From NCBI GenBank assembly GCA_032622095.1, contig CP136064.1:255109863-255173862 (forward strand): a stretch of DNA of 64,000 nucleotides, given 5' to 3'. The notes beneath the pieces are model-generated. The model searched no databases. It saw only the letters and a program-made list of their open reading frames with translations, and was not told the origin of the DNA. The position numbers and the translations under genes are program-made. The stretch comes from Siphonodentalium dalli. Its lineage: Eukaryota; Mollusca; Scaphopoda; Gadilida; Siphonodentaliidae. Position 1 is the stretch's first letter. Each line of letters starts with the position of its first letter. Positions 1-64,000 of the stretch are shown in pieces.

Positions 1-494
1 CAGTAAAAATAGTTGAAATCATCGCAAAAAAAAAATTGCAAATTTTTTGCCCCCACCCAAACCCCAAAAATATAAGGCCGTCCCTGTTCAAAACTTTTTT
101 TCGTATCAAGTTGCTAATGATTAACTGCATAGAAGATCTCAAATCTGGATACCTTGCATGCCATAGCCAGACACAGGATATGAAATAAATCGAGTTTTGC
201 GAACCATGGGCGACAACTCTGTGGCGAAAGCGCGGACATAAATTGTAATGCATTTACCCAATAGGGCATAATGAGGTGTACATATGGTCCATATTTGGAG
301 TCTCTGCTGCTCATACTTTTCGAGATACAGCATCCCCATTTTTTCACAAAAGGGGAGATAACTCTGTAAATCAAGGGCGGACAATATCCTATATAGTCTA
401 TTGACCTAGAATTAGTATAGGTCTATATACGTACGAAATTCCATATCTCTATATATTGTACTTCCAAAGATAAATGAGTTACAAATTTGCTAAG

Positions 495-521
495 AATAAT
501 AATAATAATAATAATAATAAT
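495..521. repeat. (AAT)9 microsatellite of array A
   Basis: Nine AAT units, repeated at 1894, 3293, 4692 and 6091 with no visible length change. The tract lies about 30 bp before the conserved hairpin, the same order as in every other array here. In arrays B to F the equivalent tract is the place where monomers join and where arrays end. Confidence 0.97.
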
Positions 522-551
522 ATTGGAAAAAAATAAAAAATTGAATAACAA

Positions 552-581
552 TATACTTCCATATTAAAATATGGAAGTATA
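552..581. other. Conserved hairpin of array A
   Basis: A perfect inverted repeat: 14-bp arms beginning TATACTTCC and ending GGAAGTATA around a central AA. It recurs every 1399 bp. The outer word TATACTTCC...GGAAGTATA is shared with the hairpins of arrays B, D, E and F while the inner bases differ, so the paired ends are the conserved part. A short palindrome just after a microsatellite is typical of the 3' region of Helentron-associated (HINE/DINE-like) elements; assigning it to that group is inference. Confidence 0.85.
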
Positions 582-3500
582 ATAAGGGAATCGCGCGAAA
601 TTGTTTGGTATGTCGATAGTATGGTTTATTGACATTTCTGTGTTCAGTTTGAACGTTCTGGTGTGACCTCCACCCATGCCTCGAAATTTGGTGACGTCGA
701 TAGAAAAGTCGCCATATCTCGGCCAATTTTTGAGATATCTAGCTAATTTTTGCGTCATTGTGTTCGTATTTGATGCCCCTATAATATTTACCTGGGTTTT
801 GGTGAGGTATTGTGCCGATATTTTATAATGTAGGCCAATATGTATGTTGTTCTGTTCATACTTTTCGAATATTTCTCGCCTCTATCGACATAATACGGCA
901 AGTAGGTAATCGTTTAGAAGTACTAGAAATTCCCCATCGAATGACACCAAACACGTGACGATTGGTTGAAGGAATTTAAATTCATAGTGCATTTTCTGTA
1001 AACTTGAAAAAAATGAAGTGGCCACAATTTCTACATTTCTCAACCGATTCATAAAATTCACTCATAATGACACTCAGTACATCTTATAGATACTTCACAA
1101 CAATTTTGGTTCAAATCAGCGACAAAAAAAATTGACAAATTTTGACCCCCTCCCTAGGGCGGACAAATTTCATTGGATCTTGGTCAAAATTTCACCATTT
1201 CATCTTCTCTCTATAGATAAGACGCTCACATAAACCAAATCCAGTTTATATGCGTCGTCTAGGAGGAGATAGAGTAAAAAGCACTTTCTCCTCAATTGAT
1301 GTATGAATACAATTTTCGATGGTCTGTAACTTGGACATTTCTCAACCGATTTACAAAATTCTTTCAGGAGGATCATTAGTACGTCCTATAGATACACGAC
1401 AGTAAAAATAGTTGAAATCATCGCAAAAAAAAAATTGCAAATTTTTTGCCCCCACCCAAACCCCAAAAATATAAGGCCGTCCCTGTTCAAAACTTTTTTT
1501 CGTATCAAGTTGCTAATGATTAACTGCATAGAAGATCTCAAATCTGGATACCTTGCATGCCATAGCCAGACACAGGATATGAAATAAATCGAGTTTTGCG
1601 AACCATGGGCGACAACTCTGTGGCGAAAGCGCGGACATAAATTGTAATGCATTTACCCAATAGGGCATAATGAGGTGTACATATGGTCCATATTTGGAGT
1701 CTCTGCTGCTCATACTTTTCGAGATACAGCATCCCCATTTTTTCACAAAAGGGGAGATAACTCTGTAAATCAAGGGCGGACAATATCCTATATAGTCTAT
1801 TGACCTAGAATTAGTATAGGTCTATATACGTACGAAATTCCATATCTCTATATATTGTACTTCCAAAGATAAATGAGTTACAAATTTGCTAAGAATAATA
1901 ATAATAATAATAATAATAATATTGGAAAAAAATAAAAAATTGAATAACAATATACTTCCATATTAAAATATGGAAGTATAATAAGGGAATCGCGCGAAAT
2001 TGTTTGGTATGTCGATAGTATGGTTTATTGACATTTCTGTGTTCAGTTTGAACGTTCTGGTGTGACCTCCACCCATGCCTCGAAATTTGGTGACGTCGAT
2101 AGAAAAGTCGCCATATCTCGGCCAATTTTTGAGATATCTAGCTAATTTTTGCGTCATTGTGTTCGTATTTGATGCCCCTATAATATTTACCTGGGTTTTG
2201 GTGAGGTATTGTGCCGATATTTTATAATGTAGGCCAATATGTATGTTGTTCTGTTCATACTTTTCGAATATTTCTCGCCTCTATCGACATAATACGGCAA
2301 GTAGGTAATCGTTTAGAAGTACTAGAAATTCCCCATCGAATGACACCAAACACGTGACGATTGGTTGAAGGAATTTAAATTCATAGTGCATTTTCTGTAA
2401 ACTTGAAAAAAATGAAGTGGCCACAATTTCTACATTTCTCAACCGATTCATAAAATTCACTCATAATGACACTCAGTACATCTTATAGATACTTCACAAC
2501 AATTTTGGTTCAAATCAGCGACAAAAAAAATTGACAAATTTTGACCCCCTCCCTAGGGCGGACAAATTTCATTGGATCTTGGTCAAAATTTCACCATTTC
2601 ATCTTCTCTCTATAGATAAGACGCTCACATAAACCAAATCCAGTTTATATGCGTCGTCTAGGAGGAGATAGAGTAAAAAGCACTTTCTCCTCAATTGATG
2701 TATGAATACAATTTTCGATGGTCTGTAACTTGGACATTTCTCAACCGATTTACAAAATTCTTTCAGGAGGATCATTAGTACGTCCTATAGATACACGACA
2801 GTAAAAATAGTTGAAATCATCGCAAAAAAAAAATTGCAAATTTTTTGCCCCCACCCAAACCCCAAAAATATAAGGCCGTCCCTGTTCAAAACTTTTTTTC
2901 GTATCAAGTTGCTAATGATTAACTGCATAGAAGATCTCAAATCTGGATACCTTGCATGCCATAGCCAGACACAGGATATGAAATAAATCGAGTTTTGCGA
3001 ACCATGGGCGACAACTCTGTGGCGAAAGCGCGGACATAAATTGTAATGCATTTACCCAATAGGGCATAATGAGGTGTACATATGGTCCATATTTGGAGTC
3101 TCTGCTGCTCATACTTTTCGAGATACAGCATCCCCATTTTTTCACAAAAGGGGAGATAACTCTGTAAATCAAGGGCGGACAATATCCTATATAGTCTATT
3201 GACCTAGAATTAGTATAGGTCTATATACGTACGAAATTCCATATCTCTATATATTGTACTTCCAAAGATAAATGAGTTACAAATTTGCTAAGAATAATAA
3301 TAATAATAATAATAATAATATTGGAAAAAAATAAAAAATTGAATAACAATATACTTCCATATTAAAATATGGAAGTATAATAAGGGAATCGCGCGAAATT
3401 GTTTGGTATGTCGATAGTATGGTTTATTGACATTTCTGTGTTCAGTTTGAACGTTCTGGTGTGACCTCCACCCATGCCTCGAAATTTGGTGACGTCGATA

Positions 3501-6500
3501 GAAAAGTCGCCATATCTCGGCCAATTTTTGAGATATCTAGCTAATTTTTGCGTCATTGTGTTCGTATTTGATGCCCCTATAATATTTACCTGGGTTTTGG
3601 TGAGGTATTGTGCCGATATTTTATAATGTAGGCCAATATGTATGTTGTTCTGTTCATACTTTTCGAATATTTCTCGCCTCTATCGACATAATACGGCAAG
3701 TAGGTAATCGTTTAGAAGTACTAGAAATTCCCCATCGAATGACACCAAACACGTGACGATTGGTTGAAGGAATTTAAATTCATAGTGCATTTTCTGTAAA
3801 CTTGAAAAAAATGAAGTGGCCACAATTTCTACATTTCTCAACCGATTCATAAAATTCACTCATAATGACACTCAGTACATCTTATAGATACTTCACAACA
3901 ATTTTGGTTCAAATCAGCGACAAAAAAAATTGACAAATTTTGACCCCCTCCCTAGGGCGGACAAATTTCATTGGATCTTGGTCAAAATTTCACCATTTCA
4001 TCTTCTCTCTATAGATAAGACGCTCACATAAACCAAATCCAGTTTATATGCGTCGTCTAGGAGGAGATAGAGTAAAAAGCACTTTCTCCTCAATTGATGT
4101 ATGAATACAATTTTCGATGGTCTGTAACTTGGACATTTCTCAACCGATTTACAAAATTCTTTCAGGAGGATCATTAGTACGTCCTATAGATACACGACAG
4201 TAAAAATAGTTGAAATCATCGCAAAAAAAAAATTGCAAATTTTTTGCCCCCACCCAAACCCCAAAAATATAAGGCCGTCCCTGTTCAAAACTTTTTTTCG
4301 TATCAAGTTGCTAATGATTAACTGCATAGAAGATCTCAAATCTGGATACCTTGCATGCCATAGCCAGACACAGGATATGAAATAAATCGAGTTTTGCGAA
4401 CCATGGGCGACAACTCTGTGGCGAAAGCGCGGACATAAATTGTAATGCATTTACCCAATAGGGCATAATGAGGTGTACATATGGTCCATATTTGGAGTCT
4501 CTGCTGCTCATACTTTTCGAGATACAGCATCCCCATTTTTTCACAAAAGGGGAGATAACTCTGTAAATCAAGGGCGGACAATATCCTATATAGTCTATTG
4601 ACCTAGAATTAGTATAGGTCTATATACGTACGAAATTCCATATCTCTATATATTGTACTTCCAAAGATAAATGAGTTACAAATTTGCTAAGAATAATAAT
4701 AATAATAATAATAATAATATTGGAAAAAAATAAAAAATTGAATAACAATATACTTCCATATTAAAATATGGAAGTATAATAAGGGAATCGCGCGAAATTG
4801 TTTGGTATGTCGATAGTATGGTTTATTGACATTTCTGTGTTCAGTTTGAACGTTCTGGTGTGACCTCCACCCATGCCTCGAAATTTGGTGACGTCGATAG
4901 AAAAGTCGCCATATCTCGGCCAATTTTTGAGATATCTAGCTAATTTTTGCGTCATTGTGTTCGTATTTGATGCCCCTATAATATTTACCTGGGTTTTGGT
5001 GAGGTATTGTGCCGATATTTTATAATGTAGGCCAATATGTATGTTGTTCTGTTCATACTTTTCGAATATTTCTCGCCTCTATCGACATAATACGGCAAGT
5101 AGGTAATCGTTTAGAAGTACTAGAAATTCCCCATCGAATGACACCAAACACGTGACGATTGGTTGAAGGAATTTAAATTCATAGTGCATTTTCTGTAAAC
5201 TTGAAAAAAATGAAGTGGCCACAATTTCTACATTTCTCAACCGATTCATAAAATTCACTCATAATGACACTCAGTACATCTTATAGATACTTCACAACAA
5301 TTTTGGTTCAAATCAGCGACAAAAAAAATTGACAAATTTTGACCCCCTCCCTAGGGCGGACAAATTTCATTGGATCTTGGTCAAAATTTCACCATTTCAT
5401 CTTCTCTCTATAGATAAGACGCTCACATAAACCAAATCCAGTTTATATGCGTCGTCTAGGAGGAGATAGAGTAAAAAGCACTTTCTCCTCAATTGATGTA
5501 TGAATACAATTTTCGATGGTCTGTAACTTGGACATTTCTCAACCGATTTACAAAATTCTTTCAGGAGGATCATTAGTACGTCCTATAGATACACGACAGT
5601 AAAAATAGTTGAAATCATCGCAAAAAAAAAATTGCAAATTTTTTGCCCCCACCCAAACCCCAAAAATATAAGGCCGTCCCTGTTCAAAACTTTTTTTCGT
5701 ATCAAGTTGCTAATGATTAACTGCATAGAAGATCTCAAATCTGGATACCTTGCATGCCATAGCCAGACACAGGATATGAAATAAATCGAGTTTTGCGAAC
5801 CATGGGCGACAACTCTGTGGCGAAAGCGCGGACATAAATTGTAATGCATTTACCCAATAGGGCATAATGAGGTGTACATATGGTCCATATTTGGAGTCTC
5901 TGCTGCTCATACTTTTCGAGATACAGCATCCCCATTTTTTCACAAAAGGGGAGATAACTCTGTAAATCAAGGGCGGACAATATCCTATATAGTCTATTGA
6001 CCTAGAATTAGTATAGGTCTATATACGTACGAAATTCCATATCTCTATATATTGTACTTCCAAAGATAAATGAGTTACAAATTTGCTAAGAATAATAATA
6101 ATAATAATAATAATAATATTGGAAAAAAATAAAAAATTGAATAACAATATACTTCCATATTAAAATATGGAAGTATAATAAGGGAATCGCGCGAAATTGT
6201 TTGGTATGTCGATAGTATGGTTTATTGACATTTCTGTGTTCAGTTTGAACGTTCTGGTGTGACCTCCACCCATGCCTCGAAATTTGGTGACGTCGATAGA
6301 AAAGTCGCCATATCTCGGCCAATTTTTGAGATATCTAGCTAATTTTTGCGTCATTGTGTTCGTATTTGATGCCCCTATAATATTTACCTGGGTTTTGGTG
6401 AGGTATTGTGCCGATATTTTATAATGTAGGCCAATATGTATGTTGTTCTGTTCATACTTTTCGAATATTTCTCGCCTCTATCGACATAATACGGCAAGTA

Positions 6501-6976
6501 GGTAATCGTTTAGAAGTACTAGAAATTCCCCATCGAATGACACCAAACACGTGACGATTGGTTGAAGGAATTTAAATTCATAGTGCATTTTCTGTAAACT
6601 TGAAAAAAATGAAGTGGCCACAATTTCTACATTTCTCAACCGATTCATAAAATTCACTCATAATGACACTCAGTACATCTTATAGATACTTCACAACAAT
6701 TTTGGTTCAAATCAGCGACAAAAAAAATTGACAAATTTTGACCCCCTCCCTAGGGCGGACAAATTTCATTGGATCTTGGTCAAAATTTCACCATTTCATC
6801 TTCTCTCTATAGATAAGACGCTCACATAAACCAAATCCAGTTTATATGCGTCGTCTAGGAGGAGATAGAGTAAAAAGCACTTTCTCCTCAATTGATGTAT
6901 GAATACAATTTTCGATGGTCTGTAACTTGGACATTTCTCAACCGATTTACAAAATTCTTTCAGGAGGATCATTAGT

Positions 6977-7076
6977 NNNNNNNNNNNNNNNNNNNNNNNN
7001 NNNNNNNNNNNNNNNNNNNNNNNNNNNNNNNNNNNNNNNNNNNNNNNNNNNNNNNNNNNNNNNNNNNNNNNNNNNN
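6977..7076. other. Assembly gap, 100 N
   Basis: Exactly 100 N, the usual placeholder for a gap of unknown size. Array A stops in mid-monomer on its left and array B begins in mid-monomer on its right. The true A-to-B transition, and an unknown number of monomers, are therefore missing. Frames that run through the N are artefacts. Confidence 0.99.
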
Positions 7077-7644
7077 GTAACTCTTGCATGTCTTCTCTGA
7101 TTTCAAAAATCCTTTCTAGTATGGATTTGTTTTCGTTCAGGGAATCAACATACTTAAATAGAGGAATGTCAATCAAAACCTTTTTTTTTCGAAAATTTTG
7201 CCCCCACCCCAGCGTCAAAATATATGGCCGACCCTGTTCAATTTTCTTTTTCAGACTAAACTGACAACTGTCAACACGACTATGAAATCCAAATGCAGTT
7301 ATCTCTAATGATACGAGAGTACAGCATAGTAAATCAAATAGAGGTTTGCCTATTTATGGGCGGTAACTCCTCAGGAAAAGCGCGGACACAAGTTTTGATG
7401 CCCGTGGGCAGCAGGGCATATCGAGGTGTGCATACGGTCCAATTTTCGATGCTCTGCTGCTTATAATTTCCGAGATAATAAAATGACATTTTTTCAGATA
7501 AAGGGAGATAACTCCTCGGAGAAAACGCGGAAAATATTCTTTATGCGACGATGGCATACAACTCTTTGACCCAAAGATACGTACCAATATTTAGTGTGCT
7601 ACTCCTGGTACTTTTCGAGTAATAAGGGTTGCAAAAGTGTCCAG

Positions 7645-7647
<3 letters not shown>

Positions 7648-7677
<30 letters not shown>
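7648..7677. repeat. (AAT)10 microsatellite of array B, with copies of varying length
   Basis: The tract recurs at 9393, 11138, 12883, 14628 and 16373 (10 units), 18118 and 19866 (11), 21614 (10), 23359 (11) and 25107-25118 (4 units, the array end). It is the only length-variable site I found in the array and is the junction between consecutive monomers. Confidence 0.97.
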
Positions 7678-7679
<2 letters not shown>

Positions 7680-7852
7680 AAAATAATCGAAAAAGGGCCA
7701 TAACTCTGTCAAAAGATATTGGACCAACATCTGGATACCATTATTTTTAGTAGACCTTAGATGCCTATATTCGCTAGAGATTTCGCGGTCCTCCTCCCAT
7801 TAGTTTCTGAGTATTTTCAATTAAACAGAAAACGGCCGCAGTAGAAAAACAA

Positions 7853-7883
7853 TATACTTCCTTGGTTACACCATGGAAGTATA
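7853..7883. other. Conserved hairpin of arrays B, D, E and F (first copy)
   Basis: The arms are TATACTTCC (7853-7861) and GGAAGTATA (7875-7883). After a T-T mismatch the stem continues with TGG/CCA and closes on a TTACA loop. It is followed by a short AAT run (ATAATAATAGG) and recurs in every B-type monomer. In D, E and F the same hairpin and loop are kept. The outer arms match those of array A although the inner bases differ, which suggests selection for, or shared descent of, the paired ends. Confidence 0.85.
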
Positions 7884-8272
7884 ATAATAGGGAAAATCAT
7901 GAGTGGAAAGAATCCCAGTTTAGGGACGTAAAATGTGAAGTATGGTGAGTATATGTTGTCAAGACATGTGTAGGTTTATCTCAAGTGTTTGGACGTGACC
8001 CCACCCCTGCCTCGAAATTGGGTGACGGGATTGGGAAAACATCAACCCTGGCACAAAATGCGAAGTTTGAGGGCCCGTAACTCCGTTAGTTTCCAACGGA
8101 TTTTAAAATTATTTTCAGTTTTGCGATCTGCCGCTAACATAGATTGTATAGTGTAAATTTCATCTGATTTGGAGACGGATAACACTTTGATTATTGGAAA
8201 GCATATGGGCCCAAATATAAAATTGGACGGCCAAAATCTCCGCCATTTCCCAACGTATTTACGATCTGTTTT

Positions 8273-8860
8273 CAGCTTCGAGATCGGCTGATGTTGCAGA
8301 TGTTATATTCTAAGTTTCATCTGATTCGGAAAAGAATTAAAAATTGGTACCACTGACCACCCCTCCCCAGACCCACAATACTGAACCGACACTTGCAAAA
8401 TTTGGCCCACCGCGTGCCGTCTTCAGTCCGTACGCATTTTCGTATCAGATGACATCCTATGTTCGATCTCTTCGGAGGAGATGTGTTATCAAGCACATGG
8501 GCCCAAAATTGCAAAGTTTGAGGGCCCGCGATTCTTTTAGTTTTCGATGGATTTTCGAAATTCTTCCAGCTTCTAGATCGGCTGATGTTGCAGATGTTAT
8601 ATTCCAAGTTTCATCTGATTCCGAGAATAATTAAAAATTGGTACCACGGACCACCCCTCCCCAGACCCACAATAATGAACCGACACTGGCAAAATTTGGC
8701 CAGTCGCGTGCCCTCTTCAGTCCGCACATATTGGCGTATCAGATGACATCCTATATTCGATATCTTCGGAGGAGATGTGGTCACAAGCACATGGGCCCAA
8801 AATTGCAAAGTTTGAGGGCCCGTAACTCTTGCATGTCTTCTCTGATTTCAAAAATCCTTT
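8273..8860. repeat. Two 294-bp sub-repeats within a B monomer
   Basis: Direct repeats start at 8273 and 8567. GGTACCAC lies at 8346 and 8640, again 294 apart. Each carries CAGATGTTATATTC, TTTCATCTGATT, a GGTACCAC...CCACCCCTCCCCAGACCCAC block, CTTCGGAGGAGATG and a GGGCCC...GGGCCC stem (8499-8527 in the first). Shorter, older copies lacking the middle block precede them, at about 8060-8125 and 8125-8272. Open frames of 96 and 123 codons on the plus strand and 96 and 65 on the minus strand arise here; they overlap each other, have no recognisable domain and are probably not coding. Confidence 0.92.
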
Positions 8861-9389
8861 CTAGTATGGATTTGTTTTCGTTCAGGGAATCAACATACTT
8901 AAATAGAGGAATGTCAATCAAAACCTTTTTTTTTCGAAAATTTTGCCCCCACCCCAGCGTCAAAATATATGGCCGACCCTGTTCAATTTTCTTTTTCAGA
9001 CTAAACTGACAACTGTCAACACGACTATGAAATCCAAATGCAGTTATCTCTAATGATACGAGAGTACAGCATAGTAAATCAAATAGAGGTTTGCCTATTT
9101 ATGGGCGGTAACTCCTCAGGAAAAGCGCGGACACAAGTTTTGATGCCCGTGGGCAGCAGGGCATATCGAGGTGTGCATACGGTCCAATTTTCGATGCTCT
9201 GCTGCTTATAATTTCCGAGATAATAAAATGACATTTTTTCAGATAAAGGGAGATAACTCCTCGGAGAAAACGCGGAAAATATTCTTTATGCGACGATGGC
9301 ATACAACTCTTTGACCCAAAGATACGTACCAATATTTAGTGTGCTACTCCTGGTACTTTTCGAGTAATAAGGGTTGCAAAAGTGTCCAG

Positions 9390-9424
<35 letters not shown>

Positions 9425-11134
9425 AAAATAATCGAAAAAGGGCCATAACTCTGTCAAAAGATATTGGACCAACATCTGGATACCATTATTTTTAGTAGAC
9501 CTTAGATGCCTATATTCGCTAGAGATTTCGCGGTCCTCCTCCCATTAGTTTCTGAGTATTTTCAATTAAACAGAAAACGGCCGCAGTAGAAAAACAATAT
9601 ACTTCCTTGGTTACACCATGGAAGTATAATAATAGGGAAAATCATGAGTGGAAAGAATCCCAGTTTAGGGACGTAAAATGTGAAGTATGGTGAGTATATG
9701 TTGTCAAGACATGTGTAGGTTTATCTCAAGTGTTTGGACGTGACCCCACCCCTGCCTCGAAATTGGGTGACGGGATTGGGAAAACATCAACCCTGGCACA
9801 AAATGCGAAGTTTGAGGGCCCGTAACTCCGTTAGTTTCCAACGGATTTTAAAATTATTTTCAGTTTTGCGATCTGCCGCTAACATAGATTGTATAGTGTA
9901 AATTTCATCTGATTTGGAGACGGATAACACTTTGATTATTGGAAAGCATATGGGCCCAAATATAAAATTGGACGGCCAAAATCTCCGCCATTTCCCAACG
10001 TATTTACGATCTGTTTTCAGCTTCGAGATCGGCTGATGTTGCAGATGTTATATTCTAAGTTTCATCTGATTCGGAAAAGAATTAAAAATTGGTACCACTG
10101 ACCACCCCTCCCCAGACCCACAATACTGAACCGACACTTGCAAAATTTGGCCCACCGCGTGCCGTCTTCAGTCCGTACGCATTTTCGTATCAGATGACAT
10201 CCTATGTTCGATCTCTTCGGAGGAGATGTGTTATCAAGCACATGGGCCCAAAATTGCAAAGTTTGAGGGCCCGCGATTCTTTTAGTTTTCGATGGATTTT
10301 CGAAATTCTTCCAGCTTCTAGATCGGCTGATGTTGCAGATGTTATATTCCAAGTTTCATCTGATTCCGAGAATAATTAAAAATTGGTACCACGGACCACC
10401 CCTCCCCAGACCCACAATAATGAACCGACACTGGCAAAATTTGGCCAGTCGCGTGCCCTCTTCAGTCCGCACATATTGGCGTATCAGATGACATCCTATA
10501 TTCGATATCTTCGGAGGAGATGTGGTCACAAGCACATGGGCCCAAAATTGCAAAGTTTGAGGGCCCGTAACTCTTGCATGTCTTCTCTGATTTCAAAAAT
10601 CCTTTCTAGTATGGATTTGTTTTCGTTCAGGGAATCAACATACTTAAATAGAGGAATGTCAATCAAAACCTTTTTTTTTCGAAAATTTTGCCCCCACCCC
10701 AGCGTCAAAATATATGGCCGACCCTGTTCAATTTTCTTTTTCAGACTAAACTGACAACTGTCAACACGACTATGAAATCCAAATGCAGTTATCTCTAATG
10801 ATACGAGAGTACAGCATAGTAAATCAAATAGAGGTTTGCCTATTTATGGGCGGTAACTCCTCAGGAAAAGCGCGGACACAAGTTTTGATGCCCGTGGGCA
10901 GCAGGGCATATCGAGGTGTGCATACGGTCCAATTTTCGATGCTCTGCTGCTTATAATTTCCGAGATAATAAAATGACATTTTTTCAGATAAAGGGAGATA
11001 ACTCCTCGGAGAAAACGCGGAAAATATTCTTTATGCGACGATGGCATACAACTCTTTGACCCAAAGATACGTACCAATATTTAGTGTGCTACTCCTGGTA
11101 CTTTTCGAGTAATAAGGGTTGCAAAAGTGTCCAG

Positions 11135-11169
<35 letters not shown>

Positions 11170-12879
11170 AAAATAATCGAAAAAGGGCCATAACTCTGTC
11201 AAAAGATATTGGACCAACATCTGGATACCATTATTTTTAGTAGACCTTAGATGCCTATATTCGCTAGAGATTTCGCGGTCCTCCTCCCATTAGTTTCTGA
11301 GTATTTTCAATTAAACAGAAAACGGCCGCAGTAGAAAAACAATATACTTCCTTGGTTACACCATGGAAGTATAATAATAGGGAAAATCATGAGTGGAAAG
11401 AATCCCAGTTTAGGGACGTAAAATGTGAAGTATGGTGAGTATATGTTGTCAAGACATGTGTAGGTTTATCTCAAGTGTTTGGACGTGACCCCACCCCTGC
11501 CTCGAAATTGGGTGACGGGATTGGGAAAACATCAACCCTGGCACAAAATGCGAAGTTTGAGGGCCCGTAACTCCGTTAGTTTCCAACGGATTTTAAAATT
11601 ATTTTCAGTTTTGCGATCTGCCGCTAACATAGATTGTATAGTGTAAATTTCATCTGATTTGGAGACGGATAACACTTTGATTATTGGAAAGCATATGGGC
11701 CCAAATATAAAATTGGACGGCCAAAATCTCCGCCATTTCCCAACGTATTTACGATCTGTTTTCAGCTTCGAGATCGGCTGATGTTGCAGATGTTATATTC
11801 TAAGTTTCATCTGATTCGGAAAAGAATTAAAAATTGGTACCACTGACCACCCCTCCCCAGACCCACAATACTGAACCGACACTTGCAAAATTTGGCCCAC
11901 CGCGTGCCGTCTTCAGTCCGTACGCATTTTCGTATCAGATGACATCCTATGTTCGATCTCTTCGGAGGAGATGTGTTATCAAGCACATGGGCCCAAAATT
12001 GCAAAGTTTGAGGGCCCGCGATTCTTTTAGTTTTCGATGGATTTTCGAAATTCTTCCAGCTTCTAGATCGGCTGATGTTGCAGATGTTATATTCCAAGTT
12101 TCATCTGATTCCGAGAATAATTAAAAATTGGTACCACGGACCACCCCTCCCCAGACCCACAATAATGAACCGACACTGGCAAAATTTGGCCAGTCGCGTG
12201 CCCTCTTCAGTCCGCACATATTGGCGTATCAGATGACATCCTATATTCGATATCTTCGGAGGAGATGTGGTCACAAGCACATGGGCCCAAAATTGCAAAG
12301 TTTGAGGGCCCGTAACTCTTGCATGTCTTCTCTGATTTCAAAAATCCTTTCTAGTATGGATTTGTTTTCGTTCAGGGAATCAACATACTTAAATAGAGGA
12401 ATGTCAATCAAAACCTTTTTTTTTCGAAAATTTTGCCCCCACCCCAGCGTCAAAATATATGGCCGACCCTGTTCAATTTTCTTTTTCAGACTAAACTGAC
12501 AACTGTCAACACGACTATGAAATCCAAATGCAGTTATCTCTAATGATACGAGAGTACAGCATAGTAAATCAAATAGAGGTTTGCCTATTTATGGGCGGTA
12601 ACTCCTCAGGAAAAGCGCGGACACAAGTTTTGATGCCCGTGGGCAGCAGGGCATATCGAGGTGTGCATACGGTCCAATTTTCGATGCTCTGCTGCTTATA
12701 ATTTCCGAGATAATAAAATGACATTTTTTCAGATAAAGGGAGATAACTCCTCGGAGAAAACGCGGAAAATATTCTTTATGCGACGATGGCATACAACTCT
12801 TTGACCCAAAGATACGTACCAATATTTAGTGTGCTACTCCTGGTACTTTTCGAGTAATAAGGGTTGCAAAAGTGTCCAG

Positions 12880-12914
<35 letters not shown>

Positions 12915-14624
12915 AAAATAATCGAAAAAGGGCCATAACTCTGTCAAAAGATATTGGACCAACATCTGGATACCATTATTTTTAGTAGACCTTAGATGCC
13001 TATATTCGCTAGAGATTTCGCGGTCCTCCTCCCATTAGTTTCTGAGTATTTTCAATTAAACAGAAAACGGCCGCAGTAGAAAAACAATATACTTCCTTGG
13101 TTACACCATGGAAGTATAATAATAGGGAAAATCATGAGTGGAAAGAATCCCAGTTTAGGGACGTAAAATGTGAAGTATGGTGAGTATATGTTGTCAAGAC
13201 ATGTGTAGGTTTATCTCAAGTGTTTGGACGTGACCCCACCCCTGCCTCGAAATTGGGTGACGGGATTGGGAAAACATCAACCCTGGCACAAAATGCGAAG
13301 TTTGAGGGCCCGTAACTCCGTTAGTTTCCAACGGATTTTAAAATTATTTTCAGTTTTGCGATCTGCCGCTAACATAGATTGTATAGTGTAAATTTCATCT
13401 GATTTGGAGACGGATAACACTTTGATTATTGGAAAGCATATGGGCCCAAATATAAAATTGGACGGCCAAAATCTCCGCCATTTCCCAACGTATTTACGAT
13501 CTGTTTTCAGCTTCGAGATCGGCTGATGTTGCAGATGTTATATTCTAAGTTTCATCTGATTCGGAAAAGAATTAAAAATTGGTACCACTGACCACCCCTC
13601 CCCAGACCCACAATACTGAACCGACACTTGCAAAATTTGGCCCACCGCGTGCCGTCTTCAGTCCGTACGCATTTTCGTATCAGATGACATCCTATGTTCG
13701 ATCTCTTCGGAGGAGATGTGTTATCAAGCACATGGGCCCAAAATTGCAAAGTTTGAGGGCCCGCGATTCTTTTAGTTTTCGATGGATTTTCGAAATTCTT
13801 CCAGCTTCTAGATCGGCTGGTGTTGCAGATGTTATATTCCAAGTTTCATCTGATTCCGAGAATAATTAAAAATTGGTACCACGGACCACCCCTCCCCAGA
13901 CCCACAATAATGAACCGACACTGGCAAAATTTGGCCAGTCGCGTGCCCTCTTCAGTCCGCACATATTGGCGTATCAGATGACATCCTATATTCGATATCT
14001 TCGGAGGAGATGTGGTCACAAGCACATGGGCCCAAAATTGCAAAGTTTGAGGGCCCGTAACTCTTGCATGTCTTCTCTGATTTCAAAAATCCTTTCTAGT
14101 ATGGATTTGTTTTCGTTCAGGGAATCAACATACTTAAATAGAGGAATGTCAATCAAAACCTTTTTTTTTCGAAAATTTTGCCCCCACCCCAGCGTCAAAA
14201 TATATGGCCGACCCTGTTCAATTTTCTTTTTCAGACTAAACTGACAACTGTCAACACGACTATGAAATCCAAATGCAGTTATCTCTAATGATACGAGAGT
14301 ACAGCATAGTAAATCAAATAGAGGTTTGCCTATTTATGGGCGGTAACTCCTCAGGAAAAGCGCGGACACAAGTTTTGATGCCCGTGGGCAGCAGGGCATA
14401 TCGAGGTGTGCATACGGTCCAATTTTCGATGCTCTGCTGCTTATAATTTCCGAGATAATAAAATGACATTTTTTCAGATAAAGGGAGATAACTCCTCGGA
14501 GAAAACGCGGAAAATATTCTTTATGCGACGATGGCATACAACTCTTTGACCCAAAGATACGTACCAATATTTAGTGTGCTACTCCTGGTACTTTTCGAGT
14601 AATAAGGGTTGCAAAAGTGTCCAG

Positions 14625-14659
<35 letters not shown>

Positions 14660-16369
14660 AAAATAATCGAAAAAGGGCCATAACTCTGTCAAAAGATATT
14701 GGACCAACATCTGGATACCATTATTTTTAGTAGACCTTAGATGCCTATATTCGCTAGAGATTTCGCGGTCCTCCTCCCATTAGTTTCTGAGTATTTTCAA
14801 TTAAACAGAAAACGGCCGCAGTAGAAAAACAATATACTTCCTTGGTTACACCATGGAAGTATAATAATAGGGAAAATCATGAGTGGAAAGAATCCCAGTT
14901 TAGGGACGTAAAATGTGAAGTATGGTGAGTATATGTTGTCAAGACATGTGTAGGTTTATCTCAAGTGTTTGGACGTGACCCCACCCCTGCCTCGAAATTG
15001 GGTGACGGGATTGGGAAAACATCAACCCTGGCACAAAATGCGAAGTTTGAGGGCCCGTAACTCCGTTAGTTTCCAACGGATTTTAAAATTATTTTCAGTT
15101 TTGCGATCTGCCGCTAACATAGATTGTATAGTGTAAATTTCATCTGATTTGGAGACGGATAACACTTTGATTATTGGAAAGCATATGGGCCCAAATATAA
15201 AATTGGACGGCCAAAATCTCCGCCATTTCCCAACGTATTTACGATCTGTTTTCAGCTTCGAGATCGGCTGATGTTGCAGATGTTATATTCTAAGTTTCAT
15301 CTGATTCGGAAAAGAATTAAAAATTGGTACCACTGACCACCCCTCCCCAGACCCACAATACTGAACCGACACTTGCAAAATTTGGCCCACCGCGTGCCGT
15401 CTTCAGTCCGTACGCATTTTCGTATCAGATGACATCCTATGTTCGATCTCTTCGGAGGAGATGTGTTATCAAGCACATGGGCCCAAAATTGCAAAGTTTG
15501 AGGGCCCGCGATTCTTTTAGTTTTCGATGGATTTTCGAAATTCTTCCAGCTTCTAGATCGGCTGATGTTGCAGATGTTATATTCCAAGTTTCATCTGATT
15601 CCGAGAATAATTAAAAATTGGTACCACGGACCACCCCTCCCCAGACCCACAATAATGAACCGACACTGGCAAAATTTGGCCAGTCGCGTGCCCTCTTCAG
15701 TCCGCACATATTGGCGTATCAGATGACATCCTATATTCGATATCTTCGGAGGAGATGTGGTCACAAGCACATGGGCCCAAAATTGCAAAGTTTGAGGGCC
15801 CGTAACTCTTGCATGTCTTCTCTGATTTCAAAAATCCTTTCTAGTATGGATTTGTTTTCGTTCAGGGAATCAACATACTTAAATAGAGGAATGTCAATCA
15901 AAACCTTTTTTTTTCGAAAATTTTGCCCCCACCCCAGCGTCAAAATATATGGCCGACCCTGTTCAATTTTCTTTTTCAGACTAAACTGACAACTGTCAAC
16001 ACGACTATGAAATCCAAATGCAGTTATCTCTAATGATACGAGAGTACAGCATAGTAAATCAAATAGAGGTTTGCCTATTTATGGGCGGTAACTCCTCAGG
16101 AAAAGCGCGGACACAAGTTTTGATGCCCGTGGGCAGCAGGGCATATCGAGGTGTGCATACGGTCCAATTTTCGATGCTCTGCTGCTTATAATTTCCGAGA
16201 TAATAAAATGACATTTTTTCAGATAAAGGGAGATAACTCCTCGGAGAAAACGCGGAAAATATTCTTTATGCGACGATGGCATACAACTCTTTGACCCAAA
16301 GATACGTACCAATATTTAGTGTGCTACTCCTGGTACTTTTCGAGTAATAAGGGTTGCAAAAGTGTCCAG

Positions 16370-16404
<35 letters not shown>

Positions 16405-18114
16405 AAAATAATCGAAAAAGGGCCATAACTCTGTCAAAAGATATTGGACCAACATCTGGATACCATTATTTTTAGTAGACCTTAGATGCCTATATTCGCT
16501 AGAGATTTCGCGGTCCTCCTCCCATTAGTTTCTGAGTATTTTCAATTAAACAGAAAACGGCCGCAGTAGAAAAACAATATACTTCCTTGGTTACACCATG
16601 GAAGTATAATAATAGGGAAAATCATGAGTGGAAAGAATCCCAGTTTAGGGACGTAAAATGTGAAGTATGGTGAGTATATGTTGTCAAGACATGTGTAGGT
16701 TTATCTCAAGTGTTTGGACGTGACCCCACCCCTGCCTCGAAATTGGGTGACGGGATTGGGAAAACATCAACCCTGGCACAAAATGCGAAGTTTGAGGGCC
16801 CGTAACTCCGTTAGTTTCCAACGGATTTTAAAATTATTTTCAGTTTTGCGATCTGCCGCTAACATAGATTGTATAGTGTAAATTTCATCTGATTTGGAGA
16901 CGGATAACACTTTGATTATTGGAAAGCATATGGGCCCAAATATAAAATTGGACGGCCAAAATCTCCGCCATTTCCCAACGTATTTACGATCTGTTTTCAG
17001 CTTCGAGATCGGCTGATGTTGCAGATGTTATATTCTAAGTTTCATCTGATTCGGAAAAGAATTAAAAATTGGTACCACTGACCACCCCTCCCCAGACCCA
17101 CAATACTGAACCGACACTTGCAAAATTTGGCCCACCGCGTGCCGTCTTCAGTCCGTACGCATTTTCGTATCAGATGACATCCTATGTTCGATCTCTTCGG
17201 AGGAGATGTGTTATCAAGCACATGGGCCCAAAATTGCAAAGTTTGAGGGCCCGCGATTCTTTTAGTTTTCGATGGATTTTCGAAATTCTTCCAGCTTCTA
17301 GATCGGCTGATGTTGCAGATGTTATATTCCAAGTTTCATCTGATTCCGAGAATAATTAAAAATTGGTACCACGGACCACCCCTCCCCAGACCCACAATAA
17401 TGAACCGACACTGGCAAAATTTGGCCAGTCGCGTGCCCTCTTCAGTCCGCACATATTGGCGTATCAGATGACATCCTATATTCGATATCTTCGGAGGAGA
17501 TGTGGTCACAAGCACATGGGCCCAAAATTGCAAAGTTTGAGGGCCCGTAACTCTTGCATGTCTTCTCTGATTTCAAAAATCCTTTCTAGTATGGATTTGT
17601 TTTCGTTCAGGGAATCAACATACTTAAATAGAGGAATGTCAATCAAAACCTTTTTTTTTCGAAAATTTTGCCCCCACCCCAGCGTCAAAATATATGGCCG
17701 ACCCTGTTCAATTTTCTTTTTCAGACTAAACTGACAACTGTCAACACGACTATGAAATCCAAATGCAGTTATCTCTAATGATACGAGAGTACAGCATAGT
17801 AAATCAAATAGAGGTTTGCCTATTTATGGGCGGTAACTCCTCAGGAAAAGCGCGGACACAAGTTTTGATGCCCGTGGGCAGCAGGGCATATCGAGGTGTG
17901 CATACGGTCCAATTTTCGATGCTCTGCTGCTTATAATTTCCGAGATAATAAAATGACATTTTTTCAGATAAAGGGAGATAACTCCTCGGAGAAAACGCGG
18001 AAAATATTCTTTATGCGACGATGGCATACAACTCTTTGACCCAAAGATACGTACCAATATTTAGTGTGCTACTCCTGGTACTTTTCGAGTAATAAGGGTT
18101 GCAAAAGTGTCCAG

Positions 18115-18152
<38 letters not shown>

Positions 18153-19862
18153 AAAATAATCGAAAAAGGGCCATAACTCTGTCAAAAGATATTGGACCAA
18201 CATCTGGATACCATTATTTTTAGTAGACCTTAGATGCCTATATTCGCTAGAGATTTCGCGGTCCTCCTCCCATTAGTTTCTGAGTATTTTCAATTAAACA
18301 GAAAACGGCCGCAGTAGAAAAACAATATACTTCCTTGGTTACACCATGGAAGTATAATAATAGGGAAAATCATGAGTGGAAAGAATCCCAGTTTAGGGAC
18401 GTAAAATGTGAAGTATGGTGAGTATATGTTGTCAAGACATGTGTAGGTTTATCTCAAGTGTTTGGACGTGACCCCACCCCTGCCTCGAAATTGGGTGACG
18501 GGATTGGGAAAACATCAACCCTGGCACAAAATGCGAAGTTTGAGGGCCCGTAACTCCGTTAGTTTCCAACGGATTTTAAAATTATTTTCAGTTTTGCGAT
18601 CTGCCGCTAACATAGATTGTATAGTGTAAATTTCATCTGATTTGGAGACGGATAACACTTTGATTATTGGAAAGCATATGGGCCCAAATATAAAATTGGA
18701 CGGCCAAAATCTCCGCCATTTCCCAACGTATTTACGATCTGTTTTCAGCTTCGAGATCGGCTGATGTTGCAGATGTTATATTCTAAGTTTCATCTGATTC
18801 GGAAAAGAATTAAAAATTGGTACCACTGACCACCCCTCCCCAGACCCACAATACTGAACCGACACTTGCAAAATTTGGCCCACCGCGTGCCGTCTTCAGT
18901 CCGTACGCATTTTCGTATCAGATGACATCCTATGTTCGATCTCTTCGGAGGAGATGTGTTATCAAGCACATGGGCCCAAAATTGCAAAGTTTGAGGGCCC
19001 GCGATTCTTTTAGTTTTCGATGGATTTTCGAAATTCTTCCAGCTTCTAGATCGGCTGATGTTGCAGATGTTATATTCCAAGTTTCATCTGATTCCGAGAA
19101 TAATTAAAAATTGGTACCACGGACCACCCCTCCCCAGACCCACAATAATGAACCGACACTGGCAAAATTTGGCCAGTCGCGTGCCCTCTTCAGTCCGCAC
19201 ATATTGGCGTATCAGATGACATCCTATATTCGATATCTTCGGAGGAGATGTGGTCACAAGCACATGGGCCCAAAATTGCAAAGTTTGAGGGCCCGTAACT
19301 CTTGCATGTCTTCTCTGATTTCAAAAATCCTTTCTAGTATGGATTTGTTTTCGTTCAGGGAATCAACATACTTAAATAGAGGAATGTCAATCAAAACCTT
19401 TTTTTTTCGAAAATTTTGCCCCCACCCCAGCGTCAAAATATATGGCCGACCCTGTTCAATTTTCTTTTTCAGACTAAACTGACAACTGTCAACACGACTA
19501 TGAAATCCAAATGCAGTTATCTCTAATGATACGAGAGTACAGCATAGTAAATCAAATAGAGGTTTGCCTATTTATGGGCGGTAACTCCTCAGGAAAAGCG
19601 CGGACACAAGTTTTGATGCCCGTGGGCAGCAGGGCATATCGAGGTGTGCATACGGTCCAATTTTCGATGCTCTGCTGCTTATAATTTCCGAGATAATAAA
19701 ATGACATTTTTTCAGATAAAGGGAGATAACTCCTCGGAGAAAACGCGGAAAATATTCTTTATGCGACGATGGCATACAACTCTTTGACCCAAAGATACGT
19801 ACCAATATTTAGTGTGCTACTCCTGGTACTTTTCGAGTAATAAGGGTTGCAAAAGTGTCCAG

Positions 19863-19900
<38 letters not shown>

Positions 19901-21610
19901 AAAATAATCGAAAAAGGGCCATAACTCTGTCAAAAGATATTGGACCAACATCTGGATACCATTATTTTTAGTAGACCTTAGATGCCTATATTCGCTAGAG
20001 ATTTCGCGGTCCTCCTCCCATTAGTTTCTGAGTATTTTCAATTAAACAGAAAACGGCCGCAGTAGAAAAACAATATACTTCCTTGGTTACACCATGGAAG
20101 TATAATAATAGGGAAAATCATGAGTGGAAAGAATCCCAGTTTAGGGACGTAAAATGTGAAGTATGGTGAGTATATGTTGTCAAGACATGTGTAGGTTTAT
20201 CTCAAGTGTTTGGACGTGACCCCACCCCTGCCTCGAAATTGGGTGACGGGATTGGGAAAACATCAACCCTGGCACAAAATGCGAAGTTTGAGGGCCCGTA
20301 ACTCCGTTAGTTTCCAACGGATTTTAAAATTATTTTCAGTTTTGCGATCTGCCGCTAACATAGATTGTATAGTGTAAATTTCATCTGATTTGGAGACGGA
20401 TAACACTTTGATTATTGGAAAGCATATGGGCCCAAATATAAAATTGGACGGCCAAAATCTCCGCCATTTCCCAACGTATTTACGATCTGTTTTCAGCTTC
20501 GAGATCGGCTGATGTTGCAGATGTTATATTCTAAGTTTCATCTGATTCGGAAAAGAATTAAAAATTGGTACCACTGACCACCCCTCCCCAGACCCACAAT
20601 ACTGAACCGACACTTGCAAAATTTGGCCCACCGCGTGCCGTCTTCAGTCCGTACGCATTTTCGTATCAGATGACATCCTATGTTCGATCTCTTCGGAGGA
20701 GATGTGTTATCAAGCACATGGGCCCAAAATTGCAAAGTTTGAGGGCCCGCGATTCTTTTAGTTTTCGATGGATTTTCGAAATTCTTCCAGCTTCTAGATC
20801 GGCTGATGTTGCAGATGTTATATTCCAAGTTTCATCTGATTCCGAGAATAATTAAAAATTGGTACCACGGACCACCCCTCCCCAGACCCACAATAATGAA
20901 CCGACACTGGCAAAATTTGGCCAGTCGCGTGCCCTCTTCAGTCCGCACATATTGGCGTATCAGATGACATCCTATATTCGATATCTTCGGAGGAGATGTG
21001 GTCACAAGCACATGGGCCCAAAATTGCAAAGTTTGAGGGCCCGTAACTCTTGCATGTCTTCTCTGATTTCAAAAATCCTTTCTAGTATGGATTTGTTTTC
21101 GTTCAGGGAATCAACATACTTAAATAGAGGAATGTCAATCAAAACCTTTTTTTTTCGAAAATTTTGCCCCCACCCCAGCGTCAAAATATATGGCCGACCC
21201 TGTTCAATTTTCTTTTTCAGACTAAACTGACAACTGTCAACACGACTATGAAATCCAAATGCAGTTATCTCTAATGATACGAGAGTACAGCATAGTAAAT
21301 CAAATAGAGGTTTGCCTATTTATGGGCGGTAACTCCTCAGGAAAAGCGCGGACACAAGTTTTGATGCCCGTGGGCAGCAGGGCATATCGAGGTGTGCATA
21401 CGGTCCAATTTTCGATGCTCTGCTGCTTATAATTTCCGAGATAATAAAATGACATTTTTTCAGATAAAGGGAGATAACTCCTCGGAGAAAACGCGGAAAA
21501 TATTCTTTATGCGACGATGGCATACAACTCTTTGACCCAAAGATACGTACCAATATTTAGTGTGCTACTCCTGGTACTTTTCGAGTAATAAGGGTTGCAA
21601 AAGTGTCCAG

Positions 21611-21645
<35 letters not shown>

Positions 21646-23355
21646 AAAATAATCGAAAAAGGGCCATAACTCTGTCAAAAGATATTGGACCAACATCTGG
21701 ATACCATTATTTTTAGTAGACCTTAGATGCCTATATTCGCTAGAGATTTCGCGGTCCTCCTCCCATTAGTTTCTGAGTATTTTCAATTAAACAGAAAACG
21801 GCCGCAGTAGAAAAACAATATACTTCCTTGGTTACACCATGGAAGTATAATAATAGGGAAAATCATGAGTGGAAAGAATCCCAGTTTAGGGACGTAAAAT
21901 GTGAAGTATGGTGAGTATATGTTGTCAAGACATGTGTAGGTTTATCTCAAGTGTTTGGACGTGACCCCACCCCTGCCTCGAAATTGGGTGACGGGATTGG
22001 GAAAACATCAACCCTGGCACAAAATGCGAAGTTTGAGGGCCCGTAACTCCGTTAGTTTCCAACGGATTTTAAAATTATTTTCAGTTTTGCGATCTGCCGC
22101 TAACATAGATTGTATAGTGTAAATTTCATCTGATTTGGAGACGGATAACACTTTGATTATTGGAAAGCATATGGGCCCAAATATAAAATTGGACGGCCAA
22201 AATCTCCGCCATTTCCCAACGTATTTACGATCTGTTTTCAGCTTCGAGATCGGCTGATGTTGCAGATGTTATATTCTAAGTTTCATCTGATTCGGAAAAG
22301 AATTAAAAATTGGTACCACTGACCACCCCTCCCCAGACCCACAATACTGAACCGACACTTGCAAAATTTGGCCCACCGCGTGCCGTCTTCAGTCCGTACG
22401 CATTTTCGTATCAGATGACATCCTATGTTCGATCTCTTCGGAGGAGATGTGTTATCAAGCACATGGGCCCAAAATTGCAAAGTTTGAGGGCCCGCGATTC
22501 TTTTAGTTTTCGATGGATTTTCGAAATTCTTCCAGCTTCTAGATCGGCTGATGTTGCAGATGTTATATTCCAAGTTTCATCTGATTCCGAGAATAATTAA
22601 AAATTGGTACCACGGACCACCCCTCCCCAGACCCACAATAATGAACCGACACTGGCAAAATTTGGCCAGTCGCGTGCCCTCTTCAGTCCGCACATATTGG
22701 CGTATCAGATGACATCCTATATTCGATATCTTCGGAGGAGATGTGGTCACAAGCACATGGGCCCAAAATTGCAAAGTTTGAGGGCCCGTAACTCTTGCAT
22801 GTCTTCTCTGATTTCAAAAATCCTTTCTAGTATGGATTTGTTTTCGTTCAGGGAATCAACATACTTAAATAGAGGAATGTCAATCAAAACCTTTTTTTTT
22901 CGAAAATTTTGCCCCCACCCCAGCGTCAAAATATATGGCCGACCCTGTTCAATTTTCTTTTTCAGACTAAACTGACAACTGTCAACACGACTATGAAATC
23001 CAAATGCAGTTATCTCTAATGATACGAGAGTACAGCATAGTAAATCAAATAGAGGTTTGCCTATTTATGGGCGGTAACTCCTCAGGAAAAGCGCGGACAC
23101 AAGTTTTGATGCCCGTGGGCAGCAGGGCATATCGAGGTGTGCATACGGTCCAATTTTCGATGCTCTGCTGCTTATAATTTCCGAGATAATAAAATGACAT
23201 TTTTTCAGATAAAGGGAGATAACTCCTCGGAGAAAACGCGGAAAATATTCTTTATGCGACGATGGCATACAACTCTTTGACCCAAAGATACGTACCAATA
23301 TTTAGTGTGCTACTCCTGGTACTTTTCGAGTAATAAGGGTTGCAAAAGTGTCCAG

Positions 23356-23393
<38 letters not shown>

Positions 23394-25118
23394 AAAATAA
23401 TCGAAAAAGGGCCATAACTCTGTCAAAAGATATTGGACCAACATCTGGATACCATTATTTTTAGTAGACCTTAGATGCCTATATTCGCTAGAGATTTCGC
23501 GGTCCTCCTCCCATTAGTTTCTGAGTATTTTCAATTAAACAGAAAACGGCCGCAGTAGAAAAACAATATACTTCCTTGGTTACACCATGGAAGTATAATA
23601 ATAGGGAAAATCATGAGTGGAAAGAATCCCAGTTTAGGGACGTAAAATGTGAAGTATGGTGAGTATATGTTGTCAAGACATGTGTAGGTTTATCTCAAGT
23701 GTTTGGACGTGACCCCACCCCTGCCTCGAAATTGGGTGACGGGATTGGGAAAACATCAACCCTGGCACAAAATGCGAAGTTTGAGGGCCCGTAACTCCGT
23801 TAGTTTCCAACGGATTTTAAAATTATTTTCAGTTTTGCGATCTGCCGCTAACATAGATTGTATAGTGTAAATTTCATCTGATTTGGAGACGGATAACACT
23901 TTGATTATTGGAAAGCATATGGGCCCAAATATAAAATTGGACGGCCAAAATCTCCGCCATTTCCCAACGTATTTACGATCTGTTTTCAGCTTCGAGATCG
24001 GCTGATGTTGCAGATGTTATATTCTAAGTTTCATCTGATTCGGAAAAGAATTAAAAATTGGTACCACTGACCACCCCTCCCCAGACCCACAATACTGAAC
24101 CGACACTTGCAAAATTTGGCCCACCGCGTGCCGTCTTCAGTCCGTACGCATTTTCGTATCAGATGACATCCTATGTTCGATCTCTTCGGAGGAGATGTGT
24201 TATCAAGCACATGGGCCCAAAATTGCAAAGTTTGAGGGCCCGCGATTCTTTTAGTTTTCGATGGATTTTCGAAATTCTTCCAGCTTCTAGATCGGCTGAT
24301 GTTGCAGATGTTATATTCCAAGTTTCATCTGATTCCGAGAATAATTAAAAATTGGTACCACGGACCACCCCTCCCCAGACCCACAATAATGAACCGACAC
24401 TGGCAAAATTTGGCCAGTCGCGTGCCCTCTTCAGTCCGCACATATTGGCGTATCAGATGACATCCTATATTCGATATCTTCGGAGGAGATGTGGTCACAA
24501 GCACATGGGCCCAAAATTGCAAAGTTTGAGGGCCCGTAACTCTTGCATGTCTTCTCTGATTTCAAAAATCCTTTCTAGTATGGATTTGTTTTCGTTCAGG
24601 GAATCAACATACTTAAATAGAGGAATGTCAATCAAAACCTTTTTTTTTCGAAAATTTTGCCCCCACCCCAGCGTCAAAATATATGGCCGACCCTGTTCAA
24701 TTTTCTTTTTCAGACTAAACTGACAACTGTCAACACGACTATGAAATCCAAATGCAGTTATCTCTAATGATACGAGAGTACAGCATAGTAAATCAAATAG
24801 AGGTTTGCCTATTTATGGGCGGTAACTCCTCAGGAAAAGCGCGGACACAAGTTTTGATGCCCGTGGGCAGCAGGGCATATCGAGGTGTGCATACGGTCCA
24901 ATTTTCGATGCTCTGCTGCTTATAATTTCCGAGATAATAAAATGACATTTTTTCAGATAAAGGGAGATAACTCCTCGGAGAAAACGCGGAAAATATTCTT
25001 TATGCGACGATGGCATACAACTCTTTGACCCAAAGATACGTACCAATATTTAGTGTGCTACTCCTGGTACTTTTCGAGTAATAAGGGTTGCAAAAGTGTC
25101 CAGTATAATAATAATAAT

Positions 25119-25172
25119 AACTAGAATTTTTAAACTTCCTATTGGAAGTTTGATACTTCCATATAATTATCA
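25119..25172 (+). other. Right arm of the A/B element (AACTAG boundary and palindrome)
   Basis: Right after (AAT)4 comes AACTAG (25119-25124), then the palindrome AAACTTCC...GGAAGTTT, then GATACTTCCAT. The two other array ends (33709, 46908) have the same order: AACTAG, a TTCC/GGAA palindrome, then ATACTTCCAT. The sequence between those landmarks differs, so this is a related but distinct right-arm subtype. CTAG resembles the CTRR 3' terminus of canonical Helitrons, but the typical hairpin just upstream of it is not seen, so this reading is weak. Confidence 0.6.
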
Positions 25173-25189
25173 TATATATTCCAATCCAA

Positions 25190-25350
25190 ATCCCCTCTCA
25201 ATCATTACCTTTCCCATAACCCAAATCTTAACATAACCATACCTATCGGCAACCCGTACCATGTCCCAATACTAAATGTTTCTATAAGCATAACCATGCT
25301 CTAGCCGTAACCATAACCACAATAATTCTAACTATATCTATAACTTTAAA
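25190..25350. repeat. Degenerate CATAACC-rich tract
   Basis: About 160 bp with few G, carrying imperfect copies of CCATAACC/CATAACCA (for example near 25214, 25234, 25288 and 25307). It looks like an old, diverged short tandem repeat. It is not a perfect telomere repeat. The 300 bp that follow, to about 25615, hold nothing I recognise. Confidence 0.5.
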
Positions 25351-25620
25351 AAGTCATGGAATATAAGTAGTGGCTCACCTTTTCGATCGTAATTTTGTTT
25401 ATCTCGATTAATCCGTTCCACAACTATTGAAGTATTTATTTAGTTACACCCATGCATACTTCAGACCTTATATTATAATACATGTTTATCATAAACACAT
25501 CAGTTCGCAAAAATAAAAGATTAAGAATGAGGCTACTTTTGAAATTATATTTCTCGTAAAAAGTGACCCCTAGTAGACCCTTTGGTATCATCTAGATGGT
25601 CTCCTGTAATTTCTGTAGAA

Positions 25621-25643
25621 GACAGACACAGGCAGACAGACAG
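25621..25643. repeat. Short imperfect (CAGA)n tract
   Basis: GACAGACACAGGCAGACAGA followed by CAG: about five imperfect CAGA units just upstream of the MITE. Confidence 0.6.
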
Positions 25644-25656
25644 AAATTCGCAGATA

Positions 25657-25830
25657 TACAGTAATGCCCTATGTAATCGACCCCTTAAACACAGCAGAAT
25701 TATGGGTAACTTTTCGGGATTCAGGAGAGCTTTCGGATGAATGTCAGCAGGCTATATTTCCCGCTAAATCCTGAAATATTACCCATAATTCTGCTATGTT
25801 TAAGGAGTCGATTACTTAGGGCATACTGTA
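25657..25830. mobile_element. Tc1/mariner-like MITE, about 170 bp, TA-flanked
   Basis: Long terminal inverted repeats cover about 65-70 bp at each end: 25659-25722 and 25766-25828. They begin CAGTAATGCCCTA and end TAGGGCATACTG; with the flanks the ends read TACAGTA...TACTGTA. TA dinucleotides flank both ends (25657-25658 and 25829-25830), inside a wider AGATATA direct repeat. The loop of about 45 bp has no ORF, so the element is non-autonomous. TA target duplication and CAGT-type ends are characteristic of Tc1/mariner elements; placement within that superfamily is inference. The arms differ at several positions, so the copy is not very recent. Confidence 0.75.
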
Positions 25831-26665
25831 GATATAGATGTAAGCATGTTATTAAATTATTCATGAATTCCAAATTAAATCACACGACGTCAGATGCACC
25901 TATCCCATGACACTCCACGTGACAATTCACCGTGTGTTCCAATTTTAGTTTGTCATGATCCAACCGGTTGGGCACCAATAGCAGGTCAGACCGACAAACA
26001 AATGAACACAGACACAGTTCGGTTTTATTAGTATACATACCCACATGTGTACAATATATATATTTAATTGGCAACGGGAATAAAGAACATGCACGGGTTC
26101 CACATGCACACATGTGTCTATCTCTTGTGCATATATTCCAAATTAAAGACTTGAGATGTTAAAAATTATAACTGCTATGGGATGGTATATTCTCGTGAAA
26201 TATACGGATAGTTATAGTCTGTCCACAATGAAGTGCGAAGTTTTAAATCAATGCCGATCTGTAATTTGCCAAGTGTTAAGTCTTGGTTTATCAGTTTGTC
26301 GGGTCAGTGATTTCAACGGCCAGTACTATAAGTGACGGTTATATCTACGTGCAGCGGATATATTTATTTATGAAATAATTATGCGCGAATGGCAATCACT
26401 CACACAACTGATAACACATGTCTTGATTACGCCTTATTATAAAATTAGTAACATGCTAAAAACGAGCCCAAATCACCAGAATGGGACAAAGGCGAATATG
26501 TTTTATTTGAAGTTCTATCATGCTCGGGAACGCTCTAGAAAGATCACTGAAATGTCACTATATATGTGTATCAGGAATCAAGCATTAAATATAATTTAGA
26601 AACATATCAAAATAGCATAACAGGTAATGCTGTCAAGACACGTTATGTCATTACAAACGTTTATA

Positions 26666-26707
26666 CCGATTGTACTGACTGTCCAACCGATTGTACTGAC
26701 TGTCCAA
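26666..26707. repeat. 21-bp direct duplication
   Basis: Two adjacent copies of a 21-bp word beginning CCGATTGTACTGACTG (26666-26686 and 26687-26707). The surrounding 25,840-27,019 is otherwise single-copy AT-rich sequence with no gene, RNA or element that I recognise; the frames near 25,880-26,810 are short, overlap on both strands and lack domains. Confidence 0.85.
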
Positions 26708-27019
26708 GATCGCGAACTTTTCCACAGCTTGTGCGAATTTTGTATACATTTTTGGTTCAAAGCGACTTAATCGGACAGGTGCGCAACACACTGTGCCATC
26801 AGAAGTAGGCCAGTCATGCAGCCAATTCTATTTTAAAGAGCGCGGATTTGGGAAAGCTGCATTGTGTGAGAACGTAACATGATTCGCGTACATCTATATG
26901 CATTTCGGTATGTTGCTTTCCCGAGTAATGGTGCCTTTTCTGTGTACATAAATAGCACCAAACTGAACATACGCCTTCTCACCAGCAAAATGATAAATAG
27001 CCGATGTGTTGAAACGGTA

Positions 27020-27535
27020 GTATACCCAGGGGGGGGGGGTCGGACAAAAATTTCAGGCACGTATGGCATTTTTTCCCTTTCGATCATTTTTTGTACCCAC
27101 CCACCCCCTTCGCCAAATGTTTTTCCGTTTTCGGCAGTTTTTTCCGACCATTTTTTGACACCCACCCCCCCCTTTTAACACTAAAACAGAGATTTGCGGG
27201 GGGGAATTCACTGTATACAGCTGTATATGAATTTCTGTGCATACTATTTATCATGGATGTTGACATGGACATGTAAATAGGAATGAGTCCTTTTGAGGTC
27301 ATTCGGCCAAAAAAACATGGCTGCCAGCGGCCATCTTGGATTTAAAAATTTGCAACAAAATACAACACGATAACTGCCTGCAGTCAGTTTACAGTTTACA
27401 GTTGCCAAAACACTAAAAAACAAGCAGGAAATTATTTTTTTTAGTTGCGGAAAAAAATTGCTTGTTGGTGGATTTGATCACCCACCCACCCCGGCATACG
27501 TGCCGGAATTTTTGTTTTCACCCCCCTGGTATACC
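27020..27535. mobile_element. Non-autonomous terminal-inverted-repeat element, 502 bp (hAT-like ends)
   Basis: The inverted repeats are 27027-27067 and 27491-27528. Both start CAGGGG and contain the segment around GGCACGTATG and ACAAAAATT. GTATACC occurs directly outside each end (27020-27026 and 27529-27535) and would be a 7-bp target duplication. CAGGGG termini resemble hAT elements, but hAT duplications are normally 8 bp, and GTATAC is itself palindromic, so the class is uncertain. The interior is rich in C and G runs (11 G at 27029-27039), includes CATGGCTGCCAGCGGCCATC, and has no transposase. The frames on both strands (26833-27302) follow from its skewed composition. Confidence 0.65.
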
Positions 27536-28576
27536 ATAAACAAATATAGCATGTCGAGCTTGTAAAATAGACGGATATTTTTTAGAATATACGGATATGA
27601 ATGCGCGTATTTTACCATTTAATATATTATTGCAAGTCTTCACAGTCATGCATAAGTTCATAATACCAAGTTAACAATCGTTATTCACACAAAAACATAC
27701 TTATATATGTCGTTCAATGTAATTATGCTACATTGATCGACCACCCATTTCGGAACAGCGAAATAGCGTATGGTATGATGACATTAAACTCTCTTTGCTC
27801 GCTTACCTATATCGCGATGTTCCCAACAGTTTAAGGTGCCGTATTTTAACAAATAGATTGTCATGAAATGGTAGCATTCTGGAAATGATATATACATGGC
27901 AGCTTATACCTACACATTCCATATGCAATTCGCTTAATTTTGGTGTGATTCATATTCTTGTATACCCGCAGGTGGTGAATTAGTCGGCGCTTTAAGGCAT
28001 TTATTGTATATTTTCCGAGTAGCGAACGAATGTACGACGTCGACGTTGTCGCCTATTCGTAAGTTATAAGACTTTACATTACGTCTCGTCCAATTAATGC
28101 GAAATATGCAATCGGCGGTCTTAACAGTCGGACAATAAAGTCATATATTTTCACTCGTGACACATACAGATGATAAAGAGACAATTTTTAAATGGTCAGA
28201 TCTGAATTCAACAAAATTATGCACTATGTCAGATGGTAAACCAATACCAAACCGCAAAGTGTCACGTTCCGAAATTATGATACCAAAATTAGCGACTAAG
28301 GGGTGGCAAGGTTGGGGCGTCGGACGGGATACGCTGACTCCCATTCATTCAATTCGAATATATCATATATTAAAATGGTTTACGGGCGCGTGAACGGATA
28401 GAAAATAGTTTCAATTGAATTGAGAACTGCAAGCGAAAGTCCGCGCATAAGACGGATTGTGCTTTATGAAAACGTGGTCCATGGTGAGAAGTGTTATAAC
28501 AATATACGACGGACACCACAGTTCTGTTAATTCTCAAATGTCAAAGTCGAGAATTATTTTTGTAAAAAATGGGGGT
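27536..28576. other. Single-copy spacer, nothing recognised
   Basis: AT-rich sequence between the inverted-repeat element and the left arm of array C. I see no tandem repeat, inverted repeat, tRNA-like boxes or credible reading frame. Frames of 67 and 78 codons overlap on opposite strands at 28141-28393 and have no recognisable domain. Confidence 0.5.
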
Positions 28577-28828
28577 TTTAAAAAAAGTGAAAACAAAACG
28601 AACTACTATTCTAAAACTAATGAATTTCGACCGTTTTTGGACTCAAAATATGTCATTTTTAAGCCGCATCGTGATAAAACCGCATAATCACGGCCGGTCG
28701 GCAAGACAGACAGCCGACTTTGTTTTGAGTGATTACCCATTAGCCAATACAACACTTAATACAGTGCGCCAACATGAATGGATGTTGAAATATATCGCCA
28801 GTGGTCATTTGTGTAATTTTTGACATTG
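28577..28828 (+). other. Left arm of the C/B element
   Basis: 28582-28644 aligns without gaps to 36374-36436 (and to the copy near 49,270) with 48 of 63 identities counted by hand. The block begins AAAAAGTGAAAACAAAA and ends TTTTGGACTC. It lies about 185 bp before array C here and about 50 bp before array D there. Finding diverged versions of one sequence at the left edge of different arrays marks it as part of the repeated element and not as chance flank. No gene is present. Confidence 0.6.
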
Positions 28829-31800
28829 TAAAAATGTCCTGGTTTGGTCTTCTGTCTATGTTTAAGACGCTCACATAGAGCAAATCCAGCTGTTGCGCTT
28901 CGTCTAGGAGAAGATCGGGACACAAGCACTTTCTACACATGGACTTTATTAGTACATTTTTCGATGTGTTATAACTTGGTCATTTCTCACCCGATTTACA
29001 AAATTCTTTCACGAGTAGCATCAGTACATCGTATAGATACCCGACAGTAAAAATGGTTGGAATCGGTGACAAGAAAAAAATTGACAAATTTTGCACCCCT
29101 CCCCGGGTCAACAAATTGTTTTCGGACCTTGGTGAAAATTTCCCCGATTCGTGCCCTTTCCTTAGTTTACACGATTACGAGAACCGAATTCAGCTGCTTG
29201 ACTTCTTACAGGAGAAAATCTGCGCACAAACTTTTTCCAAAATTTTGGTTTAAGGGCCATAACTCTGGTAAGCAAGTTAGGGCACAAACCTAAATGCTCC
29301 ATTACCATGCATCTTGGCATGGTGCATATACCTACCAAATTTCAATGCTTTAACTTTTAAACTTTCTGAGATATAAGGGTTTCAAAATATATTAAGAATA
29401 ATAAATAATAATAATAGTGAAAAATAAAAAATTGAATAACAATATACTTCCATATTAAAATATGTAAGTATAATAAGGGAATCGCTCGGAATTGATTGGA
29501 ATGTCGATAGTATGGTTTATTGACATTTCTGTGTTCAGTTGGAAAGTTCTGGTGTGACCCCCACCCATGCCTCGAAATTTGATGACGCGGGTAGAAAAGT
29601 CGCCATATATCGGCCAATTTTCGAGATATCGAGCTAATATTTGCGCCATTGTGTTCGTATTTTATGCCCCTATAATATTTACTAGGGTTTTGGTGAGGTA
29701 TTGCGCCGATATTTTACTATGTAGGCCAATATGTATGTTTCTGGTTCATACTTTTTTGAATATCTCCGGACTCATTCGACATAATGCAGCAAATGAATAA
29801 TCGTTTAAAAGAGCTAAAAATTCCCCATCGAATGATACCAAACACGTCACGATTGGTTGAAGAAATATAAATTCATAGTGCTTTCCCTGTAAACTTGAAA
29901 AAAGGAAAGGGCCACCATTTCTACATTTGTCAACCGATTCACAAAATTCACGCACGATAATACTTAGTACATCCTACAGATACTTCACAACCATTTTGGT
30001 TAAAATCGGCGACAAAAAAAAAATTGACATATTTTGCCCCTCCCTTAGCCCAGGAAAAATTGAGCGGACCTTTTTAAAAATGTCCTGGTTTGGTCTTCTG
30101 TCTATGTTTAAGACGCTCACATAGAGCAAATCCAGCTGTTGCGCTTCGTCTAGGAGAAGATCGGGACACAAGCACTTTCTACACATGGACTTTATTAGTA
30201 CATTTTTCGATGTGTTATAACTTGGTCATTTCTCACCCGATTTACAAAATTCTTTCACGAGTAGCATCAGTACATCGTATAGATACCCGACAGTAAAAAT
30301 GGTTGGAATCGGTGACAAGAAAAAAATTGACAAATTTTGCACCCCTCCCCGGGTCAACAAATTGTTTTCGGACCTTGGTGAAAATTTCCCCGATTCGTGC
30401 CCTTTCCTTAGTTTACACGATTACGAGAACCGAATTCAGCTGCTTGACTTCTTACAGGAGAAAATCTGCGCACAAACTTTTTCCAAAATTTTGGTTTAAG
30501 GGCCATAACTCTGGTAAGCAAGTTAGGGCACAAACCTAAATGCTCCATTACCATGCATCTTGGCATGGTGCATATACCTACCAAATTTCAATGCTTTAAC
30601 TTTTAAACTTTCTGAGATATAAGGGTTTCAAAATATATTAAGAATAATAAATAATAATAATAGTGAAAAATAAAAAATTGAATAACAATATACTTCCATA
30701 TTAAAATATGTAAGTATAATAAGGGAATCGCTCGGAATTGATTGGAATGTCGATAGTATGGTTTATTGACATTTCTGTGTTCAGTTGGAAAGTTCTGGTG
30801 TGACCCCCACCCATGCCTCGAAATTTGATGACGCGGGTAGAAAAGTCGCCATATATCGGCCAATTTTCGAGATATCGAGCTAATATTTGCGCCATTGTGT
30901 TCGTATTTTATGCCCCTATAATATTTACTAGGGTTTTGGTGAGGTATTGCGCCGATATTTTACTATGTAGGCCAATATGTATGTTTCTGGTTCATACTTT
31001 TTTGAATATCTCCGGACTCATTCGACATAATGCAGCAAATGAATAATCGTTTAAAAGAGCTAAAAATTCCCCATCGAATGATACCAAACACGTCACGATT
31101 GGTTGAAGAAATATAAATTCATAGTGCTTTCCCTGTAAACTTGAAAAAAGGAAAGGGCCACCATTTCTACATTTGTCAACCGATTCACAAAATTCACGCA
31201 CGATAATACTTAGTACATCCTACAGATACTTCACAACCATTTTGGTTAAAATCGGCGACAAAAAAAAAATTGACATATTTTGCCCCTCCCTTAGCCCAGG
31301 AAAAATTGAGCGGACCTTTTTAAAAATGTCCTGGTTTGGTCTTCTGTCTATGTTTAAGACGCTCACATAGAGCAAATCCAGCTGTTGCGCTTCGTCTAGG
31401 AGAAGATCGGGACACAAGCACTTTCTACACATGGACTTTATTAGTACATTTTTCGATGTGTTATAACTTGGTCATTTCTCACCCGATTTACAAAATTCTT
31501 TCACGAGTAGCATCAGTACATCGTATAGATACCCGACAGTAAAAATGGTTGGAATCGGTGACAAGAAAAAAATTGACAAATTTTGCACCCCTCCCCGGGT
31601 CAACAAATTGTTTTCGGACCTTGGTGAAAATTTCCCCGATTCGTGCCCTTTCCTTAGTTTACACGATTACGAGAACCGAATTCAGCTGCTTGACTTCTTA
31701 CAGGAGAAAATCTGCGCACAAACTTTTTCCAAAATTTTGGTTTAAGGGCCATAACTCTGGTAAGCAAGTTAGGGCACAAACCTAAATGCTCCATTACCAT

Positions 31801-31963
31801 GCATCTTGGCATGGTGCATATACCTACCAAATTTCAATGCTTTAACTTTTAAACTTTCTGAGATATAAGGGTTTCAAAATATATTAAGAATAATAAATAA
31901 TAATAATAGTGAAAAATAAAAAATTGAATAACAATATACTTCCATATTAAAATATGTAAGTAT
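28829..31963. repeat. Tandem array C, 1246-bp monomer, 2.5 copies
   Basis: TAAAAATGTCC restarts at 28829, 30075 and 31321, period 1246. The third copy stops after the hairpin at about 31963. It is a sister of array A (similar order and words) but about 150 bp shorter. Its AAT tract is short and interrupted (29394-29415). Its hairpin (29443-29472) has the same arms as array A except for one substitution (GGAAGT to GTAAGT), which breaks a pair. Two sub-repeats carry CATTTCTCACCCGATT and CATTTGTCAACCGATT. No credible gene. Confidence 0.97.
29443..29472. other. Hairpin of array C with one mismatched pair
   Basis: Left arm TATACTTCCATATT, right arm AATATGTAAGTATA: 13 of 14 positions pair. The mismatch is repeated in all three copies (also near 30689 and 31935), so it was fixed before amplification. 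Confidence 0.8.
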
Positions 31964-31993
31964 AATAATAATAATAATAATGAAAAATAATCG
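31935..31993 (+). other. Array switch C to B at hairpin plus (AAT)6
   Basis: The C-type hairpin runs directly into (AAT)6 (31964-31981) and then GAAAAATAATCG, the start of a B-type monomer. In normal C monomers the hairpin is followed by TAATAAGGGAATCGC. The same switch, hairpin then AAT then GAAAAATAATCG, occurs at 43430 and 53695. Confidence 0.9.
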
Positions 31994-33708
31994 AAAAAGG
32001 GCCATAACTCTGTCAAAAGATATTGGACCAACATCTGGATACCATTATTTTTAGTAGACCTTAGATGCCTATATTCGCTAGAGATTTCGCGGTCCTCCTC
32101 CCATTAGTTTCTGAGTATTTTCAATTAAACAGAAAACGGCCGCAGTAGAAAAACAATATACTTCCTTGGTTACACCATGGAAGTATAATAATAGGGAAAA
32201 TCATGAGTGGAAAGAATCCCAGTTTAGGGACGTAAAATGTGAAGTATGGTGAGTATATGTTGTCAAGACATGTGTAGGTTTATCTCAAGTGTTTGGACGT
32301 GACCCCACCCCTGCCTCGAAATTGGGTGACGGGATTGGGAAAACATCAACCCTGGCACAAAATGCGAAGTTTGAGGGCCCGTAACTCCGTTAGTTTCCAA
32401 CGGATTTTAAAATTATTTTCAGTTTTGCGATCTGCCGCTAACATAGATTGTATAGTGTAAATTTCATCTGATTTGGAGACGGATAACACTTTGATTATTG
32501 GAAAGCATATGGGCCCAAATATAAAATTGGACGGCCAAAATCTCCGCCATTTCCCAACGTATTTACGATCTGTTTTCAGCTTCGAGATCGGCTGATGTTG
32601 CAGATGTTATATTCTAAGTTTCATCTGATTCGGAAAAGAATTAAAAATTGGTACCACTGACCACCCCTCCCCAGACCCACAATACTGAACCGACACTTGC
32701 AAAATTTGGCCCACCGCGTGCCGTCTTCAGTCCGTACGCATTTTCGTATCAGATGACATCCTATGTTCGATCTCTTCGGAGGAGATGTGTTATCAAGCAC
32801 ATGGGCCCAAAATTGCAAAGTTTGAGGGCCCGCGATTCTTTTAGTTTTCGATGGATTTTCGAAATTCTTCCAGCTTCTAGATCGGCTGATGTTGCAGATG
32901 TTATATTCCAAGTTTCATCTGATTCCGAGAATAATTAAAAATTGGTACCACGGACCACCCCTCCCCAGACCCACAATAATGAACCGACACTGGCAAAATT
33001 TGGCCAGTCGCGTGCCCTCTTCAGTCCGCACATATTGGCGTATCAGATGACATCCTATATTCGATATCTTCGGAGGAGATGTGGTCACAAGCACATGGGC
33101 CCAAAATTGCAAAGTTTGAGGGCCCGTAACTCTTGCATGTCTTCTCTGATTTCAAAAATCCTTTCTAGTATGGATTTGTTTTCGTTCAGGGAATCAACAT
33201 ACTTAAATAGAGGAATGTCAATCAAAACCTTTTTTTTTCGAAAATTTTGCCCCCACCCCAGCGTCAAAATATATGGCCGACCCTGTTCAATTTTCTTTTT
33301 CAGACTAAACTGACAACTGTCAACACGACTATGAAATCCAAATGCAGTTATCTCTAATGATACGAGAGTACAGCATAGTAAATCAAATAGAGGTTTGCCT
33401 ATTTATGGGCGGTAACTCCTCAGGAAAAGCGCGGACACAAGTTTTGATGCCCGTGGGCAGCAGGGCATATCGAGGTGTGCATACGGTCCAATTTTCGATG
33501 CTCTGCTGCTTATAATTTCCGAGATAATAAAATGACATTTTTTCAGATAAAGGGAGATAACTCCTCGGAGAAAACGCGGAAAATATTCTTTATGCGACGA
33601 TGGCATACAACTCTTTGACCCAAAGATACGTACCAATATTTAGTGTGCTACTCCTGGTACTTTTCGAGTAATAAGGGTTGCAAAAGTGTCCAGTATAATA
33701 ATAATAAT
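31982..33708. repeat. Single complete B-type monomer, 1727 bp
   Basis: It begins GAAAAATAATCG and ends with (AAT)4 (33697-33708). Its 1727 bp equals a 1745-bp B monomer less six AAT units, so it is one whole unit with no other length change. The two 294-bp sub-repeats are present (from about 32577). The final monomer of array B (23392-25118) is also 1727 bp with (AAT)4. Confidence 0.95.
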
Positions 33709-34050
33709 AACTAGAGGTCAGATTCCATGGAATCAGATATACTTCCATGGTATTCCATCCCATCCCATCCCGACCTGACCTTGGTCTTCAAAATGGTCAA
33801 TCGAAGGTCAAATCGGGTAAAACAGACGGATTTCCACGAAATTTGATACCTAGGGCTACTTTTGTCCGGGGAGTCTTTTGGGCGGATCAAGTCGTGACCC
33901 CGACCTGACATTGACCTTCGAAATGGTCAGTTCAAGGTCCAAATCGAGTAAAACGATTGGATTTCGACGAAATTTTATACCTAGGAAAACTTTTGTCCGG
34001 GGAGTGTTTTGGACAGGTCAAATCGTGACAATAGGTTACTTTTACAGTAG
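33709..34050 (+). other. Right arm 1 with two 130-bp tandem repeats
   Basis: AACTAG (33709-33714) is followed by the palindrome GATTCCATGGAATC, then GATATACTTCCATGG, a short CCATC tract (33752-33770) and two diverged direct repeats that start GACCTGAC at 33772 and 33902 (period 130). Each repeat contains GGTCAAATCG or GGTCCAAATCG, ATACCTAGG and TTTTGTCCGGGGAGT. Frames on either strand (33711-34069) cover these repeats only and look incidental. The same arm occurs at 46908. Confidence 0.8.
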
Positions 34051-34059
34051 AGCGGACAT

Positions 34060-34815
34060 ACCTATATAGTATATCGGTGAGCATATTCATGCATTTGCCT
34101 TGCTTCTTGCTAAGTCCGTTTGAATTTGCGTCATGAAGAGAGGGTTTGAATTTGAGTAATATATATCACCCGTCACAACGTTATACGCTACCAGGGTTAA
34201 ACCGTTCAATATAAGTTATTAAAAAGTGTACTAATCTTGCGTATATATACTACTTATCACATCCACTCATCGAAAAGTTTTTATCTCAATATATGATTTT
34301 CGGAGTAATTTTGCCCATTTGATCTTCGGTGGAATTTTCCAAATCTGAACCCACCCGACACAAACACTCCCTTGAGAAGGTTGCGTTTATATTAGAGAGG
34401 TCAAATTTTAGAGTCATACCTACAGTATACCGGCTTATGTACCACCGCATTAAACTCGCTCCTACATCGGCCCGTTTGGATTTGGGGCTAAAAATCGGCT
34501 AGTGATAGACTACAGAAGTATACATATTTATGATATATAGCGTTGTCACGAGTAAACCGTTCCATCTGAAAATTAGAAAATTGCGCTCTAGATGCGCGTG
34601 AACACTAGCTATCAGATATACTCGTCAAAAAAAATTACCTCGATGTTTGAATTTGAAGTATAGCGGTCAAGATTTGGGGGGGCGTGAATAGAATATCCAA
34701 ATGTACCTGCTACGGCATTACCTTGATCTTTAATTAGCCCTTTTGGATTTGGTGGGAAGAATAGGTGCATTTTCCTGTTCCCCGTATAGCGGAAAGGGGT
34801 ATATATATATAGTCA
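34060..34815. repeat. Three strongly diverged repeats
   Basis: Related words recur at about 34088, 34438 and 34702: GCATTTGCC...CCGTTTGAATTTG, GCATTAAAC...CCGTTTGGATTTGG and GCATTACC...CCTTTTGGATTTGG. GTCACAACG...AAACCGTTCAAT (about 34177) pairs with a GTTGTCACG...AAACCGTTCCAT block (about 34542). Spacing is unequal (350 and 264 bp), so this is an old, eroded duplication. No gene is seen. Confidence 0.5.
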
Positions 34816-34908
34816 CGCATTTCAATCAGTTTGGATATACAGTTTAAATATACACAGTTATATGCCTATATATTTAATACTAATATATTGTCTTATAAAT
34901 TAACAACG

Positions 34909-34997
34909 CAGTGCGTAGTCCAGTGGTGAGAGCGTCAAACCCTCAGTTTGTGTTTTATTGCGACGTGAGTTCGAATCCCGTCAAATTATCTTTTTTT
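34909..34997 (+). ncRNA. tRNA-like sequence 1 (SINE head or tRNA pseudogene)
   Basis: A box TAGTCCAGTGG (34916-34926) and B box AGTTCGAATCC (34968-34978) are 52 bp apart, and a T run (34991-34997) follows where Pol III would stop. GTCC/GAGC can form most of a D stem, and CAAA/TTTG an anticodon stem around CCCTCAG. The segment between anticodon arm and T arm is long, as in Ser/Leu class II tRNAs. The acceptor ends do not pair and position 33 is not T, so a working tRNA is unlikely. Confidence 0.45.
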
Positions 34998-35179
34998 ATT
35001 TTTTATTTTTAACATGTTTTGGTGTATTTTAATCATCAAATACGAATAATACCAAACTAAAGATAATGTAAAGATGCTTTTTATATTCGATTTCAATCAA
35101 TTTGAATATAAAGTTTAAATATACACAGTTATATGCCTATATACTTAATACTAATATATTTTCTTATAAATTAACAGCG

Positions 35180-35266
35180 CAGTGGGTAGCCCAGTGGTAA
35201 GAGCGTCAAACCTTCAGTTTGTGTTTTATTGCGACGTGAGTTCGAATCCCGTCAAATTATCTTTTT
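35180..35266 (+). ncRNA. tRNA-like sequence 2 (SINE head or tRNA pseudogene)
   Basis: A box TAGCCCAGTGG (35187-35197), B box AGTTCGAATCC (35239-35249) and a TTTTT run (35262-35266). The anticodon-arm loop reads CCTTCAG within CAAA/TTTG. The Pol III boxes are intact but the acceptor stem is not. Confidence 0.45.
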
Positions 35267-35574
35267 GTATTTTTTATTTTTAACATGTTTTGGTGTATTT
35301 TAATCATCAAATACGAATAATACCAAACTAAAGATAATGTAAAATGTGTTATTGAATCGGATATAAAACAATAAACACGTGGGTCGGTTTTCGCATATAT
35401 AACATGAAGCGCGCTTAATGAACGTTCGGTCCGAAGAATATAATGAGTGATTAACAACAACACACAAATAGTTTGAACGTAATCGAACAGAAAAGAGCGT
35501 TCTCTATAAGTAGATTCCTTTATGGTAGGAATAATGAGCGGTTGTTTCCCGTTTGCTTTTTTGACAAGACTTAA

Positions 35575-35808
35575 ATGACGGAGTACGAAACTATCAGTGG
35601 TGTTTTAGTTTGCGAAAGTATAAAAGGAGTCATTTCCAATTCGGCAGACATATACTCACGGAAAGAATTGAATGTCTATCAGCAGTATACTACGGTTTAT
35701 AACAATATACAAATTGATCTTACGAAACTGATGATGTTTGCATGTTTCTATGTGTTTATCGTTGTTATCGCAAACGGAATAATTGGCTATACGTCGTCAT
35801 TACGTTAG
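35575..35808 (+). CDS. Small hypothetical ORF, 77 codons, one possible membrane segment
   Basis: I do not recognise it. The frame starts with ATG after GACTTAA and ends at TAG. Residues about 50-71 are hydrophobic (MMFACFYVFIVVIANGIIGY) and could span a membrane; the N-terminal part is polar and tyrosine-rich. There is no signal peptide or known motif. In the second copy of this spacer (48597-48700) only the last third survives, with one silent change (AAC to AAT, Asn) among about 104 bases, and the start is gone. It could be a chance ORF or an exon of something larger. Splice sites and a poly(A) signal were not identified. Confidence 0.15.
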   Translation: MTEYETISGVLVCESIKGVISNSADIYSRKELNVYQQYTTVYNNIQIDLTKLMMFACFYVFIVVIANGIIGYTSSLR

Positions 35809-36246
35809 TAGAAATATACACCGTATAACGAAGGCTTGTTTGACCAAATTAATGTAATGTTTGTATTTTGTTTGGTTGTATATGATATGCAATGCGTTGA
35901 AGATGCGAAAGAAAATACAAAAGTGAAATGCACTCACGCAGATAGCTCATGACACACTATACACGATAAAATGATAATTTGCCACACACCATGGGCTACA
36001 CAATTTACGAATAGGTGGGTTTATATTAAAATCCAAGTTATTTGCTTTATAACGGCTCCGATATGAACTCATACCAATATACCACTCTGAAAATGATTGT
36101 TGGAATTCGATGGGCGTTCTATCGGTTCTCAGGTAGAGGATTGAGACTGGCCCGCGGTAAGACGGGTGTATTCGAATCGGAGGTAGGTTCCATCCCAGGG
36201 GGGATGGGGTAGCCGGAGGAAGGAGAGAGGGGAGTGACAAATTTTT
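35809..36246. other. Spacer without recognised genes
   Basis: Sequence between the small ORF and the left arm. A minus-strand frame of 97 codons (35947-36240) has a proline-rich start and no known domain. Its copy in spacer 2 (48839-49132) is also 97 codons and differs at several residues. I regard it as non-coding, with low certainty. Confidence 0.35.
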
Positions 36247-36483
36247 GGCGTATATATAGATAATATATATTATATATATAAGCGGAATTATTTTGAAGAG
36301 CTCTTTTCACTTGACTGAGAAAAAATAATGTTCTAAGTCCAAAAGATTTTGTTGAAATATTGGAGCCTTTTTCAAAAAGTGAAAACAAAATGAACGACTT
36401 TTCTGGGACAGGTCGATTTGGATCCGTTTTGGACTCTGGATTTCCCAAAAGTCATCTCCGTTTCGCGTGTAGCATAATATGAA
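36247..36483 (+). other. Left arm of the D/E element
   Basis: It starts with an AT palindrome (TATATATAGATAATATATAT onward, about 36249-36281) and contains the 63-bp block at 36374-36436 that matches the left arm of array C (48/63 identities). It then joins array D inside a sub-repeat, at CTTCGGAGGAGATG (36484). The junction with array C falls at the corresponding point of the C sub-repeat (CTTCGTCTAGGAGAAGAT, about 28895). Confidence 0.6.
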
Positions 36484-39400
36484 TCTTCGGAGGAGATGTG
36501 TTATCAAGCACATGGTCCCAAATTGCAAACTTTGAGGGCCCGTAACTCTTGCATTTCTTCTCGGATTTCAAAAATCCTTTCCGGTATGAGTTTGTTTTCG
36601 TTCGGGAAATACATAAACTTAAATATATGAATGTCAATCAAAATTTTATTTTTCAAAAAATTTACACCCCACCCCCAGTGTCAAAATATATGTCCGACCC
36701 TGTCAAATTTTCCTTCTCTGACTAAACTGACAACGGTCAACACGACTATGAAAACCACATGCAGTTATCTGGAATGATACAAGAGGACAACAGAGTACAA
36801 TCAAATAGAGGTTTGCCAACTATGGGAGGTAACTCCTCAGGGAAAGCGCGGACACAAGTTCTGATGCCCGTGGGCAGTAGGGCATATCGAGATGTGCATA
36901 CAGTCCAATTTTCGATGCTCTGCTCCTTATAATTTCCGAGATAATAAAATGAAATTTTTTCATATAAAGGGAGATAACTCCACGGGGTAAATGCGGACAA
37001 TATCCGTTATGAGCCAAAGGCATAGAACTCATTTACCTCAACATACTTACCAAACTTGAGTTGTCTAGTACTAATACATTCCGAGATTTGGGCGTTGAAA
37101 AATACTGTAGTATAATAATAATAATAATAATAATGAAAAATAATCGAAAAAGGGCCATAACTCTGTTAAAAGATATTGGACCAACATCCGGATACCATTA
37201 TTTTTAGTAGACCTTAGATGCCTTCATTCGCTAGAGATTTCGCGGTCCTCCTCCCATTAGTTTCTGAGTATTTCCAATTAAACAGAAAACGGCCGCAGTA
37301 GAAAAACAATATACTTCCTTGGTTACACCATGGAAGTATAATAATAGGGAAAATCATGAGTGGAAAGAATCGCAGTTTCGGGACGGAAAATATAAGTATT
37401 GTGAGTATATGTTGTCCTAACATGTGTAGGTTGATCTCAAGTGTTTGGACGTGACCCCACCCCTACCTCGAAATTGGGTGACGGGATTGGGAAAACATCA
37501 ACCCTGGCACAAAATGCGAAGTTTGAGGGCCCGTAACTCCGTTAGTTTCCAACGGATTTAAAAATTGTTTTCAGTTTTGCGATCTGCCGCTGACCTAGAT
37601 TGCACAACATAAATTTCATCTGATTCGGACCCGAATAACACTTTGGTTATTGGAAAGCATATGGGCCCAAATTCAAAATTGGATGGCCAAAATCTCCGCC
37701 ATTTTCAGACGGATTTACGATCTGTTTTCAGCTTCGTGATCAACGTATATGGTAGATGTTACATTCCAAGTTTCATCTGATTCGGAGAAGAATAAAAAAA
37801 ATGGTACCACGGACTACCCCTCCCCTGACCAACAATACTGAACCGACACTGGAGAAATTACACCCACCGCGTGCCCTCTTCAGTCCGTACGGATTATCGT
37901 AGCAGATTACATCCTAGGTTCGATATCTTCGGAAAAGATGTGTTATCAAGCACATGGGCCCAAAATTGCAAAGTTTGAGGGCCCGCAATTCTTTCAGTTT
38001 TCGATGGATTTTCGAAATTCTTTAAGTTTCTAGATCGGCTGAGGTTGCAGATGTTATATTCCCAGTTTCATCTGATTCGGAAAATAATTAAAAATTGGTA
38101 CCATGGACCACCCCTCCCCAGACCCACAATACTGAACCGACACTGGCAATATTTGGCCCACCGCGTGCCCTCTTCAGTCCATACGTATTTTCGTATCAGA
38201 TGACATCCTATGTTCGATATCTTCGGAGGAGATGTGTTATCAAGCAGATGGGTCCAAAATTGCAAAGTTTGAGGGCCCGCAATTATGTCAGTTTTCGATG
38301 GATTTTCGAAATTCTTTCAATTTCGAGATCGACTGATGTTGGAGATGTTATATTCTAAGTTTCATCTGATTCGGAGAAGAATTAAAAATTGGTACCACGG
38401 ACAACCCCTCCCCAGACCCACAATAATGAACAGACACTGGCAAAATTTGGCCCACCGCGTGCTCTCTTCCGTCCGCACACGTTGGCGTATCAGATGATAT
38501 TCTATGTTCGATACCTTCGGAGGAGATGTGTTATCAAGCACATGGTCCCAAATTGCAAACTTTGAGGGCCCGTAACTCTTGCATTTCTTCTCGGATTTCA
38601 AAAATCCTTTCCGGTATGAGTTTGTTTTCGTTCGGGAAATACATAAACTTAAATATATGAATGTCAATCAAAATTTTATTTTTCAAAAAATTTACACCCC
38701 ACCCCCAGTGTCAAAATATATGTCCGACCCTGTCAAATTTTCCTTCTCTGACTAAACTGACAACGGTCAACACGACTATGAAAACCACATGCAGTTATCT
38801 GGAATGATACAAGAGGACAACAGAGTACAATCAAATAGAGGTTTGCCAACTATGGGAGGTAACTCCTCAGGGAAAGCGCGGACACAAGTTCTGATGCCCG
38901 TGGGCAGTAGGGCATATCGAGATGTGCATACAGTCCAATTTTCGATGCTCTGCTCCTTATAATTTCCGAGATAATAAAATGAAATTTTTTCATATAAAGG
39001 GAGATAACTCCACGGGGTAAATGCGGACAATATCCGTTATGAGCCAAAGGCATAGAACTCATTTACCTCAACATACTTACCAAACTTGAGTTGTCTAGTA
39101 CTAATACATTCCGAGATTTGGGCGTTGAAAAATACTGTAGTATAATAATAATAATAATAATAATGAAAAATAATCGAAAAAGGGCCATAACTCTGTTAAA
39201 AGATATTGGACCAACATCCGGATACCATTATTTTTAGTAGACCTTAGATGCCTTCATTCGCTAGAGATTTCGCGGTCCTCCTCCCATTAGTTTCTGAGTA
39301 TTTCCAATTAAACAGAAAACGGCCGCAGTAGAAAAACAATATACTTCCTTGGTTACACCATGGAAGTATAATAATAGGGAAAATCATGAGTGGAAAGAAT

Positions 39401-42400
39401 CGCAGTTTCGGGACGGAAAATATAAGTATTGTGAGTATATGTTGTCCTAACATGTGTAGGTTGATCTCAAGTGTTTGGACGTGACCCCACCCCTACCTCG
39501 AAATTGGGTGACGGGATTGGGAAAACATCAACCCTGGCACAAAATGCGAAGTTTGAGGGCCCGTAACTCCGTTAGTTTCCAACGGATTTAAAAATTGTTT
39601 TCAGTTTTGCGATCTGCCGCTGACCTAGATTGCACAACATAAATTTCATCTGATTCGGACCCGAATAACACTTTGGTTATTGGAAAGCATATGGGCCCAA
39701 ATTCAAAATTGGATGGCCAAAATCTCCGCCATTTTCAGACGGATTTACGATCTGTTTTCAGCTTCGTGATCAACGTATATGGTAGATGTTACATTCCAAG
39801 TTTCATCTGATTCGGAGAAGAATAAAAAAAATGGTACCACGGACTACCCCTCCCCTGACCAACAATACTGAACCGACACTGGAGAAATTACACCCACCGC
39901 GTGCCCTCTTCAGTCCGTACGGATTATCGTAGCAGATTACATCCTAGGTTCGATATCTTCGGAAAAGATGTGTTATCAAGCACATGGGCCCAAAATTGCA
40001 AAGTTTGAGGGCCCGCAATTCTTTCAGTTTTCGATGGATTTTCGAAATTCTTTAAGTTTCTAGATCGGCTGAGGTTGCAGATGTTATATTCCCAGTTTCA
40101 TCTGATTCGGAAAATAATTAAAAATTGGTACCATGGACCACCCCTCCCCAGACCCACAATACTGAACCGACACTGGCAATATTTGGCCCACCGCGTGCCC
40201 TCTTCAGTCCATACGTATTTTCGTATCAGATGACATCCTATGTTCGATATCTTCGGAGGAGATGTGTTATCAAGCAGATGGGTCCAAAATTGCAAAGTTT
40301 GAGGGCCCGCAATTATGTCAGTTTTCGATGGATTTTCGAAATTCTTTCAATTTCGAGATCGACTGATGTTGGAGATGTTATATTCTAAGTTTCATCTGAT
40401 TCGGAGAAGAATTAAAAATTGGTACCACGGACAACCCCTCCCCAGACCCACAATAATGAACAGACACTGGCAAAATTTGGCCCACCGCGTGCTCTCTTCC
40501 GTCCGCACACGTTGGCGTATCAGATGATATTCTATGTTCGATACCTTCGGAGGAGATGTGTTATCAAGCACATGGTCCCAAATTGCAAACTTTGAGGGCC
40601 CGTAACTCTTGCATTTCTTCTCGGATTTCAAAAATCCTTTCCGGTATGAGTTTGTTTTCGTTCGGGAAATACATAAACTTAAATATATGAATGTCAATCA
40701 AAATTTTATTTTTCAAAAAATTTACACCCCACCCCCAGTGTCAAAATATATGTCCGACCCTGTCAAATTTTCCTTCTCTGACTAAACTGACAACGGTCAA
40801 CACGACTATGAAAACCACATGCAGTTATCTGGAATGATACAAGAGGACAACAGAGTACAATCAAATAGAGGTTTGCCAACTATGGGAGGTAACTCCTCAG
40901 GGAAAGCGCGGACACAAGTTCTGATGCCCGTGGGCAGTAGGGCATATCGAGATGTGCATACAGTCCAATTTTCGATGCTCTGCTCCTTATAATTTCCGAG
41001 ATAATAAAATGAAATTTTTTCATATAAAGGGAGATAACTCCACGGGGTAAATGCGGACAATATCCGTTATGAGCCAAAGGCATAGAACTCATTTACCTCA
41101 ACATACTTACCAAACTTGAGTTGTCTAGTACTAATACATTCCGAGATTTGGGCGTTGAAAAATACTGTAGTATAATAATAATAATAATAATAATGAAAAA
41201 TAATCGAAAAAGGGCCATAACTCTGTTAAAAGATATTGGACCAACATCCGGATACCATTATTTTTAGTAGACCTTAGATGCCTTCATTCGCTAGAGATTT
41301 CGCGGTCCTCCTCCCATTAGTTTCTGAGTATTTCCAATTAAACAGAAAACGGCCGCAGTAGAAAAACAATATACTTCCTTGGTTACACCATGGAAGTATA
41401 ATAATAGGGAAAATCATGAGTGGAAAGAATCGCAGTTTCGGGACGGAAAATATAAGTATTGTGAGTATATGTTGTCCTAACATGTGTAGGTTGATCTCAA
41501 GTGTTTGGACGTGACCCCACCCCTACCTCGAAATTGGGTGACGGGATTGGGAAAACATCAACCCTGGCACAAAATGCGAAGTTTGAGGGCCCGTAACTCC
41601 GTTAGTTTCCAACGGATTTAAAAATTGTTTTCAGTTTTGCGATCTGCCGCTGACCTAGATTGCACAACATAAATTTCATCTGATTCGGACCCGAATAACA
41701 CTTTGGTTATTGGAAAGCATATGGGCCCAAATTCAAAATTGGATGGCCAAAATCTCCGCCATTTTCAGACGGATTTACGATCTGTTTTCAGCTTCGTGAT
41801 CAACGTATATGGTAGATGTTACATTCCAAGTTTCATCTGATTCGGAGAAGAATAAAAAAAATGGTACCACGGACTACCCCTCCCCTGACCAACAATACTG
41901 AACCGACACTGGAGAAATTACACCCACCGCGTGCCCTCTTCAGTCCGTACGGATTATCGTAGCAGATTACATCCTAGGTTCGATATCTTCGGAAAAGATG
42001 TGTTATCAAGCACATGGGCCCAAAATTGCAAAGTTTGAGGGCCCGCAATTCTTTCAGTTTTCGATGGATTTTCGAAATTCTTTAAGTTTCTAGATCGGCT
42101 GAGGTTGCAGATGTTATATTCCCAGTTTCATCTGATTCGGAAAATAATTAAAAATTGGTACCATGGACCACCCCTCCCCAGACCCACAATACTGAACCGA
42201 CACTGGCAATATTTGGCCCACCGCGTGCCCTCTTCAGTCCATACGTATTTTCGTATCAGATGACATCCTATGTTCGATATCTTCGGAGGAGATGTGTTAT
42301 CAAGCAGATGGGTCCAAAATTGCAAAGTTTGAGGGCCCGCAATTATGTCAGTTTTCGATGGATTTTCGAAATTCTTTCAATTTCGAGATCGACTGATGTT

Positions 42401-43429
42401 GGAGATGTTATATTCTAAGTTTCATCTGATTCGGAGAAGAATTAAAAATTGGTACCACGGACAACCCCTCCCCAGACCCACAATAATGAACAGACACTGG
42501 CAAAATTTGGCCCACCGCGTGCTCTCTTCCGTCCGCACACGTTGGCGTATCAGATGATATTCTATGTTCGATACCTTCGGAGGAGATGTGTTATCAAGCA
42601 CATGGTCCCAAATTGCAAACTTTGAGGGCCCGTAACTCTTGCATTTCTTCTCGGATTTCAAAAATCCTTTCCGGTATGAGTTTGTTTTCGTTCGGGAAAT
42701 ACATAAACTTAAATATATGAATGTCAATCAAAATTTTATTTTTCAAAAAATTTACACCCCACCCCCAGTGTCAAAATATATGTCCGACCCTGTCAAATTT
42801 TCCTTCTCTGACTAAACTGACAACGGTCAACACGACTATGAAAACCACATGCAGTTATCTGGAATGATACAAGAGGACAACAGAGTACAATCAAATAGAG
42901 GTTTGCCAACTATGGGAGGTAACTCCTCAGGGAAAGCGCGGACACAAGTTCTGATGCCCGTGGGCAGTAGGGCATATCGAGATGTGCATACAGTCCAATT
43001 TTCGATGCTCTGCTCCTTATAATTTCCGAGATAATAAAATGAAATTTTTTCATATAAAGGGAGATAACTCCACGGGGTAAATGCGGACAATATCCGTTAT
43101 GAGCCAAAGGCATAGAACTCATTTACCTCAACATACTTACCAAACTTGAGTTGTCTAGTACTAATACATTCCGAGATTTGGGCGTTGAAAAATACTGTAG
43201 TATAATAATAATAATAATAATAATGAAAAATAATCGAAAAAGGGCCATAACTCTGTTAAAAGATATTGGACCAACATCCGGATACCATTATTTTTAGTAG
43301 ACCTTAGATGCCTTCATTCGCTAGAGATTTCGCGGTCCTCCTCCCATTAGTTTCTGAGTATTTCCAATTAAACAGAAAACGGCCGCAGTAGAAAAACAAT
43401 ATACTTCCTTGGTTACACCATGGAAGTAT
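36484..43429. repeat. Tandem array D, 2030-bp monomer, 3 full copies plus partial ends
   Basis: Counted from GAAAAATAATCG, copies start at 37135, 39165 and 41195, each 2030 bp. They are preceded by a 651-bp partial and followed by a 205-bp segment (43225-43429) ending at the hairpin. The AAT tract has 7 units (37114-37134, 39144, 41174, 43204). Each monomer has three full 294-bp sub-repeats (37729, 38023, 38317) where B, E and F have two. That accounts exactly for its length: 2030 = 1733 + 294 + 3. No difference was noticed between the three copies. No supported gene. Confidence 0.97.
37729..38610. repeat. Three 294-bp sub-repeats within a D monomer
   Basis: The GGTACCA(C/T) landmark lies at 37803, 38097 and 38391, two steps of exactly 294. 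The copies are diverged from one another: the first reads CCACGGACTACCCC where the second reads CCATGGACCACCCC. The extra copy is therefore not a recent exact duplication. Confidence 0.92.
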
Positions 43430-43453
43430 AATAATAATAATGAAAAATAATCG
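43395..43453 (+). other. Array switch D to E at hairpin plus (AAT)4
   Basis: The hairpin of the last D segment ends in GGAAGTAT and is followed by (AAT)4 (43430-43441) and GAAAAATAATCG. Within D monomers the hairpin is followed by AATAATAGGGAAAATC. As a result the 205-bp segment between AAT tract and hairpin appears twice in a row (43225-43429 and 43442 onward). Confidence 0.9.
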
Positions 43454-46400
43454 AAAAAGGGCCATAACTCTGTTAAAAGATATTGGACCAACATCCGGAT
43501 ACCATTATTTTTAGTAGACCTTAGATGCCTTCATTCGCTAGAGATTTCGCGGTCCTCCTCCCATTAGTTTCTGAGTATTTCCAATTAAACAGAAAACGGC
43601 CGCAGTAGAAAAACAATATACTTCCTTGGTTACACCATGGAAGTATAATAATAGGATCAATCATGAGTGGAAAGAATCGCAGTTTATGGACGGAAAATAT
43701 GAAGTATGGTGATTATATGTTGTCCTAATATGTGTAGGTTGATCTCAAGTGTTTGGACGTGACCCCACCCCTGCCTCGAAATTGGGTGACGGGATTGGGA
43801 AAACATCAACCCCTGGCACAAACTGCTAAGTTTGAGGCCCCGTAACTTCGTCAGTTTCCAACGGATTTTAAAGTTGTTTCCAGTTTTGTGATTTGCGGCT
43901 GACATAGATTGCATAGTATAAATTTCATCTGATTTGGATACGGATAACACTTTGATTATTGGAAAGCATATGGGCCCAAATTCAAACTTGTACGGCCAAA
44001 ATCTCCGCCATTTTCCAACGTATTTACGATCTGTGTTCAGCTTCGAGATCGGCTGATGTTGCAGATATTATATTCCAAGTTTCATCTGATTCCGAGAAGA
44101 ATTAAAATTCGGCACCACGGACCACCCCTCCCCAGACCCACAATAATGAACCGACACTGGCAACATTTGGCCCACCGCGTGCCGTCTCCAGTCCGTACGC
44201 ATTTTCGTATCAGATGACATCCTATGTTCGATATCTTCGGAGGAGATGTGTTATCAAGCACATGGGCCCAAAATTGCAAAGTTTGAGGGCCCGCGATTCT
44301 TTTAGTTTTCGATGGATTTTCGAAATTCGTCCAGTTTCTAGATCGGCTGATGTTGCAGATGTTATATTCCAAGTTTCATCTGATTCCGAGAAGAATTAAA
44401 AATTGGTACCACGGACCACCCCTCCCCAGACCCACAATAATGAACCGACACTGGCAAAATTTGGCCCACCGCGTGCCCTCTTCCGTCCGCACACGTTGGC
44501 GTATCAGCTGACATCCAAACTTCGACATCTTCGGAGGAGATGTGTTGTCAAGCACATGGGCCCAAATTGCAAACTTTGAGGGCCCGTAACTCTTGCATTT
44601 CTTCTCGGATTTCAAAAATCCTTTCCGGTATGAGTTTGTTTTCGTTCGGGAAATACATAAACTTAAATATATGAATGTCAATCAAAATTTTATTTTGCAA
44701 ACAATTTGCCCCCCACCCCAGTGTCAAAATATATGTCCGACCCTGTCAAAATTTCCTTCTCTGACTAAACTGACAACGGTCAACACGACTATGAAAACCA
44801 CATGCAGTTATCTGGAATGATACAAGAGGACAACAGAGTACAATCAAATAGAGGTTTGCCAACTATGGGCGGTAACTCCTCAGGGAAAGCGCGGACACAA
44901 GTTCTGAAGCCCGTGGGCAGTAGGGCATATCGAGATGTGTATACAGTCCAATTTTCGATGCTCTGCTCCTTATAATTTCCGAGATAATAAAATGACATTT
45001 TTTCATATAAAGGGAGATAACTCCACGGGGTAAATGCGGACAATATCCGTTATGAGCCAAAGGCATAGAACTCATTTACCCCAACATACTTACCAAACTT
45101 GAGTTTTCTAGTACTAATACATTCCGAGATTTGGGCGTTGAAAAATACTGTAGTATAATAATAATAATAATAATAATAATGAAAAATAATCGAAAAAGGG
45201 CCATAACTCTGTTAAAAGATATTGGACCAACATCCGGATACCATTATTTTTAGTAGACCTTAGATGCCTTCATTCGCTAGAGATTTCGCGGTCCTCCTCC
45301 CATTAGTTTCTGAGTATTTCCAATTAAACAGAAAACGGCCGCAGTAGAAAAACAATATACTTCCTTGGTTACACCATGGAAGTATAATAATAGGATCAAT
45401 CATGAGTGGAAAGAATCGCAGTTTATGGACGGAAAATATGAAGTATGGTGATTATATGTTGTCCTAATATGTGTAGGTTGATCTCAAGTGTTTGGACGTG
45501 ACCCCACCCCTGCCTCGAAATTGGGTGACGGGATTGGGAAAACATCAACCCCTGGCACAAACTGCTAAGTTTGAGGCCCCGTAACTTCGTCAGTTTCCAA
45601 CGGATTTTAAAGTTGTTTCCAGTTTTGTGATTTGCGGCTGACATAGATTGCATAGTATAAATTTCATCTGATTTGGATACGGATAACACTTTGATTATTG
45701 GAAAGCATATGGGCCCAAATTCAAACTTGTACGGCCAAAATCTCCGCCATTTTCCAACGTATTTACGATCTGTGTTCAGCTTCGAGATCGGCTGATGTTG
45801 CAGATATTATATTCCAAGTTTCATCTGATTCCGAGAAGAATTAAAATTCGGCACCACGGACCACCCCTCCCCAGACCCACAATAATGAACCGACACTGGC
45901 AACATTTGGCCCACCGCGTGCCGTCTCCAGTCCGTACGCATTTTCGTATCAGATGACATCCTATGTTCGATATCTTCGGAGGAGATGTGTTATCAAGCAC
46001 ATGGGCCCAAAATTGCAAAGTTTGAGGGCCCGCGATTCTTTTAGTTTTCGATGGATTTTCGAAATTCGTCCAGTTTCTAGATCGGCTGATGTTGCAGATG
46101 TTATATTCCAAGTTTCATCTGATTCCGAGAAGAATTAAAAATTGGTACCACGGACCACCCCTCCCCAGACCCACAATAATGAACCGACACTGGCAAAATT
46201 TGGCCCACCGCGTGCCCTCTTCCGTCCGCACACGTTGGCGTATCAGCTGACATCCAAACTTCGACATCTTCGGAGGAGATGTGTTGTCAAGCACATGGGC
46301 CCAAATTGCAAACTTTGAGGGCCCGTAACTCTTGCATTTCTTCTCGGATTTCAAAAATCCTTTCCGGTATGAGTTTGTTTTCGTTCGGGAAATACATAAA

Positions 46401-46907
46401 CTTAAATATATGAATGTCAATCAAAATTTTATTTTGCAAACAATTTGCCCCCCACCCCAGTGTCAAAATATATGTCCGACCCTGTCAAAATTTCCTTCTC
46501 TGACTAAACTGACAACGGTCAACACGACTATGAAAACCACATGCAGTTATCTGGAATGATACAAGAGGACAACAGAGTACAATCAAATAGAGGTTTGCCA
46601 ACTATGGGCGGTAACTCCTCAGGGAAAGCGCGGACACAAGTTCTGAAGCCCGTGGGCAGTAGGGCATATCGAGATGTGTATACAGTCCAATTTTCGATGC
46701 TCTGCTCCTTATAATTTCCGAGATAATAAAATGACATTTTTTCATATAAAGGGAGATAACTCCACGGGGTAAATGCGGACAATATCCGTTATGAGCCAAA
46801 GGCATAGAACTCATTTACCCCAACATACTTACCAAACTTGAGTTTTCTAGTACTAATACATTCCGAGATTTGGGCGTTGAAAAATACTGTAGTATAATAA
46901 TAATAAT
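43442..46907. repeat. Tandem array E, two 1739-bp monomers
   Basis: Monomers are 43442-45180 (1739 bp, (AAT)8) and 45181-46907 (1727 bp, (AAT)4), so they are equal except for the AAT tract. Landmarks that separate E from B and D are AGGATCAATC after the hairpin, CTGAAGCCCGTG and GTGTTGTCAAGC. Two full 294-bp sub-repeats are present. The array contains whole monomers only and ends with (AAT)4-AACTAG. The frames seen on both strands recur in every monomer and are not convincing genes. Confidence 0.97.
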
Positions 46908-47260
46908 AACTAGAGGTCAGATTCCATGGAATCAGATATACTTCCATGGTATTCCATCCCATCCCATCCCATCCCGACCTGACCTTGGCCTTCAAAATGG
47001 TCAATCGAAGGTCAAATCGGGTAAAACATGCGGATTTCCACGAAATTTGATACCTAGGGGTACTTTTGTCCGTGGAGTCTTTTGGGCGGGTCAAGTCGTG
47101 ACCCCGACCTGACATTGACATTCGAAATGGTAAGTTCAAGGTCAAATCGAGTAAAACGATCGGATTTCGACGAAATTTTATACCTAGGAAAACTTTTGTC
47201 CGGGGAGTGTTTTGGACAGGTCAAATCGTGACAATATGTTACTTTTACAGTAGAGCGGAC
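46908..47260 (+). other. Right arm 2 with two 130-bp tandem repeats
   Basis: A near copy of right arm 1: AACTAG (46908-46913), GATTCCATGGAATC, GATATACTTCCATGG, a CCATC tract one unit longer (to 46975), then 130-bp repeats from 46976 and 47106. The second repeat contains TTCAAGGTCA (about 47145), where right arm 1 has a C inserted. Confidence 0.8.
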
Positions 47261-48033
47261 ATACCTATATAGTATATCGGTGAGCATATTCATGCATTTG
47301 CCTTGCTTCTTGCTAAGTCCGTTTGAATTTGCGTCATGAAGAGAGGGTTTGAATTTGAGTAATATATATCACCCGTCACAACGTTATACGCTACCAGGGT
47401 TAAACCGTTCAATATAAATCATTAAAAAGTGTACTAATCTTGCGTTTATATACTACTTATCACATCCACTCATCGAAAAGTTTTTATCTCAATATATGAT
47501 TTTCGGAGTAATTTTGCCCATTTGATCTTCGGTGGAATTTTCCAAATCTGAACCCACCCGACACAAACACTCCCTTGAGCAGGTTGCGTTTATATTAGAG
47601 AGGTCAAATTTTAGAGTCATACCTACAGTATACCGGCTTATGTACCACCGCATTAAACTCGCTCCTACATCGGCCCGTTTGGATTTGGGGCTAAAAATCG
47701 GCTAGTGATAGACTACAGAAGTATACATATTTATGATATATAGCGTTGTCACGAGTAAACCGTTCCGTTCCATCTGAAAATTAGAAAATTGCGCTCTAGA
47801 TGCGCGTGAACACTAGCTATCAGATGTAGTCGTCAAAAAAAAAATTCTCGATGTTTGAATTTGAAGTATAGCGGTCAAGATTTGGGGGGGGGGCGTGAAT
47901 AGAATATCCAAATGTACCTGCTACGGCATTACCTTGGTCTTTAATTAGCCCTTTTGGATTTGGTGGGAAGAATAGGTGCATTTTCCTGTTCCCCGTATAG
48001 CGGAAAGGGGTATATATATATATAGTCACGCAT
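47261..48033. repeat. Copy of the diverged triple repeat
   Basis: Same content as 34060-34820 with a few small indels: an extra CGTTC near 47764, a longer G run near 47884 and a longer TA run near 48011. It is part of the spacer duplication. A minus-strand frame of 72 codons (47820-48038) is not preserved as an equivalent in the first copy, which argues against coding. Confidence 0.7.
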
Positions 48034-48121
48034 TTCAATCAGTTTGGATATAAAGTTTAAATATACACAGTTATATGCCTATATATTTAATACTAATATA
48101 TTTTCTTATAAATTAATAGCG

Positions 48122-48212
48122 CAGTGCGTAGTCGAGTGGTCAGAGCGTCAAACCTTCAGTTTGTGTTTTTATTGCGACGTGAGTTCGAATCCCGTCAAAT
48201 TATCTTTTTTTA
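48122..48212 (+). ncRNA. tRNA-like sequence 3
   Basis: A box TAGTCGAGTGG (48129-48139), B box AGTTCGAATCC (48182-48192), then a T run at about 48205-48210. One extra T in the variable arm relative to copy 1. Acceptor pairing is absent. Confidence 0.45.
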
Positions 48213-48393
48213 TTTTTTATTTTTAACATGTTTTGGTGTATTTTAATCATCAAATACGAATAATACCAAACTAAAGATAATGTAAAGATGCTTTTTATAT
48301 TCGATTTCAATCAGTTTGGATATAAAGTTTAAATATACACAGTTATATGCCTACATATTTAATACTAATATATTTTCTTATAAATTAACAGCG

Positions 48394-48481
48394 CAGTGCG
48401 TAGCCGAGTGGAGAGAGCGTCAAACATTCAGTTTGTGTTTTATTGCGACGTGAGTTCGAATCCCGTCAAATTATCTTTTTT
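48394..48481 (+). ncRNA. tRNA-like sequence 4
   Basis: A box TAGCCGAGTGG (48401-48411), very close to the TGGCCGAGTGG of Ser/Leu tRNAs; B box AGTTCGAATCC (48453-48463); T run from about 48475. The anticodon-arm loop reads CATTCAG. Of the four copies it has the most tRNA-like A box, yet its acceptor ends still do not pair. Confidence 0.45.
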
Positions 48482-48576
48482 TATTTTTTATTTTTAACAT
48501 GTTTTGGTGTATTTTAATCATCAAATACGAATAATACCAAACTAAAGATAATGTAAAGATGCTTTTTATATTCGAT

Positions 48577-48700
48577 AAATAACTAGAATATAAACAATAT
48601 ACAAATTGATCTTACGAAACTGATGATGTTTGCATGTTTCTATGTGTTTATCGTTGTTATCGCAAATGGAATAATTGGCTATACGTCGTCATTACGTTAG
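48577..48700 (+). pseudogene. Breakpoint and 3' remnant of the small ORF
   Basis: Spacer 1 has about 360 bp here (35339-35698) that spacer 2 lacks; spacer 2 has about 40 bp containing AATAACTAGAAT (AACTAG at 48581-48586) in their place. Homology with spacer 1 resumes at AACAATATACAAATTG (about 48594). The remaining frame ends at TAG (48700) and keeps only the possible membrane segment of the 77-codon ORF. If that ORF was ever a gene, this copy is broken. Confidence 0.4.
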
Positions 48701-49140
48701 TAGAAATATACACCATATAACGAAGTCTTGTGTGATCAAATTAATGTAATGTTTGTATTTTGTTTGGTTGTATATGATATGCAGTGCGTTGAAGATGCGA
48801 AAGAAAATACAAAAGTGAAATGCACGCACGCAGATAGCTCATGACACACTATACACGATAAAATGATAATTTACCACACACCATGGGCTACACAATTTAC
48901 GAATAGGTGGGTTTATATTAAAATCCAAGTTATTTGCTTTATAACGGCTCCGATATGAACTCATACCAATATAGCACTCTGGAAATGATTGTTGGAATTC
49001 GACGGGCGTTCTATCAGTTCTCTGGTAGAGGAATGAGACTGGCCTGCGGCAAGACGGGTGTATTCGAATCGGAGGTAGGTTCCATCCCACGGAGGATGGG
49101 GTAGCCGGAGGAAGGAGAGAGGGGAGTGACAAATTTTTGG
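48701..49140. other. Copy of spacer sequence, no gene recognised
   Basis: Matches 35809-36246 with scattered substitutions, for example CCATATAACGAAGTC for CCGTATAACGAAGGC. Confidence 0.6.
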
Positions 49141-49379
49141 CGTATATATAGATAATATATATTATATATATAAGCGGAATTATTTTGAAGAGCTCTTTTC
49201 ACTTGACTGAGAAAAAAATAATGTTCTAAGTCCAAAAGTTTTGGTTGAAATATTGGAGCCTTTTTCAAAAAGTGAAAACAAAATGAACGACTTTTCTGGG
49301 ACAGGTCGATTTGGATCCGTTTTGGACTCTGGATTTCCCAAAAGTCATCTCCGTTTCGCGTGTAGCATAATCTGAATCT
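49141..49379 (+). other. Left arm of the F/E' element
   Basis: Copy of 36247-36483: the AT palindrome, the AAAAAGTGAAAACAAAATGA block (about 49268) and entry into the array at CTTCGGAGGAGATGTG (49380), the same base of the sub-repeat as for array D. After the entry point the sequence is F type (GTGAGGACAAGC), not D type (GTGTTATCAAGC). Confidence 0.65.
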
Positions 49380-52300
49380 TCGGAGGAGATGTGAGGACAA
49401 GCACATGGGCCCAAATTGCAAACTTTGAGGGCCCGTAACTCTTGCATTTCTTCTCGGATTTCAAAAATCCTTTCCGGTATGAGTTTGTTTTCGTTCGGGA
49501 AATACATAAACTTAAATATATGAATGTCAATCAAAATTTTATTTTGCAAACAATTTGCCCCCCACCCCAGTGTCAAAATATATGTCTGACCCTGTCAAAA
49601 TTTCCTTCTCTGACTAAACTGACAACGGTCAACACGACTATGAAAACCACATGCAGTTATCTGGAATGATACAAGAGGACAACAGAGTACAATCAAATAG
49701 AGGTTTGCCAACTATGGGCGGTAACTCCTCAGGGAAAGCGCGGACACAAGTTCTGATGCCCGTGGGCAGTAGGGCATATCGAGATGTGTATACAGTCCAA
49801 TTTTCGATGCTCTGCTCCTTATAATTTCCGAGATAATAAAATGACATTTTTTCATATAAAGGGAGATAACTCTACGGGGTAAATGCGGACAATATCCGTT
49901 ATGAGCCAAAGGCATAGAACTCATTTACCCCAACATACTTACCAAACTTGAGTTTTCTAGTACTAATACATTCCGAGATTTGGGCGTTGAAAAATACTGT
50001 AGTATAATAATAATAATAATAATGAAAAATAATCGAAAAAGGGCCATAACTCTGTTAAAAGATATTGGACCAACATCCGGATACCATTATTTTTAGTAGA
50101 CCTTAGATGCCTTCATTCGCTAGAGATTTCGCGGTCCTCCTCCCATTAGTTTCTGAGTATTTCCAATTAAACAGAAAACGGCCGCAGTAGAAAAACAATA
50201 TACTTCCTTGGTTACACCATGGAAGTATAATAATAGGATCAATCATGAGTGGAAAGAATCGCAGTTTATGGACGGAAAATATGAAGTATGGTGATTATAT
50301 GTTGTCCTAATATGTGTAGGTTGATCTCAAGTGTTTGGACGTGACCCCACCCCTGCCTCGAAATTGGGTGACGGGATTGGGAAAACATCAACCCCTGGCA
50401 CAAACTGCTAAGTTTGAGGCCCCGTAACTTCGTCAGTTTCCAACGGATTTTAAAGTTGTTTCCAGTTATGTGATTTGCGGCTGACATAGATTGCATAGTA
50501 TAAATTTCATCTGATTTGGAGACGGATAACACTTTGATTATTGGAAAGCATATGGGCCCAAATTCAAACTTGTACGGCCAAAATCTCCGCCATTTTCCAA
50601 CGTATTTACGATCTGTCTTCAGCTTCGAGATCGGCTGATGTTGCAGATATTATATTCCAAGTTTCATCTGATTCCGAGAAGAATTAAAATTCGGCACCAC
50701 GGACCACCCCTCCCCAGACCCACAATAATGAACCGACACTGGCAAAATTTGGCCCACCGCGTGCCGTCTCCAGTCCGTACGCATTTTCGTATCAGATGAC
50801 ATCCTATGTTCGATATCTTCGGAGGAGATGTGTTATCAAGCACATGGGCCCAAAATTGCAAAGTTTGAGGGCCCGCGATTCTTTTAGTTTTCGATGGATT
50901 TTCGAAATTCTTCCAGTTTCTAGATCGGCTGATGTTGCAGATGTTATATTCCAAGTTTCATCTGATTCCGAGAAGAATTAAAAATTGGTACCACGGACCA
51001 CCCCTCCCCAGACCCACAATAATGAACAGACACTGGCAAAATTTGGCCCACCGCGTGCTCTCTTCCGTCCGCACACGTTGGCGTATCAGATGATATCCTA
51101 TGTTCGATATCTTCGGAGGAGATGTGAGGACAAGCACATGGGCCCAAATTGCAAACTTTGAGGGCCCGTAACTCTTGCATTTCTTCTCGGATTTCAAAAA
51201 TCCTTTCCGGTATGAGTTTGTTTTCGTTCGGGAAATACATAAACTTAAATATATGAATGTCAATCAAAATTTTATTTTGCAAACAATTTGCCCCCCACCC
51301 CAGTGTCAAAATATATGTCTGACCCTGTCAAAATTTCCTTCTCTGACTAAACTGACAACGGTCAACACGACTATGAAAACCACATGCAGTTATCTGGAAT
51401 GATACAAGAGGACAACAGAGTACAATCAAATAGAGGTTTGCCAACTATGGGCGGTAACTCCTCAGGGAAAGCGCGGACACAAGTTCTGATGCCCGTGGGC
51501 AGTAGGGCATATCGAGATGTGTATACAGTCCAATTTTCGATGCTCTGCTCCTTATAATTTCCGAGATAATAAAATGACATTTTTTCATATAAAGGGAGAT
51601 AACTCTACGGGGTAAATGCGGACAATATCCGTTATGAGCCAAAGGCATAGAACTCATTTACCCCAACATACTTACCAAACTTGAGTTTTCTAGTACTAAT
51701 ACATTCCGAGATTTGGGCGTTGAAAAATACTGTAGTATAATAATAATAATAATAATGAAAAATAATCGAAAAAGGGCCATAACTCTGTTAAAAGATATTG
51801 GACCAACATCCGGATACCATTATTTTTAGTAGACCTTAGATGCCTTCATTCGCTAGAGATTTCGCGGTCCTCCTCCCATTAGTTTCTGAGTATTTCCAAT
51901 TAAACAGAAAACGGCCGCAGTAGAAAAACAATATACTTCCTTGGTTACACCATGGAAGTATAATAATAGGATCAATCATGAGTGGAAAGAATCGCAGTTT
52001 ATGGACGGAAAATATGAAGTATGGTGATTATATGTTGTCCTAATATGTGTAGGTTGATCTCAAGTGTTTGGACGTGACCCCACCCCTGCCTCGAAATTGG
52101 GTGACGGGATTGGGAAAACATCAACCCCTGGCACAAACTGCTAAGTTTGAGGCCCCGTAACTTCGTCAGTTTCCAACGGATTTTAAAGTTGTTTCCAGTT
52201 ATGTGATTTGCGGCTGACATAGATTGCATAGTATAAATTTCATCTGATTTGGAGACGGATAACACTTTGATTATTGGAAAGCATATGGGCCCAAATTCAA

Positions 52301-53694
52301 ACTTGTACGGCCAAAATCTCCGCCATTTTCCAACGTATTTACGATCTGTCTTCAGCTTCGAGATCGGCTGATGTTGCAGATATTATATTCCAAGTTTCAT
52401 CTGATTCCGAGAAGAATTAAAATTCGGCACCACGGACCACCCCTCCCCAGACCCACAATAATGAACCGACACTGGCAAAATTTGGCCCACCGCGTGCCGT
52501 CTCCAGTCCGTACGCATTTTCGTATCAGATGACATCCTATGTTCGATATCTTCGGAGGAGATGTGTTATCAAGCACATGGGCCCAAAATTGCAAAGTTTG
52601 AGGGCCCGCGATTCTTTTAGTTTTCGATGGATTTTCGAAATTCTTCCAGTTTCTAGATCGGCTGATGTTGCAGATGTTATATTCCAAGTTTCATCTGATT
52701 CCGAGAAGAATTAAAAATTGGTACCACGGACCACCCCTCCCCAGACCCACAATAATGAACAGACACTGGCAAAATTTGGCCCACCGCGTGCTCTCTTCCG
52801 TCCGCACACGTTGGCGTATCAGATGATATCCTATGTTCGATATCTTCGGAGGAGATGTGAGGACAAGCACATGGGCCCAAATTGCAAACTTTGAGGGCCC
52901 GTAACTCTTGCATTTCTTCTCGGATTTCAAAAATCCTTTCCGGTATGAGTTTGTTTTCGTTCGGGAAATACATAAACTTAAATATATGAATGTCAATCAA
53001 AATTTTATTTTGCAAACAATTTGCCCCCCACCCCAGTGTCAAAATATATGTCTGACCCTGTCAAAATTTCCTTCTCTGACTAAACTGACAACGGTCAACA
53101 CGACTATGAAAACCACATGCAGTTATCTGGAATGATACAAGAGGACAACAGAGTACAATCAAATAGAGGTTTGCCAACTATGGGCGGTAACTCCTCAGGG
53201 AAAGCGCGGACACAAGTTCTGATGCCCGTGGGCAGTAGGGCATATCGAGATGTGTATACAGTCCAATTTTCGATGCTCTGCTCCTTATAATTTCCGAGAT
53301 AATAAAATGACATTTTTTCATATAAAGGGAGATAACTCTACGGGGTAAATGCGGACAATATCCGTTATGAGCCAAAGGCATAGAACTCATTTACCCCAAC
53401 ATACTTACCAAACTTGAGTTTTCTAGTACTAATACATTCCGAGATTTGGGCGTTGAAAAATACTGTAGTATAATAATAATAATAATAATGAAAAATAATC
53501 GAAAAAGGGCCATAACTCTGTTAAAAGATATTGGACCAACATCCGGATACCATTATTTTTAGTAGACCTTAGATGCCTTCATTCGCTAGAGATTTCGCGG
53601 TCCTCCTCCCATTAGTTTCTGAGTATTTCCAATTAAACAGAAAACGGCCGCAGTAGAAAAACAATATACTTCCTTGGTTACACCATGGAAGTAT
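49380..53694. repeat. Tandem array F, 1733-bp monomer, 2 full copies plus partial ends
   Basis: Monomers start at 50024 and 51757 (1733 bp, (AAT)6 at 50006-50023), preceded by a 644-bp partial and followed by a 205-bp segment (53490-53694) ending at the hairpin. The layout is the same as in array D. F monomers look like E with scattered substitutions (GATGCCCGTG, GAGGACAAGC, CAGTTATGTG). Two 294-bp sub-repeats are present. No supported gene. Confidence 0.97.
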
Positions 53695-53718
53695 AATAAT
53701 AATAATGAAAAATAATCG
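53660..53718 (+). other. Array switch F to E' at hairpin plus (AAT)4
   Basis: GGAAGTAT, (AAT)4 (53695-53706), then GAAAAATAATCG: the same switch, with the same AAT count, as at 43430. Confidence 0.9.
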
Positions 53719-56700
53719 AAAAAGGGCCATAACTCTGTTAAAAGATATTGGACCAACATCCGGATACCATTATTTTTAGTAGACCTTAGATGCCTTCATT
53801 CGCTAGAGATTTCGCGGTCCTCCTCCCATTAGTTTCTGAGTATTTCCAATTAAACAGAAAACGGCCGCAGTAGAAAAACAATATACTTCCTTGGTTACAC
53901 CATGGAAGTATAATAATAGGATCAATCATGAGTGGAAAGAATCGCAGTTTATGGACGGAAAATATGAAGTATGGTGATTATATGTTGTCCTAATATGTGT
54001 AGGTTGATCTCAAGTGTTTGGACGTGACCCCACCCCTGCCTCGAAATTGGGTGACGGGATTGGGAAAACATCAACCCCTGGCACAAACTGCTAAGTTTGA
54101 GGCCCCGTAACTTCGTCAGTTTCCAACGGATTTTAAAGTTGTTTCCAGTTTTGTGATTTGCGGCTGACATAGATTGCATAGTATAAATTTCATCTGATTT
54201 GGATACGGATAACACTTTGATTATTGGAAAGCATATGGGCCCAAATTCAAACTTGTACGGCCAAAATCTCCGCCATTTTCCAACGTATTTACGATCTGTG
54301 TTCAGCTTCGAGATCGGCTGATGTTGCAGATATTATATTCCAAGTTTCATCTGATTCCGAGAAGAATTAAAATTCGGCACCACGGACCACCCCTCCCCAG
54401 ACCCACAATAATGAACCGACACTGGCAACATTTGGCCCACCGCGTGCCGTCTCCAGTCCGTACGCATTTTCGTATCAGATGACATCCTATGTTCGATATC
54501 TTCGGAGGAGATGTGTTATCAAGCACATGGGCCCAAAATTGCAAAGTTTGAGGGCCCGCGATTCTTTTAGTTTTCGATGGATTTTCGAAATTCGTCCAGT
54601 TTCTAGATCGGCTGATGTTGCAGATGTTATATTCCAAGTTTCATCTGATTCCGAGAAGAATTAAAAATTGGTACCACGGACCACCCCTCCCCAGACCCAC
54701 AATAATGAACCGACACTGGCAAAATTTGGCCCACCGCGTGCCCTCTTCCGTCCGCACACGTTGGCGTATCAGCTGACATCCAAACTTCGACATCTTCGGA
54801 GGAGATGTGTTGTCAAGCACATGGGCCCAAATTGCAAACTTTGAGGGCCCGTAACTCTTGCATTTCTTCTCGGATTTCAAAAATCCTTTCCGGTATGAGT
54901 TTGTTTTCGTTCGGGAAATACATAAACTTAAATATATGAATGTCAATCAAAATTTTATTTTGCAAACAATTTGCCCCCCACCCCAGTGTCAAAATATATG
55001 TCCGACCCTGTCAAAATTTCCTTCTCTGACTAAACTGACAACGGTCAACACGACTATGAAAACCACATGCAGTTATCTGGAATGATACAAGAGGACAACA
55101 GAGTACAATCAAATAGAGGTTTGCCAACTATGGGCGGTAACTCCTCAGGGAAAGCGCGGACACAAGTTCTGAAGCCCGTGGGCAGTAGGGCATATCGAGA
55201 TGTGTATACAGTCCAATTTTCGATGCTCTGCTCCTTATAATTTCCGAGATAATAAAATGACATTTTTTCATATAAAGGGAGATAACTCCACGGGGTAAAT
55301 GCGGACAATATCCGTTATGAGCCAAAGGCATAGAACTCATTTACCCCAACATACTTACCAAACTTGAGTTTTCTAGTACTAATACATTCCGAGATTTGGG
55401 CGTTGAAAAATACTGTAGTATAATAATAATAATAATAATAATAATGAAAAATAATCGAAAAAGGGCCATAACTCTGTTAAAAGATATTGGACCAACATCC
55501 GGATACCATTATTTTTAGTAGACCTTAGATGCCTTCATTCGCTAGAGATTTCGCGGTCCTCCTCCCATTAGTTTCTGAGTATTTCCAATTAAACAGAAAA
55601 CGGCCGCAGTAGAAAAACAATATACTTCCTTGGTTACACCATGGAAGTATAATAATAGGATCAATCATGAGTGGAAAGAATCGCAGTTTATGGACGGAAA
55701 ATATGAAGTATGGTGATTATATGTTGTCCTAATATGTGTAGGTTGATCTCAAGTGTTTGGACGTGACCCCACCCCTGCCTCGAAATTGGGTGACGGGATT
55801 GGGAAAACATCAACCCCTGGCACAAACTGCTAAGTTTGAGGCCCCGTAACTTCGTCAGTTTCCAACGGATTTTAAAGTTGTTTCCAGTTTTGTGATTTGC
55901 GGCTGACATAGATTGCATAGTATAAATTTCATCTGATTTGGATACGGATAACACTTTGATTATTGGAAAGCATATGGGCCCAAATTCAAACTTGTACGGC
56001 CAAAATCTCCGCCATTTTCCAACGTATTTACGATCTGTGTTCAGCTTCGAGATCGGCTGATGTTGCAGATATTATATTCCAAGTTTCATCTGATTCCGAG
56101 AAGAATTAAAATTCGGCACCACGGACCACTCCTCCCCAGACCCACAATAATGAACCGACACTGGCAACATTTGGCCCACCGCGTGCCGTCTCCAGTCCGT
56201 ACGCATTTTCGTATCAGATGACATCCTATGTTCGATATCTTCGGAGGAGATGTGTTATCAAGCACATGGGCCCAAAATTGCAAAGTTTGAGGGCCCGCGA
56301 TTCTTTTAGTTTTCGATGGATTTTCGAAATTCGTCCAGTTTCTAGATCGGCTGATGTTGCAGATGTTATATTCCAAGTTTCATCTGATTCCGAGAAGAAT
56401 TAAAAATTGGTACCACGGACCACCCCTCCCCAGACCCACAATAATGAACCGACACTGGCAAAATTTGGCCCACCGCGTGCCCTCTTCCGTCCGCACACGT
56501 TGGCGTATCAGCTGACATCCAAACTTCGACATCTTCGGAGGAGATGTGTTGTCAAGCACATGGGCCCAAATTGCAAACTTTGAGGGCCCGTAACTCTTGC
56601 ATTTCTTCTCGGATTTCAAAAATCCTTTCCGGTATGAGTTTGTTTTCGTTCGGGAAATACATAAACTTAAATATATGAATGTCAATCAAAATTTTATTTT

Positions 56701-59700
56701 GCAAACAATTTGCCCCCCACCCCAGTGTCAAAATATATGTCCGACCCTGTCGAAATTTCCTTCTCTGACTAAACTGACAACGGTCAACACGACTATGAAA
56801 ACCACATGCAGTTATCTGGAATGATACAAGAGGACAACAGAGTACAATCAAATAGAGGTTTGCCAACTATGGGCGGTAACTCCTCAGGGAAAGCGCGGAC
56901 ACAAGTTCTGAAGCCCGTGGGCAGTAGGGCATATCGAGATGTGTATACAGTCCAATTTTCGATGCTCTGCTCCTTATAATTTCCGAGATAATAAAATGAC
57001 ATTTTTTCATATAAAGGGAGATAACTCCACGGGGTAAATGCGGACAATATCCGTTATGAGCCAAAGGCATAGAACTCATTTACCCCAACATACTTACCAA
57101 ACTTGAGTTTTCTAGTACTAATACATTCCGAGATTTGGGCGTTGAAAAATACTGTAGTATAATAATAATAATAATAATAATAATGAAAAATAATCGAAAA
57201 AGGGCCATAACTCTGTTAAAAGATATTGGACCAACATCCGGATACCATTATTTTTAGTAGACCTTAGATGCCTTCATTCGCTAGAGATTTCGCGGTCCTC
57301 CTCCCATTAGTTTCTGAGTATTTCCAATTAAACAGAAAACGGCCGCAGTAGAAAAACAATATACTTCCTTGGTTACACCATGGAAGTATAATAATAGGAT
57401 CAATCATGAGTGGAAAGAATCGCAGTTTATGGACGGAAAATATGAAGTATGGTGATTATATGTTGTCCTAATATGTGTAGGTTGATCTCAAGTGTTTGGA
57501 CGTGACCCCACCCCTGCCTCGAAATTGGGTGACGGGATTGGGAAAACATCAACCCCTGGCACAAACTGCTAAGTTTGAGGCCCCGTAACTTCGTCAGTTT
57601 CCAACGGATTTTAAAGTTGTTTCCAGTTTTGTGATTTGCGGCTGACATAGATTGCATAGTATAAATTTCATCTGATTTGGATACGGATAACACTTTGATT
57701 ATTGGAAAGCATATGGGCCCAAATTCAAACTTGTACGGCCAAAATCTCCGCCATTTTCCAACGTATTTACGATCTGTGTTCAGCTTCGAGATCGGCTGAT
57801 GTTGCAGATATTATATTCCAAGTTTCATCTGATTCCGAGAAGAATTAAAATTCGGCACCACGGACCACCCCTCCCCAGACCCACAATAATGAACCGACAC
57901 TGGCAACATTTGGCCCACCGCGTGCCGTCTCCAGTCCGTACGCATTTTCGTATCAGATGACATCCTATGTTCGATATCTTCGGAGGAGATGTGTTATCAA
58001 GCACATGGGCCCAAAATTGCAAAGTTTGAGGGCCCGCGATTCTTTTAGTTTTCGATGGATTTTCGAAATTCGTCCAGTTTCTAGATCGGCTGATGTTGCA
58101 GATGTTATATTCCAAGTTTCATCTGATTCCGAGAAGAATTAAAAATTGGTACCACGGACCACCCCTCCCCAGACCCACAATAATGAACCGACACTGGCAA
58201 AATTTGGCCCACCGCGTGCCCTCTTCCGTCCGCACACGTTGGCGTATCAGCTGACATCCAAACTTCGACATCTTCGGAGGAGATGTGTTGTCAAGCACAT
58301 GGGCCCAAATTGCAAACTTTGAGGGCCCGTAACTCTTGCATTTCTTCTCGGATTTCAAAAATCCTTTCCGGTATGAGTTTGTTTTCGTTCGGGAAATACA
58401 TAAACTTAAATATATGAATGTCAATCAAAATTTTATTTTGCAAACAATTTGCCCCCCACCCCAGTGTCAAAATATATGTCCGACCCTGTCAAAATTTCCT
58501 TCTCTGACTAAACTGACAACGGTCAACACGACTATGAAAACCACATGCAGTTATCTGGAATGATACAAGAGGACAACAGAGTACAATCAAATAGAGGTTT
58601 GCCAACTATGGGCGGTAACTCCTCAGGGAAAGCGCGGACACAAGTTCTGAAGCCCGTGGGCAGTAGGGCATATCGAGATGTGTATACAGTCCAATTTTCG
58701 ATGCTCTGCTCCTTATAATTTCCGAGATAATAAAATGACATTTTTTCATATAAAGGGAGATAACTCCACGGGGTAAATGCGGACAATATCCGTTATGAGC
58801 CAAAGGCATAGAACTCATTTACCCCAACATACTTACCAAACTTGAGTTTTCTAGTACTAATACATTCCGAGATTTGGGCGTTGAAAAATACTGTAGTATA
58901 ATAATAATAATAATAATAATAATGAAAAATAATCGAAAAAGGGCCATAACTCTGTTAAAAGATATTGGACCAACATCCGGATACCATTATTTTTAGTAGA
59001 CCTTAGATGCCTTCATTCGCTAGAGATTTCGCGGTCCTCCTCCCATTAGTTTCTGAGTATTTCCAATTAAACAGAAAACGGCCGCAGTAGAAAAACAATA
59101 TACTTCCTTGGTTACACCATGGAAGTATAATAATAGGATCAATCATGAGTGGAAAGAATCGCAGTTTATGGACGGAAAATATGAAGTATGGTGATTATAT
59201 GTTGTCCTAATATGTGTAGGTTGATCTCAAGTGTTTGGACGTGACCCCACCCCTGCCTCGAAATTGGGTGACGGGATTGGGAAAACATCAACCCCTGGCA
59301 CAAACTGCTAAGTTTGAGGCCCCGTAACTTCGTCAGTTTCCAACGGATTTTAAAGTTGTTTCCAGTTTTGTGATTTGCGGCTGACATAGATTGCATAGTA
59401 TAAATTTCATCTGATTTGGATACGGATAACACTTTGATTATTGGAAAGCATATGGGCCCAAATTCAAACTTGTACGGCCAAAATCTCCGCCATTTTCCAA
59501 CGTATTTACGATCTGTGTTCAGCTTCGAGATCGGCTGATGTTGCAGATATTATATTCCAAGTTTCATCTGATTCCGAGAAGAATTAAAATTCGGCACCAC
59601 GGACCACCCCTCCCCAGACCCACAATAATGAACCGACACTGGCAACATTTGGCCCACCGCGTGCCGTCTCCAGTCCGTACGCATTTTCGTATCAGATGAC

Positions 59701-62700
59701 ATCCTATGTTCGATATCTTCGGAGGAGATGTGTTATCAAGCACATGGGCCCAAAATTGCAAAGTTTGAGGGCCCGCGATTCTTTTAGTTTTCGATGGATT
59801 TTCGAAATTCGTCCAGTTTCTAGATCGGCTGATGTTGCAGATGTTATATTCCAAGTTTCATCTGATTCCGAGAAGAATTAAAAATTGGTACCACGGACCA
59901 CCCCTCCCCAGACCCACAATAATGAACCGACACTGGCAAAATTTGGCCCACCGCGTGCCCTCTTCCGTCCGCACACGTTGGCGTATCAGCTGACATCCAA
60001 ACTTCGACATCTTCGGAGGAGATGTGTTGTCAAGCACATGGGCCCAAATTGCAAACTTTGAGGGCCCGTAACTCTTGCATTTCTTCTCGGATTTCAAAAA
60101 TCCTTTCCGGTATGAGTTTGTTTTCGTTCGGGAAATACATAAACTTAAATATATGAATGTCAATCAAAATTTTATTTTGCAAACAATTTGCCCCCCACCC
60201 CAGTGTCAAAATATATGTCCGACCCTGTCAAAATTTCCTTCTCTGACTAAACTGACAACGGTCAACACGACTATGAAAACCACATGCAGTTATCTGGAAT
60301 GATACAAGAGGACAACAGAGTACAATCAAATAGAGGTTTGCCAACTATGGGCGGTAACTCCTCAGGGAAAGCGCGGACACAAGTTCTGAAGCCCGTGGGC
60401 AGTAGGGCATATCGAGATGTGTATACAGTCCAATTTTCGATGCTCTGCTCCTTATAATTTCCGAGATAATAAAATGACATTTTTTCATATAAAGGGAGAT
60501 AACTCCACGGGGTAAATGCGGACAATATCCGTTATGAGCCAAAGGCATAGAACTCATTTACCCCAACATACTTACCAAACTTGAGTTTTCTAGTACTAAT
60601 ACATTCCGAGATTTGGGCGTTGAAAAATACTGTAGTATAATAATAATAATAATAATAATAATGAAAAATAATCGAAAAAGGGCCATAACTCTGTTAAAAG
60701 ATATTGGACCAACATCCGGATACCATTATTTTTAGTAGACCTTAGATGCCTTCATTCGCTAGAGATTTCGCGGTCCTCCTCCCATTAGTTTCTGAGTATT
60801 TCCAATTAAACAGAAAACGGCCGCAGTAGAAAAACAATATACTTCCTTGGTTACACCATGGAAGTATAATAATAGGATCAATCATGAGTGGAAAGAATCG
60901 CAGTTTATGGACGGAAAATATGAAGTATGGTGATTATATGTTGTCCTAATATGTGTAGGTTGATCTCAAGTGTTTGGACGTGACCCCACCCCTGCCTCGA
61001 AATTGGGTGACGGGATTGGGAAAACATCAACCCCTGGCACAAACTGCTAAGTTTGAGGCCCCGTAACTTCGTCAGTTTCCAACGGATTTTAAAGTTGTTT
61101 CCAGTTTTGTGATTTGCGGCTGACATAGATTGCATAGTATAAATTTCATCTGATTTGGATACGGATAACACTTTGATTATTGGAAAGCATATGGGCCCAA
61201 ATTCAAACTTGTACGGCCAAAATCTCCGCCATTTTCCAACGTATTTACGATCTGTGTTCAGCTTCGAGATCGGCTGATGTTGCAGATATTATATTCCAAG
61301 TTTCATCTGATTCCGAGAAGAATTAAAATTCGGCACCACGGACCACCCCTCCCCAGACCCACAATAATGAACCGACACTGGCAACATTTGGCCCACCGCG
61401 TGCCGTCTCCAGTCCGTACGCATTTTCGTATCAGATGACATCCTATGTTCGATATCTTCGGAGGAGATGTGTTATCAAGCACATGGGCCCAAAATTGCAA
61501 AGTTTGAGGGCCCGCGATTCTTTTAGTTTTCGATGGATTTTCGAAATTCGTCCAGTTTCTAGATCGGCTGATGTTGCAGATGTTATATTCCAAGTTTCAT
61601 CTGATTCCGAGAAGAATTAAAAATTGGTACCACGGACCACCCCTCCCCAGACCCACAATAATGAACCGACACTGGCAAAATTTGGCCCACCGCGTGCCCT
61701 CTTCCGTCCGCACACGTTGGCGTATCAGCTGACATCCAAACTTCGACATCTTCGGAGGAGATGTGTTGTCAAGCACATGGGCCCAAATTGCAAACTTTGA
61801 GGGCCCGTAACTCTTGCATTTCTTCTCGGATTTCAAAAATCCTTTCCGGTATGAGTTTGTTTTCGTTCGGGAAATACATAAACTTAAATATATGAATGTC
61901 AATCAAAATTTTATTTTGCAAACAATTTGCCCCCCACCCCAGTGTCAAAATATATGTCCGACCCTGTCAAAATTTCCTTCTCTGACTAAACTGACAACGG
62001 TCAACACGACTATGAAAACCACATGCAGTTATCTGGAATGATACAAGAGGACAACAGAGTACAATCAAATAGAGGTTTGCCAACTATGGGCGGTAACTCC
62101 TCAGGGAAAGCGCGGACACAAGTTCTGAAGCCCGTGGGCAGTAGGGCATATCGAGATGTGTATACAGTCCAATTTTCGATGCTCTGCTCCTTATAATTTC
62201 CGAGATAATAAAATGACATTTTTTCATATAAAGGGAGATAACTCCACGGGGTAAATGCGGACAATATCCGTTATGAGCCAAAGGCATAGAACTCATTTAC
62301 CCCAACATACTTACCAAACTTGAGTTTTCTAGTACTAATACATTCCGAGATTTGGGCGTTGAAAAATACTGTAGTATAATAATAATAATAATAATAATAA
62401 TGAAAAATAATCGAAAAAGGGCCATAACTCTGTTAAAAGATATTGGACCAACATCCGGATACCATTATTTTTAGTAGACCTTAGATGCCTTCATTCGCTA
62501 GAGATTTCGCGGTCCTCCTCCCATTAGTTTCTGAGTATTTCCAATTAAACAGAAAACGGCCGCAGTAGAAAAACAATATACTTCCTTGGTTACACCATGG
62601 AAGTATAATAATAGGATCAATCATGAGTGGAAAGAATCGCAGTTTATGGACGGAAAATATGAAGTATGGTGATTATATGTTGTCCTAATATGTGTAGGTT

Positions 62701-64000
62701 GATCTCAAGTGTTTGGACGTGACCCCACCCCTGCCTCGAAATTGGGTGACGGGATTGGGAAAACATCAACCCCTGGCACAAACTGCTAAGTTTGAGGCCC
62801 CGTAACTTCGTCAGTTTCCAACGGATTTTAAAGTTGTTTCCAGTTTTGTGATTTGCGGCTGACATAGATTGCATAGTATAAATTTCATCTGATTTGGATA
62901 CGGATAACACTTTGATTATTGGAAAGCATATGGGCCCAAATTCAAACTTGTACGGCCAAAATCTCCGCCATTTTCCAACGTATTTACGATCTGTGTTCAG
63001 CTTCGAGATCGGCTGATGTTGCAGATATTATATTCCAAGTTTCATCTGATTCCGAGAAGAATTAAAATTCGGCACCACGGACCACCCCTCCCCAGACCCA
63101 CAATAATGAACCGACACTGGCAACATTTGGCCCACCGCGTGCCGTCTCCAGTCCGTACGCATTTTCGTATCAGATGACATCCTATGTTCGATATCTTCGG
63201 AGGAGATGTGTTATCAAGCACATGGGCCCAAAATTGCAAAGTTTGAGGGCCCGCGATTCTTTTAGTTTTCGATGGATTTTCGAAATTCGTCCAGTTTCTA
63301 GATCGGCTGATGTTGCAGATGTTATATTCCAAGTTTCATCTGATTCCGAGAAGAATTAAAAATTGGTACCACGGACCACCCCTCCCCAGACCCACAATAA
63401 TGAACCGACACTGGCAAAATTTGGCCCACCGCGTGCCCTCTTCCGTCCGCACACGTTGGCGTATCAGCTGACATCCAAACTTCGACATCTTCGGAGGAGA
63501 TGTGTTGTCAAGCACATGGGCCCAAATTGCAAACTTTGAGGGCCCGTAACTCTTGCATTTCTTCTCGGATTTCAAAAATCCTTTCCGGTATGAGTTTGTT
63601 TTCGTTCGGGAAATACATAAACTTAAATATATGAATGTCAATCAAAATTTTATTTTGCAAACAATTTGCCCCCCACCCCAGTGTCAAAATATATGTCCGA
63701 CCCTGTCAAAATTTCCTTCTCTGACTAAACTGACAACGGTCAACACGACTATGAAAACCACATGCAGTTATCTGGAATGATACAAGAGGACAACAGAGTA
63801 CAATCAAATAGAGGTTTGCCAACTATGGGCGGTAACTCCTCAGGGAAAGCGCGGACACAAGTTCTGAAGCCCGTGGGCAGTAGGGCATATCGAGATGTGT
63901 ATACAGTCCAATTTTCGATGCTCTGCTCCTTATAATTTCCGAGATAATAAAATGACATTTTTTCATATAAAGGGAGATAACTCCACGGGGTAAATGCGGA
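53707..64000. repeat. Tandem array E', 1739-bp monomer, 5 full copies plus a partial
   Basis: Monomers start at 53707, 55446, 57185, 58924, 60663 and 62402; the last is cut by the window end. All full copies are 1739 bp with (AAT)8. Substitutions noted are C to T at 56130 and A to G at 56752, both private to the monomer 55446-57184. The sequence is the same type as array E (43442-46907). It should end beyond the window with a right arm if the pattern holds. No supported gene. Confidence 0.97.

Follow-up and report, generated by a model that had tools for sequence, protein, structure and literature searches.

The locus raises the question of what exactly is being repeated. The window, a stretch of 64,000 nucleotides from Siphonodentalium dalli (contig CP136064.1), contains satellite arrays and spacers in an order that returns along its length. 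In the first-pass annotation, the unit was a left arm, an array X, a hairpin-AAT switch, a second array Y, (AAT)4-AACTAG, and a right arm, seen complete twice (C/B and D/E) and open once (F/E'). The array and hairpin coordinates (Table 1) bear out this order. All three copies have the single orientation claimed, and B, E, and E' are made of whole monomers. The left arm is conserved: 28537-28644 aligns to 36327-36436 with a score of 45, while 20 shuffles gave 14-21. The two arrays were also said to be different satellites, which is true of the C-B pair only; D and E belong to a single family, with 91-98% identity, and E' matches F at 99% after rotation. The arm-to-arm limits do not hold. What was called the right arm opens the following element, and the cuts that define the composite had therefore been misplaced. 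One element is CTAG (the "right arm"), the spacer, the next "left arm", array X, and the hairpin.

Three such elements are found in the window. On the minus strand each reads 5' TTATACTTCC hairpin, (ATT)n, monomer array, spacer, 3' subTIR, palindrome, and CTAG. The region very likely consists of non-autonomous rolling-circle transposons of Helentron/HINE-like type, nested in one another on that strand. The first-pass annotation had suggested an element of this kind, and it accounts for the hairpin, the microsatellite, the arms, and the head-to-tail copies. Each element has a single spacer of 2.5-3.7 kb. The array monomers are 1.2-2.0 kb long, and every one opens with another 5' hairpin and an (ATT)n of its own. 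The family-matched end repeats, the empty sites of two copies, and one copy that stands alone in non-array DNA set the limits from CTAG to hairpin. The end of element 1, two nucleotides (AA) beyond its hairpin, is placed to agree with the end that empty sites give for other copies. The B monomers flanking element 1 are 100% identical to the B array, as the E and E' units flanking element 3 are to each other, and a 13-bp subTIR match joins both ends of element 2. No tRNA genes or Rfam families were found in the window, which has a 100-N gap at 6977-7076. Note that spacer U and, further left, arrays B and A are left out of the range of the first-pass annotation.

Table 1. Arrays, spacers, elements, and element ends in the window
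Feature	Positions	Strand	Description
B array	7077..25120	-	1745/1748-bp monomers, about 10; left side of element 1 target
Element 1	25121..31965	-	CTAG at 25121; spacer U and array C with 2 extra monomers; complete; inside (AAT)n of B array
Spacer U	25125..28828	-	includes left arm 28537-28828; no coding found
3' palindrome, element 1	25132..25151	-	AAACTTCCTATTGGAAGTTT on +; 11 nt from 3' end
3' subTIR, element 1	25153..25164	-	ATATGGAAGTAT on element strand; 12 bp
Array C	28829..31963	-	1246-bp monomers, each with 5' hairpin and (AAT)n
5' terminal hairpin (subTIR + IR), element 1	31936..31963	-	AAT runs on to 31981
B monomer ("array Y")	31966..33710	-	single, 100% identical to B array; right side of element 1 target; finishes with (AAT)4-AACTAG at 33709
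Element 2	33711..43431	-	CTAG at 33711; spacer R1 and array D; complete; flanked by B and by E
Spacer R1	33715..36486	-	includes left arm 36327-36486; no coding found
3' palindrome, element 2	33721..33734	-	GATTCCATGGAATC; 10 nt from 3' end
3' subTIR, element 2	33739..33751	-	ACCATGGAAGTAT on element strand; 13 bp exact to D/F 5' end
Array D	36487..43429	-	2030-bp monomers; 2.8 internal 294-bp repeats
5' terminal hairpin, element 2	43401..43429	-	
E array ("array Y")	43432..46909	-	two 1739-bp monomers, between elements 2 and 3; finishes with AACTAG at 46908
Element 3	46910..53696	-	CTAG at 46910; spacer R3 and array F; complete; inside (AAT)n of E array
Spacer R3	46914..49375	-	includes left arm 49220-49375; about 97% to R1 across two aligned blocks
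3' palindrome, element 3	46920..46933	-	
3' subTIR, element 3	46938..46950	-	
Array F	49376..53694	-	1733-bp monomers
5' terminal hairpin, element 3	53666..53694	-	
E' array	53697..64000	-	1739-bp monomers, continues past window edge; right side of element 3 target

The 5' end consists of TT and a hairpin, ATACTTCC...GGAAGTAT, in which an inverted repeat adjoins the 5' subTIR. Its minimum energies with RNA parameters are -8.8 (C) and -15.4 (D). If the element begins with TT, as in the empty-site comparison, the subTIR is 2 nt from the 5' end. The two ends match by family. The 3' subTIR of R pairs with the D/F end over 13 bp exactly, and that of U pairs with the A-type 5' end over 12 bp exactly and with the C-type end over 12 bp with one mismatch. 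Between mismatched families the match is 10 bp exact at most, and none of 2000 shuffles of the R1 end reached 11 with D. In both R and U, 10-11 nt separate the 3' palindrome from the CTAG end. Other 3'-end families have different stem sequences at the same place; 11 of the 14 typed variants fold into 7-9 pairs, and three fold into just 3-5. In the folded R1 end, the subTIR pairs with a palindrome arm, and the palindrome does not fold alone. AA/CTAG (CTAG/TT on the element strand; the slash marks the element boundary) is found at all 20 fetched U ends, hand-picked from 40 listed of 330 candidates.

An isolated copy on C5 runs from non-array DNA through (AAT)n and AA/CTAG to U, a C array, and hairpin/AAT, and again into non-array DNA. 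It has neither array Y nor a right arm after X. Its flank is called non-array, not unique, because the 5' flank is absent from the matches listed. Empty sites, named in the first-pass annotation as the support to look for, do exist. The site of a first copy, CTACAAA/TTAACGG, is empty at all three loci read, and that of a second, AAAGATAA/TAATACT, at both loci read. The filled copies start with CTAG and finish with GGAAGTATAA exactly at these points. For a third copy (L113) both loci read are empty, with one end only compared, and the single locus read for a fourth (L107) holds another element. L128 was rejected as an empty site, its sequence being the end of another element. No other copies of the L111, L118, and L119 flanks were found among the matches listed, and L069 (C4) has a 100-N gap where the 5' flank would be. 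Insertion is between A and T (A/TT) without target duplication if the element starts with TT; the alternative reading is a 2-bp TT target duplication. A tandemly amplified mobile unit running from left arm through array X, hairpin switch, and array Y to the AACTAG right arm is scarcely credible, for although its order recurs and a copy on C3 carries C then B as one inserted unit, the C5 copy lacks both Y and a right arm, CTAG opens the element at all 20 U ends (seven of them in non-array DNA), the subTIRs pair the spacer with X, and the C3 copy stops at B's own hairpin, not at AACTAG.

Array Y is normally the target, that is, (AAT)n within arrays of the same kind, since the C5 copy lacks it and the same array stands on both sides of elements 1 and 3. 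Element 2 lies between B and E, an arrangement that simple insertion into one uniform array would not produce. Two arrays in a fixed order are not the general mobile unit, though the C3 composite (C3:40.257-40.265 Mb) does have them. It reads U-C-hairpin-(AAT)4-B...B hairpin/host, has empty sites elsewhere, and moved as a unit with its two arrays, C and then B; it was read outside C3:40263001-40264689. At three of 10 C-type ends the sequence continues into C-type (AAT)n, which could reflect local recombination, not self-insertion; the pattern behind these 10 ends required AATAATAAT, which makes them unusable for target preference. All 30 R ends are in AATAATAA, a figure biased by the query, which contained array sequence.

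The stretch between right and left arm is no neutral spacer. Such a reading was dropped for U, which runs into an array (C- or A-type) at all 30 left-arm loci fetched, and arms lacking arrays, named earlier as what would speak against the element, are not found among them. As many R1-start loci were fetched, the window being counted once in each set. Both spacers are conserved throughout: identity of U is 98-99% at 28 loci, 96% at one, and 100% in the window, and over its first part the R spacer shows 92-100% identity at 30 of 30 loci, six of which have a shorter R variant. As anticipated in the first-pass annotation, searching the genome for the arms gives many loci with a fixed order and varying copy number (figures from at most about 40 matches listed per search; first-look candidates 24 to 3,944). 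From left arm to hairpin, the extra C monomers number 1.005, 2.00, 3.06, 5.01, 8.02, 23.0, and 43.0 at seven of 10 ends, by arithmetic on match positions with the arrays in between read in parts. The uncounted ends are C3:32.64 and C1:0.03 Mb, where the left arm is absent among the matches listed, and one on C6, whose count is not an integer because of an internal deletion.

The 3'-end pattern ATGGAAGTAT-N(12-38)-CTAGTT occurs at 3,823 places on both strands, compared with eight in a reversed control. An ordinary macrosatellite, made by unequal exchange and segmental duplication without transposition, is very unlikely to give such a picture. It would suit the near identity of monomers inside each array, the recurrence of some U copies at about 14.3-kb spacing, and the nine of 20 fetched U flanks that form one near-identical group. 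But a tandem array without fixed ends is not what is found: the ends are precise and have empty sites, the conserved 3' ends lie on both strands, and the non-array flanks differ at seven of the 20 U starts (on C1, C3, C5, C7, and C9) and at the further C5 copy. Unequal exchange or segmental duplication may still account for growth inside arrays.

The elements appear to encode nothing. No ATG/GTG/TTG ORFs of at least 150 aa exist in the window, and nine of the longer stop-to-stop frames have no Pfam match at 1e-3 (one is at E 0.082, far below its cut-off); after these checks, coding in spacers or monomers was dropped. Helentron-like proteins are present in the genome, in frames of 1.8-2.9k aa. 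One Helentron-type frame, with a C-terminal PF03372 endonuclease, is found on C4, 137 kb from the window and oriented as the elements are. A HINE would be expected to have an autonomous partner with nearly identical ends, but in the 4.3 kb downstream of this frame, the one examined, there is no matching 3' end (ATGGAAGTAT). The genome has many other Helitron_like_N matches, in frames of about 1.2-1.7k aa; their count is a lower bound, from 150 scored of 457 candidates.

Canonical Helitrons have 5' TC and 3' CTRR with a hairpin just upstream, and insert between A and T. In the elements described here, CTAG with its hairpin and the A/T point (in the two empty-site copies) are present and 5' TC is absent. 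The class within the superfamily is mixed, because the A/T target and 3' CTAG are canonical Helitron features. Derivation from canonical Helitrons (HLE1), not Helentron/HINE, is unlikely. It is favoured by these features, by insertion without duplication, and by the many Helitron_like_N frames; against it stand the 5' end, TTATACTTCC or ATACTTCC and not TC, and three traits known from HINE, namely a subTIR at each end, an inverted repeat at the 5' end, and a microsatellite (PMC4067079, PMC7492417; here and below, as far as the parts of the cited papers at hand go). Judged by its sequence, the structure is probably that of non-autonomous Helentrons (HINE), with subTIRs in the HINE range of about 11-15 bp, a 5' inverted repeat, a 3' palindrome within the 8-35 bp from the end seen in HINE, a T-rich target, and no coding. 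HINE/DINE-1 and Helentrons have a subTIR 2-4 nt from the 5' end and a palindrome 8-35 bp from the 3' end; the non-autonomous HINE lack coding, and autonomous Helentrons have a C-terminal endonuclease (PMC4067079). The elements of S. dalli are alike in these positions and in having no coding, but differ in the 3' CTAG and the A/T insertion point. An AT target of Helitrons is also given in PMC5148889.

The 3' ends are clustered by strand. In a list of 100 of the 3,823 places, drawn entirely from the first 50 Mb of C1 and with class labels assigned by eye, 33 of 36 neighbours within 20 kb are on the same strand, compared with 16 of 46 beyond 100 kb. This clustering could stem partly from segmental duplication. 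That it arises only from duplicated nested loci, not from strand-specific targeting of (ATT)n, is doubtful, though the nine near-identical U flanks would fit and a single haplotype was compared. Against duplication alone, all four clusters are single-stranded, one of them mixing five end families (R, U, P1, P2, and P3), family P4 is absent from the four clusters (0 of 26), and elements 1 and 3 occupy one and the same microsatellite, each in a different array.

On many chromosomes, head-to-tail insertion into the short AAT repeats of same-kind arrays has probably built large satellite-like blocks. Rep/helicase supplied in trans would move the element. The 5' nick could fall at one or another of the repeated 5' hairpins, and the first 3' palindrome/CTAG would end replication. 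With a variable start and a fixed stop, one 3' end would be retained and the number of 5' monomers would vary. As (ATT)n is found on just one strand of the array, new copies would land in the same orientation, and this would nest elements head-to-tail. Read-through from an outer 5' end might collect two array types and yield a composite.

Lepidopteran helitron-like elements are said to disrupt (GAAA)n microsatellites, going by the title alone of Coates et al. 2010, and would thus also insert into a microsatellite. There is a close likeness to Cg_HINE of the Pacific oyster (PMC7492417), which has a 5' subTIR with a complementary inverted repeat, a microsatellite, central tandem repeats, a 3' subTIR and palindrome, a T-rich target without duplication, and constant array orientation; two Cg_HINE elements have two consecutive arrays, as the C3 composite does. 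Cg_HINE monomers are 138-181 bp (consensus), whereas those described here are 1.2-2.0 kb with their own 5' terminus and microsatellite, and Cg_HINE arrays mostly have up to five copies (longest 29), compared with up to 43 extra copies here. In a bivalve, the oyster, satellites of this monomer size tied to Helitron ends have been described before, among them CgiSat04 (2077 bp), CgiSat07 (2091 bp), and CgiSat14 (1144 bp); the portion of PMC8268682 at hand has no description of repeated 5' termini or of insertion into the array's own microsatellite. FoHelis of Fusarium, which are Helitron2-like, also have several 5' termini and one 3' terminus, ascribed to self-insertion with the outermost 5' end as starting point; their duplicated 5' pieces are short, typically less than 200 bp, and not whole satellite monomers (PMC5148889). 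Plant centromeric Helitron arrays (Xiong et al. 2016, as summarized in a review) combine numerous 5' ends with one 3' end, ascribed to rolling-circle amplification. They are truncated plant Helitrons, and (ATT)n self-targeting is not described for them in the passages of that review, which also mentions oyster loci with truncated or tandemized Helitron parts inside other elements (PMC12628747). What is unusual here is that 5' ends are repeated and that insertion takes place, on the same strand, into a microsatellite of the element's own kind. In the portions of the literature searched, HINE arrays with 5'-terminus monomers and same-strand insertions in their own (ATT)n were not found described.

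A tentative reading, for which the odds are slightly less than even, is that these elements are self-seeding satellite builders. Each monomer would bring a working 5' terminus and an oriented (ATT)n target, so that copies stack one way, arrays change length by whole monomers through the choice of start, and read-through makes mobile two-satellite composites. This gives a concrete route from transposon to kilobase satellite, by repeated 5' ends and the element's own landing sites. It would account for two-array HINEs, one-way clusters, and copy-number change by whole monomers. The many near-identical copies and empty sites in the genome make the choice of start site and target countable.

The assembly comprises 2.227 Gb in 9 contigs (C1 to C9). 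Long tandem arrays, together with three spacers (U, R1, and R3), fill nearly all of the window (G000:C4:255109863-255173862). To the right of array B, the order is spacer U, array C (1246-bp monomers), one B monomer, R1, D (2030 bp), E (1739 bp), R3, F (1733 bp), and E' (1739 bp). By BLAST the monomers form two families, A/C and B/D/E/F. The fixed order, hairpin-AAT switches, (AAT)n-AACTAG junctions, common left arm, and single orientation described in the first-pass annotation are all present. Its two different satellite arrays, however, hold for C then B only; D/E and F/E' each represent one monomer family. The run of N is a scaffold gap, so the A-to-B transition across it is provisional.

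Positions of arrays, elements, repeats, and candidate enzyme frames (window coordinates unless a contig is given)
Feature	Position	Description
Array A	1-6976	1399-bp monomers
Run of 100 N	6977-7076	between arrays A and B
Array B	7077-25118	1745-1748-bp monomers
Element 1	25121-31965	U + C, minus strand
Element 2	33711-43431	R1 + D, minus strand
Element 3	46910-53696	R3 + F, minus strand
Fold-back palindrome	25657-25833	spacer U
Inverted-repeat element	~27015-27535	spacer U; recognised by eye
130-131-bp tandem repeat	33769-34029 and 46973-47232	start of R spacers; 2 copies, 83% matches
271-bp tandem repeat	34819-35343 (R1) and 48032-48576 (R3)	~2 copies
Low-scoring Helitron_like_N frames near U/R	C8:4875782, C1:169483708, C8:164614114, C1:214418025, C2:5304353, C4:255311255	element strand of nearest listed copies

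The spacer forms part of the element. Sequence matching a 1-kb probe over the left arm and C at 96-100% lies on all 9 contigs (40 matches listed of 1,994 candidates). Spacer U enters a C- or A-type array at all 30 left-arm loci fetched, a few with internal rearrangements, and an R-type spacer (a shorter variant in 6) follows an E/B-type array end at all 30 R1-start loci fetched, the window being included in both sets. Right arm to left arm is therefore a single conserved block and not the two separate flanks first proposed. Insertions inside the fetched part of U seem older than the spread of U, since its copies are near-identical there. Two U copies have rearranged array starts, with a short B piece (C8:172.11 Mb) or an R-like piece (C4:257.56 Mb) within C; these are possible further nested or composite copies. 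The 271-bp repeat contains what we take to be a tRNA-like stretch with an A-box and a TTCGAATCCC-like B-box; no tRNA or RNA family was found there by ARAGORN or by Rfam at gathering scores. A fourth AACTAG, at 48581 within R3, lies apart from every end found and is probably due to chance.

On the minus strand, the elements read 5' TT, a subterminal repeat (subTIR) with its inverted repeat (the hairpin), (ATT)n whose start lies about 55-205 bp in from the 5' end, array, spacer, 3' subTIR, palindrome, and CTAG. Pairing between subTIRs follows the families, with 13 bp exact for R and D/F, 12 bp exact for U and A, and 12 bp with one mismatch for U and C. Cross-family pairs reach up to 10 exact, and shuffling the R1 end 2000 times never gave 11 with D. 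The 3' ends are conserved, the pattern 3' subTIR plus CTAGTT occurring at 3,823 places versus 8 in a reversed control. The stretch between its two parts varies by family, with a 7-9-pair stem in 11 of 14 typed variants and a stem of only 3-5 pairs in the other 3.

With both a 5' hairpin and (AAT)n present in the monomers, an array stacks up 5' ends while having a single 3' end. Plant Helitron arrays are described with many 5' ends and one 3' end in PMC12628747. Array copy numbers come in whole monomers. Extra C monomers, counted by taking the interval between the left arm and the terminal hairpin, subtracting 626 bases, and dividing by 1246, number 1.005, 2.00, 3.06, 5.01, 8.02, 23.0, and 43.0 at 7 of 10 pattern-found C-type ends (the other three have an internal deletion, in one, or no listed left-arm match, in two). 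The 10 ends adjoin a B/E-type (AAT)n (6), a C-type (AAT)n (3), or non-array DNA (1, on C5).

Read on the minus strand, the isolated C5 copy passes from non-array DNA through (AAT)n-AA to CTAG and the first bases of U. Its C array, sampled with one 250-base probe per 4 kb, extends down to C5:53.808 Mb, with no array from 53.804 Mb onward. At the junction the last C monomer halts at the hairpin, and beyond it lie AATAATAATAT and non-array DNA. The element therefore ends at the hairpin, and the second array beyond it, originally taken as part of the element, is not needed.

The flanks of several U copies are repeats with further genomic copies. For a copy on C3, CTACAAA-TTAACGG is unbroken at 3 of 3 loci read; in the filled state, CTAG follows CTACAAA, and TTAACGG resumes right after GGAAGTATAA at a distance of 7.6 kb. 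In a filled C9 copy, whose interior was read near its ends only, AAAGATAA runs into CTAG, and GGAAGTATAA runs into TAATACT about 33 kb later; the empty AAAGATAA-TAATACT is found at 2 of 2 loci read. For a third copy (L113), itself read at one end only, 2 of 2 loci read are empty, and the locus read for a fourth (L107) held another element instead. In a copy of the repeat that hosts the L107 U copy, a P3-type end (a further 3'-end family) of CTAA form lies beside (AAT)n (C1:251976210-251976490). On the element strand, the C3 and C9 copies are insertions of TTATACTTCC...CTAG between A and T with no duplication; alternatively, these ends can be read as a TT duplication with the 5' end at ATACTTCC.

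The C3 copy, read on both sides of 40263001-40264689, is one mobile two-array composite. Its order is U, then C, within which lies one C-to-C hairpin junction, then hairpin, (AAT)4, and B (100% over 154 bases read), and it ends at a B hairpin with host DNA beyond. A U-C element landing first in the microsatellite of a B monomer, the pair then moving as one, starting at the 5' end of B and stopping at the 3' end of U, would yield this structure. The same start/stop logic, outermost 5' end and first 3' end, is proposed for Fusarium Helitron2-like elements in PMC5148889.

Of 330 candidate U starts, 40 were listed and 20 fetched, and AA directly precedes CTAG at all 20. An array (B-, F-, or C-type) surrounds 13 of them, and the other 7 lie in different DNA. 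Their flanks form 12 near-identical groups, the biggest of 9, which means that the 20 starts stem from a smaller number of independent events. Element 1 lies in the microsatellite of a B array (B on both sides, 100%) and element 3 in that of an E array (E and E' at its sides, 100%). Element 2 differs from these in having unlike flanks, B (31966-33710) and E (43432-46909). In the window, (AAT)4 begins at 169 positions of the + strand and (ATT)4 at 0, which explains one-way insertion if (ATT)n is the target. Among 100 ends listed of the 3,823 places, all on C1 below 50 Mb, 33 of 36 neighbour pairs within 20 kb lie on the same strand, against 16 of 46 beyond 100 kb. Four clusters (6, 9, 18, and 3 ends) are each on one strand, one mixing five families as labelled by eye. 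Family P4 makes up 26 of the 100 ends, occurs in none of these clusters, and may be without (ATT)n arrays. Some U copies repeat at ~14.3 kb spacing, and segmental duplication also plays a part. We infer that nesting stems mainly from (ATT)n preference, not from duplication.

Helitron_like_N has at least 151 genome matches. A low-scoring class (about 90-111 bits, frames mostly 1.8-2.9k aa) includes members near U/R copies; the C8:107314650 frame is ~300 kb from its nearest listed copy and has the opposite orientation, and other frames have no neighbour among the copies listed. The C4 frame is found 137 kb beyond the window's right edge, and a piece at its end, in frame by arithmetic, matches the PF03372 endonuclease, which Helentrons likewise have. 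ATGGAAGTAT is absent from the 4.3 kb downstream of this candidate partner, the sole frame examined for partner ends. We infer rolling-circle movement, with the enzyme supplied in trans and the start at alternative 5' ends.

CTAG and insertion between A and T resemble canonical Helitrons, whose 5' TC is missing here. Structure and target are as in non-autonomous Helentrons (HINE; PMC4067079) and as in Cg_HINE of the Pacific oyster, some described with two consecutive arrays. Oyster Helitron-related satellites of kilobase size exist (CgiSat04, 2077 bp; CgiSat07, 2091 bp; PMC8268682), so monomer size by itself is not new. We file the elements as HINE-like; what is new, and sets them apart from known HINE, is the presence of 5' ends and microsatellite targets in their monomers.
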